From a virus, in IMG/VR virus record IMGVR_UViG_3300027704_000009, positions 1 through 64,000 of that record: a DNA stretch of 64,000 nucleotides. The stretch is one strand, 5' to 3'. The notes below the pieces were generated by a model, which searched no databases, was not told the origin of the DNA, and was given only the letters and a program-made list of their open reading frames with translations. Below are positions 1 through 64,000 of this stretch, piece after piece. Each line of letters begins with the position of its first letter. The stretch's first letter is position 1. The position numbers and the translations under genes were made by a program.

Positions 1-2
1 TT

Positions 3-152
3 ACTAGTTATGCTGTAGAGCTATGGGAAAATGGTGTACTACTTGAAACTCGCAGTTGTACTAACCACAGTCGTGCTTATGCTGAAAGTATTGAGGAAAA
101 CTTTATTAATGGTGTAATTAATCCTGAGCAACTACAACTCCAATTTGATTAA
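3..152 (+). CDS. C-terminal end of a truncated hypothetical protein
   Basis: An open frame enters from the left edge and runs 49 codons to a TAA. The encoded tail begins TSYAVELWENG and ends QLQLQFD, is rich in acidic and polar residues, and reads like real coding sequence. The 5' end lies outside the window, so the family cannot be named. It converges on the minus-strand gene at 755-1027. Confidence 0.5.
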   Translation, partial: TSYAVELWENGVLLETRSCTNHSRAYAESIEENFINGVINPEQLQLQFD

Positions 153-754
153 CAAGCATCAAGGGTGTAGTAAAAACCCATAAAAATTCTGTAGCAAATT
201 TTTTAAAAAGCCCAAGTATAAATTGTATGAAAGTTTTACTAGTGTATGCAGTACTAGAGTTGTAGTGCAGTATTACATAAACATATTGAAAGTGTTGCTT
301 ATAGTATACATTGTACATTATAAGTAACATTCCAAATTATATACAATACTATATAAACACAGTATGATATATGCAATACTATATAATCATATTGTACTCG
401 AAAGAGTGCATACTGTAGTAGTGACTACGTCTACTATAGTACAGGTTTAATACGTTACTAGTGTAGACATATCCATCACACGTTATATAACCCTAGAAGA
501 CTATAAGTTTATTTACTAGTATACTAGTAGCGGAACTAAAGGGTTGAAAAGGTGTTGCCAAAACCTAAAAAAGTTGACCAGCGATTTGATTGCGCCAGGG
601 TAAGGAATCACGGTGGGGCCAAAACGTAGCCCCCTGGGCCTGAAATATAATTCTTTTTTTATTATTCTGAGTTTACTCTAATACTAGTATAGCATATAGC
701 ATAGATTCAATATTAGGGGTCTACAGTGTACATACACTGCTAGTACTAGTACTA
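153..754. other. AT-rich intergenic region between convergent genes
   Basis: No credible gene in about 600 bases. The stretch is very AT-rich and full of palindromic words built on ACTAGT and TATACTAGTA. It contains one local GC-rich island (about 551-640) with complementary arms. Because the flanking genes converge, transcription termination is a likely job for part of it. Confidence 0.6.
595..637. terminator. Possible hairpin terminator or structured RNA
   Basis: CCAGGG at 595-600 is complementary to CCCTGG at 632-637. A second possible pairing, GGGGC at 615-619 with GCCCC at 629-633, competes with it. A run of seven T follows on the plus strand at about 654-660, and A-runs lie on the other side. 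The position between convergent genes fits a terminator, but the long spacing to the T-run is not textbook. Confidence 0.3.
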
Positions 755-1027
755 CTATGCATAGGGACTACCTACTATATCAATAGCCCACTGATCCCAA
801 GGCTCTGTTGTTGTAGCCTTCAAACAGTTAGTCTCTGTAGTAAGACCTGGTGCTAGTACATCATTCTCTAGTATACTAGTAATAGTATTGACTTCACTCT
901 CATCATCACTGTCTACCCATAGCACACCATGTGCCCATTCCATCTTAGGAGCACAACTCTGCAGGTTATCAGTAAAGTAATCTTGTATAGTAGTAATACT
1001 CGTTTGCTCTATGTTATCATATGACAT
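755..1027 (-). CDS. Hypothetical acidic small protein (90 aa)
   Basis: The protein is rich in Asp, Glu, Thr and Ser, and its central part includes the acidic stretch WVDSDDESEV. No family was recognised. Gene status is supported by a strong ribosome binding site, AAAGGAG about 7 bases before the ATG, and a near-consensus promoter directly upstream (1061-1088). A single-gene transcript of this type is typical of phage early genes. Confidence 0.65.
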   Translation of the reverse strand: MSYDNIEQTSITTIQDYFTDNLQSCAPKMEWAHGVLWVDSDDESEVNTITSILENDVLAPGLTTETNCLKATTTEPWDQWAIDIVGSPYA

Positions 1028-1060
1028 ATGTATGCTCCTTTAAAGTTAACTTATACTATA

Positions 1061-1088
1061 ATTATAACACAACTAGACGTACTGTCAA
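1061..1088 (-). promoter_or_regulatory. Sigma70-type promoter for 755-1027
   Basis: On the minus strand TTGACA (1083-1088) and TATAAT (1061-1066) are separated by 16 bases. An AT-rich leader containing AGTATAAGTTAAC and an AAAGGAG site follow. It belongs to the promoter-leader family seen repeatedly on this strand. Confidence 0.8.
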
Positions 1089-1097
1089 CCGGTTATT

Positions 1098-1253
1098 TTA
1101 TAATAAGTCGATTTCTAATTCAGATAAACACACAACTACGGCTTGACTAGGTGATGTTGTTACGTTATAACTAATGCAGGCATTACTGGCTTGATCGAAT
1201 GTAGAGAAAAAGAGTGTAGTTTGTGTTGCGAAGTCGACGATTGCGTACTGCAT
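1098..1253 (-). CDS. Hypothetical small protein (51 aa)
   Basis: A 51-codon frame starting MQYAIVDFATQ and ending ELEIDLL. It has its own near-consensus promoter (1292-1319) and a good ribosome binding site (CAGGAG before the ATG), and it ends just upstream of the next promoter. No family was recognised. The promoter and SD context is the main reason to call it a gene. Confidence 0.6.
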   Translation of the reverse strand: MQYAIVDFATQTTLFFSTFDQASNACISYNVTTSPSQAVVVCLSELEIDLL

Positions 1254-1291
1254 AGAGTATCTCCTGTTTGTTTAACTTAACTTATACTACT

Positions 1292-1319
1292 ATTATAGCA
1301 TATCTAGCCGGCTTGTCAA
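1292..1319 (-). promoter_or_regulatory. Sigma70-type promoter for 1098-1253
   Basis: TTGACA (1314-1319) and TATAAT (1292-1297) on the minus strand with a 16-base spacer. The leader repeats the AGTATAAGTTAA...AAACA...AGGAG pattern of other promoters in this window. Confidence 0.8.
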
Positions 1320-1417
1320 CCTAAATAAATACATTTGTACACATTATTATGTGGATATTCAGTCATAGTTGTACGTTACTATTGGTTCAATAGTCCAGAA
1401 CTCCAGTTTACATATAC

Positions 1418-1446
1418 ATTATAACAGGTTTTCACCATGTTGTCAA
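1418..1446 (-). promoter_or_regulatory. Second minus-strand promoter, divergent from the operon promoter
   Basis: TTGACA (1441-1446) and TATAAT (1418-1423) on the minus strand with a 17-base spacer. No gene starts within 160 bases downstream, so it may be a tandem promoter for 1098-1253. It lies back to back with the plus-strand promoter at 1460-1487, which is unusually compact. Confidence 0.6.
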
Positions 1447-1459
1447 CCTAATTAAACGG

Positions 1460-1487
1460 TTGACAAACTGAATAAACAGTGTATAAT
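1460..1487 (+). promoter_or_regulatory. Promoter of the radical SAM operon
   Basis: TTGACA (1460-1465) and TATAAT (1482-1487) with a 16-base spacer, about 30 bases before the first radical SAM start codon. No comparable promoter was noticed inside the following 17 kb on this strand, so it is the best candidate to drive the operon. Confidence 0.75.
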
Positions 1488-1518
1488 ATAATATTAACCT
1501 CCTTATGAACAGGTAGTA

Positions 1519-2823
1519 ATGACGAAACCCAATAAGAAAAGCCCTACACACTGTATGTTACCATGGATTCATTCGCATACTAGTGCTAATGGAACCTTCA
1601 AACCATGTTGTAATGCCATGGGCAGTGATCAACCACTGTGGACCAGTGATGCAAATGATGAAAGCACGTGGTATAAACAGGATCCTAACGCTACTAATGT
1701 AGCAAGAGCCGGCGATAGTATGAGTATAAGACGTAACAACATGACATTAAGTGAGTGGTTCACTAGTGCTTACATGGATAAACTACGCAATGACCTTGCT
1801 AATGGTGTACAAAACCCTATGTGTGGAAGGTGTTGGAGAGATGAAACTCGTAGTGGTACTAGTATAAGACAAAGATATAACAGTAAGTATGAACATCATA
1901 CCACTGTTGAACCTGCGATCTCATACCTAGACCTCAAGTTAACCAACCAATGTAACCTCAAGTGTAGGATGTGTGGCCCAAGTGACAGTAATTTAATAGC
2001 ACAAGACATAGTAGAACTAGAATCCCGGGGGTTGACAGTGCCCGTTAACTATGCTAATGCCTTCGGCCCTAGGAGAAGAAGCCATGCAGATACCAATTAC
2101 ATCGGAGGTTTGCCGGCAAGTACACTAGAAGACATTGAACATCTACTACCACAGTTAACACAACTTAAAGTAACCGGTGGTGAACCAACGCTACAACCAG
2201 AAGTACTACGCTTGTTCGATAGATGTATAGACAACAAGTATGCAGAAAACATTGAACTACACGTTACTACCAATGCTACCAAGTTTACAACAAAGTTTCT
2301 TGAACGTATAGAGCAATTTAAGAACACAAGATTCAATATAAGCGTTGATGGTTATGGTACAACATACAATTACATACGCTATCCCTTTACATGGGACAAG
2401 TTTAATGCTCGTATACAGTTACTAGAAAGTAGATACACTAGTAGTACTACAATACATTGGGCCTATACTTGTGTACCACAGATGTTTAACATAGAGAACA
2501 TACATAAACTACAACAACGAGTAGGGTCAGAACATTTATATGTGAACAATGTGCTACACCCTGACGGTATATACAACAGTTTAGACATAGTACCTGAACA
2601 TATACTAGTATACGCACTAGAGAACATAGAGTATGTTGAAGGTCAAAGTGATATTTTAATTAATTATATTAAAACATTATTAAATGATTATAAGCCCGTG
2701 ACTAAGAGTAGACTAGCAGACATGGTAAAGAGTGTTACTAGTGTAGACATACTACGCAATCAGCACTACAGTGAGTGTTTAGACCCCTTAACAGTGAAGT
2801 TTATAACTGAATCAGCATTGTAG
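1519..2823 (+). CDS. Radical SAM protein with N-terminal twitch-like module (copy 1)
   Basis: Radical SAM enzymes use a [4Fe-4S] cluster held by CxxxCxxC to split S-adenosylmethionine and make a 5'-deoxyadenosyl radical. Here the motif is C145-C149-C152 (CNLKCRMC), followed by the SAM-binding GGEP motif at 220-223. The N-terminus carries C12-x-x-P-W and C30-C31, an arrangement seen in twitch-type auxiliary-cluster modules. At 434 aa it matches the other long members of this operon. It is the first gene after the promoter at 1460-1487. Unlike its neighbours it is rich in CTA leucine codons and in ACTAGT words. The substrate is unknown. Confidence 0.85.
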   Translation: MTKPNKKSPTHCMLPWIHSHTSANGTFKPCCNAMGSDQPLWTSDANDESTWYKQDPNATNVARAGDSMSIRRNNMTLSEWFTSAYMDKLRNDLANGVQNPMCGRCWRDETRSGTSIRQRYNSKYEHHTTVEPAISYLDLKLTNQCNLKCRMCGPSDSNLIAQDIVELESRGLTVPVNYANAFGPRRRSHADTNYIGGLPASTLEDIEHLLPQLTQLKVTGGEPTLQPEVLRLFDRCIDNKYAENIELHVTTNATKFTTKFLERIEQFKNTRFNISVDGYGTTYNYIRYPFTWDKFNARIQLLESRYTSSTTIHWAYTCVPQMFNIENIHKLQQRVGSEHLYVNNVLHPDGIYNSLDIVPEHILVYALENIEYVEGQSDILINYIKTLLNDYKPVTKSRLADMVKSVTSVDILRNQHYSECLDPLTVKFITESAL

Positions 2824-3210
2824 ACGGTTGTAATGGACATACCTTGAGAAACGGAAGCGACAGAAAGGCATACCTCAGCGACTCGAACCGACCTATAAGA
2901 AAAATTCTACACCCTAGATTCAGTATCACTACTAGTGTAATTAAATGAATTTACTTGCTCTTTGGTTGTTTCTCTAGTATAATGAGTACTATAAGCAGTG
3001 CTAAATAGTAGTGCGTATACTAGTTCTATAGTGTGTGCTTTCCCCATGCAAACTTTAACTACTATACAACTGTATACTATAATGTGAATTAAATCATTTA
3101 TTATTTTTAGTTCTCTACTAGTGTAAAACAAACCTGTACTAGTGTAGAACAGAGTAAATAACAATACTATTAGAGTAACAATGCTAACTATCAATTACAA
3201 GAGAACATAG
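2824..3210. other. Intergenic spacer inside the radical SAM operon
   Basis: This is the only long gap in the operon. Bases 2835-2896 are distinctly richer in GC and contain two similar words, GGACATACCT and AGGCATACCT. The rest is AT-rich and holds three TACTAGTGTA decamers. A minus-strand frame here (2907-3194) starts with TTG and is low complexity, so it is not called. No tRNA fold could be made. Confidence 0.5.
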
Positions 3211-4809
3211 ATGTCAAAACTGGACAACCCATACGATAAAACACAATTTACTACTAATCCATTAGAACCTTTAAGTGTACTATCATTAAAAGAACGCAAA
3301 GCAAACAAATGGTTTGATGCTGAAGGCAACACTATGTTTCAATATGAACGTGTTAAACGTTTAGAATTGGAATTCAATAATACTTGTTTCTTATACTGTG
3401 GAGGTTGTGGACGTACATTTAATCCAGAACTAGAGAAAGCAGGTAAGAAACTAATCATGCTTAAAGACGTTAAAAAGTTCTTCCCACCCGAATTTTGTGC
3501 TCAACTGCATTATTTTTTAAGTTGCGGTAACTATGGTGATCCAACAGCACATCCAGAGACATTAGACATACTACGTTGGTTTAGAACAAATGGAACAAAG
3601 AACGTAAGCATAAGTTCAAACGGAGCAAGTCGTAGTCCTGAATGGTGGGCTGAACTGGCTGGCATCATCAATGGAGAAGGTGGAAGCCGTGATGATATTA
3701 AAAACTATTACGGCGGTAGAGTTACCTTTAGCATTGACGGACTAGCAGACACCAACCATTTATACCGTGTGGGTGCAAAATGGGATAGGATAGTGGAAAA
3801 TGTTACTGCGTTTATTAATGCAGGAGGCAGAGCTAGATGGCAATGGATTATGATGAACCATAATGAACACCAATTAGAAGAAGCAAAAGCATGGGCTAAA
3901 GAAATAGGCTTTAGTGAGTTTATAGAAAAGGTTAGTTTTAGATATAACCCCATACGCATGAGCAAACGTGAAGCAGAGAAACTAGCAGAAGACCAAGAGT
4001 TTGAAATGCTTAAAGACCGTAGTTTAAAGCAGGAGGAACTGCGAAAAGACGTTAGTATGAAATTTGAGCTTACCGACGCTAATGCGGCACTGAGTGCCCG
4101 AGCCGCCAAGCAAGGTGGCACCGAATTGAGCCCAGTTAATGTAAGTATTAATCCAGAGAATCAACATCCTTATAGAGAAAAGATTAAAGGCATACACGAA
4201 CGTACAAGCAAGACTGCTAAAAAGTTTTGGAGCACTAAACAAAACATTATATGTCAAAACATAGGTGATCCAAGGATATATGTTGATGCAACAGGTAAAG
4301 TATGGCCCTGCAATTGGTTAGGTGGAATAGAGTTTTATGAAAATAAGGACAAGCATTGGCCTCTACCAAGTTATAAGAAGTATGGTATAGATGATCAATG
4401 GAACAGTTTATATAACTTTGCAGACGACGATAATCCAGTTAGAAGCATACTAGAACATCCTTTTTATGAGTATTTGTTAGAAGAAGATTGGAAACATAGT
4501 AGTGAAATGCAACCTGCTAAATGTAAACAAATGTGTCATACAGAGCTAGGTGATGGTATATTTGAAAGTATGAGACGTAATGAACAGAATTTAAAAACTG
4601 GTGAGTATAAAGACATCAGCGAAATACATGATACAGGTATTACTAAAGATGGTGGTCAAGTTGTTATGGCTCCAGAAGGTCAAAAGACTGGACGCTTTAA
4701 ACATCAAGGCGGAACAGGTATTGGTCCTGGCAGTAACAAGGCTGTAGAAGGATTAGATCAAAGCATACTAGATATTGAAACAATAGATGAAGACACCAAC
4801 GAATCATAA
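3211..4809 (+). CDS. Radical SAM protein with C-terminal SPASM-like module (532 aa)
   Basis: CxxxCxxC lies at C59-C63-C66 (CFLYCGGC). It is followed by a glycine-rich GNYGD segment in place of GGEP, also seen in the shorter relatives at 7993 and 13694. The C-terminal half contains Cys in an IICQNIGDPR context, a PCNW turn and CKQMCHTE, consistent with auxiliary Fe-S ligands. It is about 170 residues longer than its relatives, with a charged insertion in the middle and a Gly-rich, acidic tail. It overlaps the next gene by 23 bases, so the two are probably co-translated. Confidence 0.8.
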   Translation: MSKLDNPYDKTQFTTNPLEPLSVLSLKERKANKWFDAEGNTMFQYERVKRLELEFNNTCFLYCGGCGRTFNPELEKAGKKLIMLKDVKKFFPPEFCAQLHYFLSCGNYGDPTAHPETLDILRWFRTNGTKNVSISSNGASRSPEWWAELAGIINGEGGSRDDIKNYYGGRVTFSIDGLADTNHLYRVGAKWDRIVENVTAFINAGGRARWQWIMMNHNEHQLEEAKAWAKEIGFSEFIEKVSFRYNPIRMSKREAEKLAEDQEFEMLKDRSLKQEELRKDVSMKFELTDANAALSARAAKQGGTELSPVNVSINPENQHPYREKIKGIHERTSKTAKKFWSTKQNIICQNIGDPRIYVDATGKVWPCNWLGGIEFYENKDKHWPLPSYKKYGIDDQWNSLYNFADDDNPVRSILEHPFYEYLLEEDWKHSSEMQPAKCKQMCHTELGDGIFESMRRNEQNLKTGEYKDISEIHDTGITKDGGQVVMAPEGQKTGRFKHQGGTGIGPGSNKAVEGLDQSILDIETIDEDTNES

Positions 4810-6097
4810 ACAATTAAAAGGCTTTTGTGTACTGCCTTTTATTCATTTAAGCACACGCACTGATGGTAGTATGCAGATATGCTGTCATGCTAACAGTAGT
4901 AGTACGGAAGATAATAGAAAACCCGGCGTTAATCGTAAAGATGATGGTAGTTTAGTTAATCTAAAGCAGGATAGAGCTGAAGACTATTGGAATACAGAGT
5001 TTATGCGTACTATACGCACAGATATGTTGGCAAATAAGATGCCAAGAGCTTGTTTAACTTGTTATAAAGAAGAAGGATTAGGCTATCGCAGTAAACGTGT
5101 ATGGGAAAACGAAGAGTGGGAAAGGCGTATTGATGTGCCTGCATTATTAAAAGGTGTTGACAATAGTGGAGCAATGAGTTATGGTATACACTATGTTGAT
5201 ATGAAGTTAGGTAATAAATGTGACCTTGCTTGTGTTATGTGCAACCCTGCTGATAGTACACAATGGATACCTGACTATAATAAATTAATTAGCAGTGCTA
5301 GTGATGAATTAAATAAAGAAGTTTATTGGAATAAATCAGAAGCAGGTGGATATAATTGGTGGAAAAATAATAAAACATATTGGACTGACATATATGAGCA
5401 GTTGCATAACCTAAGACATATTTATATTATTGGTGGTGAGCCAACTATTAATAAAGAATTTAAACAGTTCTTACAGTATTGCGTAGATAATAATTATGCA
5501 AAAGGTATTGAATTAAGATTTAATACTAATGGACAAACAATAGATCCTGAATTAAAACAATTATACACAAAATTTAAACATTGTTTAATTCATTTAAGCA
5601 TGGACGGTATATACGAACGTTATGAATATATTCGTTATCCTGGTACATGGGCTAAAGAATTAGAAGTATTAAAGTATTGGGACAATATGCCTGACAACGT
5701 AACAGTTGACATCGACTGTACAGTTAGTGCATTAAACGTTAGCCATATACCAGACTTTGTGCGTTGGAAGATGGATCAAGGCTTTAAAAAATTAAATAAA
5801 ACAAGATTCGGTGGCACTATAGGAATGCATTTACTATGGACACCCAACTTCTTAGGCATTAATAATTTAAATGATGAAATAAAAGCCAAAGCAAGTAACG
5901 ATATAGCACAACTACGCATGGAACTTGGTACAACAGTTACAAATAGATATAAAAAGTTTGATGCACTATTAAATGCACTAGATAAACCAGCAACAAATAT
6001 AACAGTCTTAGTTGAGTACTTGGACAAAATGGATAAGATAAGAGGAACTTCATGGCAGGATACATTTCCAGAACTAATCAGTTTGCGAAAGAGCTAA
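4787..6097 (+). CDS. Radical SAM protein with N-terminal twitch-like module (copy 2)
   Basis: C14-x-x-P-F and C32-C33 form the N-terminal module, and the radical SAM motif is C145-C149-C152 (CDLACVMC). A GGEPT loop follows. Length (436 aa) and motif positions match the first gene almost exactly, so the two are paralogues. The start lies inside the end of the previous SPASM-type gene, making the first SPASM/twitch pair of the operon. Confidence 0.85.
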   Translation: MKTPTNHKQLKGFCVLPFIHLSTRTDGSMQICCHANSSSTEDNRKPGVNRKDDGSLVNLKQDRAEDYWNTEFMRTIRTDMLANKMPRACLTCYKEEGLGYRSKRVWENEEWERRIDVPALLKGVDNSGAMSYGIHYVDMKLGNKCDLACVMCNPADSTQWIPDYNKLISSASDELNKEVYWNKSEAGGYNWWKNNKTYWTDIYEQLHNLRHIYIIGGEPTINKEFKQFLQYCVDNNYAKGIELRFNTNGQTIDPELKQLYTKFKHCLIHLSMDGIYERYEYIRYPGTWAKELEVLKYWDNMPDNVTVDIDCTVSALNVSHIPDFVRWKMDQGFKKLNKTRFGGTIGMHLLWTPNFLGINNLNDEIKAKASNDIAQLRMELGTTVTNRYKKFDALLNALDKPATNITVLVEYLDKMDKIRGTSWQDTFPELISLRKS

Positions 6098-7026
6098 TAG
6101 AAAAAGAATTAATTAGCCACAAACAGCACAACGCAATATACGATTACTTTTTTCAAACAACATTAAGAGACGCACCGTGGTATGATTGGTTAGACCAACC
6201 CGGATACTTTGAAGTTGCGGGTGAATATAAAGAACGTATAACTGAATGGATTGTTGATAATGATTTTAATACTGTACATGGATTAGATAACTTTAAGCAT
6301 CGCGATTTAATTAATGGAACTACACAAGCATTTGATGAAGCATATTATAGATACAGTGGCAGACGTTTAAGAATATTGCGTGGCGAGTATGCGTATCACA
6401 AACGTGTTGTGTCTGATTATGTTTATTTAGACGAAGTATATTCAGAAGATTTAAGCATGAGCCAATTAGATGGTGATAACCCAATAAAAGAAAACGATTG
6501 GGTAATAATTAGTTTCCCATTTTGTGGAACAGGCGGAACTCCATTAGGATATCATGCAATATTAAATGATTGTTTGTTAAAAAAGGTTCCTGTATTAATA
6601 GATTGTGCTTGGTATGGAACTTGTATGGATCAACATATTGATTTAACACACCCTGCTATCAGTGAAGTAAGTTTTAGTTTAACTAAAAGCACAGGTACAG
6701 GCAACATTAGAAGTGGTGTGCGTTACAGTAATTACGAAGATAACTTACCAATTAGACAACAAAACAATTATAATCATTTAGTATTGGGAGCGGCACAAGT
6801 AGGTATTCATGTAATGAAACATATACCTAGTGACTGGCAAGTAAAGAATTACAGAGATTTTCAAATACAACTATGTCGTAAGTTAAACATTATGCCTAGT
6901 CCATGTATGCATATCGCAATAGCAGATGGTGAAGAAGATTGGCACAAGGACTTCTTAATGGACCAACGACATTACAAAGTTGGCATTAGACAGGCACTTA
7001 AGGCAATGAAGAAGGAACAACTTTAA
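6052..7026 (+). CDS. PLP-dependent fold type I enzyme, aminotransferase-like
   Basis: The middle of the protein carries VLIDCAWYG, where D184 would contact the pyridine nitrogen, and SFSLTKSTGTGNIRSGV, where K212 is the likely Schiff-base lysine. Both are hallmarks of fold type I aminotransferases and related enzymes. At 324 aa it is shorter than the usual 380-420 aa. The ATG is preceded by AGAGGA at a good distance, although the gene overlaps the previous one by 46 bases. It could add or remove an amino group on the operon's substrate (inference). A decarboxylase or lyase of the same fold is the alternative. Confidence 0.55.
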   Translation: MAGYISRTNQFAKELIEKELISHKQHNAIYDYFFQTTLRDAPWYDWLDQPGYFEVAGEYKERITEWIVDNDFNTVHGLDNFKHRDLINGTTQAFDEAYYRYSGRRLRILRGEYAYHKRVVSDYVYLDEVYSEDLSMSQLDGDNPIKENDWVIISFPFCGTGGTPLGYHAILNDCLLKKVPVLIDCAWYGTCMDQHIDLTHPAISEVSFSLTKSTGTGNIRSGVRYSNYEDNLPIRQQNNYNHLVLGAAQVGIHVMKHIPSDWQVKNYRDFQIQLCRKLNIMPSPCMHIAIADGEEDWHKDFLMDQRHYKVGIRQALKAMKKEQL

Positions 7027-7292
7027 TGAGTATGATTTCTCCATGTATCAGCATATGTAGATGGGATCCAGTAACCAGTAACTGTTACGGATGTGGTCGT
7101 ACTGTTGCAGAGAAAATGATATGGAAAGACCAGGATACCACAGACGAGTGGAAAGAAAACAATTTAAAAGAGTGCATGGAAAGATTATCAGGGTGGCAAT
7201 TAGAAAGTTTCAAGGAATCATATCAGCATAAGATTAAATACGGTATATCCTTGTTTAAAAAAGAAATGAAGAAGAAACAACTTTAATGAGTA
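7006..7292 (+). repeat. 27-bp direct repeat flanking the DUF1289 gene
   Basis: The segments at 7006-7032 and 7266-7292 are identical except for one base. Each encodes the end of a gene (MKKEQL or MKKKQL), its TAA and the overlapping ATG of the next gene. A small gene cassette bounded by the same 27 bases suggests insertion or duplication by recombination at the repeat. Confidence 0.75.
7026..7286 (+). CDS. DUF1289-family small Cys protein
   Basis: The N-terminus SPCISICRWDP...CYGCGRTVAEK...W matches the DUF1289 pattern: four cysteines (C7, C11, C20, C23), then GRT and a Trp. The family is common in proteobacteria and is thought to bind a metal or Fe-S cluster; no reaction is known. It overlaps both neighbours by one base (TAATG) and sits between two copies of a 27-bp repeat. 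The context suggests a helper for the Fe-S enzymes around it. Confidence 0.75.
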   Translation: MSMISPCISICRWDPVTSNCYGCGRTVAEKMIWKDQDTTDEWKENNLKECMERLSGWQLESFKESYQHKIKYGISLFKKEMKKKQL

Positions 7293-8002
7293 ACACACCT
7301 AATCCTGTAATTCGAATTATTGGCGATAGTTTTTTTACTAAAACTAAACGTAATTGGCTAGACCGTGCTATAGATCCAACACAGTTTACAATACATAACA
7401 GTGCTAAAGGTGGTACTGGCTTTTGGAGACAGTTAGATCAAGTAAAAGATTTAAAGAACCAAGACTATTATAATAATATTAAATATTGTATAGTAGGGTG
7501 GAGTCATCCATTTAGAATGTATGCTCCAGAGTATATGAGAGACTGGCGTATGAACGATCCAGCACTTTGTGATGAGGAGTTCTTTGGAGTCAAACACGAT
7601 CCTGGACTTAAAGCAAAGCAAGGTACAGTTTCTAATATGATTAAGTATGATTTAATAAATGAAGGTAGAGAATGTACTAAAGCATACGACTTATTACAGT
7701 ATGTTGATGCAGTATTATATCCTAGTATGCCACATATTAAATTCATTAACTTCTTTTGCTTTGACTTTGATTATATAGATGTAACATTAAATGACTTTAA
7801 CTTTAAAAACGCTGTTACAATACATCCAACATTATTTGATATTTGTACTGCTGATGAAAAGGATCCTGATAAAAAGGTAACTCCTATGGACGTTAATAAT
7901 CATTTAAATCATATACAACATAAAGGCATGGCATTAATGTTGGCAAATATAATACGTGATACAGAACAATTCAAACGAGTGAATATTAATAAATGGCTTT
8001 AG
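7286..8002 (+). CDS. SGNH-hydrolase-like protein
   Basis: Begins with IIGDSFF (G13-D14-S15), the block I nucleophile motif of SGNH/GDSL esterases. Near the end, NHLNHIQHKGMA resembles the block V His region. The central G and N blocks are less clear, so the esterase activity is a prediction. It is one of several SGNH-like proteins in the window (see 62141 and, more distantly, 34268 and 35110) and lies among radical SAM genes, where it could remove or transfer an acyl group. Confidence 0.55.
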   Translation: MSNTPNPVIRIIGDSFFTKTKRNWLDRAIDPTQFTIHNSAKGGTGFWRQLDQVKDLKNQDYYNNIKYCIVGWSHPFRMYAPEYMRDWRMNDPALCDEEFFGVKHDPGLKAKQGTVSNMIKYDLINEGRECTKAYDLLQYVDAVLYPSMPHIKFINFFCFDFDYIDVTLNDFNFKNAVTIHPTLFDICTADEKDPDKKVTPMDVNNHLNHIQHKGMALMLANIIRDTEQFKRVNINKWL

Positions 8003-9066
8003 ACATAGATAAAATTAACTACATGATGATAGAGTTTACATCGGCTTGTAATGCCAGATGTCCTGCTTGTGCAAGAACACAGCACTTTGTTAACAGTGGA
8101 ATAACTCCTCATGGTAGTAGACAAATAACAATGGACCATATGAAGAATCTTTTTGGTATCAAATGGCCCAATTTAAGAAAACTTAATATTGATGGCAACT
8201 ATGGTGACAGTATGTATCACCCACACAGTTTAGAATTATTGGAATACATCGCTGACACACAAGATGCATCTAAGATTAAGTTATACATTGATTCCAATGG
8301 AGGCTACAAGAAGCCTGAGTTTTGGACAAAGTTGGGCGACTTAATGAAACGTTTTCATCCTACAAGTTGTATTACATTCGGCATCGATGGAATAGATCCA
8401 GAAATGCATGCCAGGTACAGAGTAAGAGTAGACTTAAACAAAGTATTTGAAAATGCTAAAGCGTTTATCGATAATGGTGGCAACGCTGAATGGAAATGGA
8501 TTGGCTTTGATTATAATGATCACCAATTGGAAGATGCTAAACGTATGAGTAAAGAAATGGGGTTCAGTGCGTTTATATATAAAAATACTAGAGTAAGACA
8601 TAGTATTATACGTGAAGCAATGGGTCTACAAGACTTAGACAAGGGTGTTAGTGCTACGAGTAAGAATGTTAACAGTACAATTAGTCAAGAGATAGTTGCA
8701 CAAGCAAAGAAAGAAATTAAAAGTGTTAAAGACTTTGCTAACGATAGTACAATACATTGTAGGTTCCGTAGGGAAAAGAACTATGGATTTCAAGTAGAAC
8801 ACAGTGGCAGAATATATCAATGCTGTCATTTACCTGGGTACTATAATTACCAACAACCTGGCACTGAGATTTATAAAGAATATGAATATTATACAAATAA
8901 ATACAACACTAACTGGAACAGTTTAGACGAACACGGAATAATGGATATATTAAATCACCAATACTTCCAGCACGACTTAACAGACAGTTTTAATAACAGA
9001 ACAGATGCAACTGAAAACCCTAGAATAAACAGATGTATTTCAAAATGCGGATCAATTGATGCTTAA
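7993..9066 (+). CDS. Radical SAM protein with C-terminal SPASM-like module (357 aa)
   Basis: CxxxCxxC is C19-C23-C26 (CNARCPAC), very near the start, so there is no twitch module in front. The C-terminus has C in a TIHCRF context, IYQCCHLPG and CISKCGS, a typical SPASM-like set for auxiliary clusters. The same order is found at 13694 and, split, at 16106/16809. It overlaps the SGNH gene by 10 bases and the next gene by 8. Confidence 0.85.
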   Translation: MALDIDKINYMMIEFTSACNARCPACARTQHFVNSGITPHGSRQITMDHMKNLFGIKWPNLRKLNIDGNYGDSMYHPHSLELLEYIADTQDASKIKLYIDSNGGYKKPEFWTKLGDLMKRFHPTSCITFGIDGIDPEMHARYRVRVDLNKVFENAKAFIDNGGNAEWKWIGFDYNDHQLEDAKRMSKEMGFSAFIYKNTRVRHSIIREAMGLQDLDKGVSATSKNVNSTISQEIVAQAKKEIKSVKDFANDSTIHCRFRREKNYGFQVEHSGRIYQCCHLPGYYNYQQPGTEIYKEYEYYTNKYNTNWNSLDEHGIMDILNHQYFQHDLTDSFNNRTDATENPRINRCISKCGSIDA

Positions 9067-10321
9067 AGATAAGAAAAACTTCTGCCCGGCTCCCTTTGTA
9101 CATGGATACATTAATGCAAACAATAGAGCTCATAAACTATGTTGCATGAGTGATATTGTGGGCAGGTTTGATGGAACAAAGCCTTTGCAAGACACTTTCC
9201 AAGAGTTTTGGAATGGAGAGGTGATGCAAGACACAAGAAAGTCTTTTATGCAAGGAGAGTTTCCCAAGGCTTGTTGGTATTGTAAGGAACACGAAGAAAA
9301 AGACAACATCGCTGAAAGTCAAAGAATACAATTACTCGAACGTTATGAAAATAAACTAGACTTTGAAGAACTTGAGTTAGATATTGTAAACGGCAACAAA
9401 CATAACAAGCCATTAGATATTGATTTACGTCCTGGTAAACTATGCAATCTAAAATGCAGAAGTTGTAATACTGTTTGGAGTGATAAGATTGAAAAAGAAG
9501 TTTTAGCAAATCCAGAGATACAAGGCAAAGAATGGTATTGGGATACCATTACACAAAACAAAAAGTCAATGGATATTGTTAACAGCATCGACTGGGAAAG
9601 TGATGACTTTGATATCGTGAGTAATTTTGATTTAGATAATGTTAAATGGTTAAAAATGTCTGGCGGAGAGACACTAGTAGATAAACGTGTTATTAGAATG
9701 TTACAACGTGTGGCAGATACAGGTTATGCAAAAGGTATAAACTTACACCTGCTTACTAACGGTACAGTTAATCCTATTAAGTTAAGACCTGTGCTAGAAC
9801 AGTTTAAGGTGTTAACCATCAATACAAGTTTTGACGCAAGTGGATCGCTAAATGAATACTTAAGAACAAATTCTAACTACGACAAGTGTATCACAAACTT
9901 TAAAGACATATTTAAAATAAAGAATTTACAATGGCAAGGCATTAATGCAGTTATGCAAGTTACTAATGCTTTCAATATTGACGAATGGTATAGTGAATTA
10001 TATGAAATAGGCAAAGAAGCAGGCGGGGATAAGTTTAAAGGAATTAACTTACTGCCGTTAGTTGATCCTATGTATTTGTGTGTTGGTTGGTTAGATGAAG
10101 ATCATAAACAAATTATTCAAAGCAAGTTAGACATATTACTTAAACGTTATGCTAACAATAACGATATTGAAAAGAAATTAAAAGTTTTAAAAACAGAATT
10201 AAACCAAAAATTAGATGTAGAGTACGAAAAGGCAAGGTATGTAAGACATACAAAAGCATTAGATAAAATTAGGAATACAAATGTGTTAGATTTTGTACCA
10301 CAACTAGAGAGGTATATGTAA
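9059..10321 (+). CDS. Radical SAM protein with N-terminal twitch-like module (copy 3)
   Basis: N-terminal C9-x-x-P-F and C28-C29, radical SAM motif C129-C133-C136 (CNLKCRSC), then SGGET in place of GGEP. The ATG at 9059 overlaps the stop of the preceding SPASM-type gene. A TTG one codon upstream is possible but less likely. Length is 420 aa. It forms the second SPASM/twitch pair and shares its last base with the start of the nitroreductase-like gene (TAATG). Confidence 0.85.
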   Translation: MLKDKKNFCPAPFVHGYINANNRAHKLCCMSDIVGRFDGTKPLQDTFQEFWNGEVMQDTRKSFMQGEFPKACWYCKEHEEKDNIAESQRIQLLERYENKLDFEELELDIVNGNKHNKPLDIDLRPGKLCNLKCRSCNTVWSDKIEKEVLANPEIQGKEWYWDTITQNKKSMDIVNSIDWESDDFDIVSNFDLDNVKWLKMSGGETLVDKRVIRMLQRVADTGYAKGINLHLLTNGTVNPIKLRPVLEQFKVLTINTSFDASGSLNEYLRTNSNYDKCITNFKDIFKIKNLQWQGINAVMQVTNAFNIDEWYSELYEIGKEAGGDKFKGINLLPLVDPMYLCVGWLDEDHKQIIQSKLDILLKRYANNNDIEKKLKVLKTELNQKLDVEYEKARYVRHTKALDKIRNTNVLDFVPQLERYM

Positions 10322-11061
10322 TGGAATGGCTTGATATAATAAACAACAGGCACACAACGTTTGCTTGGGAAGAAGATAAGATACCAACAGAGGAAGAACT
10401 TGTGGACGTTCTGCAGGAGGTATTCGCACATATACCATCTAAAAATTTACAGTTTCCTTATCAAGTAAGACTTTTAAGGAATAATGATCCTGCGATAAGC
10501 AAAGAAATAATGACTATTTGTAAACGAAACGAACACAAAACAGATGAAGAAGATCTAGGAAATCCTCAAGTACTTGCTCCGTGGCTTATAGGATTTTGTT
10601 CTAGATATGTAGCAGACTTAGAGTCGAGATACGAATCAGACTCAACAAGAGGCCTAGACACGTTTGAACTTCCGGAAGTAGGCACTAGAGAAAGAAAAGC
10701 AAAAATACAAAATCGTGCTGGTAGTGAACGAGGACAAATGCAAACAGAAAATATTGAAATAGGTATTATGTCTACTTATATTATGTTAGCAATGGCTAAT
10801 AGAGGAATACAAACTGGTATGTGTCAAAACATACAAAGAGATTACACTAGAGCGGAAGAGATATTCGATATCGATAGTGATGTTAAAAACCTAGACTTTA
10901 GATTTATAATGGGAGTTGGGTATGGAAAAGATGCTAGTATAAAGCACGAGTACTTCGATCCTAGAATAGATAAAACAAAACTAATTCCGTTTAAGCCAGT
11001 TAATGTAGAAAAAGTATACCCTCGTCCTGTGTTCGACGATGTAATTAAGGTGGTAAAATAA
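10321..11061 (+). CDS. Nitroreductase-like flavoprotein
   Basis: The N-terminus (NNRHTTFAWEEDKIP, then a helix and PSKNLQFPY) resembles the start of the nitroreductase fold, where an Arg-rich segment binds FMN and a P-S-x-x-N-x-Q-P segment follows. The C-terminal third has a conserved-looking helix, LAMANRGIQTGMC, and a FIMGVGYGK segment also typical of the family. Length (246 aa) fits. The family reduces or dehydrogenates small molecules with FMN. Assignment rests on pattern likeness only. Confidence 0.5.
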   Translation: MEWLDIINNRHTTFAWEEDKIPTEEELVDVLQEVFAHIPSKNLQFPYQVRLLRNNDPAISKEIMTICKRNEHKTDEEDLGNPQVLAPWLIGFCSRYVADLESRYESDSTRGLDTFELPEVGTRERKAKIQNRAGSERGQMQTENIEIGIMSTYIMLAMANRGIQTGMCQNIQRDYTRAEEIFDIDSDVKNLDFRFIMGVGYGKDASIKHEYFDPRIDKTKLIPFKPVNVEKVYPRPVFDDVIKVVK

Positions 11062-12218
11062 TGAAAAATACAATTTGTTCAGCACCTTGGCAAGCAACAT
11101 ACTATAAAGAAAGTATGGGCAAATACAAAATGTGTTGTAGTTTTAAAAAATGGACTAAAGCAGAAAGTCCTGAAGATTATTACAACTCGCCAATGGTAGA
11201 ATCTGTTAGAGAGAAAATGCTTAACGGAGAATGGCATGAAGGTTGTACACTTTGTCACAAATTAGAAAACGCGGGTCTTGAAAGTGATAGAGAAACATTT
11301 AATAAACATTTAGAAGTTGACAAATTAGATACAAGTAAGTTTGAACTTAAATGGTTAGATTATAGACCAGGAAACTTATGTAACTTAAAATGTAGAATGT
11401 GTCATTCTAGTAACAGTAGTTTAATCGATAAAGAAACAAAAAAACATCCTGAATTGAAAAAATTTATGGAGACAATACCTGAATACGAATCGGAATTATT
11501 ACCAAGTATTTGCAATGATGAAACCTTTAGAGATTTAGAAGTATTAAAAATATTAGGCGGTGAACCAACTATTGATCCACAAGTACAAAAATTACTAGAG
11601 TGGACAATTAGTAATGGATACGCAAAGAATATTAATTTGCGTTACACAACAAATGCAACAAACATAAATGAAAATTGGATTAAAGCAGTTAAACAATTTA
11701 AAACAACAAAGATTCAATTAAGTTTAGATGGCACAGGCAAAACATACGACTATATTAGAACAGGCGCCAATTGGCATAAAATTAAAGAAAATATTATGTT
11801 AATGCCTAAAAAGATTAATAACATTAGAAACATTGGTTCTAATATTGTGTTTAGTGTCTATGACTGTTTTACTATTGATCAGTGGTATCCAGAGTTGTTA
11901 GAAATAAAAGAAACTATGCAACGAGAATATGGTATAGACATTAACTTTAATATTATTGATTGTACTTGGCCCACTTATCAAATGGTATCTAATTTACCTG
12001 AGGAATACAAACAAATTGTAGTAGACAAAATCGATAGTATGCCAATGGATAAAGTTTTAAAAGCAGTTAGACATCACACTACTAAAAAAGCAAAAGGCAT
12101 ACCAGAAAAAGAAGTTGCTATGTTCTTTGAACATAACGATATGCTAGATAGAATTAGAAAAACAAATATCAATGATATAAGCGAACACTATGAAACACTT
12201 CGACAGAACACATTATAA
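11061..12218 (+). CDS. Radical SAM protein with N-terminal twitch-like module (copy 4)
   Basis: C6-x-x-P-W and C25-C26 near the start, radical SAM motif C107-C111-C114 (CNLKCRMC), then LGGEPT. At 385 aa it is the shortest twitch-type member because the segment between the two Cys modules is reduced. It overlaps the previous gene by one base and the next by 29 bases. Confidence 0.85.
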   Translation: MKNTICSAPWQATYYKESMGKYKMCCSFKKWTKAESPEDYYNSPMVESVREKMLNGEWHEGCTLCHKLENAGLESDRETFNKHLEVDKLDTSKFELKWLDYRPGNLCNLKCRMCHSSNSSLIDKETKKHPELKKFMETIPEYESELLPSICNDETFRDLEVLKILGGEPTIDPQVQKLLEWTISNGYAKNINLRYTTNATNINENWIKAVKQFKTTKIQLSLDGTGKTYDYIRTGANWHKIKENIMLMPKKINNIRNIGSNIVFSVYDCFTIDQWYPELLEIKETMQREYGIDINFNIIDCTWPTYQMVSNLPEEYKQIVVDKIDSMPMDKVLKAVRHHTTKKAKGIPEKEVAMFFEHNDMLDRIRKTNINDISEHYETLRQNTL

Positions 12219-13701
12219 AGATCCAGAACATTACGAACAGAGTATAAAAGATAAAGGTTGTTCAGGCTTTTGTCCTATACCCTGGGTTAGTCTAGGAGTT
12301 AATAACAACGGTGACTATCGTATGTGTGTTCAAGCCGCGGCTAATAGAAAAAATAACATCAGAGGACAATGTAAAGGCCCTGACGGTGTTACTATGCGTA
12401 TCGAAGACACTAGCATTGCCGATAGTCGTAACAGCGAAGTAATGAAAGAAACAAGACGTGATATGATTGCAGGCAAGAGAAGTGATCATTGCGTTCGTTG
12501 TAACAGAGAAGATGATGCTGGTAGTAACAGCCGACGTTGGCTTGACTTAAAGAAGTATTGGCAAGAGTTTGACATCGACGATGCAATAGAGAATACAGCC
12601 AAAGATGGTAGCATAGACACAGAGGAATATCCATTATTAGACTTAGACTTACGTTTAGATAACACTTGTAACTTGAAGTGTCGTATGTGTGGGCCTACTG
12701 AGAGTCATCAATGGTACACTGAATGGATGAAGACAACAGGATACAAAAAGTTTAAAGCGTATGACCACACTGTTAATTTAGAAATGCAAGGTAGCCGAGC
12801 TAAAATAGTTGGTAAGAGTCCATATGGCTGGAGCGACAGAATCGATGTTGCAGAGATACTTCAGAAAGATGCACCTCACTTAAAACAAATATATATGAGT
12901 GGAGGCGAACCTTTAATCATTAATCAACAGTACGAAGTATTACAACAGTATATCGATAATGGTACTGCAAAAGACTTAGAGATCGATTACAATACAAACT
13001 TTACAAGTATTCCACAACGTGCATTAGATCAATGGAAACACTTTAGACAGGTTAACATTGGTGGAAGTGTAGACGGTATCGATAAAGTAAACGACTACGT
13101 TAGGTATCCAAGTAAGTGGACACAGATAAAAGAGAACATAACAAAATTAGATACCCAAACAGAAGATAATGTAACGTGTTGGTTAACATACACCTGGCAA
13201 ATATTAAATGTGTTAAGTGTTACAGACATTATAGAGTATTGTTTAGAGCAAGACTTTGTTAAGTTTAATCGATATAGTCAAAGTGCTTTCTTTACATATC
13301 ACCCTGTGCATAATCCTGCATATTATTGTGTAACTAGTCTGCCAGACCCTGCAAAAGAGTATGTAACAAAGTATATAACTGATTGGATGAATGGTTGGTT
13401 TAAAGAATGGTGTGATAGTAAGCCTAGAGACTATAAAATGTCTAACAGTAATTATGAAATGAGAAACCATGGTAAGATTACAAGAGATTGGGACAATGGC
13501 CCTGATGCTTTATATGAAATCACTTGCAAACAATTGAATAGTATGTTACAATTTATGAATGCACGAAGTACAGTAGAGGAACTACCTGAAATGTGGAGAC
13601 GTACACGCATTTTAGATGAAAGTAGAGGAGAAAACTTTGAAGAAGTTTATCCTGAACTTGCAGTTCATATTAAAAAACACTTAGGCATTAGTAATGATTA
13701 A
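12190..13701 (+). CDS. Radical SAM protein with N-terminal twitch-like module (copy 5)
   Basis: N-terminal C24, C28-x-x-P-W and a single C46 (MCVQ) where the others have CC, so one auxiliary ligand may be missing or replaced by C24. The radical SAM motif is C160-C164-C167 (CNLKCRMC), followed by a GPTESHQW segment and SGGEP. At 503 aa it is the longest twitch-type copy. It shares the GPT-SH-W signature with 14785, its closest relative here. The ATG of the next gene lies in ATGATTAA at its stop. Confidence 0.85.
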   Translation: MKHFDRTHYKDPEHYEQSIKDKGCSGFCPIPWVSLGVNNNGDYRMCVQAAANRKNNIRGQCKGPDGVTMRIEDTSIADSRNSEVMKETRRDMIAGKRSDHCVRCNREDDAGSNSRRWLDLKKYWQEFDIDDAIENTAKDGSIDTEEYPLLDLDLRLDNTCNLKCRMCGPTESHQWYTEWMKTTGYKKFKAYDHTVNLEMQGSRAKIVGKSPYGWSDRIDVAEILQKDAPHLKQIYMSGGEPLIINQQYEVLQQYIDNGTAKDLEIDYNTNFTSIPQRALDQWKHFRQVNIGGSVDGIDKVNDYVRYPSKWTQIKENITKLDTQTEDNVTCWLTYTWQILNVLSVTDIIEYCLEQDFVKFNRYSQSAFFTYHPVHNPAYYCVTSLPDPAKEYVTKYITDWMNGWFKEWCDSKPRDYKMSNSNYEMRNHGKITRDWDNGPDALYEITCKQLNSMLQFMNARSTVEELPEMWRRTRILDESRGENFEEVYPELAVHIKKHLGISND

Positions 13702-14788
13702 ATTACAAGATTTAGAATCAATACAATTAGAAATTACAAGTAATTGTAATGCCATGTGTTTAGATTGTGCTAGAAACATTGATGGAGTAAAACTTAATCC
13801 ATATGTAGAGTTTGGTAAAGCAGGAAACATGAGCTTTGAATTATTTAAAAGTATACTTAACAAAAAGACATTACCTAACTTTAAGAAGTTAGAACTAGAT
13901 GGTAACTTTGGTGATAGTTTAATACACCCACAGAGTTACGAGTTTATGGAATACTATTGTAATGAGTTTCCAGGAACTAATATCGAGATTAATTCTAATG
14001 GATCTTATAATGACACAGACTGGTGGTATAAGTTAGGAAAGTTATTATCCACACATCTTAATAGGAGACCGGAGCATATTAAGTTTGGTATAGATGGAGT
14101 AGACTTTGAAACACACGGAATATATAGACGTAACTTAGATTACAATAAAATTATAGATAACGCAACAGCATTTATGGCAGGTGGAGGTGTTGCTACATGG
14201 AAGTTTTTAGAGTTCGACCATAATACACATCAAGTTGAACAAGCAAGACAACTAGCAAAAGAATTAGGATTTCAAAGATTTTATTTGAAAGCAACAAGGA
14301 ATAAAACAAGAGTAATTGAAGAAACTTTAGATAATAAATCTTATAAGGTAACTGGACAAGCAACAAAGAAAAAAGAACATATTGAAATAGATTCAATGGA
14401 TAAGGCTACAAGAAATGTTTTAGAAACTCATATAAAAAGTATTGTAAGTGATACTGAAAACTTTTATGATACAAGTACAGTCCGTTGTCCATGGCAAAGA
14501 CGTAAGATGATACAAATAGACTACGATGGTAGAATATATCAATGTTGTCATATTGGTGGAAAATATGGTAGAACAAAGAACTTTAAACATAAAGAGTATC
14601 AATATTACATTGACAAATATGGCATCGATTGGAATAACTTAAATATACATACAATACAAGAAGTTTTTGATCATCCATACTGGAAAGACCTCGACGAAAG
14701 TTTTAACAACAGTATACATGATAAATCAAATCCAAGAATTAAAAGATGCGTTGAAAAATGTTCAGCGGAATTATGGAGTAATGCATGA
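13694..14788 (+). CDS. Radical SAM protein with C-terminal SPASM-like module (364 aa)
   Basis: CxxxCxxC at C18-C22-C25 (CNAMCLDC), DGNFGDS in the position of GGEP, and a C-terminal SPASM-like region with VRCPW, IYQCCHIGG and CVEKCSAE. Organisation matches the 7993 gene. Its ATG overlaps the preceding stop (ATGATTAA) and its stop overlaps the next ATG (ATGA), so it lies between two twitch-type partners with coupled translation. Confidence 0.85.
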   Translation: MIKLQDLESIQLEITSNCNAMCLDCARNIDGVKLNPYVEFGKAGNMSFELFKSILNKKTLPNFKKLELDGNFGDSLIHPQSYEFMEYYCNEFPGTNIEINSNGSYNDTDWWYKLGKLLSTHLNRRPEHIKFGIDGVDFETHGIYRRNLDYNKIIDNATAFMAGGGVATWKFLEFDHNTHQVEQARQLAKELGFQRFYLKATRNKTRVIEETLDNKSYKVTGQATKKKEHIEIDSMDKATRNVLETHIKSIVSDTENFYDTSTVRCPWQRRKMIQIDYDGRIYQCCHIGGKYGRTKNFKHKEYQYYIDKYGIDWNNLNIHTIQEVFDHPYWKDLDESFNNSIHDKSNPRIKRCVEKCSAELWSNA

Positions 14789-16113
14789 GTAAAACATTTT
14801 GTCCAATACCTTGGAACTTTCAGGCTATTAGAAATAATGGCGACATTCGTATTTGCTGTCAAGCAAACGTAACAAAGAATCAAGGTGTAGTTAGACATAA
14901 AGACGGCACTCCGTATAATGCAGGTAAGCATAGTATGAAGCAGGCTCGTAATGCAGACTTAATGAAAGCAGTTCGAAAGAATATGCTTGAAGGTAAGTGG
15001 AGCGACGAATGTACTCGTTGTAAGCAAGAAGAAGACGTAGGACTTAACAGTAGACGTCAATACGAATTGCAAACATGGAAAGAATTTGATATACGACAAG
15101 CACAAGTGTTGACATCAGAAGATGGAACTATTGATACTAGCAATTCTCCTGTTGTTTATTATGATTTACGGTTTGGTAACTTATGCAATCTACAATGTAG
15201 GATGTGTGGACCAACAGATAGTCATAGTTGGTATGAACAGTGGACAGACTATCATAAAGAAGATGGCTTCCAAGACACACATGGTTATGTTAAACTTGAA
15301 CGTAATGCAAAAGGTAGGCTAGACACTGATGATTATAGTTGGCATGGCTCTACTAGTTTTTGGAATAACATTGAAAAGAATTTAGATAATATTCGACACG
15401 TTTATATGGCAGGCGGCGAACCTATGATGATCGAAAGACATTACGAGTTCCTAGAGAAGTGTGTAAAGAAAGGTGTTGCTAAGAATATATTAATTGAATA
15501 CAATACTAACATGACAGCATTGCCTGATAGAGTATTAGAGTATTGGAAACATTTTAAAGAAGTAAGAGTTGGTGCTAGTATAGATGGTATGGGCAAAGTA
15601 CTAGAGTATCAACGTTATCCAATTAAATGGGAACAAGCAAAGAAGAATTTAGATAAGTTAGATAAGTTCTGCCAAGAGAACAGCAACGTAATGGCATGGA
15701 TCGCTTATACAGTAACAGTAAACAATATATGGCACTTGCCGGAGTTTATGTTATGGAAAGTTAATGCTAGTGGGTGGAAGAAGATTAATAGTACATTAAA
15801 GAGACCTGTTATAACTCACCATGTTGCACATGGACCCAGACGTGCTAACATTAGGTTACTTCCTGAGGATATGAAAGACGAATTAGAATTATTTTATACA
15901 GGTTGGAAGAAGATTTTCGAAGGAGAGTTTACTGATTTACAGACAGAAAAGGCTTGCAAAATACTAGATAGTGTGTTACAATATTGTAAATCAGAAGATT
16001 ACTCTGATGCATTACCTGAGTTTAAGAAGTTTACAAAGTATTTAGACATATCAAGAAACCAAAGTATACTCGATGTTGCTCCTAGATACAAACGATTGTT
16101 CGACAATGATTAA
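14785..16113 (+). CDS. Radical SAM protein with N-terminal twitch-like module (copy 6)
   Basis: C6-P-I-P-W and C24-C25 form the N-terminal module. The radical SAM motif is C134-C138-C141 (CNLQCRMC), followed by GPTDSHSW and AGGEP. Length is 442 aa. It is close in layout to 12190. The downstream SPASM-type gene starts within its last codons. Confidence 0.85.
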   Translation: MSKTFCPIPWNFQAIRNNGDIRICCQANVTKNQGVVRHKDGTPYNAGKHSMKQARNADLMKAVRKNMLEGKWSDECTRCKQEEDVGLNSRRQYELQTWKEFDIRQAQVLTSEDGTIDTSNSPVVYYDLRFGNLCNLQCRMCGPTDSHSWYEQWTDYHKEDGFQDTHGYVKLERNAKGRLDTDDYSWHGSTSFWNNIEKNLDNIRHVYMAGGEPMMIERHYEFLEKCVKKGVAKNILIEYNTNMTALPDRVLEYWKHFKEVRVGASIDGMGKVLEYQRYPIKWEQAKKNLDKLDKFCQENSNVMAWIAYTVTVNNIWHLPEFMLWKVNASGWKKINSTLKRPVITHHVAHGPRRANIRLLPEDMKDELELFYTGWKKIFEGEFTDLQTEKACKILDSVLQYCKSEDYSDALPEFKKFTKYLDISRNQSILDVAPRYKRLFDND

Positions 16114-16825
16114 AGAAGGATACGAAGGACTTAACAATTCAGTATATTTGGAAGGTGGGTTTAGAATACAAATAGAATCCAGCACAAGATGTAACTGCTT
16201 ATGTCCTGGTTGCTCTAGAACAAAGACTAAAGCAAAGTATGATGCAGGTGAGAGTGAACTTATGTATCCTATTATGGATATGAGTTTAGATAATTTTAAA
16301 CTGTTAGTTCGTCCTGAGAATAATATTAAACGTATAACATATAGTCTTACATTAGGAGATCCTATATACAGTGGATCGTTTTTAGAACAAGTGCATTACT
16401 TAAATACTTTAGATAAACGTCCTTGGATTAATTTACATACTAACGGCAGTGGTCGTTCTAAAGATTGGTGGAGTAAACTAGGTAAACTACTACGAGGTAG
16501 AGATAGAGTTGAGTTTACTATTGATGGACTAGAAGATACAAATAAGATTTATAGAATTAACTCAAAGTGGAATACAGTTATAGATGGCTTTAAGGCTTTA
16601 AAGACGAGTATAAATGAAATAGATAGTGATGCTGAAGTAGATGTAAGACATCTTATATTCGAACACAACTATCACCAAACACTAGATGTTTGTAAACTCG
16701 CACAAGACTTAAAGGCAAACACGTTGCGTATATTTGTTGGAGATGGCAGAACACCAGAACATATGAGATTAAAGAGTAAACAGTGGAACGACATTAAAGG
16801 AGAGATAGATGCCTATTTACCCTAA
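16106..16825 (+). CDS. Radical SAM core lacking its SPASM part (first half of a split gene)
   Basis: CxxxCxxC at C29-C33-C36 (CNCLCPGC, with an extra C31), then a LTLGDP turn and a DVRHLIFEHN segment aligned with the other SPASM-type members. The frame stops after 239 codons, exactly where its relatives enter the auxiliary-cluster region. The missing part is encoded by the next gene in the +1 frame. The start at 16106 (ATGATTAA overlap) is preferred over the ATG at 16073. Confidence 0.8.
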   Translation: MIKEGYEGLNNSVYLEGGFRIQIESSTRCNCLCPGCSRTKTKAKYDAGESELMYPIMDMSLDNFKLLVRPENNIKRITYSLTLGDPIYSGSFLEQVHYLNTLDKRPWINLHTNGSGRSKDWWSKLGKLLRGRDRVEFTIDGLEDTNKIYRINSKWNTVIDGFKALKTSINEIDSDAEVDVRHLIFEHNYHQTLDVCKLAQDLKANTLRIFVGDGRTPEHMRLKSKQWNDIKGEIDAYLP

Positions 16826-17159
16826 ATGTAAATACAGAGATGACCAGCCACCTATCCTAAGAGTAGATGGATATGTTGGACCTTGTTGTCACTTCGGCGG
16901 CGAGTCTCCGTGGTTCGACTTAAAAAATTTACTTGGAGATAAAATAGAACAACTGCATATCTCAAACGGCACAATGGATGAAATTAATCGTAGTGAAGCA
17001 AGTTACATGATAGAACAAAGTTTTACAGATGCTCCAATGGATAGTTGTAAACAAATGTGTGGCAAACCGTTCTTACAAACAAGTAAGGAAGGCGGCTTCT
17101 CTACAGCAAACGACAGAGTAATGATTAAAAACTTAATAAAAAGTAGATTAGATGACTGA
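16809..17159 (+). CDS. Stand-alone SPASM-like Cys domain (second half of a split gene)
   Basis: 116 residues starting MPIYPKCKY, followed by LRVDGYVGPCCHFGG and CKQMCGKP. This matches the C-terminal cluster region of 7993 and 13694. It overlaps the core gene by 17 bases in the +1 frame and has a strong SD of its own (AAAGGAGAG before ATG). Together the two halves make 355 residues, equal to the intact relatives (357 and 364 aa). This could be an old frameshift rescued by re-initiation, or a true two-subunit enzyme. Confidence 0.8.
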   Translation: MPIYPKCKYRDDQPPILRVDGYVGPCCHFGGESPWFDLKNLLGDKIEQLHISNGTMDEINRSEASYMIEQSFTDAPMDSCKQMCGKPFLQTSKEGGFSTANDRVMIKNLIKSRLDD

Positions 17160-18258
17160 TTTAAAAACAAGTGAATATGACTTTAGTGCTATACCCTTTG
17201 ACGATTTAGTTAGTGTTGGGCAACGTACTTTACTTCATAGAGATATTTTTACAGTTAGTTGGCTACTAGGAAGATTTTGTAACTACAAATGTTCTTATTG
17301 TTGGCCCTATGCTCGTAGTGATAGAAAAGACCATAGACCTACGGAACTATGTCTATCAACTATTGACGAAATTAAGAGACAGGCAAGAGACAATGGCTTT
17401 AATAGTTTTCATTTTAGTTTAAGTGGAGGCGAGCCAACTTTTCATCCTGGTTACTTAGATATTTTAAAACATTTAAGTGACGATGCTCACAATACAAACT
17501 ACACAAGTGTACACATGACTAGTAATTGTAGTCGTAACATGAAGTGGTTTGAAACGTATGTCGATTACGCAAGTAAGTTTCACCGTGCTAGTATTACTTG
17601 TAGTCTACACGTTGAACACGTCGACACACCTGAGAAAATGCAGGACCTTGCAAACAAACTTATACTATGTCAAGAACATGATGTACAAGTAACTATTAAT
17701 ATGGTTATGGTTCCAGAAGTATTTGACAAGTATTATGAGAATGCATTGTTCTTTCATAATCAGAACATTAACGTAACTTTAAAGCCTATGAGTGATCCAA
17801 CTGCAAGTAGAGTCGTTGATGGTTATACAGAGGAAATGAAGCAAAAACTGTATAATGATATGCCACAACGTGCATATACTGAGATTAAAAATAAATACGT
17901 TAGTAGACCAAAGCCCAATTGGAAGCCTTTACCAGAAATGAAATTGGACAATGGAACAGTACCTCAGCATTTTCAAGTAGAGTTTGAAGATAATAAAGGC
18001 AAGAAATGGTACATGGATCAAGCAGAACGCTTTAATGCGTTTAATTTTAATAAATTTACTGGTTGGCAATGCAATGCAGGGTTCCAAGGAATTATAATAA
18101 GAGAACCAGACGGCTCAATTAAGAGAAGTTATAGTTGCAGTGACAGTCCACTAGGAAATATCGAAACAGGGTTTAAGTTATTTAATAAACCGATGCCTTG
18201 TATTTCAAACTCGTGTGTATCTAGTGCAGACAGTAAGATTCCAAAAAGGAAAGAATGA
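17152..18258 (+). CDS. Radical SAM protein of a third type (368 aa)
   Basis: Radical SAM motif C43-C47-C50 (CNYKCSYC) followed by LSGGEPTFH. Sequence after the motif is unlike the twitch and SPASM groups of the operon. The C-terminus holds several Cys (GWQCNAGFQG, SYSCSDSP, PCISNSCVSS) that could bind an auxiliary cluster. The last radical SAM gene of the operon, it overlaps the split gene by 8 bases and the small ORF behind it by 4 (ATGA). Confidence 0.85.
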   Translation: MTDLKTSEYDFSAIPFDDLVSVGQRTLLHRDIFTVSWLLGRFCNYKCSYCWPYARSDRKDHRPTELCLSTIDEIKRQARDNGFNSFHFSLSGGEPTFHPGYLDILKHLSDDAHNTNYTSVHMTSNCSRNMKWFETYVDYASKFHRASITCSLHVEHVDTPEKMQDLANKLILCQEHDVQVTINMVMVPEVFDKYYENALFFHNQNINVTLKPMSDPTASRVVDGYTEEMKQKLYNDMPQRAYTEIKNKYVSRPKPNWKPLPEMKLDNGTVPQHFQVEFEDNKGKKWYMDQAERFNAFNFNKFTGWQCNAGFQGIIIREPDGSIKRSYSCSDSPLGNIETGFKLFNKPMPCISNSCVSSADSKIPKRKE

Positions 18259-18434
18259 GTAACAACGACGACAAACGAAAACAAAGAGATCCGAAAGGAA
18301 TATTCGCGGGAATGGACGACGAATCGTTTAGTAAGTTAACTAAAACTTACGGAACAAATCCATCAAGTAAACGCCCGATCAATCAACAGAGTAAAAAACA
18401 TGACAGACAAAACAAAAGAAGAAATAATAGTTGA
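18255..18434 (+). CDS. Small hydrophilic protein (59 aa)
   Basis: Starts MSNNDDKRKQRDPKGIFAGM, is Lys/Arg/Asn/Ser-rich, has no Cys, and ends RRNNS. The ATG overlaps the TGA of the radical SAM gene (ATGA), which argues for real translation; the frame runs 35 bases into the NfuA-like gene. No family was recognised. A peptide substrate for the operon is conceivable, but nothing in the sequence shows it. Confidence 0.5.
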   Translation: MSNNDDKRKQRDPKGIFAGMDDESFSKLTKTYGTNPSSKRPINQQSKKHDRQNKRRNNS

Positions 18435-18768
18435 GATTAAAAAAGTTGTAGAAGAATATGTACAACCTAATGTAGCACAACATGGTGGAACTGTTACACT
18501 CGAAGACTTTGATATGGAAACTGGACAAGCAACAATGCTAATGAGCGGAAGTTGTTCAGGCTGTGCAAGTAGTATGATGACACTTAAAATGGGTGTTGAG
18601 AATATGCTTAAACATTACATACAAGAAGTTAAAAGTGTAGTCGGTGTAGATGATCCCGCTTTCAATAATCCTTATTATACCAATGCAGAATTTTATGATG
18701 ATTGGCGTGAGGAAGACTTTTTCGAACAAGGTGAGACACAGGTGTTAAATGATCCAATCAAAAATTAA
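18400..18768 (+). CDS. NfuA/NifU C-terminal type Fe-S carrier
   Basis: The protein is almost only the NifU C-terminal domain: IKKVVEEYVQPNVAQHGG, then MSGSCSGCASS with the cluster-binding C52-x-x-C55, then LKMGVENMLK. Known members bind a [4Fe-4S] cluster between two subunits and hand it to client enzymes. A 40-residue acidic tail follows. Placed right behind eleven radical SAM cores, each of which needs at least one such cluster, it is probably their carrier. Confidence 0.9.
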   Translation: MTDKTKEEIIVEIKKVVEEYVQPNVAQHGGTVTLEDFDMETGQATMLMSGSCSGCASSMMTLKMGVENMLKHYIQEVKSVVGVDDPAFNNPYYTNAEFYDDWREEDFFEQGETQVLNDPIKN

Positions 18769-19150
18769 GACTTGGGCAGACGACTTATCCATGTTAGAAG
18801 GACACGAAAGATTATCTTATCTTGTTGACCTTGCTCGACGAGCAACAACCCTCCCTAGTGAATTGCGAACTGATGAAAGATTAGTCCCAGGATGTATTAG
18901 TAAGATCTGGGTCGAAGTAGGACTGAAAGAAGATGGTATAAACATTTATTACGACAGTGATGCTTTAATCCCTAAAGGAATAACAACAATAGTTTGTGAT
19001 ATCTTTACAGGTAGCAATAAAGAAGAAGCACTCAGTATGAAAATGGAAGACCTAGAACCTCTGGGCTTCACACAATTAGTTACACCACAGAGACGTAATG
19101 GTCTCTACAATCTAATCGGAGTAATACAAAGCAAGATAGAAAGACTATAA
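18749..19150 (+). CDS. sufE: SufE-like sulfur acceptor
   Basis: The motif LVPGCISKIW with C49 is the SufE active-site loop, and the HERLSYLVDLAR start and DIFTGSNKEE segment fit the family (133 aa, usual 130-145). SufE takes persulfide from the cysteine desulfurase SufS and passes it to the scaffold. No desulfurase was seen here, so the host enzyme is presumably used. It overlaps the NfuA-like gene by 20 bases. Confidence 0.9.
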   Translation: MIQSKIKTWADDLSMLEGHERLSYLVDLARRATTLPSELRTDERLVPGCISKIWVEVGLKEDGINIYYDSDALIPKGITTIVCDIFTGSNKEEALSMKMEDLEPLGFTQLVTPQRRNGLYNLIGVIQSKIERL

Positions 19151-19153
19151 CTT

Positions 19154-19249
19154 ATGATCACGCACTATAGTAGAGATGAAAATAGAGATAGTACCAAGAC
19201 AGAAACTTGCGACAATACGCTATTCAAAGCAACACCCAACACTCACTAA
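19154..19249 (+). CDS. Possible 31-aa leader peptide or small ORF
   Basis: A 31-codon frame starts four bases after the SufE stop and ends in TAATG with the start of the next gene. Its product is polar (begins MITHYSRDEN, ends KATPNTH). No clear SD. Support is only the tight end-to-start coupling, so it may be a translational leader or chance. Confidence 0.3.
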   Translation: MITHYSRDENRDSTKTETCDNTLFKATPNTH

Positions 19250-19803
19250 TGTTTCAAATTAAAGAATTAACACCAGAGATGGATTTAAGCCTAAGTAACT
19301 TCTGTAAGAAGTGTGAAGGACTTGGGTATATGAACAATACATTCTCAGCAATGAAATACGAATGGCTACGCCAACAAGGCGGTATATGGCATTGTGTTTC
19401 TCATGGTGGATTAGAAGCAGGGTATGGAGACATATTAAGTTTGGCAGGATGCCACCCATTGCCTGAAGTAAACGAAAACGCCTGGAGAGTTATGTTTAGA
19501 GGCGTACAGATTCCTGGTAACTATGGACTAGGGTTAAGCAAGTATCATATGAATGCTTTAACTTGGAGATACATATTACCTAAACAAATAGAATTTATAG
19601 GTGAAGACAAAGACATCTATATTACTACTAACATGAACAATGATGCTAGTGGGAAAATGAATAAGACACACAGATTGTTCCAACGTTTAAAAGTGTTGGG
19701 TATGGTAGAACATCATAATGATATGGAGTTATACTTTACAAGACAAAGTGTGTGGAAACTAAACAAAGAGAAGTACATGGAGGTACGAGCTAATGTGGTT
19801 TAA
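19249..19803 (+). CDS. Hypothetical protein, possibly acetyltransferase-like (184 aa)
   Basis: Start MFQIKELTPEMD chosen at the TAATG overlap. A longer TTG-started form is possible. The N-terminus has KKCEGLGYMNN, and a long segment reads GGIWHCVSHGG...LAGCHPLPE. The overall strand pattern vaguely resembles GNAT proteins, but no acetyl-CoA loop could be placed. Role unknown. Confidence 0.6.
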   Translation: MFQIKELTPEMDLSLSNFCKKCEGLGYMNNTFSAMKYEWLRQQGGIWHCVSHGGLEAGYGDILSLAGCHPLPEVNENAWRVMFRGVQIPGNYGLGLSKYHMNALTWRYILPKQIEFIGEDKDIYITTNMNNDASGKMNKTHRLFQRLKVLGMVEHHNDMELYFTRQSVWKLNKEKYMEVRANVV

Positions 19804-20095
19804 TTGGAATCATCTAAGAGAAGCAGAAAAACATGGTGGCAATAAAGGTACAAATGGGATAGTGTTATATTTTAAACACGCCAGAGTAAGTTTAATTGAA
19901 GCATGGAGTTTGTTTGTATTATGTATAGCAAGTATCCTACACGCAATCTGTCCACCCTTATTCGACTTTAAGTTATTAGAATTAAGATTAAAATATGACG
20001 AGAAGTTATACGACTTTGTCCCTACGCATAAAGCGTGGGATAGTTTAAGAACAAAGATCAACAAAGAAAACAACAAACAAAAAACAAAGGAATAA
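19793..20095 (+). CDS. DUF6356-like small membrane protein
   Basis: After a polar N-terminus comes LYFKHARVSLIEAWS, then a hydrophobic helix ending IASILHAICPPLF and a charged tail. The pattern of FxxHPxxVxESY...H, one membrane segment with HAxxP, and a short tail matches what I remember of DUF6356. The function of that family is not known. It lies between a hypothetical gene and the cold-shock gene, whose ATG follows its stop directly. Confidence 0.55.
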   Translation: MWFNWNHLREAEKHGGNKGTNGIVLYFKHARVSLIEAWSLFVLCIASILHAICPPLFDFKLLELRLKYDEKLYDFVPTHKAWDSLRTKINKENNKQKTKE

Positions 20096-20305
20096 ATGAC
20101 AACAATAACAGGAAAAGTAAAATGGTTCGATGGCGTTAAAGGCTACGGATTTATTGAAAGAGACGACAAAGAAAAGGATGTATTTGTACATTCTTCAGCA
20201 GTAAGAAGTTCAGGAATGGACGGACTAAATGAAGGCGATACATTATCGTTTGAGGTTGAAGAAGGTCAACGAGGATCATCGGCAGTAAACCTACAAAAAG
20301 CATAA
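20096..20305 (+). CDS. csp: Cold-shock domain protein
   Basis: A 69-residue single cold-shock domain: [16 protein letters not shown] (RNP1) and DVFVHSSAV (RNP2) are intact. Such proteins bind single-stranded RNA or DNA and melt secondary structure. In a phage it may support translation or replication. Confidence 0.95.
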
Positions 20306-20317
20306 AAAGAGTGACGA

Positions 20318-21028
20318 ATGGAAATCAACAAGTTACAAGATATTATCAACGAGGGTACGACTATATGTTCTAGCGGAACAACAGGCAAACCTAAACCTAT
20401 AGAACAAACAGTTGCTAAACTAAAAGCAGGTGACGAAGCCGCTATAGACAGTCAGCGACTTACAAGCAAGTCTAAAGTTTATACAGTGTGTAAGACTACA
20501 CACGCCGGCGGACTACTTGCACAAAGTTTACCAGCAATTCGTTTAGGAGCCGAAGTTGTATTTGATGACTTTAATCCATATCGTTGGGTTAAAGAAGTAC
20601 ACAAGTACACGCATACACACATCATACCTGCACATGGCGAAGCAATTATGAAAACAAAGGGCTTTAAGGACATGGACTTATCCAATGTTTGGATAACTTG
20701 TGGCAGTGACATTGTTCCATGGCATCTTATTAAGGCGTTTGTTAACAGAGGTGCAACGTTTATGTGTAACTGGGGAATGACAGAAGTAGGTCCTTGTGCA
20801 ATCAATACAGTATTTGGAAGTTTAGGCAAGATAGAAGAATATGAAAGCAAAGTGGATCTAAAGGGATCAATGCCTGTACTAGGTGATAGATTCTACTGTG
20901 ATTACCAAATAAGTGAATGGAACGAGTTATCTGTTAAAGGCAATATCTGTGTGTATGATGATTGGTTTAAAACAGGTGACTTAGTCGAACAACATAAGAA
21001 CGTATTATTTTATAATGGCAGAAAATAA
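20318..21028 (+). CDS. Miniature AMP-forming adenylation enzyme (ANL type)
   Basis: Three core motifs of acyl-CoA synthetase/NRPS adenylation domains are present in order: SSGTTGKPK (18-26, ATP phosphate loop), NWGMTEVGP (151-159) and KTGDLV (TGD at 219-221). At 236 aa it is under half the usual 500. It begins just before the phosphate loop and stops at FYNGRK, the hinge, so both the N-terminal extension and the mobile C-terminal subdomain with its catalytic Lys are missing. It may activate a carboxylic acid as an adenylate for the operon, if the core alone works. It overlaps the next gene by 14 bases. Confidence 0.75.
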   Translation: MEINKLQDIINEGTTICSSGTTGKPKPIEQTVAKLKAGDEAAIDSQRLTSKSKVYTVCKTTHAGGLLAQSLPAIRLGAEVVFDDFNPYRWVKEVHKYTHTHIIPAHGEAIMKTKGFKDMDLSNVWITCGSDIVPWHLIKAFVNRGATFMCNWGMTEVGPCAINTVFGSLGKIEEYESKVDLKGSMPVLGDRFYCDYQISEWNELSVKGNICVYDDWFKTGDLVEQHKNVLFYNGRK

Positions 21029-21734
21029 CCTAATTGTAATAAGTGCTCCAATGGGAGCAAAAGGACATCAAATTGGCAGACTATTGGCTAGTTGCGATAA
21101 TGTTGAATGGTATAATCATAGTGCTAATGGCACAGAACCATGGAAGCCTTATAGGGAAAATCATCTCCATGGTACTGATAACAATTTTACTATATATCAT
21201 TGGAATAGACGCTTTAATGGCTCTAAAGGACATGGTTTAGACGAATATACTGTTCCCCCTGTACTTGATATGGCGAACAGACAAACACAGCGTACGGGCA
21301 AATATGAGCCCATAAACGACTGGAAACAACGTGTGTCTCCCTCTAATTTAATGTATGCATTACATGGACCTTTGGATAAAACTAAAGAGTTTTTTGGTCC
21401 TGCTAAACACATTGTAGTTATACCTAAAGATATGTCTAGACTACTTGCAAGGTTCTGTCAAACAAGTGCCAAGTATTATGTTGATCCAGAGAATCCAGAT
21501 AAAACATTCTTTGATTTATATGAGGGAAATTATATGAATATGCTTGAACATTTAGAACGTGTAGTAGACAACTACAGTCGTAATGTTACAGAAGAGGATG
21601 TCATAATAACAGACCCGGATAAGTTTTTTGTTGAAGAAAACTTCCAAAAGGTCTGTGATAAGTTTAATTTAACTTTTAATGATGATAACTTTGATAAAGT
21701 TATTAAGTTTATTCGAAACCCATGGTTGCTATAA
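21015..21734 (+). CDS. P-loop protein, distant sulfotransferase-like
   Basis: The N-terminal strand-loop VISAPMGAKGHQIGRLL (loop about 11-17) has the place and shape of a PAPS- or nucleotide-binding loop. The rest resembles the proteins at 21709 and 23364 only loosely: there is an IVVIPKD strand followed by an RF-rich helix. Function unverified. Its last 26 bases overlap the convergent gene. Confidence 0.4.
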   Translation: MAENNLIVISAPMGAKGHQIGRLLASCDNVEWYNHSANGTEPWKPYRENHLHGTDNNFTIYHWNRRFNGSKGHGLDEYTVPPVLDMANRQTQRTGKYEPINDWKQRVSPSNLMYALHGPLDKTKEFFGPAKHIVVIPKDMSRLLARFCQTSAKYYVDPENPDKTFFDLYEGNYMNMLEHLERVVDNYSRNVTEEDVIITDPDKFFVEENFQKVCDKFNLTFNDDNFDKVIKFIRNPWLL

Positions 21735-22446
21735 ACGTATCTAGTTTCTGATTACTAACCATCATAGAATAACCATCTTCGTTTTTAAGTTCTAACTTTT
21801 TAGAATCCAATGTTAACGGAACACCTTCGACCATTCTAATATACTTTTTAATTATACTATCGTCTGTGTCGACATTAAAGACATTCTTCCAATAGCCTTC
21901 ATTACATACATTCATAGTTAATTTGTTTTCATGAATAAACATTAGATTGTGTCTATTCTCATGGGCCATTGCTTTAATCATTGTTTCTTTGTTAGTGTAT
22001 CCTTCTTTGTATCTAGGATACGGAATATCAAACCCACCTGCCCCAAACCAACCTTCCTCGCACTTTTCATCTGATCTATAAACAATAACAAACTTACTGT
22101 TTGGGAACATCTTATAGATTTTAGGTAAGTCGATACTAAATTGATGACACTTGATAATTTTGTATCCGTCGTTGGTAGTGATCCATGCTCTTTCAATCTC
22201 TTCGAATATCTCTTTCTTAGATAAGCGATCCAATGCATCGAAACTATCACCGAATGGAAAACCTGGACCAAAATAACTACCACGATGTGGGATAATATCG
22301 GGATCGTTGTAGTGTGCGTACTGTCTATCTTCAGCATAGTCTCCGGTATCGAATAGATACTTTTTACTTTGTGCCATTATGTGTGCAACTGCACTCCATT
22401 TACTACCAGGTGCACCTGTAAAAAATACTAGTTTACTTTCGTCCAT
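21709..22446 (-). CDS. Sulfotransferase-like P-loop protein (paralogue A)
   Basis: Starts with a strand and the loop GAPGSKWS (11-18). A HRGSYFGPG segment, a KIIKCHQFS strand and KFVIVYRSDE follow, which in sulfotransferases would carry the PAPS 3'-phosphate contacts (Arg and Ser). The same blocks in the same order occur in the gene at 23364. A donor other than PAPS cannot be excluded. Convergent with the plus-strand operon. Confidence 0.5.
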   Translation of the reverse strand: MDESKLVFFTGAPGSKWSAVAHIMAQSKKYLFDTGDYAEDRQYAHYNDPDIIPHRGSYFGPGFPFGDSFDALDRLSKKEIFEEIERAWITTNDGYKIIKCHQFSIDLPKIYKMFPNSKFVIVYRSDEKCEEGWFGAGGFDIPYPRYKEGYTNKETMIKAMAHENRHNLMFIHENKLTMNVCNEGYWKNVFNVDTDDSIIKKYIRMVEGVPLTLDSKKLELKNEDGYSMMVSNQKLDTFIATMGFE

Positions 22447-22862
22447 TATAAGTCCTCTAAATCTTGTAAGTGTGTATCTAATGCTTTAGTGGCGAATTGC
22501 AATTCAACTGCATATAATAATATTGCTAATCCAAATATAACTAAACTACTTGTAAACAATAAACTGAATATAGAAAATGACTTAATAAAAGCAAAGTACA
22601 TAGCAAATAAGTTGCATATAAATGCAAATGCCGCCAATGTTGATGTTGCCCTATTAAGTCCTAAACGTTTTCGTAGTACAGTTATTTGTTTTAAGTATCT
22701 ATTTGTTGCTTTATCCTTTTTACTTAACTTCTTAGACATTAGTTCGTCGTGTATCTTACGAATTAATGTAGCCAAAGATGTATAACGGTTACCAAAAGAT
22801 ATCATCATTAAGGGTATTGCCGGAAATAAAGCGGCAGGTAATAGTAGTACTGAGTCCATCAT
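22446..22862 (-). CDS. DUF2721-like membrane protein
   Basis: Chosen start MMDSVLLLPAALFPAIP is preceded by AAGGA. A hydrophobic N-terminus is followed by NRYTSLATLIRKIHDEL, a charged helix with LRKRLGLNRAT, and two membrane helices near the end (ALLYAVELQ-type tail). This pattern fits DUF2721, a bacterial family of unknown role. Its start lies within the 3' end region of the small peptide gene upstream. Confidence 0.5.
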   Translation of the reverse strand: MMDSVLLLPAALFPAIPLMMISFGNRYTSLATLIRKIHDELMSKKLSKKDKATNRYLKQITVLRKRLGLNRATSTLAAFAFICNLFAMYFAFIKSFSIFSLLFTSSLVIFGLAILLYAVELQFATKALDTHLQDLEDL

Positions 22863-22867
22863 GTTCC

Positions 22868-22945
22868 TTATAATATTTGTGTTACGACAAGAACTATGAT
22901 AACAGAAAAAATAAACAACCAACCCTTTTCAGGTAGTTCTTTCAT
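22868..22945 (-). CDS. Possible 25-aa single-span membrane peptide
   Basis: The ATG follows the IscU stop directly (TAAATG). The product, MKELPEKGW then a hydrophobic stretch ending VVTQIL, is one membrane span with a charged N-terminus. It is short and unproven, but the coupling and the clear membrane pattern support it. Confidence 0.4.
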   Translation of the reverse strand: MKELPEKGWLFIFSVIIVLVVTQIL

Positions 22946-23362
22946 TTACTTGATCTCATAATAATTGCCTGTTTTTTCTTGCTCAGGATTCTTTCCTTGA
23001 TAATCCAACACTGCGGCTTTGATGGCATCTTCTGCCAACACACTACAGTGAATCTTTACTGGAGGCAATGCAAGTTCGGTAGCAAGTTCAGTATTTGTAA
23101 TCTTACCTGCTTGTCCTAACGACATTCCTTTTACCATTGTAGTTAATAAACTACTGCTGGCAATAGCACTACCGCATCCATATGTTTTAAATTTAGCATC
23201 TTCTATGATGCCATTCTTATCAACTTTAATTTGCAAACGCATTACATCACCACAAGCAGGTGCTCCCACCATTCCTGTTCCAATGCTTCCGTCTGTGTCA
23301 TCGAACCTACCTACATTACGAGGGTTTTCGTAATGGTCCATCACCTTATCTGAATATGCCAT
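22946..23362 (-). CDS. iscU: IscU-type Fe-S cluster scaffold
   Basis: Full-length (138 aa) with all active residues: C37 and D39 in APACGDV, C63 in YGCGSA, the chaperone-recognition loop LPPVK (99-103) and C106. IscU builds [2Fe-2S] clusters from iron and sulfur delivered by a cysteine desulfurase. No IscS, HscA or HscB was seen, so it would plug into the host Isc machinery, in parallel with SufE and the NfuA-like carrier. Confidence 0.95.
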   Translation of the reverse strand: MAYSDKVMDHYENPRNVGRFDDTDGSIGTGMVGAPACGDVMRLQIKVDKNGIIEDAKFKTYGCGSAIASSSLLTTMVKGMSLGQAGKITNTELATELALPPVKIHCSVLAEDAIKAAVLDYQGKNPEQEKTGNYYEIK

Positions 23363-23363
23363 G

Positions 23364-24233
23364 TTATTTTCGTCCGTATTTGTTAATTACTTTTACGGTA
23401 GAATCTATTAAGTTTTGATTAATAATATGATCGGTATACTCTACATCTGGATTGTATACCATTGTCATGGTTGCTTTAGTACGATCGTCTAACATATGTT
23501 TCGTATAAGCATCTCTACCTTCTGAAGTATCCAAATCCCAATCACCATCACCTAATTGCTCTGCTAGTGTTTGAATCTTTGGATCTCTATCCCATACATC
23601 TGTGTAACTTACCTGGCCAGGGTCTAAACCTAAGTCAGTATGCAAGTCAGCGAGTGACTTGTATCGTTTAAATTTTGCTCCGGTCTCTGCCGCAAACTTT
23701 ATTGAACACGCATTTTCTATTTTGATTTGTTGTAACATACGTTCATTTGTTTCATACCAATCGTAGTGCGGGTATTCAATGTCAAACCCTCCTACAACTT
23801 GCCACCATCTTAAACATAGTTCGTCAGGTAGATAGTATGCAATAATCTTTGCCTTAGGAAAGCATTTCTTTAAATGGTCAAGTCCGTATGCAAACCAATG
23901 ACTTTTTACAATCTTGATTCCGGTTTCCCAATCACTAAATGCTTTCTTAAATTCTAATAATAATTCTTCTTTTGTCCATGCTTCTAAATTGTCAAACGTT
24001 TTACCAAACTCATGACACGGGCCAAAGTATACACCACGATGCCAACCAATGCCTGCTTTCTTACCATCTTCATATGATGCAGTACGTTCGTATGTACGGT
24101 CATCTGTTTGGTCTGAAAGGTTAATGTCTGGATGACTTGTAATCGATTGGATACTTGCACTCCATCTTGTACCAGGAGCACCTGTAATGATTATAAGGTC
24201 TTCACCTTGGTAATTATCTATTCCATTCTGCAT
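23364..24233 (-). CDS. Sulfotransferase-like P-loop protein (paralogue B)
   Basis: Loop GAPGTRWS (18-25) after a short N-terminal extension, then HRGVYFGPC, IKIVKSHWF and AKIIAYYLPDE. All these blocks align in order with the gene at 21709. It is 45 residues longer, with an acidic, Asp-rich C-terminal part. It lies between iscU and a methyltransferase gene and overlaps the latter by 20 bases. Confidence 0.5.
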   Translation of the reverse strand: MQNGIDNYQGEDLIIITGAPGTRWSASIQSITSHPDINLSDQTDDRTYERTASYEDGKKAGIGWHRGVYFGPCHEFGKTFDNLEAWTKEELLLEFKKAFSDWETGIKIVKSHWFAYGLDHLKKCFPKAKIIAYYLPDELCLRWWQVVGGFDIEYPHYDWYETNERMLQQIKIENACSIKFAAETGAKFKRYKSLADLHTDLGLDPGQVSYTDVWDRDPKIQTLAEQLGDGDWDLDTSEGRDAYTKHMLDDRTKATMTMVYNPDVEYTDHIINQNLIDSTVKVINKYGRK

Positions 24234-24741
24234 AAATTCTTCTCTTATTCGGTTCTGGTATCTCTGTACCTAGTTCAACTAATTCAAAACCGTAGTCTCT
24301 ACAAAACGTTTCATGCCATTGTTCGCTCCAATGAAAGAACGGTACTTTATGTGTATTTGGCTTGCCATGGTCACTTCGACCAGGATTGCAACGCCAAAAA
24401 ATCTTACAACTTGGTTTCATGTGGGTAAGAAGTTTTTCAATTTGATTACGAATCTTTTTGTCGTCTCCAAAGTTAATACTTCCTAAACAAAATGCTACAT
24501 CGAATAACTTATCCGATTCAAACTCTTCTAAAGTTACAACTTGATCTGCTTTTGTATTAGCAGGGTCAATGGCTACTAAATTTTTAATGGAACCTTTAAA
24601 CGGATTGAATCCACAGCCTACGTCTAATACCCAATCTCTTTTACGACATTTGTGTACTAAATCATATCCCGACAATGCATACTTATCAAATTCTTCTGTC
24701 CATTCTGTAGAGAAATATTTGTTGAGTTCTTCCTGGTTCAT
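24214..24741 (-). CDS. Class I SAM-dependent methyltransferase
   Basis: WVLDVGCGFNP (37-47) is motif I of the Rossmann methyltransferase fold. An acidic end of strand 2 (VAIDPANT) and a FDVAFCLGSINF strand 4 follow, all in family order. Length 175 aa is short, with little room for a substrate domain. The target (small molecule, protein or nucleic acid) is not shown. It starts one base after the ThyX stop region. Confidence 0.75.
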   Translation of the reverse strand: MNQEELNKYFSTEWTEEFDKYALSGYDLVHKCRKRDWVLDVGCGFNPFKGSIKNLVAIDPANTKADQVVTLEEFESDKLFDVAFCLGSINFGDDKKIRNQIEKLLTHMKPSCKIFWRCNPGRSDHGKPNTHKVPFFHWSEQWHETFCRDYGFELVELGTEIPEPNKRRIYAEWNR

Positions 24742-24742
24742 C

Positions 24743-25411
24743 TTAAGTATTTATTTCATTTATCAAAGGAAATATGTTAGCAATAACTTTCGCACAAGCG
24801 ATAGCGACTTCCATGTGTTCCTTTTGTGTTCCGTTAGCACTACGCAATTCAATGTAGTGAACCCACGAACGTAAACTACCGTTCATATATAATGTTGTCT
24901 TTGTAAGTCCTTCGGGTAATACCTTACGAGCTTGTTCTTTAGCAATGCCTTTTTCAATAGCATTCTCATATGCAACCTTTGAAACTTCTGCAACGTGCTT
25001 TTGTTGTGAGTCCCACCAATGTTGTAAATCTCTGTCATCAGTAGCAATACTGTTTTGTCTATTCTTTGTGTCTTGTAAACGTGCTTCACTGTACTCAAAG
25101 ATATCTCCTTGTGCTTTAGGATCAGCATAACGTTGACTAAATTCTTGGAATGAAAAACTACGGTGCCTTACAATTTGATGTGCAATATCCCTAGTTGTTT
25201 TGATTTCTAAACAAGCACTAACCATTTCTAATGGTGACCAATGCTTATGTTTAATCAAATACTTGATAAGTTTCTCATTTGTTTCTTTATTCATTTGTCC
25301 TGCAGGATTACTTACCCTGGCACAAAAGGCAATGAGGTCTTGTACACTGTCTAATTCTGTGTACTCTTTTACAGGATTACTGTAACTTATCATCTTAACT
25401 TCGGCTGTCAT
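24743..25411 (-). CDS. thyX: Flavin-dependent thymidylate synthase
   Basis: The ThyX signature RHRxxSxxExSxRY is complete at 82-95. A conserved LPEGL, MNGSLRSWVHYIELR region follows, and the length (222 aa) is typical. The enzyme makes dTMP from dUMP with methylene-tetrahydrofolate, FAD and NADPH. It is common in marine phages and supplies thymidine for this AT-rich genome. Confidence 0.95.
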   Translation of the reverse strand: MTAEVKMISYSNPVKEYTELDSVQDLIAFCARVSNPAGQMNKETNEKLIKYLIKHKHWSPLEMVSACLEIKTTRDIAHQIVRHRSFSFQEFSQRYADPKAQGDIFEYSEARLQDTKNRQNSIATDDRDLQHWWDSQQKHVAEVSKVAYENAIEKGIAKEQARKVLPEGLTKTTLYMNGSLRSWVHYIELRSANGTQKEHMEVAIACAKVIANIFPLINEINT

Positions 25412-25729
25412 TTATAATTCTCCAAGAGTTTGATTTGTTGCTTCGGCTATTATATCCGCGGCTTTAGATGTGTCAATATGCCAGTCGACATACTTAATTT
25501 TATCTTCGATGGTGGCTATCTTGTCGTCTAGTGCTTGTTCCATAGCTCTATAATCAACACCGTGCTTTGACACGATGTCTTTTATATATAAATCTATGAC
25601 TTGCCCATTCTTAAGATGAATGACCATTCGTTGAACGTACTGGATAGGAATATCCTGATACTCAACTCCCTCGAACAAATCTTCCCAATGGTTTATAATT
25701 TGAGATAACCATATAGTTGATGTGGTCAA
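25412..25729 (-). CDS. Hypothetical protein (105 aa)
   Basis: Probable TTG start: GGAGAGG lies at the correct distance before TTGACC. Product begins with an aromatic-rich helix (TIWLSQIINHWEDLF) and contains a LKNGQVIDLYIKD hairpin. No family was recognised. Next in the run from thyX. Confidence 0.6.
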   Translation of the reverse strand: MTTSTIWLSQIINHWEDLFEGVEYQDIPIQYVQRMVIHLKNGQVIDLYIKDIVSKHGVDYRAMEQALDDKIATIEDKIKYVDWHIDTSKAADIIAEATNQTLGEL

Positions 25730-25741
25730 AGTGACCTCTCC

Positions 25742-26329
25742 TTATGCTACGGGTGTTGGCGCTTTTGTTGGACGCCCTCTTCCACGTTTCGGTAATGGCT
25801 TTAACTCTTCTGCTTCTTTTAACAAACGAGTTGCTTCTTTTTGCATTGTAGCCGCTTGTGCTCTTAAACTATCTGCAATTTGATCATCAGATAATGGAGT
25901 ACTGCCGCCCGCTGATGGTGGTGCCGATGGATTGTTTACACTCATCTCTGGCATTCTTACATCACGGTTAGTAGGATTTGGAGTTTGTGGTTCGTCGGTT
26001 CCTACAACTGCATTTAGTTCTGATAGTTGTACTCTCGACTTATCGTTTGGTGTTAAAAATACTTCTACAGTTGGAACCTTAACCATTAAGTTTCCTACAT
26101 TAAGAGTATTAAGTAAACCATCTCCGATTACAGTTTTAAATCTGTACACTGCATCAGAAAATGCTGGTGCATTTTGTCCGTCACGTGATTTTAAACATTC
26201 GTTGATTGCATTACGAGGAATTTCTGGTAAAGAATCGATGTATGTAACTAGACAGTTTTCTTTTTCACCAGGAACTGTTCTAAATATTACTGCGACCTTA
26301 CGGTCCTTGTGTATACCAATATGTTTCAT
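25742..26329 (-). CDS. Hypothetical protein with an AT-hook-like C-terminus
   Basis: A folded N-terminal part (MKHIGIHKDRKVAVIFRTVPG...) is followed by a Pro-, Asn- and Ser-rich linker and a helix. It ends in PLPKRGRGRPTKAP, which contains the GRP core with flanking Arg/Lys of an AT-hook. Such a tail can grip the minor groove of AT-rich DNA. Strong SD (AAAGGAG). Role in replication or late transcription is possible but not shown. Confidence 0.65.
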   Translation of the reverse strand: MKHIGIHKDRKVAVIFRTVPGEKENCLVTYIDSLPEIPRNAINECLKSRDGQNAPAFSDAVYRFKTVIGDGLLNTLNVGNLMVKVPTVEVFLTPNDKSRVQLSELNAVVGTDEPQTPNPTNRDVRMPEMSVNNPSAPPSAGGSTPLSDDQIADSLRAQAATMQKEATRLLKEAEELKPLPKRGRGRPTKAPTPVA

Positions 26330-26347
26330 TGATTGCTCCTTTTATGA

Positions 26348-26716
26348 TTAAGATACTGCAGATTGATTATTGCTAATCGGGTCTGTCATTGTATCAGTTG
26401 AACTTGGTGTTGCTTCTGTCGGTGCTTCAACATCTACTGCGGGTGCAGTGTCTGGTGTTGCGGCTGGATCACCTGCTTTAGGTATTGCTCCAGTACTAAC
26501 TAGGAAGTTAACTAGGTTTGTGTATGTTGAACCTACTTGTGCCATTTCATTGGCTTCAAAGGCTCCACGTTTAGAACAAATTTGAATAATTTGAACCATC
26601 TTCTTTAAGTCTCCAACACTTAATCCAATTGGTGCTGTCGCATCTACTGGAGTTGTTGACTCAGGTGTTTTAACAGTTGGTACCTTAATACCAGTTGTTT
26701 TATCTTTTTTTGACAT
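26348..26716 (-). CDS. Hypothetical Thr/Pro/Ala-rich protein (122 aa)
   Basis: Low-complexity ends flank a central helical segment, VGDLKKMVQIIQICSKRGAF, then EMAQVGSTYTNLVNFLV. SD GGAGAG is present before the ATG. Adjacent to the AT-hook-tailed gene and probably co-transcribed with it. No family recognised. Confidence 0.6.
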   Translation of the reverse strand: MSKKDKTTGIKVPTVKTPESTTPVDATAPIGLSVGDLKKMVQIIQICSKRGAFEANEMAQVGSTYTNLVNFLVSTGAIPKAGDPAATPDTAPAVDVEAPTEATPSSTDTMTDPISNNQSAVS

Positions 26717-26732
26717 ATTTCTCTCCGTTATG

Positions 26733-26740
26733 TATAAATA
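26733..26740 (+). promoter_or_regulatory. T4-late-type promoter box
   Basis: TATAAATA, the T4 late -10 consensus, lies 43 bases before the exported-protein gene at 26783. It is on the only plus-strand gene in this minus-strand region, which supports late expression of that gene. Confidence 0.65.
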
Positions 26741-26782
26741 GTTATATACTACTATTATTATTTATCTTCACAGGAAAAGCCC

Positions 26783-27307
26783 ATGAAATTTTTTATTACT
26801 CTTTTTATTATTCTTATGCCCTTTACTAGTGTAAATGCCGAAGAATACAGTCTTACTACTCCGCCTAAAACTATGGTATACAATTTAGCACAGGCAACAT
26901 ATTATTACAATGTGTCTGGAGGGTGTACATACCTATATACTTTACAGTATAAACACTCTTCTATTGCAACCTTTCTTAATCCAAGCGATAATATTGTAGC
27001 ATTAATGAAAGAACAATCTGCAGAAGTCAATACTTGGATGAAACTTAACCAAATAATGGAAGGTATGCTTATTAAAGAGTTTCAACAAACTTACGATAGT
27101 TTACAATCTTATAAGTTTCAACAATTCCAAGAACTAAATGATTTTTTTGCTAGTAACATTATGTCACTGCATCCTGAAGAATATATAACAAGAATTCTCG
27201 GAGCAACTAATTATTGTATTATGAATAGGAAACCTATTCTTGACTTTATTAATAAAGCAGTTAAGTCTACGCCACCGGAAGTTGATAAGCCAAAGAAAAG
27301 AATGTAG
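26783..27307 (+). CDS. Exported hypothetical protein
   Basis: Begins MKFFITLFIILMPFTSVNA, a clear signal peptide with cleavage probably after NA. The mature part is helical, with Cys in a GGCTYLY context and another near NYCIMNR, and ends in a Lys/Pro-rich tail. A T4-late-type box precedes it. Its lone plus-strand location suggests an added gene. It ends inside the convergent gene (41-base overlap). Confidence 0.65.
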   Translation: MKFFITLFIILMPFTSVNAEEYSLTTPPKTMVYNLAQATYYYNVSGGCTYLYTLQYKHSSIATFLNPSDNIVALMKEQSAEVNTWMKLNQIMEGMLIKEFQQTYDSLQSYKFQQFQELNDFFASNIMSLHPEEYITRILGATNYCIMNRKPILDFINKAVKSTPPEVDKPKKRM

Positions 27308-27623
27308 ATTCCTCTGGTACTTCAAAACCAATTGTAACTTCTACATCATACTTGCTTGTATTCCAATCATTGTGTAAGTTTTCAATTTCATCATCGACAT
27401 CGAATTCTTCCCAGGCATCTTTACTAGTAGACTTGCCATAATCTGATACAGTATACCTGCCATCTAGATTATTAAATATCCAATGTTTGATGTTATCAAC
27501 GATATCGTTATGGGTCTTACCTAATCCCATATAATTAAACTTGTGGATTATTTGAGTAAAGTGTTCTGGCATCATACTTACTTCACGTTGATTAAGAACG
27601 TTTAAAGGATTAATGTCTCTCAT
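27267..27623 (-). CDS. Hypothetical protein (118 aa)
   Basis: Start MRDINPLNVLNQREV overlaps the previous stop (TAATG). An acidic middle (EEFDVDDEIENLHNDW) and a VEVTIGFEVPE strand are the visible features. No family recognised. Translationally coupled to the zinc-ribbon gene and so part of the VWA/MoxR transcript. Confidence 0.6.
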   Translation of the reverse strand: MRDINPLNVLNQREVSMMPEHFTQIIHKFNYMGLGKTHNDIVDNIKHWIFNNLDGRYTVSDYGKSTSKDAWEEFDVDDEIENLHNDWNTSKYDVEVTIGFEVPEESTFFSLAYQLPVA

Positions 27624-27796
27624 TATGCCATTGCTCTACGAGAATCAGACAAATTTAATGTCGTCTTTTGTGCCATTACTTTTGGAAAACATTTCTTACA
27701 AAATTGTACAGGTATAATACCTAACTTACCAATCAATGTAGTTGGCTTGTTATGTGTGAATACTTTTGCACAAACTGAACATTTAGGTTTCTTCAC
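27623..27796 (-). CDS. Small zinc-ribbon protein (57 aa)
   Basis: A GTG-started frame of 57 codons with two CxxC knuckles, C6-x-x-C9 (KCSVC) and C33-x-x-C36 (FCKKC), spaced as in a zinc ribbon. The GTG shares a base with the stop of the VWA gene (TAGTG), and its own stop overlaps the next ATG (TAATG), so translation is coupled on both sides. Zinc ribbons of this kind often bind nucleic acid or protein. Confidence 0.7.
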   Translation of the reverse strand: MKKPKCSVCAKVFTHNKPTTLIGKLGIIPVQFCKKCFPKVMAQKTTLNLSDSRRAMA

Positions 27797-29103
27797 TATG
27801 CCGCCTTTCTGGTTTTCTTTGGTTCTTCGTTATAATATGCATGAGTTCCAAATGGAGGAACAATGCTTTCATTACCGTGTATAATGAATACTGTGTCACA
27901 ATACAATTCGTCACCCCAACTTCCAAATGGGTAACCATCTGTAAACATAATTAGTTTCTTAGGATCAATACCGTGTTCTTTCATGTATTCCCAATTACAA
28001 TCGAAGTCTGTACCTCCGCCTCCAACTGGTTGGTAATCAATTAGTTCGTCTCCGTTATGCGGATCAAAATCTGCTTCAGCATACACAGAAGTATCAAAGC
28101 ACCATAACTTAATGCTATAATCTTCGTAAGCATCCATAATACCTTTTACTTCACTTAAGAAGTCTTTTGTCATGCTATTACTAATACTACCTGACATATC
28201 AAGTGCAATACAAACATCAATCTTTTCATCGTTGTTCATACCTGGTAGTATTGCATCCATGTGCCATGAACGTCTGTTAATTTTTTGGAAAGTAAAGTCA
28301 CTTTTAATAGTGCTTTCAATTTGTTGTTGTAACAATGTACGCCAATCCATTTTAGGTTGTGTCCAAGACTCTATAAGTCGTTTAACACCTGCAGGAACAT
28401 TACTAGCACCCGAACTCTGTGCCGCACCCATTACAGCCGCTTTCATCTCTTCTTTAATCTGACGCTTCTCTTCGTCTGACAATGAAGGACGTACACTTTT
28501 GCCGCCTTTAGAATCTCCATTACCTTCAGAAGCATCATTGGCTTTTTTGCCTTTACCATCTTCTTCAAGGTGGTCATCTAATACTTTTTGTAAAAGGTCT
28601 TCAATATCAATTTTGTCTGCGTTTTCATATAAGTCATCATACACTTCTTCAAATGACCAATCATAATATTTTCTATCATGTATCATTTCAACAAGTTTAA
28701 TAGGTTCACCGACTGAGTTTTTAACAAGGTCGCCATTAACACAATAGTCAGCGGCAATGTTTGACAAGTTTTTATCACGTCCATGGAACCTTCCCATGTG
28801 GTCATAAACAACGTGCAACACTTCGTGTCCAAATAAGAACATAGTCTCGCCAACAGTTAGTGCATCTATAAATCTTGTATTGTAATAAAAACGTCTACCG
28901 TCTGTTGCCGCCGTAGGCAACCAATCGTCACCATTTACAAGTTCAAGCCTTGTAGCAAGTGTTCCAAAGAATGGATGTTTAATAAGCAAACTAACACGAG
29001 CTTGTACTAATTTCTCTCTAACTTCTAAATCTAATTTAGGATCAGTTTCAAAGCCTGTTTCACAAACAAACTTACCACTGCTTTTATTAGTTTGAAACGA
29101 CAT
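27796..29103 (-). CDS. VWA protein with N-terminal metallopeptidase-like domain
   Basis: The N-terminal part holds GHEVLHVVYDH (H93-E94-x-x-H97), a zincin-type HExxH. A charged Lys/Gly/Ser-rich linker (about 182-210) leads to a von Willebrand A domain with the MIDAS residues D302-x-S304-x-S306 and a later GGGGTDF. Families with this layout pair with MoxR ATPases, as here (29583-30698), and are thought to remodel protein complexes. Whether HEVLH is catalytic is not shown. It has its own promoter at 29132-29162. Confidence 0.85.
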   Translation of the reverse strand: MSFQTNKSSGKFVCETGFETDPKLDLEVREKLVQARVSLLIKHPFFGTLATRLELVNGDDWLPTAATDGRRFYYNTRFIDALTVGETMFLFGHEVLHVVYDHMGRFHGRDKNLSNIAADYCVNGDLVKNSVGEPIKLVEMIHDRKYYDWSFEEVYDDLYENADKIDIEDLLQKVLDDHLEEDGKGKKANDASEGNGDSKGGKSVRPSLSDEEKRQIKEEMKAAVMGAAQSSGASNVPAGVKRLIESWTQPKMDWRTLLQQQIESTIKSDFTFQKINRRSWHMDAILPGMNNDEKIDVCIALDMSGSISNSMTKDFLSEVKGIMDAYEDYSIKLWCFDTSVYAEADFDPHNGDELIDYQPVGGGGTDFDCNWEYMKEHGIDPKKLIMFTDGYPFGSWGDELYCDTVFIIHGNESIVPPFGTHAYYNEEPKKTRKAA

Positions 29104-29131
29104 ATATTACTCCTTTTGTTTAACTTATACT

Positions 29132-29162
29132 ATTATAATAACATCTTTACAGTATTTGTCAA
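29132..29162 (-). promoter_or_regulatory. Sigma70-type promoter for the VWA gene
   Basis: TTGACA (29157-29162) with TATTAT (29135-29140) at 16 bases, or TATAAT (29132-29137) at 19 bases. The leader reads AGTATAAGTTAAACAAAAGG before the start codon, nearly identical to those at 31145 and 31418. Confidence 0.8.
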
Positions 29163-29166
29163 TACC

Positions 29167-29409
29167 TTAATGCAAGGTTTTCTTAAATATTTGTCCTATT
29201 AATTGGGGGAATTCGTCTTCTATTTCCATACGAACTGCTTCTTCAATACCCGAATCTGCTATTGCAAGGATCTGCTTCATAGTGAATGCCTTTGTCTCTT
29301 TGTTCTTAGGCATTACTACTGTTTTTAATTGTCCGTTTGGACTAATGACAAGCATCCAGTCATCATCTTCAACAGTGTGAAGTAATTTTTTTATTTCTTT
29401 TTCGGTCAT
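29167..29409 (-). CDS. Hypothetical protein (80 aa)
   Basis: Start MTEKEIKKLLHTVEDDDW is preferred; an in-frame ATG at 29508 would add 33 basic residues of poor quality. The product has a hairpin, WMLVISPNGQLKTVVMP, and an acidic helix. No family recognised. It follows the terminator of the MoxR gene. Confidence 0.55.
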   Translation of the reverse strand: MTEKEIKKLLHTVEDDDWMLVISPNGQLKTVVMPKNKETKAFTMKQILAIADSGIEEAVRMEIEDEFPQLIGQIFKKTLH

Positions 29410-29539
29410 ATAATTACTTATCTTTAAGTTTTTAGGGAATAAAGGTGGCCGAGTCTTAGTTCTCTGATGATCGGACTCTGGTTTAATACAACGTAAACTA
29501 GTATTCACTATTCATAACCACCTTATTCTTTTAAAAGCG

Positions 29540-29561
29540 AAAGGGGTTTTTACACCCCTTT
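29540..29561 (-). terminator. Probable terminator behind the MoxR gene
   Basis: Inverted repeat AAAGGGGT / ACCCCTTT with a 6-base loop, about 20 bases after the MoxR stop. On the minus strand it is followed by CGCTTTT, a weak T-tract. Confidence 0.6.
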
Positions 29562-29582
29562 CTAAATTACCTAGCAGGAGAA

Positions 29583-30698
29583 CTAGGCGTTATGACTGGC
29601 TTTGATATACTTACCAAACCTGTCATAAAACTCTTTGTAATTCTTTAAATACTTAGGTCGTAATGGTATCTTGTAAGTAACCAATGCCGCCCTTGCACCA
29701 AGTACAACCATTTCAGTTTCAAAGTTATCCATCATAAACCTAAAGAAGTTATCTGCAAGTTTGTGGAATTTCTCAATACCTTTTGTACCTTCTTTTTCGT
29801 ATGCTTCACGTAATTCGTAACACATAGAAACAGTAAGTGAATACCTACCTGAGATTTCAACACTTGAATCCAGTGTCTTAACCTTGCCTGCAAGTACATC
29901 ACTTGGGTTAGGAAGTTTGCCACTGTTCTTTAAAGTAGCCATAAACTTAACACCAACGCCTTCACCAACTGCACCTGAAACTAGGTTTGCTAATGTTTCT
30001 TCGTCCATGTCATCATCGTCAATTAAGTCACTAACGAATGTCCAAGAACGAGGAGTTGCAAATGAACGACTTGAGCTACGTGGATCAAAGTCAAACAAGT
30101 CCTGCTTGTGAACTGTTATGTGACCAATAACATCTGAATGTATGTTATTATTGATTGCCCAGTTTAACCAAGACTCATAATCAACACGCATTTCTAAGTG
30201 AACGAACCTGTTTGCCAACGGTGCTGGCATCCTGTAAGTAACACCTTTATCAGTCTCCCTGTTACCTGCGGCAACAATAACTACGTTACTTGGAAGTTGA
30301 TATTTACCAACACGGTTATTAAGAACTAATTGGTAAGCCGCCGCCTGTGTACTTTGCGGAGCAGAGTTAAGTTCGTCTAAGAACAATACAACTGTATCAT
30401 ATTGTTTAGCCAACTCAGGACTTGGAAGGTCAACCGGTGGTGCCCAATCCATAACGCCTAATTCTTTATTGTAAAACGGAATACCTTTAATATCAGTTGG
30501 CTCCATTAGTGCCATACGCAAGTCAATTAGCAATGCGTTTCCAATATCACCAGAATCAACAATGCCTTGCATCAGTTCTGATTTACCAATTCCCATAGGT
30601 CCCCAAAGGAACACAGGTCGCTTTTTAGCGAATGCTTTGAGTATAGCCTTGTTAGCGGCAATACTTGTTACGGTCCTATTTTCTGTTAATTGTGACAT
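29583..30698 (-). CDS. MoxR-type AAA+ ATPase
   Basis: Walker A GPMGIGKS (33-40) and Walker B VLFLDE (104-109), followed by AAGNRET (sensor 1) and a RFVHLEMRV region. Length (371 aa) fits the MoxR clade. MoxR ATPases work with VWA partners to fold, activate or dismantle protein complexes. The VWA gene lies downstream on the same strand. Own promoter at 30738-30765 and good SD (AAGGAG). Confidence 0.9.
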   Translation of the reverse strand: MSQLTENRTVTSIAANKAILKAFAKKRPVFLWGPMGIGKSELMQGIVDSGDIGNALLIDLRMALMEPTDIKGIPFYNKELGVMDWAPPVDLPSPELAKQYDTVVLFLDELNSAPQSTQAAAYQLVLNNRVGKYQLPSNVVIVAAGNRETDKGVTYRMPAPLANRFVHLEMRVDYESWLNWAINNNIHSDVIGHITVHKQDLFDFDPRSSSRSFATPRSWTFVSDLIDDDDMDEETLANLVSGAVGEGVGVKFMATLKNSGKLPNPSDVLAGKVKTLDSSVEISGRYSLTVSMCYELREAYEKEGTKGIEKFHKLADNFFRFMMDNFETEMVVLGARAALVTYKIPLRPKYLKNYKEFYDRFGKYIKASHNA

Positions 30699-30737
30699 AT
30701 TATCTCCTTAATTTGTCGTTTTTTTAGTTTATACTTT

Positions 30738-30765
30738 ATAATAACATCTTTTGTCTTGTTGTCAA
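30738..30765 (-). promoter_or_regulatory. Sigma70-type promoter for the MoxR gene
   Basis: TTGACA (30760-30765) and TATTAT (30738-30743) with a 16-base spacer. The following leader starts AAAGTATAAACTAAA. Confidence 0.8.
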
Positions 30766-30770
30766 CCTTT

Positions 30771-31112
30771 TTAGGCAACATTTTGAAATCCTAAACTTGC
30801 AACAACAGATTTATTACCGCTTTCATCTATGACAATATCTCCAACACTAATTGAATGCATTGGTTTAAATCTTTCTATTTGTTCTTCAGGGCCTATATTA
30901 CCAACTTCAAATACATCTTCTAAATCGTTAGCATTAATATTTGCAACGTGTTCAAAGTAACCATCTTTAAATGCTTGACTGGCTGGAACATTAATATCTT
31001 CTGCAAGAATCATATCCATTTTAGCCTTCTGCTTTGGAACTGAATTATGTCCATGTTCATTGATCATATCAACATCAGCATCTGACAATCTAATTTGAAA
31101 AACTTTATACAT
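30771..31112 (-). CDS. Hypothetical protein (113 aa)
   Basis: Begins MYKVFQIRLSDADVDMINEHG, with a later DVFEVGNIGPEEQIERFKPMHSISVGDIV segment and a C-terminal SH3-like strand pair. SD AAAGGAG and an own promoter (31145-31172) support it. Such short, separately promoted genes are typical of T4-like marine phages. No family recognised. Confidence 0.65.
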   Translation of the reverse strand: MYKVFQIRLSDADVDMINEHGHNSVPKQKAKMDMILAEDINVPASQAFKDGYFEHVANINANDLEDVFEVGNIGPEEQIERFKPMHSISVGDIVIDESGNKSVVASLGFQNVA

Positions 31113-31144
31113 ATATTCAACTCCTTTGTTTAACTTATATAACT

Positions 31145-31172
31145 ATTATAACACAAACAGTTAATGTGTCAA
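31145..31172 (-). promoter_or_regulatory. Sigma70-type promoter for 30771-31112
   Basis: TTGACA (31167-31172) and TATAAT (31145-31150) with a 16-base spacer, then the shared leader TATAAGTTAAACAAAGGAG. Confidence 0.85.
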
Positions 31173-31179
31173 TACCTAA

Positions 31180-31383
31180 TTACAGGTATTTTGACATTTT
31201 TTCTTGCCATACTTCATAAAGTCCATCTTCAACGTTATCAGCATCAGAAGAACCAGCAAGTAAATCTTCATGGTGTTTCATTTTGTTAGTAAATTCATCA
31301 AACGATTCACAGTTTGTAATTTCTTTATTTGCAATGTCGTAAAACTTATCTACGTTATCAAATATATAACTACTCATTCCCAT
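31180..31383 (-). CDS. Hypothetical acidic protein (67 aa)
   Basis: Starts MGMSSYIFDNVDKFYDIANK and is acidic and helical throughout. Own promoter (31418-31445) and an AAAGGAG site. No family recognised. Confidence 0.65.
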   Translation of the reverse strand: MGMSSYIFDNVDKFYDIANKEITNCESFDEFTNKMKHHEDLLAGSSDADNVEDGLYEVWQEKMSKYL

Positions 31384-31417
31384 TTTTATCTCCTTTGTTT
31401 AATTTAACTTATACTTT

Positions 31418-31445
31418 ATAATAACATCTATTGCCAATGTGTCAA
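31418..31445 (-). promoter_or_regulatory. Sigma70-type promoter for 31180-31383
   Basis: TTGACA (31440-31445) and TATTAT (31418-31423), spacer 16, followed by AAGTATAAGTTAAATTAAAC and AAAGGAG. The 110 bases between it and the 31560 gene hold nothing recognisable. Confidence 0.8.
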
Positions 31446-31559
31446 CCTTTTATTAATCGTGTGTTATATGAAGTATTTGAGCCCTTAAACACCCGTTAAA
31501 TGGTAGTTTAATCGCTTATATAAGGGTCGTATACGGGATCTGCGGGTTTATGTGTAAAC

Positions 31560-31946
31560 TTATAGGGGTTTGTTGGCTTCTAGATACAAATCTAAGTCGC
31601 CATCGTATAAAGACAGCATAGTTGCTACTTCTTCACCGAATAGTTCAATTTTAGGGAAATTGTTGGATAAGGATCCAACTAGGAAATATGGACATTCAAT
31701 TACTTTATCCATATACAATACATTCTTAAAGTTCTGTATTGGTCGTTTAAGTTTTAAAGTGGTGTACTCGATATTGCAGTTAGCAACAAAGAATGCTCTG
31801 CCATTATTGGTTAGCCTTAGCCCACCATCTTCTCTAAAGTTTGCCCAAATCTTTGGATACAATTTATCTAGAGGTTCGTCTATACCAACTGCTTCTTTAA
31901 GCAGTATTTCGGTTAGCCTTCGTTTGTTGATTCCGGATATATGCAT
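31560..31946 (-). CDS. Hypothetical protein (128 aa)
   Basis: The start MHISGINKRRLTEILL, overlapping the upstream gene, is preferred over an ATG 13 codons earlier that would overlap more. The product has a basic helical N-terminus and then mixed strands ending LYDGDLDLYLEANKPL. No family recognised; the sequence looks well structured. Confidence 0.6.
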   Translation of the reverse strand: MHISGINKRRLTEILLKEAVGIDEPLDKLYPKIWANFREDGGLRLTNNGRAFFVANCNIEYTTLKLKRPIQNFKNVLYMDKVIECPYFLVGSLSNNFPKIELFGEEVATMLSLYDGDLDLYLEANKPL

Positions 31947-32215
31947 ACGCCTGCGTTCATTAAAACTACTGTAAATTTGTCGCACTTGAATAGTACGTTA
32001 AGTTTTTTCGCTAGGTTGATTGCATGGCCCGGGTTTGAAAATGAAACTTTCTTATACTTTGGAGATGCGTATCCAATCATCGCATTAAAACTCTTTAAGT
32101 TGATTGGTTTTTGGTCATAAAATACTGCCCAAACACCTTCACTCGCAAGGATCTGATCCGTTTTATAGTCTTTGTCGACTTTTTCAATAAGAATTACTGG
32201 CTTTGGTCTACTCAC
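31913..32215 (-). CDS. Hypothetical protein (100 aa)
   Basis: Begins MSRPKPVILIEKVDKDY, with alternating strands and helices (GVWAVFYDQKPINLKS, then GHAINLAKKLN). Upstream lies a T4-late-type box (32247-32254). Its end overlaps the next gene by about 34 bases. No family recognised. Confidence 0.6.
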   Translation of the reverse strand: MSRPKPVILIEKVDKDYKTDQILASEGVWAVFYDQKPINLKSFNAMIGYASPKYKKVSFSNPGHAINLAKKLNVLFKCDKFTVVLMNAGVCIYPESTNEG

Positions 32216-32246
32216 TTATATTCTCCGATATATTTAATTACAAATA

Positions 32247-32254
32247 TATTTATC
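32247..32254 (-). promoter_or_regulatory. T4-late-type promoter box
   Basis: On the minus strand GATAAATA, one base from the T4 late consensus, lies 32 bases before the gene at 31913-32215. Confidence 0.45.
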
Positions 32255-32278
32255 CAAAGAACATATTAAATGCTACTA

Positions 32279-32500
32279 TTATGAGTTAAAAACTCCACCG
32301 TCCATTTCGCCTGTAGTGGGTGCTACATCTTGCTCCAGTAGTGTTATTACTTTGTTTTGTAAAGATATTACTTTATCTTGTAGTTCTACAATGTCATTTA
32401 CTATTAGGCTGGCTTGTGTTGTATCGATTGATACTTGATCTTTATGCATATCTCTACTGCTAGAAACTAGATGTGCAAATTCTGATAGTTGTATACTCAT
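32279..32500 (-). CDS. Hypothetical coiled-coil protein (73 aa)
   Basis: The ATG at 32500 is preferred because AGGAAG precedes it and it overlaps the stop of the small membrane ORF (ATGA). A start at 32527 would add nine residues. A heptad-like stretch, DIVELQDKVISLQNKVITLL, suggests a short coiled coil. No family recognised. Confidence 0.55.
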   Translation of the reverse strand: MSIQLSEFAHLVSSSRDMHKDQVSIDTTQASLIVNDIVELQDKVISLQNKVITLLEQDVAPTTGEMDGGVFNS

Positions 32501-32583
32501 TTGGGATCTTCCTGGTTCATACGCCATAACATAAACACCGGTAAGGCATAGGATAGTAATAAGATTAATACTAGACTAATCAT
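32497..32583 (-). CDS. Possible 28-aa single-span membrane peptide
   Basis: A 28-codon frame whose ATG overlaps the end of the 32576 gene and whose stop forms ATGA with the next start. Product MISLVLILLLSYALPVFMLW plus a polar tail is a clean membrane span. GGGAAG precedes the ATG. The end-to-end coupling supports real translation. Confidence 0.5.
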   Translation of the reverse strand: MISLVLILLLSYALPVFMLWRMNQEDPK

Positions 32584-33100
32584 CTTCCCTACTTTTTTTC
32601 CGTAGTGTTGTTAGCATATCTTCTTTTATTTTAAATGGGCCAATAAACTCGTATTTGTCTAAGGTTACAAGTTTTGGACAAAAACTTCTTGTCCAACCAT
32701 TCTCGTACCTAACAACATAGTAACCTGCACAATGCATACTTTGACTTTTTTCATTTTTAGAATATAATGGAAGTTTCTTTCTAACATCATATACTTCATT
32801 GAACGGTTGACTTGCACTAGGATACCCATGTACATCGGCAACGTGTTTTTCGTCTGTATTTCGTGTTACTTCGCCTTGTGGTGACTGAACAGTTACATTT
32901 ATAACGTTAGTATCAATGTTAATACCAAAGTCCACAGTTAAACTAGACTTATCTACTTGTCTAACAATACCGTCTTTGTAACTAACTTCATATTGGTCAC
33001 TAGTATCATTACCTACTTGTCTAAGTGTTCCACACTTTTGACCATCTGCTTCGATGATCCAAAATTTCTTTTCAATTATTGTTTTTAAATTATAACTCAT
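32576..33100 (-). CDS. Hypothetical protein (174 aa)
   Basis: Starts MSYNLKTIIEKKFWIIEADG, strand-rich, with QYEVSYKDGIVRQVD and a C-terminal GYYVVRYENGWTRSFCPK segment. The start overlaps the exonuclease stop (ATGA-type, 4 bases). No family recognised. Confidence 0.6.
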   Translation of the reverse strand: MSYNLKTIIEKKFWIIEADGQKCGTLRQVGNDTSDQYEVSYKDGIVRQVDKSSLTVDFGINIDTNVINVTVQSPQGEVTRNTDEKHVADVHGYPSASQPFNEVYDVRKKLPLYSKNEKSQSMHCAGYYVVRYENGWTRSFCPKLVTLDKYEFIGPFKIKEDMLTTLRKKSREDD

Positions 33101-34086
33101 TTATATCCTGCCTGTAAAAATTCTGCATACTTTTGAGCATTGTCGGCTAACTTCTGTAAATCATATTTGCCACAGAACTTTAAGAACTTTGCACCTACCA
33201 TCGGGTGTTCTTTTATTGCCACAGTTTCATCGATGTGCGTATCTACAACATCTTTAACATCTTGAGGTTGCTCAGTTAAGTCTATCAAATGTACATTGCG
33301 AGTGTAATCATCTAATACACGATGCTCTACACCATGATGATCTACCCATCGTTGTAACATCATGTTGTTCCAATTAAAGCCTTTGTTCTTACGATCCTCA
33401 AATGCTTCAAGTAAGCCTACTTTGTTCTTAGTGCCTTTCTTACGAACACCGGGGAACGCACTAAACACATTATCACTTGTATCGCCTCGCATACATTTTT
33501 CAAACAATAACCATTCGGGATCAGGTATTGCTTTAGGTAACTTTGTTTTCTTATCAACTACATACTTACCCTTGTCATCAAAGATGCCTTTTAATGTATG
33601 TAATTCTTGTGTAATACCGTTATACTGTGTTACCTTATCAGTTATTAACTGTATAAAATCTGTGTCACTACTAACAATACAATGCTCATCTTCCGGGTGC
33701 TTGTATACCCAACGTGCAATTATATCGTCTGCTTCTGCAATCTTACATTGTAATACACTACAGTTAGTCTTATCTTTTAAGAATGTTGTAAGGTCGTCAA
33801 AGGCTTGCCAAAATAACTGATCTTCTTCTTGTTCTGCTTCTGTTAGAGCCTGACGTGCTACTGCACGATTCTTTTTATAAGGCTCATAGAAGTCTTTACG
33901 CCAACTGCGTCCTTCTAAACAAAATACAACATGATCTGCACCTTGCTTCTGATATGCTTTTAATACCGCATTAAGAGTAATGTGCATTGCCAGTCCTAAT
34001 TTCTCTTCTGCTGACGTACCTCGATATGCTACGTGACGAGCTCTAAAGAAAGTATTTGCAGTGTCTACTAATAGATATTTTGTCAT
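33097..34086 (-). CDS. T4 RNase H / FEN-type 5'-3' exonuclease
   Basis: Metal-binding Asp motifs of the FEN family appear in order: LLVDTAN, EADDIIARW, VSSDTDFIQL and RGDTSDN, followed by a helix-hairpin-helix region around FPGVRKKGTKNK. T4 RNase H of this family removes RNA primers from lagging strands. Length from the chosen start (MTKYLLVD, with AAGGA upstream) is 329 aa, near the 305 of T4. An ATG 12 codons upstream lies inside the lipoprotein gene and is less likely. Confidence 0.85.
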   Translation of the reverse strand: MTKYLLVDTANTFFRARHVAYRGTSAEEKLGLAMHITLNAVLKAYQKQGADHVVFCLEGRSWRKDFYEPYKKNRAVARQALTEAEQEEDQLFWQAFDDLTTFLKDKTNCSVLQCKIAEADDIIARWVYKHPEDEHCIVSSDTDFIQLITDKVTQYNGITQELHTLKGIFDDKGKYVVDKKTKLPKAIPDPEWLLFEKCMRGDTSDNVFSAFPGVRKKGTKNKVGLLEAFEDRKNKGFNWNNMMLQRWVDHHGVEHRVLDDYTRNVHLIDLTEQPQDVKDVVDTHIDETVAIKEHPMVGAKFLKFCGKYDLQKLADNAQKYAEFLQAGYK

Positions 34087-34087
34087 G

Positions 34088-34264
34088 TTAGTCCTTATTG
34101 ATAATATTTGGTGTAATAGCATCTACGACATTCACAGTCGTCGATACAACTGCTTTAGCAGTGTAGATAGTCGTACTAGCAACTGTGTCAACAACTGCAA
34201 CAGTTGTGCTACAAGCAGATAGTAACGATATGAATGTAATTAATAATATTACTTTTTTGTACAT
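34088..34264 (-). CDS. Small lipoprotein (58 aa)
   Basis: A 58-codon frame: MYKKVILLITFISLLSAC ends in a lipobox (LLSAC, Cys 18), so it should be lipidated and anchored in the cell envelope. The mature part is Thr/Val-rich. It is packed between the 34268 gene and the exonuclease gene. Small phage lipoproteins can serve in lysis (Rz1-like) or superinfection exclusion; nothing here decides between these. Confidence 0.7.
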   Translation of the reverse strand: MYKKVILLITFISLLSACSTTVAVVDTVASTTIYTAKAVVSTTVNVVDAITPNIINKD

Positions 34265-34267
34265 ACT

Positions 34268-35113
34268 TTATATTGTAAACAATTTTGTTGTATCTGTCAA
34301 GTATAAAAGTACCTTTTGACCAAAGTTTCTGTGTCCATGCTTGTCAAATTGATTAACTTTTAGTATACTAGCCGTTCCATTTTCTTTAATTTTTGAAAAA
34401 TGCATTCGGTTTGTATTCTTAGTAGTAGATTTAAGTGTTTCATTTCTAGTTAGTGCATAATCTATAACTGCAACTGCGTCATTATCTTTTAAATTTGCAA
34501 ACATTATGTTAGTTAATGGGAATTTTACCCAATCATCTTCTGCAGAATTCTTATCACCAAGTATTGCTGTCTTTAGTCTGTCTATTTCAACAGACATAAT
34601 CACAAATCTGTTATTATAGTCAGCCATTTCCTCTACAAACTCAGAGAATTTTTTTATTTTTGCCACTGCATTAGCATTATCATTGGACTTGCTAAGGTTT
34701 AGTTTATCTAAACTAGACTTAATCTTTGATGCGTGTCCTTTGTATACATTATTTAAATGCTTTTCAAGTTCGTGTTGCTCTTGTGGATTATAAGATAATA
34801 AATCTATCTTACCTTTTGAAGTAGGTAAGTTGATAATAAAGTAATTGATTTGGTCTTCGTCGTCTACATCTTTATAATTGTTTATAGTTTCAATGGCGGC
34901 ATCAATAGTTCCTCCTACACTGAAATCATGGTCAACTACATAGTAGACATAACCGTCAATCTTGTTTGCTATCTCATCTACCCAAGAGTTATACATTGCA
35001 TTAGGATCTATGCTAAACTTCTTTTTGGCCCAGCGATCATCTGCATAAAATTCTTTTGCCTTTGCAACTGGTAAGTTCCAGTTGTCTCCGATTACATATA
35101 TTCTGTTATTCAT
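34268..35113 (-). CDS. SGNH-like hypothetical protein (281 aa)
   Basis: The N-terminus IYVIGDNW resembles block I of SGNH hydrolases, but the nucleophile Ser is replaced by Asn. Near the end KHGHRNFGQ looks like the block V His region. Without the Ser it is probably not an esterase, or uses another residue. The centre is a long charged helical stretch. It overlaps the next SGNH-like gene by 4 bases. Confidence 0.45.
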   Translation of the reverse strand: MNNRIYVIGDNWNLPVAKAKEFYADDRWAKKKFSIDPNAMYNSWVDEIANKIDGYVYYVVDHDFSVGGTIDAAIETINNYKDVDDEDQINYFIINLPTSKGKIDLLSYNPQEQHELEKHLNNVYKGHASKIKSSLDKLNLSKSNDNANAVAKIKKFSEFVEEMADYNNRFVIMSVEIDRLKTAILGDKNSAEDDWVKFPLTNIMFANLKDNDAVAVIDYALTRNETLKSTTKNTNRMHFSKIKENGTASILKVNQFDKHGHRNFGQKVLLYLTDTTKLFTI

Positions 35114-35820
35114 AATAATTTTAAGAAACTCCGTTGTAAGGTTTTGTATGCTTCTTTATCAAAGTAACCCCGTCTATGAGGTTGGTGTTGTTTGGAAAGT
35201 ATTTCAACTATACTTTCATTAAGGAAGGTTACGTTGTTAGGTAAGTTTAAATCTAAACTTTCCAAATGTGTAGTTCGATAAACTATCACTTTGTGTGTAA
35301 TATTACTTATCCTCTGAATAAACATTTCTAAGTACTCAATCTTCTTAGCAACATCAACAGTCTTACGTTTCTCACACATCATTTGGTATGTGCTTAACTC
35401 TGCTGGAGTAAGTTCGCCTAAGTTATCAGTACCATTTAGTAGTAAATGCTTACCCACAAACGTAGAGTAATCAGTATCAACACCAAACAACGATTTAAAC
35501 TGTTCTTCATTCTCTGAATGAAATGTGTATAAATCCGGTATACCTATGAAAGCCGTTATTTGATCATTATGACCTGCTATTTCACTTTCATATCTTTCTA
35601 AGTTATCTAACATTACTTCTAGTGTTAGATTATGTCTGCCTACAGTAATTGGTCTTGCTTTGTACATATCTGCCAAGTTTGTAATAAAACTACCAGGCTT
35701 GTTATCCGGGTGCTCTATATCTCTAGCACCAAAATACTTTGGATCATCTTGTGATATTGTATATAGGTTGCCAGTACAACAACCACTTGAGTAACCATCA
35801 CCTATATTATAAAATATCAT
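35110..35820 (-). CDS. SGNH-like hypothetical protein (236 aa)
   Basis: Begins MIFYNIGDGYSSGCC, again like block I but with Gly in place of the nucleophile Ser (a Ser follows two residues later). Ends HRRGYFDKEAYKTL, lacking a clear DxxH. Middle segments ITAFIGIPDLY and KVIVYRTTHLESLD fit an alpha/beta fold. Probably a relative of 34268 with uncertain activity. Confidence 0.4.
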   Translation of the reverse strand: MIFYNIGDGYSSGCCTGNLYTISQDDPKYFGARDIEHPDNKPGSFITNLADMYKARPITVGRHNLTLEVMLDNLERYESEIAGHNDQITAFIGIPDLYTFHSENEEQFKSLFGVDTDYSTFVGKHLLLNGTDNLGELTPAELSTYQMMCEKRKTVDVAKKIEYLEMFIQRISNITHKVIVYRTTHLESLDLNLPNNVTFLNESIVEILSKQHQPHRRGYFDKEAYKTLQRSFLKLL

Positions 35821-36174
35821 TTACTTTAATTTCCCGCCAATTTCCCAACCTAGGACTATTCCGTAGTTCTCTTCACCAGTAGACTTTAACTTCTCATATG
35901 CTGGAGAGATGAACCATGTACCTACTTTGTATCTTATCATCGGAACAACATCTGCATATTCGTATCCTGAAACTAATCCTACTTCCAATGAATGAAATTC
36001 ATCAAAGCGGAACTCTTTTCCAACGTATGCACTTACCTTATATTCTGAATTATAAAATATGCCTGCAATATTATCATCTACAGTACACCTTGCGTGTGGG
36101 TGTAGGGCGTTATAACTGCCTTCTAAACCAACGTGCATAGACAGTGCCATAAACACCGATAAGCAAGTTCCCAC
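35821..36174 (-). CDS. Hypothetical beta-rich protein (117 aa)
   Basis: Begins with a GTG that overlaps the previous TAG. The N-terminal 20 residues are hydrophobic but lack positive charges, and then alternating strands (YKVSAYVGKEFRF, EVGLVSGYEYAD, YGIVLGWEIGGKLK) suggest a beta-barrel or beta-sandwich. Envelope location is possible. No family recognised. Confidence 0.5.
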   Translation of the reverse strand: MGTCLSVFMALSMHVGLEGSYNALHPHARCTVDDNIAGIFYNSEYKVSAYVGKEFRFDEFHSLEVGLVSGYEYADVVPMIRYKVGTWFISPAYEKLKSTGEENYGIVLGWEIGGKLK

Positions 36175-36551
36175 TATTTGATTTCTTTACGTCCGTCACC
36201 GATATCGGTGGTTTTAATAAAACTAGTTCTACCCCGTTCGTCCATATTCTCATATTCGCTTAATGCAACGTTCTTGCATACTGCGTTGAACCATTGGTCT
36301 ACTACTGTTTCATCTTCAACACCTTGGAAGCCTTTAGCTCTTAACTCTGCTACAAAGAATTCATTCCAATCTAATTCAAATGCACCTTGTACAGGATTAT
36401 CAGCATCGATGTCTAAGCCAATAACTTCAATAAACGGTTGTTTATTTTTAGTCGCTTCTGCTTTTGCTTTTGCACTATCTTGTGGAGTCTGTGCTTTAAT
36501 TGTTTCTTTCAGTTTTTCTTTCTTACCAAACATTTTTTTTAGTATGTCCAT
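36174..36551 (-). CDS. Hypothetical protein (125 aa)
   Basis: Basic helical N-terminus (MDILKKMFGKKEKLKE), an Ala/Lys-rich linker and a conserved-looking part with FELDWNEFFVAELRAKGF. Many T4-like marine phages have proteins with a similar acidic helical C-terminal part, but I cannot assign a family. Confidence 0.6.
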   Translation of the reverse strand: MDILKKMFGKKEKLKETIKAQTPQDSAKAKAEATKNKQPFIEVIGLDIDADNPVQGAFELDWNEFFVAELRAKGFQGVEDETVVDQWFNAVCKNVALSEYENMDERGRTSFIKTTDIGDGRKEIK

Positions 36552-36552
36552 A

Positions 36553-36768
36553 TTACTCCTTACTTTCTTTTGTGGCTGTTGATTGTAATTCTTGTACCAT
36601 CTTCATGAAGTTATTCATCATGTCGTTGTGTTTGTCGATTCCAGCCGGTATACAAATTGCCGTACTATCATTTTTTAGAACGTGTTCTAGTGCCGCATTA
36701 CAAACGTCTGCACTTGGGTATGTTATATTTAATTGCATAACAGTCGATAGTAGTATGTATTTAAGCAT
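36553..36768 (-). CDS. Hypothetical exported small protein (71 aa)
   Basis: MLKYILLSTVMQLNITYPSA could be a weak signal peptide. The mature part has two Cys (VCNAALEH and AICIPAG) able to form a disulfide. It sits between QueE and the 36174 gene. No family recognised. Confidence 0.5.
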   Translation of the reverse strand: MLKYILLSTVMQLNITYPSADVCNAALEHVLKNDSTAICIPAGIDKHNDMMNNFMKMVQELQSTATKESKE

Positions 36769-36777
36769 TTTATATCC

Positions 36778-37683
36778 TTATGTTCCTATTGCATTTCCAA
36801 ACAAGTAAACGTGTACTCTTGCCGCTACATTGTAGCCACGTTTAAATGCCTTTTCAGCCACTGCACCTGCAGTAGTTGTTTGTTCTTCTTCCCTTGCACC
36901 TGTGGGCATAACCCAAATGGGCCAATCAACACCAGCGTCTTTAAACTTTGCTATTGCTTGTTCCATTTCTTCCCACTCTCTTTCTTTGTGTCCAACTACA
37001 AATTTAAGTTGTCCTTTACTAGAAAGTTCTCTATACTGCTTAACTATTTCTGGCTTAATAGCCTTCTCAGGTTTCTCACCTGATACTGTAAATAGTTTAG
37101 GACTACAAGAAAAGAATATTTCTATATCAATTCTGTTTACCCATTCAACAAACTCGGGTAGTAATTTTTGCGTACCATTTGTTTCAAATGTCATACTAGC
37201 AGGCAAGTTACCTTGTCTTTCAAGTTCTTCATATATACCAATTGTCGCCCGTTGTCCAGTAACCATCAAAGGTTCGCCACCTGTAATACATAAGTGCTGT
37301 CTTTGTTGTGTAACAGGATGTAGGAACAACCCTTCCGGATTGCTCTCATTTTTCATAACGTTAATAATCTTTTGTGCTAACACTGTGGGAGTTTCTTCTC
37401 CCATTAGTTTTTTAAACTTCTTTGCCCAGGTGTAACTACTGTCACAACCTTTATCCCAAACAGGTAAATCTTCTACACGTGATACACTATCAACATCAAA
37501 GTCTTCAAACGGTAATTCGTAAGTGTCAGGTTTTGTAGGATCTATTTGTCCAAATCCATTACACTGTAAGTTACACATGAAGAAACGTATCCAAGCAGTA
37601 GGAACACCTGTGTAATTCCCTTCGCCTTGTATACTATGAAATATCTCCGAATAGTAATACTTCTTTTCTTGTGTTACTGCCAT
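36778..37683 (-). CDS. queE: QueE-like 7-carboxy-7-deazaguanine synthase
   Basis: A radical SAM enzyme that converts CPH4 to CDG in the 7-deazaguanine pathway. SIQGEGNYTGVPTAWIRF and CITGGEPL are typical. The cluster Cys are C37 and C41 (CNLQC), but the third, C80 (KGCDSSYTW), is separated by a 38-residue insertion instead of two residues. At 301 aa it is longer than most QueE. The ring-contracting Mg site and the substrate loop look intact. It lies next to the QueD-type gene. Confidence 0.85.
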   Translation of the reverse strand: MAVTQEKKYYYSEIFHSIQGEGNYTGVPTAWIRFFMCNLQCNGFGQIDPTKPDTYELPFEDFDVDSVSRVEDLPVWDKGCDSSYTWAKKFKKLMGEETPTVLAQKIINVMKNESNPEGLFLHPVTQQRQHLCITGGEPLMVTGQRATIGIYEELERQGNLPASMTFETNGTQKLLPEFVEWVNRIDIEIFFSCSPKLFTVSGEKPEKAIKPEIVKQYRELSSKGQLKFVVGHKEREWEEMEQAIAKFKDAGVDWPIWVMPTGAREEEQTTTAGAVAEKAFKRGYNVAARVHVYLFGNAIGT

Positions 37684-37688
37684 TGTTT

Positions 37689-38138
37689 TTAACCTTTGTA
37701 AATTGCACTATTGGCACCATGCTCGGCACATTCAACTTTTACACAATAACATCTATTGTTTGTTGCTTCACGGATAAGTTTATCTGCAAAGTTAAAGGCG
37801 TGTTCGGCAAACTTCTCTGCACCAACACCGTCCATTACTACAATCTCTGCCAAGTCAAGTTCTTGTAGTTCCATAAACTTGTCCATGTGTGGATCGTCTT
37901 TGTCGATTGCTGTCTTGTGATCAAAGTTATCTTCTAACCATTTCTTCAAAGGTTTAAGTCCCCCAAAGTCTACTGCCCAGTTCTTTTTATCAAGTTCGCT
38001 ACAGCCAAAAGTAAATGTAAATGCTAAACTGTAACCATGTAGTAAATGACAATGGCTATGGTCTGCGTTAGGTTGTCTAAATACTGCCGACAATCCAATG
38101 TTATGTCCGTAATGCTTTGTGCTAAAATATTGTCCCAT
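37689..38138 (-). CDS. queD: QueD / 6-pyruvoyltetrahydropterin synthase-like (T-fold)
   Basis: CHLLHGYSLAF, WAVDFGGLK and VECAEHGANSAIY match the QueD/PTPS family, which converts dihydroneopterin triphosphate to CPH4 in queuosine-type pathways. C30 is the usual catalytic Cys and H34 the first His of the HGH zinc motif. The second His is Tyr (HGY), so the zinc site is altered or uses a nearby His. Own promoter at 38165-38193. It ends 5 bases before queE. Confidence 0.8.
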   Translation of the reverse strand: MGQYFSTKHYGHNIGLSAVFRQPNADHSHCHLLHGYSLAFTFTFGCSELDKKNWAVDFGGLKPLKKWLEDNFDHKTAIDKDDPHMDKFMELQELDLAEIVVMDGVGAEKFAEHAFNFADKLIREATNNRCYCVKVECAEHGANSAIYKG

Positions 38139-38164
38139 GTATTAATACTCCTTAATTTATATAT

Positions 38165-38193
38165 ATTATACTACTATTTAGGTTCGTTGTCAA
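38165..38193 (-). promoter_or_regulatory. Sigma70-type promoter for the queD-queE pair
   Basis: TTGACA (38188-38193) and TATAAT (38165-38170) with a 17-base spacer, about 30 bases before the QueD start. Confidence 0.8.
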
Positions 38194-38200
38194 GGTAATT

Positions 38201-39184
38201 CTAATAATTCCAAACAGAACCAACATATCCTTTACCAGTAGTATCGCCAAATTCGTTATCTAATTCAACACCGTTATATGATATAGTAGTAATAATAGTA
38301 TCACCATTAGGCATTTCAGTTGCACTAATGTCAATCTTACTAACATCAAGTTGCTTACCTTCGGTTTTAACATAGACATCGTGGAATGTGCCTTTTTCAA
38401 TACTCATGAAGAAGAATACATAGTTGTTGCCATTTTCATCTGCATGAGCATCTAAATCCATATAATCAACTTTAATCTCTTTACCATTACGTTCTAATAG
38501 TTTATCTAAGGATTCGTTTTCAACGAGTGTCTCGATCCATTCGGTTCCCCAACTCTTGTCACTGTCTACTTCGTCAATTTCTATATGAACACCATTAGTA
38601 TCAACACCATTTGAATGTTCAATATCGTCTTTCTCATGCCATGCCATATGACATTCATGTTCTGGATCCCACATAAAGTCTGCTTCTTGTGGCATATCAT
38701 TATGCTTACGAAACTCTTCTGGATCATTTGCATAGTCTTCTAGTGTATTGAGATTCGGATTAAATGCATTGTCTTTTTTGTTTTTGTCCCAGTTATTCCA
38801 GAACTCAAATTGTTCTTTAGTTAACTTTGCATAAACACTTTCGCCACCGTAGCCATGTAACCTGATACGATAATGCCTTACTGGCTTCTTAATAACTTCA
38901 ATTAGTTCTTCGTGTGCTTCTTCAGTTGTTTGTACATCTGTAACATTGGCAACTTTAAAACTACGCCAACCTTTTGCATTAATATCATATACACCAATAT
39001 TCTCTAACTGTTTGGCACTTGGTTCTTTCTTTTCTTTAGTACCTTTTGGCATTGCTTCTTCGGGGATAAGTTTAGGATCAGTTGTGCAAGTCATAATGCG
39101 TTGATCACCATTTAGTTTAGTAAAGGTTACTATACTTTCACCTGTCCTAAGACGTTCCATTAATGTTTCTTTAGTATAACTCAT
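38201..39184 (-). CDS. WYL_2 / DUF2693-like protein (327 aa)
   Basis: The N-terminal 85 residues (LRTGESIVTFTKLNGDQRIMTCT...) match the pattern of DUF2693 (WYL_2), a small beta-barrel common in T4-like marine phages, which reads a tract such as LRxGxVxVxFTKxDGxxR. The remaining 240 residues are acidic, with HECHMAWHEKDD and repeated Asp/Glu. Role unknown; nucleotide or ssDNA binding is one guess for the fold. Confidence 0.6.
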   Translation of the reverse strand: MSYTKETLMERLRTGESIVTFTKLNGDQRIMTCTTDPKLIPEEAMPKGTKEKKEPSAKQLENIGVYDINAKGWRSFKVANVTDVQTTEEAHEELIEVIKKPVRHYRIRLHGYGGESVYAKLTKEQFEFWNNWDKNKKDNAFNPNLNTLEDYANDPEEFRKHNDMPQEADFMWDPEHECHMAWHEKDDIEHSNGVDTNGVHIEIDEVDSDKSWGTEWIETLVENESLDKLLERNGKEIKVDYMDLDAHADENGNNYVFFFMSIEKGTFHDVYVKTEGKQLDVSKIDISATEMPNGDTIITTISYNGVELDNEFGDTTGKGYVGSVWNY

Positions 39185-39459
39185 TAACCTTCTCCAACAT
39201 TATTATCATTGTCCGCTTCGAGAATAGCAACTTGTGTACTTTCCCAATAGTTAATTACATCTGTGAACCCACATTGCATAACAGAATGTTTGTCAAGTTC
39301 TTCTTCAGTATATACTGCAAGTTCATCAATTTGTTCTTGTGTAAGATTAACAACGTCGTCAACATTATAGTATTCTTCTACACGTTCTTTAACACGTTCG
39401 AATATATCATTCATAATATTATCTTCGTGCTTGTGTATTCTGTCCCATTCGAATGCCAT
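39184..39459 (-). CDS. Hypothetical acidic protein (91 aa)
   Basis: Helical, with MNDIFERVKERVEEYYNVDDVVNLT and a C-terminus rich in Asp, Asn and Glu. Its stop overlaps the next start (ATGA). No family recognised. Confidence 0.6.
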   Translation of the reverse strand: MAFEWDRIHKHEDNIMNDIFERVKERVEEYYNVDDVVNLTQEQIDELAVYTEEELDKHSVMQCGFTDVINYWESTQVAILEADNDNNVGEG

Positions 39460-39471
39460 TTTATTTCTCCT

Positions 39472-39960
39472 CTATTCCCATGGATAAACTAGCCAAACAT
39501 CTTCTTCGGCTTTATTAACTTCGTGTGCTTGATACCTAACGGAACCAAAGTCACTTGAATTATTTTCGGTTAGTACTGCAAATCTTACATTACTATCCCA
39601 TACTTTTTGTACTTCACCGACATCAACGGCTTTAGCCCAATCTTCACAAATCCAATTGAATGTTGCACCACTGTCATTGATATCATCGATAATCAATATC
39701 TTCTTACCTGCAAAAGCGTCTAGAGGCATCCAGGTATTACTTTCTGTTTTAATAAAAAGACCGTCCCTGTCACGCAACCTTACATCTAATGTGTACATAG
39801 GAATACCAGTTCTATTACTCATCATAATAGCAGGTGTTAATCCACCCCTGGTTAATCCTACAATGTATTCTGGTCTCCAGTCATCATTGTACATCTGTGT
39901 AATGATAGATGTAACCATCTTCTCTACATCATGCCAATCATATATATGTTTCTTTATCAT
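39472..39960 (-). CDS. Purine phosphoribosyltransferase-like protein
   Basis: The PRPP-binding motif ILIIDDINDSGAT (91-100 at its core) and the earlier VGLTRGG loop are those of type I phosphoribosyltransferases of the xanthine/hypoxanthine or Gpt kind. Length 162 aa fits Gpt. It would salvage a purine base, or a modified base such as a deazaguanine, into a nucleotide. The true base is not predictable. Confidence 0.75.
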   Translation of the reverse strand: MIKKHIYDWHDVEKMVTSIITQMYNDDWRPEYIVGLTRGGLTPAIMMSNRTGIPMYTLDVRLRDRDGLFIKTESNTWMPLDAFAGKKILIIDDINDSGATFNWICEDWAKAVDVGEVQKVWDSNVRFAVLTENNSSDFGSVRYQAHEVNKAEEDVWLVYPWE

Positions 39961-39969
39961 CTTTGCCCC

Positions 39970-40470
39970 TTAAATGTTATCTTCGCCTAAATACGTTTTG
40001 TGATCTGTCCAAACATACTTTACTGTTTTAGTTTTAAAATCTCCAAACATTTGATCAACTTTCTTTGGGTGAATAAAACCCCAGTCCTTACTTTTCTTAC
40101 CTGGAATAAAAATAGTCCAAGGTGTAATACCTGGCTCTAGTTCTACTCTGTGCATACTATCTGCCGTTGCTTTAATAAGAGATCCAGGACCTCTCCATTC
40201 TCTTGTTGATCCTACAACTGCTCCAGTCTCAGGTACTATAACTGGTACCCATTCGTGATAGCCACCTTTAAGAATAAATGTAGTATAACCCCATGGATGG
40301 TCATGTAAATGATCAGGATCACTTTTTACAAACTTGTGTAAAAATATGTTAAAAGGAAAGTTCTTTCTATCCTTAAGGAACAAGTAATACCTTTCTAAAT
40401 ACGGTTCACCTGTTTGCCTATCATTTATAATTCTATATCTTCCTAACCATGTCATTAACTTCTTAAACAT
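39970..40470 (-). CDS. Cupin-fold protein
   Basis: HLHDHPWGYTTFILKGGYHEW contains the His-rich first cupin motif, and a later GSLIKATADSMHRVEL would supply the second motif with its His. Cupins bind a metal and act on sugars, amino acids or thiols. The reaction here is unknown. No other gene of a single pathway is adjacent. Confidence 0.6.
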   Translation of the reverse strand: MFKKLMTWLGRYRIINDRQTGEPYLERYYLFLKDRKNFPFNIFLHKFVKSDPDHLHDHPWGYTTFILKGGYHEWVPVIVPETGAVVGSTREWRGPGSLIKATADSMHRVELEPGITPWTIFIPGKKSKDWGFIHPKKVDQMFGDFKTKTVKYVWTDHKTYLGEDNI

Positions 40471-40479
40471 TACTATCCC

Positions 40480-41052
40480 TTACTGCTTGTTCATCAAATC
40501 ATATGGAGTACTAATTACTCCAATTCTAGTTAGATTTGTATCTACTACTAGCATTTGTCCACTGTCTGCTTTGAAGCCTGGAAAAACACTGTTCATTACT
40601 TTGAAATGTGTAAAGACGAACAAGTTTCCTTTACCATCCCAACTCTTTATTAAATCTCTAATCTTATCAAACTCTTTTGTTTGTGAATCAAACAACTTAT
40701 TCTTTTTAAATTCTATTCCGGCATACTCGGCAGTTTGCCAACATCTACAAATAGGACTTGACCATGCCTTCTCAATTTTAATATTATGTTCTCTTAAGAA
40801 TACACCAATTGCTTTTGATTGTTTAATACCTTCTGACATTAAGTTTCTTTGGTTACCACATACCTTACTACTCTTGTCTTCGTTAATACCTTTTACTTTA
40901 GGTGCGTAGGCGTGTCTTACAAATACAATCATTCCACCTTTTTGCATTGATTCAATTGTTTCTGCTCTATTAAACTCGTTACTAAACCCCCAAGCATGAC
41001 TTGAAAGTGTCAATGTTGCAATTACTGTTGCTATTAATATTTTTTTAAACAT
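40480..41052 (-). CDS. Exported histidine phosphatase-family protein
   Basis: A signal peptide (MFKKILIATVIATLTLSSHA) precedes VFVRHAYAP with R46-H47, the phosphate-accepting RH motif. KAWSSPICRCWQTA and VFTHFKVMNSVF supply the other family blocks. The family includes secreted phosphatases such as phytases. An exported phosphatase on a marine phage could help the host gain phosphate, which is inference only. Confidence 0.75.
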   Translation of the reverse strand: MFKKILIATVIATLTLSSHAWGFSNEFNRAETIESMQKGGMIVFVRHAYAPKVKGINEDKSSKVCGNQRNLMSEGIKQSKAIGVFLREHNIKIEKAWSSPICRCWQTAEYAGIEFKKNKLFDSQTKEFDKIRDLIKSWDGKGNLFVFTHFKVMNSVFPGFKADSGQMLVVDTNLTRIGVISTPYDLMNKQ

Positions 41053-41054
41053 AA

Positions 41055-41351
41055 CTATCTATTTGCCCACCTTTCTTCCTGTTCTTTTCTTTCGATCAAT
41101 TTTAAATGTGCTGGTCTCATGCCATGTTTCTCTGTCATGTTAACAACTATCATTCCTTTTAACTCCATTAAAAGAGCATCATGTGGGTGCATAGGTTCAA
41201 TTTCATTACCTTCGTCCCAACTGTAAACTTGCCATTCAGGATCATATACTTCGTCTATAGGATCTAACTTACTACTAAACAATCCGTTTCTAAATGATAG
41301 TCTTAATTCTTCTAACGTTTGATCATTTGGCTTTTTAAAACTTGTATGCAA
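41055..41351 (-). CDS. Hypothetical protein (98 aa)
   Basis: Begins MHTSFKKPNDQTLEELRLSF and contains DPEWQVYSWDEGNEIEPMHPHDALLMEL. It overlaps the end of the protease gene by 17 bases and the phosphatase start is three bases beyond its stop. No family recognised. Confidence 0.6.
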   Translation of the reverse strand: MHTSFKKPNDQTLEELRLSFRNGLFSSKLDPIDEVYDPEWQVYSWDEGNEIEPMHPHDALLMELKGMIVVNMTEKHGMRPAHLKLIERKEQEERWANR

Positions 41352-44265
41352 TTTGTACTCCTAAGTTTGTGTCAGCAAATCCACCTGTTCTTTGTTCAAC
41401 ATATGCTTTGAAGTCTACTGTATCTATATTATACTTGTAATATGCAGTAAAGTCAAGGTTTCTTTCGTCTGTTTTCATATTAACTTTAGTTTCTGTATTG
41501 TTTACGTTACCATCCATATCTCTACTAGTAGGTACATTATACGTCATACTAGCAGTTTCAATAGTAACTGGCTGACTTACACTTGCACCCCAACCATTCT
41601 TTTCAACACCAGCACTCCATGTACTACTGTAAATATCGCCTGCTTTACTTAACATACTCCATTCATTACTGTAAGAATTTTTAGTGTAACCTAAACCAAA
41701 CTGTCCAAATACCTTAACATCATTATAAGATGCATTGTAATTGAAGTTGGCATAAGTTGTGTATGCATTATCTAAATTACCAAACACACCTGATTGACTG
41801 TTTCCTAAAAACGAATTTGCTTCGTTAAAGAATCCAGGTTGTATTGTCCACTGATGATCTGGATTATCATTTAATGCAATGTGCGGTAATGCCAAGTGTT
41901 GGTCATAATTACTATACCCTGCATACATATTTGTTGCCGCCAATGTGTGTGTAAATTTATTTGCTCTTGTATCTACTTTATATGAAGTACTCATGTCTAC
42001 ATAAAAATCTCTTTCATAACTATCTAATACCATTACACTAGCAAGTTCTGACATAGCACCACTGCTACCTGAAACATATCCTGACAGTGAACTTACACTA
42101 CCATTTGTTCTACCAGTGGTAGGAATACCTGTTACTCCAACTGGTTGTGTTGCTTTATCTAAATCTAACAATCCTTGTCCGTGTGTGTTTACATTATAGT
42201 TTGCAATAGTTTTATCAGCAGTTTCTGTAAGAAGTCTTACAAGGTTCTTGCCTTTCATGTGAGGCCACATTTGATTAACAATAGCAACTGCACCTGTTAC
42301 TACCGGAGCCGCCATACTAGTACCTGACATATGTACATACCCTGTACCATTATTATCTGTACTGTACACACTCGTACCCGGTGCAAGTATATAGTAATCA
42401 CTTATACTTGCGGCATCTGTACAAGCATCATTAACATAAGTTGTACATACCGTGCCTGCTTTGTTACTAAATCCTGATATCTGATTGTTAGCAATATCCC
42501 AACTACCTACTACAAGCATTTGCCCATCTAGTATTAAGTTACCATTGCTATCAGTTGCAGTAGCCATTTGGTTCATACCTGGACTATATTCATACCCTTG
42601 GTTACCTGCGGCTTTAACTAATACCATGTCATCACCTAATGCAGTTTTCCAACCTGTTGCTTCGTCTTTTGCACCATTGTAACCATTTACACCATAATAC
42701 CAATGTGTACTATGCCATTGTCCGTTACCATCTAATGTAAGACTTCTTTTAAATCCGTTATCTAATCTAACTTCGGCACTAACATTAATTGCTATTGCTC
42801 CGTTATCCTTGCCCCACTGTGCGGCTTTTTTGGCCCTGTAAAAACTATATGCAGTATTGTCTGTTACTTTTGCAATCATCATAGTAACATCTGGTGCTAC
42901 ACCAATTATTCCGTTACCATCAAGTTCTGCACCTGTAATACCTGCAACGTGTGTACCGTGTCCGTTACTGTCCGAAACATCTGTACTATTGTCTAAGAAG
43001 TTTTTAGTAAGTCCAATGTTACCATCTAAGTCTGTGTGGTTTACGTTAGCACCACTGTCTGCAATAACTACAATACTTCCTTTACCTGTCCAACCTCTGC
43101 TCCATGCCGCATCTGCATTAATAGTAGACAGCACGTTATCGTTAACAAAGTCTGCAAGTCCAAAGAACTCGTCTGTTCTATATAAGTTATTATCTTTAAT
43201 AGCACCAGGAGTTACTGTACCCAAGTCGCTATGTGTATATACAACATTTGCATATGAAACTGATGTGTTGTTTTCTTCTTCAACAACTTCTTCTTCAACA
43301 ACTTCTTCTTCTACAGGAGCATCACCATTCTTAATGTACTCGTAAGTTATAACAGGACTTGCTGGAACAATGTGCGTAGAAGTTTCAACAACTGTAATAG
43401 CCTTAACACTATTGTCACTATACGTTATGTTGTATGTTACATTCCACGTCTTAATTAGGTTTTCGTTCATGTTTGTTTGAACTCTATACTTGTCGCAAGT
43501 TCCTGTATGAGTTGTGCCATCTTGTAATATTTGATTAGTGCAATCTACTGTAGCATTAAATGATTTACTAACATCACCTGCTACTGTTGACTCTACTACT
43601 TGGCTTTGTAATTCTTTTGCAACTTGTTCTCTAGAAACTTCAGTTACTTCAACTACTGGTTCCTCTACAATAGGCTCTTCTACAATAGGCTCTTCTACAA
43701 TAGGCTCTTCTACAATAGGCTCTTCAACTACTGGTTCTTCTACGACAGGGGCAATAATATCTTTAACATCTTCAACTTCAATCTCACCTGTACCAACCTT
43801 TTCAAAGTCAATCTTATCTTCATTTTGTGCAAAGGCTTTTACATCTAAATATGCACCAGTTTCATCATCAAATGTTCCGCTATCAGCAACACCTTTCCAA
43901 AAGGTTTCTTTACCATCATAATAAACTTTCTTGTAACCTTTAAGTTTATTCCATGCTTGGTCAAGTGGAGTTGCAACACCATCGATTTCAACTGTATAAT
44001 TTTTTAATACGGATTCATCAATACTATTATTGTTCATCCATTCAAATACTTCTACTGCCTCCTGGGCAGTTACTTTACCATCTTCGGTAACAGTTTGTAT
44101 TACTGCAAGATTTCCTATACTATTGGAAATTAATGAATTAAAAGAAACAGTTCCAATATTAGTTGGAGTTGGTGCAGTGATACTAATACTTCCACCTCCA
44201 CCACCGCCACAAGCGGTAAGAGCCAACATACTAACCATTCCTAACACTGCTGTCTTTTTATTCAT
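41335..44265 (-). CDS. Subtilisin-like (S8) surface lipoprotein with barrel-like C-terminus
   Basis: Chosen start MNKKTAVLGMVSMLALTACGG: a lipobox with Cys after LTA, preceded by TTTAGGAG. Next come about 130 folded residues, an EEPIV/EEPVV repeat spacer, and then an S8 protease domain with the full triad: D403 (IADSGANVN), H439 (NGHGTHVAG), N555 (AAGN) and S650 (MSGTSMAAP). The last 250 residues are Tyr/Asn-rich strands ending in Phe (IAYKF), as in outer-membrane barrels and autotransporters. It could be a surface protease made in the infected cell. Large for a phage accessory gene. Confidence 0.85.
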   Translation of the reverse strand: MNKKTAVLGMVSMLALTACGGGGGGSISITAPTPTNIGTVSFNSLISNSIGNLAVIQTVTEDGKVTAQEAVEVFEWMNNNSIDESVLKNYTVEIDGVATPLDQAWNKLKGYKKVYYDGKETFWKGVADSGTFDDETGAYLDVKAFAQNEDKIDFEKVGTGEIEVEDVKDIIAPVVEEPVVEEPIVEEPIVEEPIVEEPIVEEPVVEVTEVSREQVAKELQSQVVESTVAGDVSKSFNATVDCTNQILQDGTTHTGTCDKYRVQTNMNENLIKTWNVTYNITYSDNSVKAITVVETSTHIVPASPVITYEYIKNGDAPVEEEVVEEEVVEEENNTSVSYANVVYTHSDLGTVTPGAIKDNNLYRTDEFFGLADFVNDNVLSTINADAAWSRGWTGKGSIVVIADSGANVNHTDLDGNIGLTKNFLDNSTDVSDSNGHGTHVAGITGAELDGNGIIGVAPDVTMMIAKVTDNTAYSFYRAKKAAQWGKDNGAIAINVSAEVRLDNGFKRSLTLDGNGQWHSTHWYYGVNGYNGAKDEATGWKTALGDDMVLVKAAGNQGYEYSPGMNQMATATDSNGNLILDGQMLVVGSWDIANNQISGFSNKAGTVCTTYVNDACTDAASISDYYILAPGTSVYSTDNNGTGYVHMSGTSMAAPVVTGAVAIVNQMWPHMKGKNLVRLLTETADKTIANYNVNTHGQGLLDLDKATQPVGVTGIPTTGRTNGSVSSLSGYVSGSSGAMSELASVMVLDSYERDFYVDMSTSYKVDTRANKFTHTLAATNMYAGYSNYDQHLALPHIALNDNPDHQWTIQPGFFNEANSFLGNSQSGVFGNLDNAYTTYANFNYNASYNDVKVFGQFGLGYTKNSYSNEWSMLSKAGDIYSSTWSAGVEKNGWGASVSQPVTIETASMTYNVPTSRDMDGNVNNTETKVNMKTDERNLDFTAYYKYNIDTVDFKAYVEQRTGGFADTNLGVQIAYKF
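43655..43740 (-). repeat. 15-bp tandem repeat encoding EEPIV units
   Basis: The unit CTCTTCTACAATAGG recurs four or more times in a row and encodes a Glu-Glu-Pro-Ile-Val spacer in the S8 protease. Copies are nearly identical at DNA level, so the number may vary by slippage. Confidence 0.85.
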
Positions 44266-44360
44266 TAACTTACTCCTAAACCAATTAAGAAAAATATAAA
44301 CCAAACTAGGAAAAGTGCTATTGCACTCTTCCATATAAACGATATTAAATCGTTTAACAT
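44265..44360 (-). CDS. Possible 31-aa membrane peptide
   Basis: Begins MLNDLISFIWKSAIALF and continues hydrophobic to GLGVS. Its ATG overlaps the stop of the upstream gene (TAATG), and its own stop overlaps the protease start (TAATG). This double coupling supports it as a real single-span peptide, translated just ahead of the protease. Confidence 0.5.
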   Translation of the reverse strand: MLNDLISFIWKSAIALFLVWFIFFLIGLGVS

Positions 44361-44617
44361 TAAGCCGCCTCTAACATTGACATTGGAACAGTATAAGTTG
44401 TACCAATAGCACTGTGCGTCTTAACTAAACATTTCTTTTGATTAATTTTAGTAATTGTACCAAGTGTTTTCTTAGTCTTCTGTACAATATAAACGTCCAT
44501 ACCAACTGACAGACTTGCTTTTGCATTAAGTACTTTAACTTCGTTAATAAAACTAGTAAGAGCATTAAGTTCTGTTAAAGACATAGACATTACTTCTTTT
44601 TTAATTACTGTATTCAT
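44360..44617 (-). CDS. Hypothetical SH3-like small protein (85 aa)
   Basis: Start MNTVIKKEVMSMSLTELN at the TAATG overlap with the previous gene; a start 34 codons earlier is not credible. The C-terminal VGMDVYIVQKTKKTLGTITKINQKK looks like a small beta-barrel that could bind nucleic acid. No family recognised. Confidence 0.6.
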   Translation of the reverse strand: MNTVIKKEVMSMSLTELNALTSFINEVKVLNAKASLSVGMDVYIVQKTKKTLGTITKINQKKCLVKTHSAIGTTYTVPMSMLEAA

Positions 44618-44811
44618 TAAGCATCTCCTTTGATTAAAATAACTGCACCAGTGGCTAACATTGCCAGTCCAACTGCCGCGATTTGTAACATTTCTGTAAT
44701 AGAGTTTCCGGGACCACATTTTCCATCACAATCACCGCCTGATCCTGCCATTGCTATAATACCTAAAACAATTAGTATATACGCGGTTGTTTGCATTACT
44801 TTATTAAACAT
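44617..44811 (-). CDS. Small two-span membrane protein (64 aa)
   Basis: Two hydrophobic stretches (TAYILIVLGIIAMA and LQIAAVGLAMLATGAVILI) flank a short GGDCDGKCGPG loop with two Cys. Own promoter (44846-44873) and SD (AGGAG). Hairpin membrane proteins of this kind in phages are candidates for holins or exclusion factors, without proof. Confidence 0.6.
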   Translation of the reverse strand: MFNKVMQTTAYILIVLGIIAMAGSGGDCDGKCGPGNSITEMLQIAAVGLAMLATGAVILIKGDA

Positions 44812-44845
44812 ATTTGCTACTCCTTATTAATTAACTTATATTACT

Positions 44846-44873
44846 ATAATAGCACATCTAGCCTATCTGTCAA
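44846..44873 (-). promoter_or_regulatory. Sigma70-type promoter for 44617-44811 and the protease unit
   Basis: TTGACA (44868-44873) and TATTAT (44846-44851) with a 16-base spacer, followed by TATAAGTTAATTAATAAGGAG. It probably drives the whole coupled set down to the S8 protease. Confidence 0.8.
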
Positions 44874-44928
44874 CCTAATAACGCATTAAAAAACCCAATG
44901 AAAACAAGGCTCTTTAATCTTTTTTTTA

Positions 44929-45156
44929 TTATTTTTGCCTAAAAAGTGCTTGTATATCCTTCTTAGACATACCATATGCTTGTTCACCGGGTTCTAACAC
45001 ATCAATTACTGTGTCGCCTCTTGCTTCTATTGTTTGGTCAAGACGATTGATTGCATCTTGCTTACTAATAGCTCGTACATAATCAACGTTGAAAGTCTTT
45101 AATTTAGTGTCGGGGCGAGATCTTACCATAAAACTTGTCATTAAACTTGTTAACAT
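44929..45156 (-). CDS. Hypothetical small protein (75 aa)
   Basis: Begins MLTSLMTSFMVRSRPD, and includes VDYVRAISKQDAINRLDQTIEARG, which reads like a short DNA- or RNA-binding fold. Own promoter at 45186-45213. No family recognised. Confidence 0.6.
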   Translation of the reverse strand: MLTSLMTSFMVRSRPDTKLKTFNVDYVRAISKQDAINRLDQTIEARGDTVIDVLEPGEQAYGMSKKDIQALFRQK

Positions 45157-45185
45157 ATGGTTCCTTTTTCTTGTTTTAATATTAT

Positions 45186-45213
45186 ATTATACAGGATTTT
45201 GCTAATCTGTCAA
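45186..45213 (-). promoter_or_regulatory. Sigma70-type promoter for 44929-45156
   Basis: TTGACA (45208-45213) and TATAAT (45186-45191), spacer 16. It lies just beyond the terminator that ends the YhhQ transcript. Confidence 0.8.
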
Positions 45214-45224
45214 CCTTTGGCCCA

Positions 45225-45251
45225 TAAAAAAAGCCACCCGAAGGTGGCTTT
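45225..45251 (-). terminator. Rho-independent terminator behind yhhQ
   Basis: Inverted repeat AAAGCCACC / GGTGGCTTT with a TTCG loop (45230-45251), followed on the minus strand by seven T. It is the clearest terminator in the window and closes the YhhQ transcript. Confidence 0.9.
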
Positions 45252-45280
45252 AGTTCCAAGTTATCCGATAACTGTTTAGG

Positions 45281-45889
45281 TTATTTTAACTTGTATTTCT
45301 TTTGTAGATGCTTGAGTAACAGACCATATGCTGGTAAGAATATGATTAAGCCTACTGCAATTTTAATTACAACTTGTGAACCTGCAATCTCAATCCAATT
45401 TGCCGCCATATATTCATCAGCACCGTTGTTAAATGCAACTGCAAAGAATGTGTAAGTATCGATGATGTTTGCCGCCACAGTTGATACCGCAGGTGCCAAC
45501 CACCAATTGTTCTTAAATCCTTCTCTGATGTATTGGAATACATATACATCAAGTAATGTACCTACTGCGTATGCAGTAGCACTTGCAAAGCCAATTCTTA
45601 ATGCAACAGATCCTGGTGCACCTTCGGCTAGTACAACTGCTATAGATCCAATAATTGCTAACGGATATGCCGCCGCAATAGTTTGCCTTGCAATGCTTTT
45701 GCCTAGTAACCTAACAGTTAAGTCTGTTGCAATTACTACTAATGGGAACGTGAATGCCGCCCATGTTAATTTTACTCCAAATATCTCTACTGGAATACCG
45801 ACCAATGCATTTGATACTGTAATCACAATAACGTGTAGTGCTACAAGTTTCATCAACATAGTTTTGTCTACGTTCTTAAAGTTAAACAT
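45281..45889 (-). CDS. yhhQ: YhhQ-family queuosine-precursor transporter
   Basis: Six or so membrane helices over 202 aa, with family segments IPVEIFGVKLTWAAFTFPLVVIATDLT (here split for space) and a LLDVYVFQYIREG block typical of YhhQ (DUF165). YhhQ proteins import preQ0 or preQ1. Here it could feed the DpdA route with precursor taken up from the environment. SD GGAGG before the ATG. A strong terminator follows. Confidence 0.9.
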   Translation of the reverse strand: MFNFKNVDKTMLMKLVALHVIVITVSNALVGIPVEIFGVKLTWAAFTFPLVVIATDLTVRLLGKSIARQTIAAAYPLAIIGSIAVVLAEGAPGSVALRIGFASATAYAVGTLLDVYVFQYIREGFKNNWWLAPAVSTVAANIIDTYTFFAVAFNNGADEYMAANWIEIAGSQVVIKIAVGLIIFLPAYGLLLKHLQKKYKLK

Positions 45890-45930
45890 AAGTTTCCTCC
45901 GTGGTGTATGTTATGTTATAATTAATCATA

Positions 45931-46419
45931 TTATTTGTATTCGAAATTCTGCGTGGTTGTATTAATTTCGATCAACCTTGCACCATTCTTAATATGAAAG
46001 TGTGTTGCCATTGGTGTCAATGGTGATAAAGTTACTACACGTTTAATGTGTGGTAACTCTTTTGAAATGTATTCTTTTAGTTTAAGAATAATTTCCCTTC
46101 CTGCACCTCGTTTACGAGACCATACAGTGTAGGCTATTGCTATTGTTGGGTTACTTTCTAAACTAGCCGTCTTACTCATTAGTTCCAATTCTTTTTCAGT
46201 AGTTGGTACTTCATTTGTATAGGCTATGCAAATAATTCCTTCAATAGTATCTTCGTACTTCAATCCATAAATTTTACGTCCGTAACTTGTTCTAAACTCT
46301 AAGTCTAGGTTAGGACGTACAGGATCTTCTGTTACGTCAATTTCGTGTAGCTCAACTAGTTCGGCACCTTTAACCCACCTGAAGAAGTTGTCTATTTGTC
46401 CTTTGTAATCTTTTAACAT
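45931..46419 (-). CDS. GNAT-family acetyltransferase-like protein
   Basis: VWSRKRGAGREIILKLKEYI fits the acetyl-CoA pyrophosphate loop (R-x-x-G-x-G/A) of GNAT proteins, and the segment THFHIKNGARLIEI fits the last strand. N-terminal half is less typical. Length 162 aa fits. Substrate unknown. Confidence 0.6.
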   Translation of the reverse strand: MLKDYKGQIDNFFRWVKGAELVELHEIDVTEDPVRPNLDLEFRTSYGRKIYGLKYEDTIEGIICIAYTNEVPTTEKELELMSKTASLESNPTIAIAYTVWSRKRGAGREIILKLKEYISKELPHIKRVVTLSPLTPMATHFHIKNGARLIEINTTTQNFEYK

Positions 46420-46655
46420 TATACTAGTTCTTCTAATATGCCTAGTAATTCGGCAATTATGAATAAGATACCTGCCACCAAAAGATTACCGTAGAGGAGT
46501 GATCCTCCGGCGCCTATTCTTAAAAACGATTTGACCAAACTGACATAAAAATGGCCCATGCTTGGATCCTTTGGGGCAGGTGTTATCCCTTTGGGGGATT
46601 TTGGTTGTTCCGTAACTGGAACATAAACTCTCTCTGGTATTGGCATAGATGGCAT
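46419..46655 (-). CDS. Hypothetical membrane protein (78 aa)
   Basis: A Pro-rich polar N-terminus (MPSMPIPERVYVPVTEQ) is followed by one or two membrane helices (SLLYGNLLVAGILFIIAELL). Stop/start overlap with the acetyltransferase gene. No family recognised. Confidence 0.55.
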   Translation of the reverse strand: MPSMPIPERVYVPVTEQPKSPKGITPAPKDPSMGHFYVSLVKSFLRIGAGGSLLYGNLLVAGILFIIAELLGILEELV

Positions 46656-46973
46656 CTATCCTCCGAAATAATGTTGAAATAGTCCTGCGACTAATAATGT
46701 TGTTAATGTTGCGTTTAGCATAGTAAGGGCTCTGTCATGCCAAAGCATACCTACCCAAAACCATCCTACTGTTCCTATTAAACTAAACCATAAGTCTATA
46801 AGAGGTATTGTACCTACACTTCTAGCCGCAACGGCAGTTAGTATAAAAAAACTTGCCGCCCACTTAATGTACCACGACAAGTCTCCTTTAGGTGTAATCT
46901 TTTTGAAGACTCTAGAGCTATTAAGTTTTGCTATTTTATCGTCAAGTTTTTCTTTAATCGGTTCTATTGTCAT
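46656..46973 (-). CDS. Hypothetical membrane protein (105 aa)
   Basis: After a charged N-terminus and KKITPKGDLSWYIKWAASFFIL come three hydrophobic segments, ending LVAGLFQHYFGG. It resembles the small membrane protein at 58519 in the LTLL/LLVAGL tail. Common in marine phages, unnamed. Confidence 0.55.
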   Translation of the reverse strand: MTIEPIKEKLDDKIAKLNSSRVFKKITPKGDLSWYIKWAASFFILTAVAARSVGTIPLIDLWFSLIGTVGWFWVGMLWHDRALTMLNATLTTLLVAGLFQHYFGG

Positions 46974-47079
46974 TCTCTTTATCCGTTGTGTCCATAAACT
47001 TAAATAGGATTAAGTATAGAACTATAACAGTAACTACCATACCTAGGAAGAACAAACCTATCCCGTCACTAAATGTCAT
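46954..47079 (-). CDS. Single-span membrane peptide (41 aa)
   Basis: A 41-codon frame MTFSDGIGLFFLGMVVTVIV... with one clear membrane helix and a charged, Asp/Asn-rich tail. The ATG forms TAATG with the previous gene's stop, and the stop overlaps the next gene, so it is translated in a coupled chain. Confidence 0.55.
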   Translation of the reverse strand: MTFSDGIGLFFLGMVVTVIVLYLILFKFMDTTDKENDNRTD

Positions 47080-47234
47080 TATCGTTTAGTACGTTTGCTT
47101 AATTTGTCCTTAACTTTATACTTAGGACTGTTGGTTTGTTTCTTCATATGAAGTTGTAACCACTCGTAGTCTTTCTTTTCTAAGAGTGTTCCATCATCAC
47201 ATATATGGTATACTATTGGTTTAGAACTAGTCAT
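47079..47234 (-). CDS. Basic small protein (51 aa)
   Basis: Frame of 51 codons beginning MTSSKPIVYHICDDG and ending in a Lys/Arg-rich tail (KLSKRTKR) that could bind nucleic acid. Its ATG overlaps the previous stop (ATGACTAG) and its TAA overlaps the next start. Coupled chain of small genes behind folE. Confidence 0.55.
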   Translation of the reverse strand: MTSSKPIVYHICDDGTLLEKKDYEWLQLHMKKQTNSPKYKVKDKLSKRTKR

Positions 47235-47430
47235 TAAATTCAGACCTCACGATATGTTTTCTTAATGCTCTAACCAGTTCTTCAATTTTATCTATTACGG
47301 ATATTAAACTTTTATCTGTAATAAATGCTTTACTACTTTTTAACTTGTCGTATTCTTTTAAAGTTAATGTTACAGTACTTTGTTCGTTTTCGAACGTTGC
47401 ATCATTATCTCTATCATCTACACTTGTCAT
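47227..47430 (-). CDS. Hypothetical protein (67 aa)
   Basis: Acidic N-terminus (MTSVDDRDNDATFENEQ) then a coiled-coil-like helix (ISVIDKIEELVRALRKHI). It starts 6 bases after the folE stop. No family recognised. Confidence 0.55.
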   Translation of the reverse strand: MTSVDDRDNDATFENEQSTVTLTLKEYDKLKSSKAFITDKSLISVIDKIEELVRALRKHIVRSEFND

Positions 47431-47436
47431 AAAGTC

Positions 47437-48123
47437 CTATCTAGGAGCAAACTCCTGTTGTAGTTTAATGTTATCGAAGAACTCTTGCTTTGTACCAGCG
47501 TCATTTGTAAATGCACCTTTAAGTACTGTAGTTTGTGTTAAACTACTGTGTGCCATAATGCCACGATTCTCACAACAACCATGTGTTGCTTGAATGTAAA
47601 CACCCACGTCTTCACTTCCAGTTGCATTCATAATTTCTCTAGCGATATTATTACAAAGTTCTTCTTGCAGTGTGCCACGTCTTGCACACCACTGAGCTAT
47701 ACGAGTGTATTTGCTCAACCCAATCAATTTCTCTGCCGCAAGTATTCCTATGTATGCGACACCAGTTACTGGTTGGTGGTGATGAGAACAGACACTTTTA
47801 AGTTCACTACGAACCACCAAAATACCTGTGTATGCATCTGCCATCTCTTGTGGAAATGCAGTTGCATTAGGCTTTGGAAAATAGCGTCCACTCATCAATT
47901 CGTTAATATACATTTTAGCAAGACGTCTACCAGTGTCGTTACTGTTAGGATCATTTTCTCTATCAATAAGCAAACTATCTAGTACACTACTGAACTTAGG
48001 TGTAAGTTCTTCGATTAGTTTCTCAGTATCACCATCTTCAAGATACTTGCTAATGTTATCTCCAGCCCAATAACGTCCTTTATCAGCCTGGATTCTTTTT
48101 TTAATTTCTTCACTTATACTCAT
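47437..48123 (-). CDS. folE: GTP cyclohydrolase I
   Basis: Converts GTP to dihydroneopterin triphosphate, the first step to folates and 7-deazaguanines. The zinc ligands are present: C112 and H115 in VCSHHHQPVTG and C183 in ATHGCCENRGI, matching C110, H113 and C181 of the E. coli enzyme. The usual CEHH is CSHH here. Length is 228 aa. It supplies the substrate for the QueD-type enzyme. A short hairpin lies in its leader. Confidence 0.9.
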   Translation of the reverse strand: MSISEEIKKRIQADKGRYWAGDNISKYLEDGDTEKLIEELTPKFSSVLDSLLIDRENDPNSNDTGRRLAKMYINELMSGRYFPKPNATAFPQEMADAYTGILVVRSELKSVCSHHHQPVTGVAYIGILAAEKLIGLSKYTRIAQWCARRGTLQEELCNNIAREIMNATGSEDVGVYIQATHGCCENRGIMAHSSLTQTTVLKGAFTNDAGTKQEFFDNIKLQQEFAPR

Positions 48124-48140
48124 TTAATTCCCCTAGTTAT

Positions 48141-48156
48141 ACACGGCGAGTCGTGT
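48141..48156 (-). promoter_or_regulatory. Hairpin in the folE leader
   Basis: Inverted repeat ACACG / CGTGT with a 6-base loop, about 18 bases before the folE start. Further upstream lies TTGACT (48191-48196), but no well-spaced -10. The hairpin may tune folE translation; a preQ1 riboswitch was not recognisable. Confidence 0.3.
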
Positions 48157-48192
48157 TTATTATTATAGTATACTACATTATTATAGTATAAG

Positions 48193-48396
48193 TCAACCAA
48201 AATATTTGTTCAACATTTCAAGTCTGTCGTCAGCGGTAGCCATTTTATCTAATTCTTTTTGAACAGTTTCGATAATATCACTATGTTCACCGATGCCTAC
48301 CACAGATTGCATATATACTTCAATATTGGCTTTATGCAAATCTACTTCTGCTTCGGCGTGTTTCTTAGCCGCATTAATTATTATTTGTTTCAACAT
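48193..48396 (-). CDS. Hypothetical helical protein (67 aa)
   Basis: Two helices, MLKQIIINAAKKHAEAEVDLHKA and a second ending VQKELDKMATADDRLEMLNKYFG. Starts inside the HIT gene's last codons (23-base overlap). No family recognised. Confidence 0.6.
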   Translation of the reverse strand: MLKQIIINAAKKHAEAEVDLHKANIEVYMQSVVGIGEHSDIIETVQKELDKMATADDRLEMLNKYFG

Positions 48397-48748
48397 AACT
48401 TCCTTTCCTGTAATTGCCCTTCTCAGGTATAACGTGTCTTACGCCACCCCTTGGGTCTTCCATATCGCCTTTACGTCTTGGGATTAAATGTACATGAGGG
48501 TATTCAATAGTTTGTCCTGCTTCTGCTCCAACATTTTGTCCAATGTTATAAGCATCACAGTAACCATCTTTTACCCAACCATATCCCCAATTATAAGCGG
48601 CTTTATAGCATTTTTCTAAAGATGACCATTCGAGTAATTTAGGAACAAATAAGATATGTCCTTCTGTTACAGGGTAAGCATCTCTAAAGACTGTAAAATC
48701 TCGTGTATCAATTATTACGTCTGTCCATGGAATATCTTTAAATTCCAT
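48374..48748 (-). CDS. HIT-family hydrolase-like protein
   Basis: A start at MEFKDIPWTD is chosen because it overlaps the previous stop by 11 bases. DFTVFRDAYPVTEGHILFVPK and EYPHVHLIPRR are HIT-family blocks. The last two His of the triad (H85, H87) are present, while the first position of HxHxH is Tyr. The family hydrolyses or transfers nucleotides from adenylated molecules. Confidence 0.75.
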   Translation of the reverse strand: MEFKDIPWTDVIIDTRDFTVFRDAYPVTEGHILFVPKLLEWSSLEKCYKAAYNWGYGWVKDGYCDAYNIGQNVGAEAGQTIEYPHVHLIPRRKGDMEDPRGGVRHVIPEKGNYRKGSYVETNNN

Positions 48749-49832
48749 CGACACTAGCCTTGATAGCCTGATACAATTTGGTACCATCAAAGAAGTCTTT
48801 AAGTCGTTCTTTTAGTAAGTTGTTTGTTTCAACATACTTGTCATAGTTCTCAATCATATCAATAATCTTGTCTACGACTTCAGTAGGACTCTTTTCAAAA
48901 CCTTTTAAATTAACTGTTAAAGCACTTGCATATTTGAATTCATCTGGATACATTTCAAAGTAACTTAATCTATTAGGTACTAATGGTAATGTATCAACTA
49001 AACTACCTTCGTAAGCACTGATACCTAATGTTTCTTGCAAGTTAGCACTAAACACAATCTTTGCTTTACCGAGTAGTTCGTGGTATTCGTCTTTGCTTAA
49101 CTGCTTATCCTGACATACAATAAATTCATAGTCTGGTAATAGTTCTTTTAGTTTAGCAAAGATCTCTGGATTCTTCTCAGGTGCTACTCTGTGCGGAAAC
49201 AATATAATGTTTTCTTTTTTAGCACCAGCAAACGGTTGCAGTGTATCTGTTAGATACTCCATGGGCCAACCAACAATCTGCATCTTACCTACTTCTAAAT
49301 TCTGATCAATATCCTTTGTATCAGTTAAGAAACTTTGTGCAAACAAGTCTACATGGAATCGTGTAGCAAAGTAATTATGGTCATAACATTCGAACATACT
49401 TGCTTCTGCGTAACGTACCCAAGGTTTAGCACCAATCAATCTTCCTAAGAAGTCTGCTGGATCATAACTACCGGCGTGCCACATACCACCAATTTTAATA
49501 TTGATACCTAGTAGTTCTGCCATATACTTTAACTGTATTACTGTAGGGTTCCATGCATCAGTGTACAAGAAGTAATCGCCGTCTTTAACTTTACCACTTG
49601 CAACTAGTTCAGCAATTTGCAACATCTGTTGACTTTTGTAACTGTTAGTTCCTGCAAAGTTTAAAAATGCACCAGGTGTAGTAGTCTGTGGAACATCTCC
49701 ACCACTAATAACTTCTACGTTATAATCCTCTGTACCAAAGTACTCAGACATTTGTTTAGGTAAATGTTTCTTCCACTGAGCCGTGTAACGTGTTTCGACT
49801 GGCTCTAAGTCTACTATATATACTGTTTTCAT
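48738..49832 (-). CDS. GT-B glycosyltransferase (GT4-like)
   Basis: Start MKTVYIVDLEP is preferred (AGGAT upstream). The C-terminal half has ENIILFPHRVAPEKNPEIF and FSANLQETLGISAYEGSLVDTLPLVP, the donor-binding E-x7-E pattern of GT4-like enzymes. 364 aa. In phages of this kind such enzymes glycosylate DNA or cell-surface sugars. The co-presence of DpdA makes a modified-base target worth testing. Confidence 0.7.
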   Translation of the reverse strand: MKTVYIVDLEPVETRYTAQWKKHLPKQMSEYFGTEDYNVEVISGGDVPQTTTPGAFLNFAGTNSYKSQQMLQIAELVASGKVKDGDYFLYTDAWNPTVIQLKYMAELLGINIKIGGMWHAGSYDPADFLGRLIGAKPWVRYAEASMFECYDHNYFATRFHVDLFAQSFLTDTKDIDQNLEVGKMQIVGWPMEYLTDTLQPFAGAKKENIILFPHRVAPEKNPEIFAKLKELLPDYEFIVCQDKQLSKDEYHELLGKAKIVFSANLQETLGISAYEGSLVDTLPLVPNRLSYFEMYPDEFKYASALTVNLKGFEKSPTEVVDKIIDMIENYDKYVETNNLLKERLKDFFDGTKLYQAIKASVDGI

Positions 49833-49839
49833 TTTTATC

Positions 49840-50220
49840 CTATTCATGTTCTCCACCAGGATCATTTGGATCTAGTGGAACTTTTTGAGCAATACCATTC
49901 TTATCACGGAATATAATAGAACCTCTACCTCTACCGTAAGAATGATATCCATTTTTAAATTTAAACGCATTTGGAATTTTTTCTGCTACTCTAAATGTGG
50001 CAACGGTAACAACTACTGCTCCTACAAATAATGCGTGTCCGATTGCACTATACATAAAAACCCATATGTTGTTGACAATAATGATTGCAAATACAGTTGA
50101 CCACATAAATGCGAGTATTTGCATCACCATATGTCTAACTTGTAAATCGGGAATAGCTCTTAATGGATTCTTGTTATGATCCATAATAGTATTCCACGAT
50201 TCAAAGATAAATTCTCTCAT
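49840..50220 (-). CDS. Hypothetical membrane protein (126 aa)
   Basis: Two membrane helices (MQILAFMWSTVFAIIIVNNIW and GHALFVGAVVVTVATF) lie between polar ends; the C-terminus is a Gly/Arg-rich tail with YHSYGRGRGS. Known only as an unnamed gene in T4-like marine phages by my recollection. Confidence 0.6.
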   Translation of the reverse strand: MREFIFESWNTIMDHNKNPLRAIPDLQVRHMVMQILAFMWSTVFAIIIVNNIWVFMYSAIGHALFVGAVVVTVATFRVAEKIPNAFKFKNGYHSYGRGRGSIIFRDKNGIAQKVPLDPNDPGGEHE

Positions 50221-50438
50221 TACTTCCGGATTACCCTCCCTTGAGATCTCATAGCCTTGCCATCTCTAATCCATTGATTATAAGGACGGCGCTTGTTAGC
50301 AATGCTTTTCTGCATATGCCCCCATGGGCTGTTGTTTCGACCAAGGTCTGCTTCGTTAAACGGATATCCGTTATCGACGCAAAACCGCTTATATTGATCC
50401 AGTCGATCAAATAGTTGCTCCGTGTTGCTGAGCTTCAT
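50220..50438 (-). CDS. Hypothetical basic protein (72 aa)
   Basis: Helical, with LFDRLDQYKRFCVDNGYPFN and a basic C-terminus (RRPYNQWIRDGKAMRSQGRVIRK). The start-to-stop pattern with 49840 is tight (shared base). No family recognised. Confidence 0.6.
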   Translation of the reverse strand: MKLSNTEQLFDRLDQYKRFCVDNGYPFNEADLGRNNSPWGHMQKSIANKRRPYNQWIRDGKAMRSQGRVIRK

Positions 50439-50443
50439 TTTTC

Positions 50444-50905
50444 TTAATTCCTTGTATACTCATATTTCGCTAAAGATCCGTTTTCCCCGTCCTCACTTAC
50501 TTCAATTTCTACAGTACGTTCAGGGTAACGGGATTGTATCATGCCAAATAAATCATCAGACATCATTTCACAAGATTTGTAATCTAACTCTAATGTTTTT
50601 TCTGCATATAATTTTTCAAGCCAACGTTTGAATTGAATAAATTCAATATCTCTGTCGTCGTGGAATACTTCTATTGCCACTTTAAAATGAAAAATATGTC
50701 TATGAGGATAGCCTAAAAAACTAACATCATATTCATCTCCTGTTGCTAGTTTAGGATCATCTAATGCGGCAGGGTATTTGTGTATACCTTCCTTCTTAAA
50801 TGTAACCCAGATCATTTTACTAGCGGATTCAATTTGCTTTTTTTGTGCGTCTTGTATAGCCGCCGCTCTCATGTCGCTAATCATATCGTCTATGTATCTT
50901 CCCAT
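50444..50905 (-). CDS. QueD/PTPS-like T-fold protein (paralogue)
   Basis: After a helical N-terminus, LGYPHRHIFHFKVAIEVFHDDRDIEFIQFKRWLEKLY aligns in shape with the QueD segment HGH-x-strand-DF-x-x-LK. The end (VEIEVSEDGENGSLAKYEY) resembles the family's C-terminal glutamate strand. HRH takes the place of HGH. It could be a divergent T-fold enzyme acting in the same pteridine route, or a retired paralogue. Own promoter at 50925-50953. Confidence 0.5.
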   Translation of the reverse strand: MGRYIDDMISDMRAAAIQDAQKKQIESASKMIWVTFKKEGIHKYPAALDDPKLATGDEYDVSFLGYPHRHIFHFKVAIEVFHDDRDIEFIQFKRWLEKLYAEKTLELDYKSCEMMSDDLFGMIQSRYPERTVEIEVSEDGENGSLAKYEYTRN

Positions 50906-50924
50906 TGTTGTTACTTTCTATATT

Positions 50925-50953
50925 ATTATAGTATAGTTGTTTTCGAATGTCAA
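50925..50953 (-). promoter_or_regulatory. Sigma70-type promoter for the 50444 gene
   Basis: TTGACA (50948-50953) and TATAAT (50925-50930), spacer 17. It overlaps the end of the DUF465-like gene. Confidence 0.75.
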
Positions 50954-51123
50954 GACTTACTTTTAGCAATTTGCTCTTTAATGTGTAATTTTTTTAGTTT
51001 TAAAGCAATCAAATCTTCTTTGCCTCTCCAACCTCGGTCGCCTTCACGGAGTTTTTCTGCGTCCGCTACTTGTTTTTTAAGTGCCTTATGTTCTTTGCGT
51101 AGTTCATCAGTTGTTGCTATCAT
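50950..51123 (-). CDS. DUF465 / YdcH-like small protein (57 aa)
   Basis: A 57-codon frame: LRKEHKALKKQVADAE, then WRGKEDLIALKLKKLHIKEQI, the pattern of the DUF465 (YdcH) helical hairpin (L-K-x-K-x-L-x-x-K-D-x-I). Strong SD GGAGGG before the ATG. The family is bacterial with no defined role. Confidence 0.65.
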   Translation of the reverse strand: MIATTDELRKEHKALKKQVADAEKLREGDRGWRGKEDLIALKLKKLHIKEQIAKSKS

Positions 51124-51140
51124 ATTATACCCTCCTAAGG

Positions 51141-51686
51141 TTATTCAATAAATGTGTCGCCAACGTACTTGTCCCAATCTGAAAATGTTTTACGATTAAT
51201 AACATCTTCCATAGGAACACACCATACACCAGGATTTGTGGCATTAAAGTCTGTGTCATCAAACTTTATAGTTGTATTATGGTTCCATTGTTGCCAATAG
51301 CCAAGTTTTAGACTTTGCATAGGAATGAAGCGTCTATCTTCAACCCAACCCATTTCTAAAATATCTTTACCATATTCCATTAGATCAAAATCTAATGTAA
51401 CCCATAAGTCTGCTTTAAGCAATCCTGAGATGTAATTATTCCAATCAGTCCAGTCACCGTTTGTTACTGGTTTAAATGTTGTGCCTGTGCCTAAATAGAT
51501 GTGTTTAATATCATGATTGGTTGCGTGTTCAATAGTTCTATTTAAGTCTTGTATACCGCATACAAACAATGTCTTTTCACCGTACATAGGAGTCTTTTCA
51601 ACTTCTTTGTTCATAAAGAACTTTGCTTTATCAGTTGTAACTTCGCCACCTTTTAGTGTAGCATACGTTCGCATCATTTGTTTCAT
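51141..51686 (-). CDS. Hypothetical protein next to the DpdA gene set (181 aa)
   Basis: Begins MKQMMRTYATLKGGEVTTD. Contains TLFVCGIQDLNRTIEHA, IKHIYLGTGTTFK and ADLWVTLDFDLMEYG, looking like an alpha/beta fold with a possible nucleotide site. No family recognised. It begins right after the dehydrogenase stop, so the two share a transcript. Confidence 0.6.
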   Translation of the reverse strand: MKQMMRTYATLKGGEVTTDKAKFFMNKEVEKTPMYGEKTLFVCGIQDLNRTIEHATNHDIKHIYLGTGTTFKPVTNGDWTDWNNYISGLLKADLWVTLDFDLMEYGKDILEMGWVEDRRFIPMQSLKLGYWQQWNHNTTIKFDDTDFNATNPGVWCVPMEDVINRKTFSDWDKYVGDTFIE

Positions 51687-52673
51687 CTATTTACTCTCTG
51701 TTTCGTCAACTATACGTTGAGCTCTGGTTTTTTCATACAGTTTGTACATATGCTTATTCCAAGTAATGTAGCCTCTACTGTATCCTTCTGGACGATTGTT
51801 GCCGTCAACAAATGCTTGTTCCCATTCCATATCTCTATCATAACTTTTTGTCCAAAAGCCATCTATGTTTAAGATACCTGTACTAATTAAGGAAACTGCA
51901 TCTCCCATACTACTATGAAAGTTTGGGTTTCTAGGACTTGGAAAGTCCATACTTGCATTTTTCCATAACAAGTTACCAAATGTAGTAGTAATTCCTTTTT
52001 TCTCTGCCGCTAGTATAATCAATGCATTCTCATTAATTATATCGCCATCAAATACAAGTGTGCTATCATCTTTCAAATCTATCACTACATCATACTTGCC
52101 GTTAGGTTCTGATATTAATCTATCTTCCCAAAACTTTCTATTATGAGAACCTAGCACATCAACATCATCTGCTAAACGTAATACTTTTAATTTTGTGTAA
52201 ACAACTGTTGCTAAAAAGCCACTGCCTATAATTAAAATACGTTGTCGTTGTCCTTTAAACTTTGCCATACCTGACATATAGTTTAACTTGTCTAAGTTAC
52301 TTGTAACTATATTAATACCACAAGCCACAGGCTCTATAATGTATTTAGGATCAGCATCTGGCACAACTACATATTCGTTATGTCTAACGTTGTAATAATC
52401 TGCATATGCAGGTTCACCTCTAGTAGCAACAATGTCGCCTACCTTAGTGTCTGTAATCTCTTTACCAATTTTTGTAACTTGACCTAGTCCTTCATGTCCT
52501 TGCATATTTAAAGGCAATGGACCAAAGTTACCATTCATCATATCAATGTCACTACGACAAATGCCAGTCATTAAAGCCATAACTTCAATTTCTTCATTTC
52601 CTACATTAGGTTTGTTCCATTCGATTTCTTCGAACTTTCCATTGCCTGTTGTTTGTAATAGTTTTACTAGCAT
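51687..52673 (-). CDS. Medium-chain dehydrogenase/reductase (GroES-like)
   Basis: TGICRSDIDMMNG and GHEGLGQVTKIG are the GroES-like catalytic blocks of zinc alcohol dehydrogenases. Then RILIIGSGFLATVVY gives a Rossmann dinucleotide loop (GSGFLA, lacking one Gly of the classic GxGxxG). 328 aa is short. The substrate is unknown. It overlaps the Gfo/Idh/MocA gene by 7 bases. Confidence 0.75.
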   Translation of the reverse strand: MLVKLLQTTGNGKFEEIEWNKPNVGNEEIEVMALMTGICRSDIDMMNGNFGPLPLNMQGHEGLGQVTKIGKEITDTKVGDIVATRGEPAYADYYNVRHNEYVVVPDADPKYIIEPVACGINIVTSNLDKLNYMSGMAKFKGQRQRILIIGSGFLATVVYTKLKVLRLADDVDVLGSHNRKFWEDRLISEPNGKYDVVIDLKDDSTLVFDGDIINENALIILAAEKKGITTTFGNLLWKNASMDFPSPRNPNFHSSMGDAVSLISTGILNIDGFWTKSYDRDMEWEQAFVDGNNRPEGYSRGYITWNKHMYKLYEKTRAQRIVDETESK

Positions 52674-53542
52674 AGTTCTTCCATTTGTTTATGTATCCAC
52701 ATATCCTTTGTAAATTGATCTTCCCAATATTCATTATTATGCAGGTTTTCTAGTCCAATGTCAATCATTCTTTTGTATGCTTCTTCGGGACATAAGCCTA
52801 ATTCTACACGTTCTATATGACCAAGTATTTCAAAGTTAATCCCGACATCATCGTATAAGTCTGTTTTCCAATTAGCGAGTAAGTTGTATTGACAAAACTT
52901 TGTCTTATATCCCATACCTGCTTCATCATCTACATCATATACTCCATCGGGATCAACTGTGCCATAATCTGTATCAAGTAATCCTTTAAGATTCCAATTA
53001 GTTCTTGCTATTTTATCTGATGGAAGAGTATTAGCATAACTAGGATTGAATACTTGATAAAGGCTTAACAAGTGTGGAAGTAAATCTCTACTTACTCCGC
53101 CATATGCTAATTCTTTTGTTGTAAACCAACTACCCGGATTAGGTACTCTGTTTTTGTTTTGCCAATGAATGTCAACTACACGACTTGTTCTTGCCATATT
53201 AATAAGTTCATCTATGTTGTGTCTAAACTGATTATTCTTTACCATAGATATTCTACACTCTGGAAAGTCATAGTGCAAATCTGACCATGCTTTCGAAGTA
53301 GATAATCCAGGCTTTTCAATAAACATTAAATGACACCAGGGAGCGATAAACCTTGCAAGTTCTTCGTGGGTTTCATTTGGCGTACAGATATGTACAGTGT
53401 CGTACATATCAATTGGTACATCTTGAATAGTCTTAAAATCAGCAGGTCTATTTGGGTCAACTGTTACAACATCGATACCCATTTCTGTTAGTACCTTCAT
53501 GTATAGTTGCCCAATACCCATACCTACTATAAGACTTTTCAT
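52667..53542 (-). CDS. Gfo/Idh/MocA-like oxidoreductase
   Basis: SLIVGMGIGQLYMKVL is the Rossmann loop, and the FIEKPG segment carries the typical EKP motif for cofactor and substrate. 291 aa. NAD(P)-dependent sugar or cyclitol dehydrogenases of this family often work with a second oxidoreductase, here the MDR gene behind. It starts one base after the DpdA-like gene's stop, which suggests action on a related substrate. Confidence 0.75.
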   Translation of the reverse strand: MKSLIVGMGIGQLYMKVLTEMGIDVVTVDPNRPADFKTIQDVPIDMYDTVHICTPNETHEELARFIAPWCHLMFIEKPGLSTSKAWSDLHYDFPECRISMVKNNQFRHNIDELINMARTSRVVDIHWQNKNRVPNPGSWFTTKELAYGGVSRDLLPHLLSLYQVFNPSYANTLPSDKIARTNWNLKGLLDTDYGTVDPDGVYDVDDEAGMGYKTKFCQYNLLANWKTDLYDDVGINFEILGHIERVELGLCPEEAYKRMIDIGLENLHNNEYWEDQFTKDMWIHKQMEELC

Positions 53543-55006
53543 TTATACCTCAAACAAACTGTTAAATTGTGCAGAACTGTTAATAGTTTTCTTACCAACT
53601 GCTCCACGTGTTCCAACGACCTTCATCCATAGTTTAGTGTGTTCATCTACTAATGCAAGTGCTTGGTCTTTGTTATCAAGTTCAAATATTCTAGCAATAA
53701 CATCTTTAACTTCTTGTTTATCGAATGTATCGTTAACAAGCATATTAGGATAGTTACCACCGTCATACTGTCTATTTGCTTCTTGTACACTATTAATGTG
53801 TGTATATACATTATGGTTCATCATAAGTGCATATGCAAACGAATCCCAACTAGTTTTAGTCGATACACCCATTCTATTAACATCTGTTGGACTGTAAATA
53901 CAAACGTCATTTACTTTTAGTCCTTGTGTAATAGGAGTAGGCATCCAGTTCATTCCTTGTTTATTAAAGAAGTCTGTTGCTAAATCATCGTAGGGTCTAG
54001 TGTCAGTACTATATGCTTTGTCATCTGGTGCCGGCGACATCATATAACTCCACTTTTCATCTTGTACTGTTCTATGTCCTGTATAGACTTGACCATTTGC
54101 AGTACATAAGAACGGACTTGCACAATCAAATGTTACTGTGAAGTTCTCATTATGGTTCTTACGAATACCACGTTGTATTGCAGTTAGTACTAGTGCCCAT
54201 TCAAGTTTACTAGTTCCTAAGAAGTGCATAACATCTTGTTTACCTTTTTCAAGTAAACCGTCAAACCTTAGTTCAATTACACGTTTCAATGCTAGATGCA
54301 AGTCGCACATATTCTGTCCGCCCATTGCCCAACCGTTAAAATGTGTATCTGGGTACAATCGGTGATCACTGTACTTCTTCATTTGCTGATACCAATCATC
54401 GGCTTGTGCAAAGTTTTCACCTTGTAGTACATTTAAGAACTTACAGTTACCATTACGGTTTTTAATAAAGTATTCGTTATTAAATTGTGTGCCTTCAACT
54501 GCTTCTTGATATGAACTAATTTTACTTTTTTCTGCACCTTCAGGACTACGTCCTACCCATGCCGGAATATCTAAAATCATTCCATAGTCCATGAACTTGT
54601 CCATCCACTTTAGAACACCATCACGTTTCTTTTGTGCTTGAGCACAACCGCTATTTGCTCTCCAGTCACCTTCCCACTTGCCTTTACCAATTTGGAAACC
54701 ACCTGAGTCTCCTAGTAACCAACTGTGTTCTCGGTTCCTGTCTCTGTACATATCTTCACGATACATATCCTTTTCCAAGTCTAGACTGGCATGACCAGCC
54801 GAGTGCAATGACCATTTGTATTTCCATAGACCTTCTGGTGCCAACCAGTTCATACTTTCAACACCGTGTGGAAGAAAACTAGGAACACGATTATAATCAA
54901 TATATTCGTGCCTACGTTGTCTGCCTACAAAGAGTGCGTAGAATGTACTTAATGCTGGCAGAAATACTGCGTAGTCATTTTGTGCATCTGTAAGGTTAGT
55001 CTTCAT
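53543..55006 (-). CDS. dpdA: DpdA-like tRNA-guanine transglycosylase paralogue
   Basis: TGT-family motifs are all present: GDSGGFQIG (catalytic D100), LNVLQG, WAMGGQ, MHFLGT and the nucleophile region TFDCASPF (D294). TGT enzymes exchange guanine for a 7-deazaguanine. Phage members with this layout, called DpdA, act on DNA rather than tRNA. At 487 aa it is longer than bacterial TGT (about 375 aa) and lacks an evident zinc site of CxCxxCxxH. It follows the sliding clamp gene, 11 bases apart. Confidence 0.8.
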   Translation of the reverse strand: MKTNLTDAQNDYAVFLPALSTFYALFVGRQRRHEYIDYNRVPSFLPHGVESMNWLAPEGLWKYKWSLHSAGHASLDLEKDMYREDMYRDRNREHSWLLGDSGGFQIGKGKWEGDWRANSGCAQAQKKRDGVLKWMDKFMDYGMILDIPAWVGRSPEGAEKSKISSYQEAVEGTQFNNEYFIKNRNGNCKFLNVLQGENFAQADDWYQQMKKYSDHRLYPDTHFNGWAMGGQNMCDLHLALKRVIELRFDGLLEKGKQDVMHFLGTSKLEWALVLTAIQRGIRKNHNENFTVTFDCASPFLCTANGQVYTGHRTVQDEKWSYMMSPAPDDKAYSTDTRPYDDLATDFFNKQGMNWMPTPITQGLKVNDVCIYSPTDVNRMGVSTKTSWDSFAYALMMNHNVYTHINSVQEANRQYDGGNYPNMLVNDTFDKQEVKDVIARIFELDNKDQALALVDEHTKLWMKVVGTRGAVGKKTINSSAQFNSLFEV

Positions 55007-55017
55007 TGACTTCCCCT

Positions 55018-55749
55018 TTATTTAGATTGTGCTGGAAGGATATAATCGTATTGAATCTGTCCAGAATCAACTGAAATCATACTAGCACCCTCATCAGAGA
55101 ATCGCATAGTAATTTCACCTGGGAGGCTCAAAATACTAATTACTTGGTTAATGGGCCACTGCCAACCGTGCTTCAACGAACCAGTAATATCTGGTTGGAA
55201 TACAAAGTTACCTGCGTGTGTGCTATGGTCACCAAAGTAAAACTTTAAGTTGCCATCTTCTGTTCTAGCGATGAAAGTTGTTTCTTCACTATGCACTTGT
55301 GCCTGCATTTTTAAACGTTGTACTGCCGCCATACTTGGCTTAATTTCAACGTCCCACTTAACACCCTTAAACTTTACAGTTTTAAGTTTGTCGTTAATTA
55401 CTTCACTTGTCATAAAGCGATAGTCGTTCTTAAAGTCGCCCCTAACATTTTCAAAGTATAACCCAACTGGAACATCTGTTCCGTTGCGTTCTTGTTTGCT
55501 AATTGTAATCTTAGCATCTGCTTTATACTCTTGAATACCAAGTAGTATTGCTAATTTACTTAAATTAGGCATACCGAACGTACCCATAAACTCTGCGTAC
55601 GGCGATTTAAATTTGGCTTGTACGATAACACTTCTGTCATCTGCAAGTCCTTCTAGTGTTGTTGCAACATCACTACCTTCAATTTTTACCAAGTCAATAA
55701 AGCCTAGGCTGTGTGTATGCTGAACAATATCGTTTAGATAGTCTTTCAT
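55018..55749 (-). CDS. 45: T4 gp45-like sliding clamp
   Basis: The protein (243 aa from MKDYLNDIV, where GGAG lies 9 bases upstream; an ATG five codons earlier lacks an SD) matches the T4 gp45 clamp in length and in segments FMGTFGMPNLSKLAILL, WDVEIKPSM and TMRFSDEGASMISVDSG. It would ring DNA and tether the polymerase, and in T4 also activates late promoters. Own promoter at 55779-55807. The polymerase gene lies just upstream. Confidence 0.85.
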   Translation of the reverse strand: MKDYLNDIVQHTHSLGFIDLVKIEGSDVATTLEGLADDRSVIVQAKFKSPYAEFMGTFGMPNLSKLAILLGIQEYKADAKITISKQERNGTDVPVGLYFENVRGDFKNDYRFMTSEVINDKLKTVKFKGVKWDVEIKPSMAAVQRLKMQAQVHSEETTFIARTEDGNLKFYFGDHSTHAGNFVFQPDITGSLKHGWQWPINQVISILSLPGEITMRFSDEGASMISVDSGQIQYDYILPAQSK

Positions 55750-55778
55750 AGATTTATTCTCCATCAGTTAATAATACA

Positions 55779-55807
55779 ATTATATGTGTATTTAGGTTCA
55801 AAGTCAA
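55779..55807 (-). promoter_or_regulatory. Sigma70-type promoter for the clamp gene
   Basis: TTGACT (55802-55807) and TATAAT (55779-55784), spacer 17. A CTAAATA word in the spacer resembles a cyanophage late box, so both early and late control are possible. Confidence 0.7.
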
Positions 55808-55814
55808 GTTCTTT

Positions 55815-58472
55815 TTATTCAAAACTAAACAAATCATTAAATTTAGTGTTAGTATTGGAATCTAGCGTCAAGTCCCACCCCAATACGTCTAATAGGTTGT
55901 TAATCTTACTGTCAATTACAGTGCTTTCCATTGCACTATCATCAAACGGTAATTCTTTAAACCATTGTGGCAAATGCGGTTCATCAACTGGATAAGCCAC
56001 ACTAGTGTATCCTAGTGGATTTGCCTTCATTTTACAAACAATAACTTTGTGACCGTCTTTGATCTCGGTACTATATCTGTCACTGTTCATCTTTCGCAAT
56101 CTATTCCAGTTCATACTAGCTCTGACGTGTCCTGGCATATTTGCTCTTCCTTGCCTCTGTTCAAGTGCTTGGAATTTTGTCATGTTATTTGCACGTCTTG
56201 GGCTACCTTTTTCCCAACCTTGCTTTTGCATGAATTCTTCTTTAAACAACTTTACTTTCTCAAGTGCAGTATCTCTATCATCGCCAGTTAACACTCCTGT
56301 TAAGATGTTACTAAGAAAGTCTTGTACAATCTTAGGTGTATCTGACCGTTTAAGGTCAAGTCCCATTGCTTTAATCTTTCCCGGACTGTCTTTATCTGTG
56401 CGATATCCTTCGTTGTCGTATATAAGTAATGCATAACGTTTCTTTGTAATAAACAAACCTTTGGTTGCACATACTTCTCTACCACCAACAATAATCTCTC
56501 CATTTTCCCTAGGTGCATTAAAAGCCTTCTTCATAAAGCCTGGAAAACTTTCGTTAACTTTGTCGCTAATAGAATCATATAAAGCAGTACAAGTATCTTT
56601 GTTCCACTCTAATTCACCTTTCTCAACACGTTCTTTAAGAACGGGCCATGCACTAAAGTATGCAGAGTCTGTGTCACCATATATAATAGTTTCACCTCTA
56701 TGATCATACACGCCTGTTAAACATTCATTAACATATGCGTCCATGTGTTTTGCAATACTTCTGCCACACAATGTAGTACTTTGTCCAATACGTTTATCAA
56801 AGAATCTACAACCTGGATTAAGAATCGCACCATATAAACTGTTCAAGTTAATCTTTTTAACTAACTGTCGTTTATCCCAAAACTGTTTCTCTTCCGGAGT
56901 TGTTGCACTTGCTTTTACTTTTTGTATATCTTGTCGTTCTCTGTACCAACGTGCTAATAGTCCAGGTACAACACCTTCTATTTGCGAATTAAATATAGTA
57001 CCATTTGCACTTAACATCCAAGGTTTTTTACTTAAAAATATAAGTTTATAGATCTCTTTACCAGACATTATATCATGCGAACCGTTTTCCCATTCAAGTA
57101 CAATTTCTTTTTCGATGTCTTGTGACATAACTAGTTCATATTCGATACTACCAAACATACCTTCCCAAGAATCTGCAAAACTCTTCTTGTCAGCCATGCT
57201 ATCTTTAACGTGTCGGTCTGTGTAGTCCGGACGCAACTGTCCTACAATAGTTTCATTTCCCATGTTAAGAGCACGAATAGCCGAAGGATACAAACTGTTA
57301 ATATCAATACTACCAATCCAATCATGCAATCCTTTTTGTGGGTATGCCACATACGCACCAGCCGCCTGTGTGTTACCAAGTTCATCTCTACTCTTACGAC
57401 TTGGAACAACTAACCCACGTTCGTGTGCTTCGTTAATAATTGCTTGTTCTGTAACTGCGACAGCACCCATTGTTGTTTGTAACAACACTGTATTACTGTG
57501 TGCTAGTTCACTACTCAACTCCATAAATTTTAATTTCTTATCTAGTTTATCTAGTAGTGCAGTATCCTGTCTCGAATATTCAATAAACGTTTCAAAGTCA
57601 TTGTTATATAATTGATCCAGTGTGCCTGTGTATTGAACTTTGCGTTCATCTAATTCATATTCACCAATAGCATCTAAACTGTAACTATGCATTTCGTGGT
57701 ATGTATACTTACGATACAGTTGCATATAGTCCATGTGTACACGACCAATAGTATCAAACGTTAGTGTTTCACTACCAAATCGTTCAAACGTTCTCGACTT
57801 GGGTAATGCACCCCATAAACAAAAACGTCTTGTATCATCTTTACTCAGTACACGTTTAACTCTGTTTACCAAATACGGAATATCATAACCTTCACTGTTC
57901 CAACCAGATAAAATATCTGCATCATCAATAAGTGTTAAGAATGTATCTAGTAATTGCGACTCTTGTTCAAAGAAGAAACAGTTTTCATACTTTGCACAAA
58001 CCTTATCGCTTTCTTCCTTACTCATTCCTTTAGGCGGAATTGCAAGTGTTATAAGTTGATCAGTCCATTGTAAGTACAAACTAATTGCAGTTACAGGATT
58101 AAACGGATCCTCAGGCGGAGAGAAACCTCGTTCCTTATCGAAGTCAGTCTCAATATCAAAGAAACAAGTGTGCAACTTAGGTGCTTCTTGTCCTAGATAG
58201 TTTTCTTCTAAAATACGGAATACAGGATTAAAGTCGCTTTCATAAAGTCGCTTTTGTCCTACTAGTTTTATTTCTCTACGGAAATCTTTTATCGAACGGC
58301 ACTGGATTCTACTAACAGTGTTGCCGTGGATACTTTTATGTTTACCTTTCGGATCATCATAATAGAATACATATTTTGCGGGATAATCTTTATACACACG
58401 TTTACCGTGCTTATTTCGTTCGACTATTTGTATTAAGTCCTTGTCTCTATCAAAGAGTGCATCAACGTACAT
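55815..58472 (-). CDS. 43: T4 gp43-like family B DNA polymerase
   Basis: 885 aa, close to the 898 of T4 gp43. Exonuclease motif I DIE (106-108), polymerase motif A D390 with SLYPS (393-397), motif B KKINLNSLYG (539-548) and motif C YGDTDS (598-603) are intact. It replicates the phage genome with the clamp encoded downstream. No split or intein is visible in this copy. Confidence 0.95.
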   Translation of the reverse strand: MYVDALFDRDKDLIQIVERNKHGKRVYKDYPAKYVFYYDDPKGKHKSIHGNTVSRIQCRSIKDFRREIKLVGQKRLYESDFNPVFRILEENYLGQEAPKLHTCFFDIETDFDKERGFSPPEDPFNPVTAISLYLQWTDQLITLAIPPKGMSKEESDKVCAKYENCFFFEQESQLLDTFLTLIDDADILSGWNSEGYDIPYLVNRVKRVLSKDDTRRFCLWGALPKSRTFERFGSETLTFDTIGRVHMDYMQLYRKYTYHEMHSYSLDAIGEYELDERKVQYTGTLDQLYNNDFETFIEYSRQDTALLDKLDKKLKFMELSSELAHSNTVLLQTTMGAVAVTEQAIINEAHERGLVVPSRKSRDELGNTQAAGAYVAYPQKGLHDWIGSIDINSLYPSAIRALNMGNETIVGQLRPDYTDRHVKDSMADKKSFADSWEGMFGSIEYELVMSQDIEKEIVLEWENGSHDIMSGKEIYKLIFLSKKPWMLSANGTIFNSQIEGVVPGLLARWYRERQDIQKVKASATTPEEKQFWDKRQLVKKINLNSLYGAILNPGCRFFDKRIGQSTTLCGRSIAKHMDAYVNECLTGVYDHRGETIIYGDTDSAYFSAWPVLKERVEKGELEWNKDTCTALYDSISDKVNESFPGFMKKAFNAPRENGEIIVGGREVCATKGLFITKKRYALLIYDNEGYRTDKDSPGKIKAMGLDLKRSDTPKIVQDFLSNILTGVLTGDDRDTALEKVKLFKEEFMQKQGWEKGSPRRANNMTKFQALEQRQGRANMPGHVRASMNWNRLRKMNSDRYSTEIKDGHKVIVCKMKANPLGYTSVAYPVDEPHLPQWFKELPFDDSAMESTVIDSKINNLLDVLGWDLTLDSNTNTKFNDLFSFE

Positions 58473-58518
58473 ATATTTTTCCTTTGTTGCTTATAGCCAA
58501 CTAACTGTGATTCATGCT

Positions 58519-58755
58519 CTACTGAGCGATTAAACTTTGTATAATTCCAATTATGTATATTAAAGTAAGTCCTGCGTTTAATACAATCAAACTCTTTTCT
58601 TTCCATAATACACCTACCACTACCCAGATAGCATTTGCCAAACAAAATGCATAACTGTAGTACGGATACATATTGAAACTTGCCATAGTAGCCGCGATTA
58701 GTAATATTGCAGTGCCAGTCCATGCGAGTCCTTGATATGGTTTTACTTTTTCCAT
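58519..58755 (-). CDS. Small membrane protein (78 aa)
   Basis: Begins MEKVKPYQGLAWTGTAILLIA and has three hydrophobic segments ending LTLIYIIGIIQSLIAQ. It resembles the protein at 46656 in its tail. It overlaps the next gene upstream by 13 bases. No family recognised. Confidence 0.65.
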   Translation of the reverse strand: MEKVKPYQGLAWTGTAILLIAATMASFNMYPYYSYAFCLANAIWVVVGVLWKEKSLIVLNAGLTLIYIIGIIQSLIAQ

Positions 58756-58943
58756 TCCATTAACTCCATCTCTACTGCATCTGCTCCTTTATTATAATGT
58801 CTTTCCACTAATTTTACAACCTTTTTAAATGTATCTGTTACTGTTTCTTTTGTTACTTTATTGCCTTTAGTAATAAGGAGGTTATAAGTAAGCAGTTCTG
58901 TGTCTTGCTCATCTGCTTTATCGTAACCTCCTATACTACTCAT
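58743..58943 (-). CDS. Hypothetical acidic protein (66 aa)
   Basis: Begins MSSIGGYDKADEQDTE and has a helix TKETVTDTFKKVVKLVERHY. The ATG shares a base with the stop of the peroxiredoxin gene. No family recognised. Confidence 0.6.
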   Translation of the reverse strand: MSSIGGYDKADEQDTELLTYNLLITKGNKVTKETVTDTFKKVVKLVERHYNKGADAVEMELMEWKK

Positions 58944-59494
58944 TATACTTTTGCTGTTTCCTTAAGAAAGGCAATAGCATTCTCTGGTGTTGTCTGTTCA
59001 TATGGATCGCTATCAGAACCGACGTTATTGATGCCGGGTTCTTCCCACCATTGTTCAATAACTCCATTATTGATAACTGCCATAAAACGCCACGAACGAT
59101 TGCCGAAGCCTACGTGAGTTTTATTAATAAGCATACCTAAACATTTAGTAAGGTCACCATTTCCGTCAGGAATAACTTTAACGTGCTTAATGTCTAATAC
59201 TTCTTTCCAAGCATTCATAACAAACGAATCGTTTACTGAACTAACATAAACATCATCGATGCCTAAGTTACGAAACTCTTCCATATTATCTTCAAACCCT
59301 GGTAGTTGTGTGCTTGTACACGTTGGTGTAAATGCCCCTGGTAAACTAAACAATACAACACGTTTATCTTTAAAGTAATCATGTGTTGTTTCTGTATGCC
59401 ATTTACCGTCTGCAAAACTGCAACCTTTTTCAAGTACAGTGTCGCCTGTTCTGACATTAAATTTTAATAGCGGGATTATTACGCCTGGTTTCAT
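58943..59494 (-). CDS. Peroxiredoxin (Prx5-like)
   Basis: LFSLPGAFTPTCTSTQLPG holds the peroxidatic C59 with the P-x-x-x-T/S-x-x-C signature of atypical Prx5 peroxiredoxins. A VYVSSVNDSFVMNAW segment follows. Length 183 aa. It reduces peroxides with thiol reductants. In a window rich in oxygen-sensitive Fe-S enzymes it may protect them (inference). Confidence 0.9.
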   Translation of the reverse strand: MKPGVIIPLLKFNVRTGDTVLEKGCSFADGKWHTETTHDYFKDKRVVLFSLPGAFTPTCTSTQLPGFEDNMEEFRNLGIDDVYVSSVNDSFVMNAWKEVLDIKHVKVIPDGNGDLTKCLGMLINKTHVGFGNRSWRFMAVINNGVIEQWWEEPGINNVGSDSDPYEQTTPENAIAFLKETAKV

Positions 59495-59526
59495 ATATTA
59501 TTCCTGTTGTTTATTGCTAGTTGTTT

Positions 59527-59808
59527 CTACCACCATTGTGCCGCAACACCGTAACCAAATACGTTTACGAGACCAAAGTAAAATGTTAGTAGTGTTACCC
59601 AAGCCGCACCTCTGCGATAACTTGCATAACATTGTGTTATTGATCCGACAAAGAAGCCTGGATAAACAATAAGCATATTTGGATCTTTAGCATTGATAGC
59701 CAAAGTCAAACTTGCACCTACTGTAAATACAAAACTTATTAATTCAAGTCCAAAAGCAGTTGTATCACTTTTGTATGAATTTACCCAAAACGACCTAATC
59801 TTCTCCAT
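59527..59808 (-). CDS. Hypothetical membrane protein (93 aa)
   Basis: Three hydrophobic segments (LELISFVFTVGASLTLAI, LIVYPGFFVGSI and WVTLLTFYFGLVNVFGYGV). No SD of note. The ATG overlaps the previous stop by one base. Reminiscent of unnamed membrane proteins common in T4-like marine phages. Confidence 0.6.
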   Translation of the reverse strand: MEKIRSFWVNSYKSDTTAFGLELISFVFTVGASLTLAINAKDPNMLIVYPGFFVGSITQCYASYRRGAAWVTLLTFYFGLVNVFGYGVAAQWW

Positions 59809-60086
59809 TAATAAGAACTTATAGTGCCGATTTTACCTACAGTTGCAAGGATATTCTCCAGGCTACCATAATCTTCTGCGTTCTCGTCAAAGTTGCCTTT
59901 ATGGGCAGTTTTTATTGCTTTTTTTAATACTGCTGGTTTAATTTGCATTTCTTCTGCAATCGCTTTAACAGTATCGGATAGACCTTCGTTCAAGTCTTCG
60001 ACTTCTTGCATCACACTGATGCCTTCATTGATAACTTGAGTAAGTTTTGCTTTTTCTTCTGGATTAAATACTTTATCTGCACTCAT
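59808..60086 (-). CDS. Possible DsbA-like late-transcription accessory protein
   Basis: 92 residues: MSADKVFNPEEKAKLTQVIN, then LKKAIKTAHKGNFDENAEDYGSLENI. Length (T4 DsbA is 89 aa) and the ending LKKAIxTAHKGNFDxxxE resemble what marine T4-like phages annotate as DsbA, a dsDNA-binding helper of late transcription. The likeness is from memory and moderate. Own promoter upstream (60133-60161). Confidence 0.5.
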   Translation of the reverse strand: MSADKVFNPEEKAKLTQVINEGISVMQEVEDLNEGLSDTVKAIAEEMQIKPAVLKKAIKTAHKGNFDENAEDYGSLENILATVGKIGTISSY

Positions 60087-60132
60087 ACATCTGACTCCTT
60101 TTAAAAGTTAATATAGTTTATATATTGTTACT

Positions 60133-60161
60133 ATAATACAACAAAGATGACGACTTGTCAA
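60133..60161 (-). promoter_or_regulatory. Sigma70-type promoter for 59808-60086
   Basis: TTGACA (60156-60161) and TATTAT (60133-60138), spacer 17, with a leader ending AAAAGGAG. Confidence 0.75.
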
Positions 60162-60187
60162 CCTTTATTGCAACTTATTTTAGGATA

Positions 60188-61252
60188 TTATGAAAGTTTA
60201 GGATTGAACTGGAATAGCATTTCTTGTGGCTTTCCAGTAGTTATGATAGCAGGGTTCTTCTTGGCTGTGCTTACTTTATTAAAGTCTTCACCAGTACTCA
60301 TAACTCCTACGGAATTATCTGCCATGCTAATGCCCACCAATACTTGCCAAGCACCACCCATGTCTGAGTCTTTGTACCATTCGAAGTTGGCTCTAATATA
60401 TGCTTTTCTAACCTCATTAGGATCTGCTTGGGGTTTAGAAAAGATGTTTATAATTTCGGTTGCGTGACCTTGGAAGATCTCGCTGAATAATTCTTGTCCA
60501 AGTGCTTTACGTTCACTTGCTTCAGGATTTGCATTGTTAACAATACTTACAAAGTTTTCAACGTTTAAACTTGCTTGTCCTTCTAAGTATTCATTAATAG
60601 GACCTGCTAACCATTCGTAACTTGTACAAATGCCAAGCATTTTATCTCTGCTAGGTAATGCACCAGTTTCTCCAAAACGTCCACCGCCTGAACCTTTTTT
60701 CTCGCCAATAGCCGCTTTAACTTCAACGGGTGTATTGCCTACTGTAACATCTCCCTTACCTTTAATACCAATATCACTACTTAGAATAGCCAATGCGTGT
60801 TCCATTGGACCTTTCATAAGTTGACCAACACCGAAGCTCTTCATGTGTAAAAATACTTCTTTGTTAACGGCACTATCATAACATAACTTGTCAATAGTGT
60901 ATGTACCTGGGGTAATTAATACTTTAGGATTAATAACTTTGTTACTTGCTAAATTCTCTGTGAACTTCATTTTCTCTGCAAATGACAATGGTGCTTTAGA
61001 TATTTCTCCAGCAATCTTCATTACTTGCGTATCGTTGTATTCACCTTTGAGTATGGATGGTAGTACTGATGTGAATCTATCTAACACTTGGTTCTTGTTT
61101 AAAACAGTGTAAATTTTGTCAAGCACTTGCTCTGCTGTTTTACGAGCATCTTCGTCTTGTGTGTCAGGGTCAATAGCATTTATACTCTTCAAAATCTCTG
61201 CTTTAGCAGTATTTAAATCTGTATATTCTATTAAAAAATCTTTGGCTCGCAT
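60188..61252 (-). CDS. Hypothetical protein, possible PD-(D/E)xK nuclease fold
   Basis: Starts MRAKDFLIEYT, an N-terminus shared by several T4-like marine phage proteins. A GKGDVTVGNTPVEVKAA segment has the D-x-n-EVK arrangement of PD-(D/E)xK nucleases, and a Gly-rich loop (GSGGGRFGETG) follows. 354 aa. A T4-late-type box precedes it, so it may be a late protein. Nuclease activity is only suggested. Confidence 0.45.
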   Translation of the reverse strand: MRAKDFLIEYTDLNTAKAEILKSINAIDPDTQDEDARKTAEQVLDKIYTVLNKNQVLDRFTSVLPSILKGEYNDTQVMKIAGEISKAPLSFAEKMKFTENLASNKVINPKVLITPGTYTIDKLCYDSAVNKEVFLHMKSFGVGQLMKGPMEHALAILSSDIGIKGKGDVTVGNTPVEVKAAIGEKKGSGGGRFGETGALPSRDKMLGICTSYEWLAGPINEYLEGQASLNVENFVSIVNNANPEASERKALGQELFSEIFQGHATEIINIFSKPQADPNEVRKAYIRANFEWYKDSDMGGAWQVLVGISMADNSVGVMSTGEDFNKVSTAKKNPAIITTGKPQEMLFQFNPKLS

Positions 61253-61274
61253 TGTTTATTCCTATTGTATAAAG

Positions 61275-61282
61275 TATTTATC
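61275..61282 (-). promoter_or_regulatory. T4-late-type promoter box
   Basis: On the minus strand GATAAATA, one base from the T4 late consensus, 23 bases before the 60188-61252 gene. Confidence 0.55.
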
Positions 61283-61288
61283 ACTTTA

Positions 61289-61576
61289 TTAGTTTGTATG
61301 TATCTCAACGATTAGGTCATTAACACCTTTAATAATCCTGTGATATACTTCCTTGGGTATAAAATGGGTCTCGCCCATTACTAAAACTTTAGGAATACTG
61401 TTATCCATTTGTAGTTGCCAACCATCACTGCTGATAACTTTAATAGTACGGTCTTCGTTATCTCGATGCCATACTAAGTCGTCTTCCCAGATTGTCTCTG
61501 GAAATGTCCTAATTTTTCTATTGTTTGAAATTGTTTTCTCTACGAAAGGAAAAACATTACCACCAAGTTCCGCCAC
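61289..61576 (-). CDS. Hypothetical protein (95 aa)
   Basis: Begins MAELGGNVFPFVEKTISNNRKI and has WEDDLVWHRDNEDRTIKVIS, a strand-rich pattern. It overlaps the start-side neighbour (61557) by 20 bases. No family recognised. Confidence 0.6.
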   Translation of the reverse strand: MAELGGNVFPFVEKTISNNRKIRTFPETIWEDDLVWHRDNEDRTIKVISSDGWQLQMDNSIPKVLVMGETHFIPKEVYHRIIKGVNDLIVEIHTN

Positions 61577-62132
61577 CAGATAATCCTAAACTTTTTGCAT
61601 AACGTGGTAAACGACAACTCCAGTATCCTGCTTTAGTTTTATCATTCTTGTTTTCGCAATCATGTCTGTCTTTAAATGCTTTTTTAGCCTTAGGGTCTTT
61701 TAGTTTAACTGCAAGATTACCGCCGCCACCTGCCGCACCGAATGATACTTTAATTGTGTTACCTTTTTTGTTCTTTGTGTATACATAGAACTTTTTACTA
61801 CCACCACGTTTGGGTTTATTTAAATCTACTTTTTTACCTTGATACTCTGCTTCGTGGACATTCATGTTGTCTTCACTAATAATCATATCTAAAGGAACTC
61901 TGCCATGTTCTTTTAAGTTAACCCATTCACCCAGTTGTGTGTCACGAAGAATCTCTTCATCAAACCAATGTAAGTCGTTTAACTTACCTTCTGTGTAAAG
62001 AGACCTTGCTTCTTTAAACATATTAAAGTACTCATCACTACCTAAACGAAAGACGCTTTCGTGCAGTGGAGTATTAGATTTTAGGTGATATTGTACACCT
62101 TCGGAAATGGGTAATAATTCTGTATATTTCAT
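61557..62132 (-). CDS. Hypothetical protein with conserved C-terminal basic/Cys region (191 aa)
   Basis: The N-terminus (MKYTELLPISEG) is an acidic helical region. The last 90 residues are KKFYVYTKNKKGNTIKVSFG, AVKLKDPKAKKAFKDRHDCENKNDKTKAGYWSCRLPRYAK and a Gly/Trp end. This part is well known among T4-like marine phages in my memory, without a proven role. The two Cys may bind zinc with the neighbouring His. Confidence 0.6.
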   Translation of the reverse strand: MKYTELLPISEGVQYHLKSNTPLHESVFRLGSDEYFNMFKEARSLYTEGKLNDLHWFDEEILRDTQLGEWVNLKEHGRVPLDMIISEDNMNVHEAEYQGKKVDLNKPKRGGSKKFYVYTKNKKGNTIKVSFGAAGGGGNLAVKLKDPKAKKAFKDRHDCENKNDKTKAGYWSCRLPRYAKSLGLSGGGTWW

Positions 62133-62140
62133 ATTAGTAT

Positions 62141-62851
62141 TTAGTTCAAGACTTTGTTAAAGTAGTTTGCTAGAGCCTTGTGTCCTTGCTGATTAGGGTG
62201 TTGCGTGTTATCAAATAGTTTACTAGTCATACTAAAGTCTGTTCTTTCGAAGTGTGCTTTACGCCAGTTACTGTCTACATTTTTATCTAGCCATGCTTGT
62301 CCAAACGTATTAGGTTCTTGTAAATATCCTAATTCATATACTGGACAGTCGTACATAAAGTATCTTTGCTTTTCTTCGAAGTACAATACATTAATTAAAC
62401 TGTGTGGCAAGAATGTTTCTTGTTTTCTCCAAAATTCTGTATCTTCAAATACAGGTATAAAGTGTACTGGGCAATCCCATACTTGAGCCACTATACATTC
62501 AATTGCATGAAAGTTATATAACGAATAGTCCATAACATTCTTTACAGTTACATTGTCATCAAACACTCTCTTTTGTGCATCTGCATACCACGGGTCTGGG
62601 TGTTGTGATATACAAAGTTCACTATTAACACTGATGTTTATAGTCATTCTGTTAATACTAGTAAATGCAATTATAACTGCTTCAACATCTTCGTCTGGAT
62701 AATCAAGACTTGCTTCACTTACTTGATCTGTTATTTGTCTGTTACTGGCACCAGCTCGTGCAAAGTTTTTACAGTCCTTGTCTAGTAATTCGGGCCACGG
62801 TGTGTGGTCTTGCCACTTTGCAGTCCAACTGTCACCAAACGTGAATATCAT
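62141..62851 (-). CDS. SGNH-hydrolase family protein
   Basis: MIFTFGDSWTAKW gives block I with the nucleophile Ser (GDSW). GASNRQITDQV resembles block III, and the end NTQHPNQQGHKAL has the block V His. 236 aa. Of the SGNH-like proteins here it is the most complete. Its start overlaps the stop of the 2OG-type oxygenase gene (ATGA). Confidence 0.7.
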   Translation of the reverse strand: MIFTFGDSWTAKWQDHTPWPELLDKDCKNFARAGASNRQITDQVSEASLDYPDEDVEAVIIAFTSINRMTINISVNSELCISQHPDPWYADAQKRVFDDNVTVKNVMDYSLYNFHAIECIVAQVWDCPVHFIPVFEDTEFWRKQETFLPHSLINVLYFEEKQRYFMYDCPVYELGYLQEPNTFGQAWLDKNVDSNWRKAHFERTDFSMTSKLFDNTQHPNQQGHKALANYFNKVLN

Positions 62852-63567
62852 GTTACATACTCTGTAAAGATACTTAACCCTGTTTTTTCTTCCATACCGT
62901 TTTCTAAAAAATTACTAGCACAATGTAGTCTAGCACAATCAAATATAATAGCATCACCTGGTACCCAAGGGCATTCTGATTCAATACTAAAACCTTCTAA
63001 CCATTCTTGTTTCATATGTCCTGTATCTGTATTAGGTATTCTATTGTCTTGATGTAAGTTATGTACTCCGGAGTATTCAAATATAGGCTCATTGCCTTTC
63101 TCATACATTTGTGCTGAATCTTTATTCTTAAAACACTTTACTGGTCTATCGAAATACATTTGATCAAATATGTAAAATTTTGCGTCATCTAACATAGGAA
63201 GTTGGTATGTTGTGTATACTTTTTCTAAAGGCAATACAATACATTTACCCGGAATAATAGCATGATCTTTAGGAACATCATTATGGAGTATGTGTGGTTT
63301 CCTTACTGTAAAGTAATTACCACCGAATGGTTTAATTTTTGCATCTAGTACACTTTCAACACGTTTCATTATGTTTTGATAATGATGATCACTTTTATGA
63401 GGTAACTTACTAACAACAGGACCTGTGTTCTTAAACACCTTCTCATGGTCCGGTCTATCTTTATGTATGTTTAGTAAGTGTATTTGTTCAACTTCGGATA
63501 AGAAGTTTTTAATTGTGATTGTCGGTGAAGTGTTGTCTATTATTTGCTGTTGTCGTTCGTTGAGCAT
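62848..63567 (-). CDS. 2-oxoglutarate/Fe(II)-dependent oxygenase-like protein
   Basis: ILHNDVPKDH has H95-x-D97, and CARLHCASNFLENGMEEKTG has H215 plus a basic residue near the right place, together the HxD...H facial triad of 2OG oxygenases. WVPGDAIIFD is the usual strand before the second His. 239 aa. Substrate unknown: protein, nucleic acid or lipid. Coupled to the SGNH gene behind it. Confidence 0.6.
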   Translation of the reverse strand: MLNERQQQIIDNTSPTITIKNFLSEVEQIHLLNIHKDRPDHEKVFKNTGPVVSKLPHKSDHHYQNIMKRVESVLDAKIKPFGGNYFTVRKPHILHNDVPKDHAIIPGKCIVLPLEKVYTTYQLPMLDDAKFYIFDQMYFDRPVKCFKNKDSAQMYEKGNEPIFEYSGVHNLHQDNRIPNTDTGHMKQEWLEGFSIESECPWVPGDAIIFDCARLHCASNFLENGMEEKTGLSIFTEYVT

Positions 63568-63707
63568 TGTTTACATCTACACTGTTTGCAGACTTCAATT
63601 TGTCTGTATTCTGCTGGTTGTTCGCTAGGGTAGTCTTTTTCTTCTCGCCATAACGGACTTCCACAATGGCTGTGGTGTCCACAATTTTGACAAGAATTAG
63701 AAGTCAT
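63540..63707 (-). CDS. Small zinc-ribbon protein (55 aa)
   Basis: A 55-codon frame with paired CxxC motifs, SCQNCGHHSHC and VCKQCRCKQC, which would bind one or two zinc ions. It overlaps the start of the oxygenase gene by 28 bases. Only 6 bases separate it from the gene upstream, so both are likely on one transcript. No family named. Confidence 0.65.
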   Translation of the reverse strand: MTSNSCQNCGHHSHCGSPLWREEKDYPSEQPAEYRQIEVCKQCRCKQCSTNDNSK

Positions 63708-63713
63708 TGTAAC

Positions 63714-63995
63714 TTATAATCCTGATAGGTATTTAATTCTATCTAACTCTACACTCTCGTTTACATCAGCGGCTAGTTTTTGCTTGTCGCCTTCGAGTTC
63801 TTTAGCAAGAGCAGGATCGGCTTTGTATTTGTCCGAACCAGATATAAATCTTTGGTATGCTATACTGTTTACTTTTTTATCAGCAAGTGTTACTAACATT
63901 TGTTCCATTTCTTTAACTCCAATTGAGTCACCTGTGTATTCTGACACTGGTCCTTCTGTTTCAGCAACACTATGGTCACCTTTTTTATTCATCAT
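63714..63995 (-). CDS. Hypothetical acidic protein (93 aa), may be cut by the window edge
   Basis: Begins MMNKKGDHSVAETEGPVSEY and is helical and acidic towards the C-terminus (LEGDKQKLAADVNESVELDRIKYLSGL). The frame stays open to the right edge, so the true start may lie outside. No family recognised. Confidence 0.55.
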   Translation of the reverse strand: MMNKKGDHSVAETEGPVSEYTGDSIGVKEMEQMLVTLADKKVNSIAYQRFISGSDKYKADPALAKELEGDKQKLAADVNESVELDRIKYLSGL

Positions 63996-64000
63996 ACCAA

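Follow-up and report, generated by a model that had tools for sequence, protein, structure and literature searches.

Why would a phage carry eleven radical SAM (rSAM) enzyme cores in a row on one strand? The question is raised by a window of 64,000 nucleotides (positions 1 to 64,000 of IMG/VR record IMGVR_UViG_3300027704_000009), in which the initial annotation had placed eleven proteins with a CxxxCxxC motif at positions 1519 to 18258. Profile searches identified all 11 as rSAM enzymes, with genes and coordinates as first given. The array and its surroundings comprise the following features.

1460 to 1487, plus strand: perfect sigma-70-type promoter consensus (12/12 matches; consensus only), ending 31 bases before T1
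1519 to 2823, plus strand: T1, N-terminal-twitch rSAM protein, 434 aa (NF033640, 267 bits; PF04055, 49.5 bits)
3211 to 4809, plus strand: S1, rSAM protein with C-terminal Cys module, 532 aa (NF033640, 2.2e-10; PF04055, 19.6 bits, below cut-off; invariant C-terminal Cys)
4787 to 6097, plus strand: T2, N-terminal-twitch rSAM protein, 436 aa (NF033640, 354 bits)
6052 to 7026, plus strand: AT, aminotransferase-like by way of a bacterial homologue, 324 aa; AT itself has no family match
7026 to 7286, plus strand: DUF1289 protein, 86 aa (PF06945, 1.1e-10)
7286 to 8002, plus strand: SGNH-like protein, 238 aa (by inspection, from its IRIIGDSF start; no family match)
7993 to 9066, plus strand: S2, rSAM protein with C-terminal Cys module, 357 aa (PF04055, 32.5 bits)
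9056 to 10321, plus strand: T3, N-terminal-twitch rSAM protein, 421 aa (NF033640, 241 bits; no Pfam match)
10321 to 11061, plus strand: nitroreductase-like protein, 246 aa (PF00881, 0.0077, below cut-off)
11061 to 12218, plus strand: T4, N-terminal-twitch rSAM protein, 385 aa (NF033640, 275 bits)
12190 to 13701, plus strand: T5, N-terminal-twitch rSAM protein, 503 aa (NF033640, 330 bits)
13694 to 14788, plus strand: S3, rSAM protein with C-terminal Cys module, 364 aa (TIGR04317, 1.1e-12; PF04055, 19.0 bits, and SPASM, 18.1 bits, both below cut-off)
14785 to 16113, plus strand: T6, N-terminal-twitch rSAM protein, 442 aa, core member (NF033640, 367 bits)
16073 to 16825, plus strand: S4a, rSAM half of a split rSAM/SPASM pair, 250 aa (PF04055, 37.4 bits)
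16809 to 17159, plus strand: S4b, SPASM-like half, 116 aa (PF13186, 16.9 bits, below cut-off)
17152 to 18258, plus strand: R1, rSAM protein with C-terminal Cys module, 368 aa, core member (PF04055, 50.2 bits)
18400 to 18768, plus strand: NifU-like Fe-S scaffold domain protein (PF01106, 5.5e-22)
18749 to 19150, plus strand: SufE (PF02657, 2.5e-27)
19207 to 19803, plus strand: X198, no Pfam match; 31% identical homologue in a Bdellovibrionota cluster (L204:6136-6723)
20318 to 21028, plus strand: AMP-binding enzyme, 236 aa (PF00501, 1.2e-15)
22946 to 23362, minus strand: IscU-type Fe-S scaffold, just outside the block (PF01592, 3e-52)

The rSAM assignment rested on PF04055 in eight cores (T1, T2, S2, T4, T5, T6, R1, and S4a, all above cut-off) and on NF033640 or TIGR04317 in the rest, and the profile scores excluded chance occurrences of the motif. 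NF033640, the NCBIfam model for twitch domain-containing radical SAM proteins, has a whole-protein cut-off of 170 bits, which T1 to T6 all exceeded (241 to 367 bits), while the S proteins and R1 fell below it. Ahead of CxxxCxxC, residues C6, C24, C76, and C79 were invariant in all 14 aligned T proteins, in agreement with the six N-terminal twitch-like modules first proposed. Four C-terminal Cys were likewise invariant in 12 of 12 aligned S-type proteins (S1 to S3 and relatives). Against the PF13186 (SPASM) cut-off of 21.5 bits, the T2 N-terminal module scored 21.6 bits and the C-terminal parts of S3 and S4b scored 18.1 and 16.9 bits, with no match listed for S1, S2, or R1. Since four C-terminal Cys are invariant in its seven-row alignment, R1, initially set apart as another type, looks SPASM/twitch-like too.

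The phage array is real. Its gene order came back in two further samples, 3300028844 and 3300025137, whose records are diverged, and in a near-identical record from sample 3300027668, which rules out an assembly artefact. Eleven proved to be an incomplete count, as the contig stops before the array does: a sister record of 306.7 kb (G009) has four further rSAM genes upstream, giving 15 in about 34 kb. They belong to a nearly one-strand block of about 58 kb that passes from tail genes through sugar and rSAM genes to Fe-S genes. The genes had been described as overlapping and as lying behind one promoter. Not all of them overlap, as about 390 bases separate T1 from S1. The perfect consensus ahead of T1 is present, but three others, equally perfect, lie on the opposite strand within the gap upstream of T1, and weaker sigma-70-like consensuses occur within array genes, so that a single promoter for the array is a candidate only. 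The T4-late-promoter-like TATAAATA was rarer than expected by chance and uninformative on the array, and an Rfam search of positions 1 to 24000 returned nothing at gathering scores.

The S4a/S4b split was also found to be genuine. The two halves occupy separate frames in overlapping open reading frames in three related phages, and a comparable rSAM/SPASM split occurs in Pelagibacter phage Mosig and in the Bdellovibrionota genome L150, both of which retain the KC..CC..C..C pattern of S4b. A single sequencing error was rejected as the cause, since the frames differ, each of the three phages has stops upstream in the S4b frame, and the split is seen more than once.

The same order was seen in independent viral contigs, and in a phylogeny (55 of 86 inner branches meeting both support limits, with long-branch warnings) the copies fell into old groups of paralogues whose orthologues occur in distant phages. 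Both outcomes had been named in the initial annotation as support. Selection on the array genes is purifying, with dN/dS values of 0.05 to 0.46 in the 30 gene pairs computed out of 31 and most Cys retained. Measured gene by gene against one relative, dS within the array ranged from 0.24 to 1.53, which fits the expectation for exchangeable tailoring genes.

The multiplicity had been put forward as undescribed, but it is already in print. Three reports describe 11 and 12 rSAM proteins in Campylobacter phages CP220 and CPt10 (PMC2853527), 12 rSAM genes with an Fe-S carrier in the marine T4-like genome TARA_ERS488813_N000010 (Nishimura et al. 2017, PMC5332604), and rSAM cassettes in the host recognition cluster of pelagimyophages (Zaragoza-Solas et al. 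2020, PMC7029224). In the open-access papers searched, no report of the function of the present array was seen. The pelagimyophage cluster is a hypervariable island beside T4-like tail fibers with glycosyltransferases, sugar genes, and rSAM cassettes. It lies between VrlC and the neck gene gp14, and the likeness here is one of tail-fiber and glycosyltransferase context; the present block differs in its 15 rSAM genes in about 34 kb, its amidinotransferase, its RuBisCO-like protein, and its Fe-S genes. The exchangeable cluster of CP220 and CPt10 (Timms et al. 2010, PMC2853527) similarly combines rSAM genes with amidinotransferase and nucleotide-sugar transferase-like genes. The CP220 stretch that was examined, however, has rSAM proteins of S or R type, or unassigned ones, and no N-terminal-twitch array, and its matches to this phage are 26 to 29% identical. 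The marine T4-like virus TARA_ERS488813_N000010 shares with this phage its many rSAM genes and genes for Fe-S assembly. Phages rich in rSAM genes are therefore not new. At about even odds, we read the array as an extreme variant of the host-recognition island, namely the rSAM-rich part of such an island in a jumbo relative of T4-type phages.

The neighboring genes bear on what the enzymes might act on. The block encodes a StrB1-like amidinotransferase, an O-carbamoyltransferase, two nucleotide-sugar dehydrogenases, an aminotransferase, and GT-A-type enzymes, together with a phosphomannomutase-like enzyme, a cytidylyltransferase, and a DegT aminotransferase. The bacterial homologue through which AT was assigned (L190:9337-10221, 46% identity) itself matched Aminotran_1_2 at 0.0022, below cut-off. 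Among known structures, the amidinotransferase matched inosamine-phosphate amidinotransferase best by a wide margin (1bwd, 1.4e-82; next structure, 1.6e-48), which suggests an amino-cyclitol or an amino sugar as its acceptor. The set of amidinotransferase, aminotransferase, and O-carbamoyltransferase resembles StrB1 aminoglycoside tailoring, except that here it is phage-borne, the StrB1-like gene being matched at 1.4e-82. Twitch-type rSAM enzymes act on aminocyclitols; T1 to T6 are members of NF033640 by score, and the name of that model gives no reaction. Smaller cassettes of rSAM and sugar genes are present by annotation in Pelagibacter phage Mosig and Campylobacter phage CP220 and, by inspection of hypothetical proteins, in Vibrio phage K566, whereas the T-type rSAM genes of Vibrio phage KVP40 have no annotated sugar neighbors within 8 kb. 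In Mosig, tail genes accompany the rSAM and sugar genes; Vibrio phage QD01, which can be grown on the laboratory strain V. natriegens Vmax, has T4-like rSAM matches only. Several SGNH- or GT-like labels, the methyltransferase label of u11574 (no Pfam or NCBIfam match), and the sulfotransferase-like appearance of the proteins at 21015, 21709, and 23364 come from reading the sequences; a Pfam scan of those at 21015 and 23364 gave no match.

Our preferred explanation, held with moderate confidence, is that a glycan, or a fiber bearing one, is tailored by the rSAM enzymes on the virion or host surface. The sugar-activating and -tailoring enzymes and GT-A-type glycosyltransferases would assemble a glycan, each paralogous rSAM enzyme would introduce a C-H modification of its own, either on that glycan or on the sugars from which it is built, and the product would be displayed on tail fibers, elsewhere on the virion, or on the surface of the infected host. 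IscU, NifU, and SufE would provide the many Fe-S clusters. The initial suggestion that the paralogues modify different sites of one polymer fits these sugar-tailoring neighbors, its substrate part being putative. No polymerase or flippase was seen in the phage block by eye, a point against this reading.

The most constant neighbor has a GT-A fold. Of the 80 viral loci retained around the most conserved T protein, 73 contain this family, u10922, and its model (pLDDT 93.7) matched glycosyltransferases in all 22 Foldseek hits at an E value of ≤0.001, with modest TM-scores. The fold also resembles the nucleotidyltransferases IspD and MobA (Z 10 to 10.8, against 11.7 for the best glycosyltransferase); since a GT-A-type fold is common to nucleotidyltransferases, u10922 may, but need not, transfer sugars. 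Among loci found through the RuBisCO-like gene, several of them close relatives, u10922 accompanied the rSAM genes in 10 of 26 cases and was absent from all 54 loci that lack rSAM genes. Only 6 of the 75 genome loci kept had it, and three of the six (L132, L134, and L144) belong to bins that carry the names of other groups.

Tail-type genes and u10922 stand in one block, so that the island adjoins both tail-fiber genes and a glycosyltransferase-fold family. Two of six proteins scanned in the G009 tail stretch matched PHROG tail-fiber, baseplate, or virion-structural families. Among 44 viral loci that extend at least 4 kb upstream, 11 have genes of two tail-block families there, on the strand of the rSAM genes, while none of 9 loci has them downstream; the PHROG-supported 490-aa type was present in 5 of 10 loci with tail-block genes. 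That no more than 11 of the 44 have such genes within reach counts against the preferred reading. The profiles of both families gave no match in the 75 genome loci.

A position after tail genes is also expected if the rSAM enzymes modify side chains of the tail-fiber or adhesin protein directly, in the manner of RiPP cross-linking, epimerization, or methylation, with glycosylation in parallel. This is the main rival, which we consider possible but unlikely. The predicted fold of T6 (model pLDDT 67) has rSAM enzymes as its closest structures; these are peptide- or protein-acting enzymes, including SkfB, CteB, anSME, and SuiB, plus viperin, and therefore do not favor sugars. The T profile likewise found SkfB as its best match among PDB sequences, a comparison that did not discriminate between sugar and peptide enzymes. 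In 3 of 11 bacterial genomes searched, a protein of the PqqD/RRE type is encoded no more than 0.4 kb from an N-terminal-twitch gene, but PqqD (PF05402) was found in 0 of 9 phage records, two of which are one phage and several of which are fragments. Aspartyl/asparaginyl hydroxylase-like genes adjoin N-terminal-twitch genes in L150 and L134; that PF05118 members are not confined to protein substrates counts against direct protein modification. A short S74 fiber-chaperone protein lies 0.4 to 10 kb from an N-terminal-twitch gene in L202, L203, and L153. As general support for fiber modification, S74 fiber genes beside bacterial arrays were judged weak, since, of the 9 genomes or records with Peptidase_S74 (12 searched), only G020 and G016 have it within about 10 kb of an N-terminal-twitch gene. 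No precursor peptide was recognized among the gap open reading frames. A small protein of 73 aa, conserved along its length and present in 40 of 80 viral loci, had no NCBIfam match and no match in named phages.

The Fe-S assembly genes alongside the array would also suit auxiliary metabolism, in which the rSAM enzymes boost host cofactor or secondary metabolism during infection, a role proposed for Campylobacter phages (Timms et al. 2010, PMC2853527). Nucleosidase-family and phosphoribosyltransferase genes in a relative (G002) could in addition clear SAM by-products. In a scan of ten rSAM proteins (without S4), however, only NF033640, a model tied to no pathway, reached its cut-off among the best 25 matches listed, and a set of fifteen paralogues that differs from one close relative to the next does not resemble a fixed pathway to a cofactor. 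We therefore regard auxiliary metabolism as improbable. The RuBisCO-like protein was considered as a salvage enzyme for SAM by-products and set aside, since its neighbors look like a sugar module: within 4 kb in 80 kept viral loci, these were nucleotidyltransferase-like proteins (78), cupins (54), and 148-aa GDPD-like proteins (51), the first and last named by inspection.

The window further encodes QueE, QueD, FolE, and a TGT-like enzyme, as read by eye, and phage nucleotide hypermodification includes rSAM enzymes, both of which would suit DNA or RNA modification tied to these deazaguanine genes. They lie about 18 to 37 kb from the end of the array on the opposite strand, however, and the array itself adjoins sugar and tail genes and shares its core with bacterial genomes, making this role highly improbable.

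That core consists of four rSAM genes (T6, R1, u16631-type, and u14392-type), sometimes with a GT-A-type gene, in some Bdellovibrionota genomes. Bacterial relatives of T6 reach 51% identity, and R1 is 57 to 63% identical to three bacterial proteins (L129, L130, and L190). As a tentative proposal that we think less probable than glycan tailoring in general, the quartet and its GT-A-type partner might form a new rSAM maturation system of large phages and Bdellovibrio-like bacteria that decorates fibers recognizing Gram-negative cells, the other paralogues being swappable tailoring enzymes, including the two-protein split rSAM/SPASM enzyme, that set the chemical type. If right, the core common to Bdellovibrionota would connect phage adsorption with bacterial predation in a way open to testing.

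Relatives of the most conserved T protein were found in at least 575 viral stretches, so that the question reaches beyond one odd genome. If glycan or fiber tailoring is the correct reading, some phages would possess unusually dense sets of radical enzymes with which to tailor surface molecules. Such sets would be an untapped source of C-H chemistry, and tail fibers would be directly tied to chemical decoration.

The window covers bases 1 to 64,000 of a virus record 136,449 bases long; its radical SAM (rSAM) array and other features are as follows.

1061-1487: a ~430-base stretch with four promoters of perfect sigma-70 consensus, three leftward and one toward the array
1519-18258, + strand: array with eleven rSAM cores
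6052-7026: aminotransferase-like protein (AT)
19207-19803: protein X198
36778-38138, 45281-45889, 47437-48123, 53543-55006: QueE, QueD, queuosine-precursor transporter, FolE and TGT-like enzyme by eye; from sequence, likely a deazaguanine DNA modification set
41335-44334: 999-aa protein, by inspection a subtilisin-like protease that is secreted, has repeats rich in Glu/Pro, and ends in a barrel-like C terminus
55815-58472: DNA polymerase, closest to those of jumbo phages Phosso (48.7%) and Atu_ph07 (45.4%)

The eleven cores proposed in the initial annotation were recovered, with PF04055 above its cut-off for eight and other rSAM models backing the remaining three (T3, S1, and S3). The six proteins predicted to carry an N-terminal twitch (T1 to T6) all exceeded the cut-off of NF033640, an N-terminal-twitch rSAM family (241 to 367 bits against 170). 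Alignments revealed four N-terminal Cys before the core common to the T proteins (14 rows) and four C-terminal Cys common to the S-type proteins (12 rows), likewise found in R1, the other rSAM protein of the array (7 rows). S4 is divided between two overlapping ORFs, one for the rSAM half and one for the SPASM-like half, both in the window phage and in two relatives; a comparable pair was observed in Pelagibacter phage Mosig and one Bdellovibrionota genome.

A perfect sigma-70 consensus was present upstream of T1. However, a ~390-base gap follows T1, and a single transcript is therefore no more than a possibility. Separately, the T4-late-promoter-like sequence TATAAATA had 2 copies in the whole window versus 11.2 expected; one lies ~40 bases ahead of the ORF at 26783, and the sequence appears to be avoided elsewhere.

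The array extends into a near-identical IMG/VR record, G009 (306,714 bases). The last 459 bases of G009 match window bases 2-460 at 99.8%, and the window then continues into the start of G009; the array thus spans that contig's ends. Four further rSAM genes lie upstream (L029:3528, 14392, 15477, and 16631), giving 15 rSAM genes in ~34 kb, including S3, which was overlooked by the rSAM gene counts of the records and is visible in record-to-record comparison. A sixteenth rSAM gene is located at ~107 kb in G009, which also has a QueE-like gene at ~37 kb. Sugar genes follow farther upstream, still on this strand, and beyond them come tail-type genes, where two of six scanned proteins gave PHROG tail or virion-structural matches. 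The block from the tail-type genes to the gene following the AMP-binding enzyme covers ~58 kb, on a single strand except for small ORFs.

Upstream genes encode, among others, a RuBisCO-like protein (PF00016, 4.2e-35), two nucleotide-sugar dehydrogenases, and enzymes resembling phosphomannomutase and cytidylyltransferase, along with a DegT aminotransferase and an O-carbamoyltransferase. The amidinotransferase best matched the structure of inosamine-phosphate amidinotransferase (1bwd, 1.4e-82; second-best structure, 1.6e-48). Downstream are NifU-like and SufE proteins, with an IscU-type protein on the opposite strand; these are able to provide Fe-S clusters. The relative G002 also has nucleosidase-family and phosphoribosyltransferase genes, possibly for removal of SAM by-products, and a GCV_T-like protein (match below the cut-off) that is YgfZ-like by our reading. 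That the rSAM enzymes act in host metabolism seems to us improbable.

The RuBisCO-like gene (L029:1530-2666; G009 288530-289666) was also surveyed in its own right. Its family (loci L034-L113) had matches in 183 viral stretches and none among 50,697 named phage records. Of 80 loci kept, 73 are 48 to 56% identical to the G009 protein, and within 4 kb a nucleotidyltransferase-like gene occurred in 78 and a cupin in 54, possibly representing an undescribed viral sugar module.

As predicted, the array order recurred, with exchanged genes, in two relatives, G001 and G002; S3 was 95% identical in G002 and was not found at its position in G001. Distant relatives retain T6 (62 to 65%), a T protein of the u16631 type (59 to 62%), and, where the examined stretch covers it, R1 (68 to 80%), while the remaining gene sets differ. 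PF04055 matches numbered 8 to 19 per record in G001-G008, 11 in G009, and 2 in G010, counts that omit some cores and include rSAM genes beyond the array. The expected paralogue structure also emerged: a tree of 89 cores placed the T, S, and R1 clades apart and made groups of orthologues visible; both support limits were passed by 55 of its 86 inner branches, with long-branch warnings. Of 31 gene pairs compared, 30 had a dN/dS of 0.048 to 0.459 and one was saturated; Cys were mostly kept.

A scan with the u16631-type alignment found at least 575 relatives. The 80 viral loci kept had a median of 5 rSAM genes (2 to 14 in the 33 long loci). Of these loci, 73 contained a GT-A-fold family (u10922), 16 a carbamoyltransferase, 12 an AT homologue, and 10 an amidinotransferase. 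A 73-aa protein (L029:12268-12489 and homologues), conserved in 40 of them, had no NCBIfam or named-phage match. The predicted GT-A-family model (pLDDT 93.7) matched only glycosyltransferases in Foldseek at E ≤ 0.001 (22 of 22; TM-scores of 0.37 to 0.47 by query). A second structural comparison gave B4GALNT1 as best (Z 11.7, 137 residues, 2.7 Å), with nucleotidyltransferases close behind (e.g., IspD, 10.8). Among viral loci, genes of two tail-block families were present on the upstream side in 11 of the 44 that reach 4 kb or more in that direction, and on the downstream side in 0 of 9. As a partial control, of loci found via the RuBisCO-like gene, the GT-A family was present in 10 of the 26 that have rSAM genes and in 0 of the 54 that lack them; several of these loci are near-identical contigs, so that the P value is overstated.

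A genome scan for T6 found 129 relatives, and 53 of the 75 loci kept had Bdellovibrio-, Bacteriovorax-, or Oligoflexia-type record titles by our count. NF033640 proteins occurred in 41 of 144 sampled genomes of G014's phylum (Bdellovibrionia in the record title), including four already known to carry them; a single genome, selected for carrying such proteins, had as many as 19 matches. The core u16631, u14392, R1, and T6 types clustered together in several of these genomes (e.g., L128, L129, L130, and L190), accompanied by the GT-A family in two of them (L128 and L130) and by an AT homologue in L190; L204 has homologues of both X198 and AT. In G012, G016, and G020, a PqqD-type protein adjoins an N-twitch gene that is most similar to L030:12501. 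A single bacterial open frame of 1004 aa (G093:C28:4820-7672) has two tandem NF033640 matches.

A short S74 protein is nearby in L202, L203, and L153. These Bdellovibrionota loci (L202:14933-17142, L203:2382-4234 and 14018-14491, L153:12034-12804), which combine N-twitch rSAM genes with a PqqD-type protein and the short S74 fibre-chaperone protein, resemble a peptide-modification cassette. S74 fibre adhesins are described in prey recognition by Bdellovibrio (PMC10769870), and we infer a link between such adhesins and rSAM genes. Direct modification of a fibre protein by the rSAM enzymes is an alternative that we consider unlikely, if less so than a role in host metabolism.

The suggestion that rSAM multiplicity in phages was undescribed did not hold, since rSAM-rich phages or rSAM cassettes are reported in Timms et al. 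2010 (PMC2853527), Nishimura et al. 2017 (PMC5332604), and Zaragoza-Solas et al. 2020 (PMC7029224); the array thus belongs to a kind already known. The last report places the cassettes in a host-recognition island with glycosyltransferases suggested to change the host O-chain. The Mosig announcement, in the text available, does not mention its cassette. What is new relative to these phages is the extreme size of the array and its tie to a bacterial core. Our favoured reading, held at even odds, is glycan tailoring, in which the rSAM enzymes would tailor a glycan that serves surface recognition.
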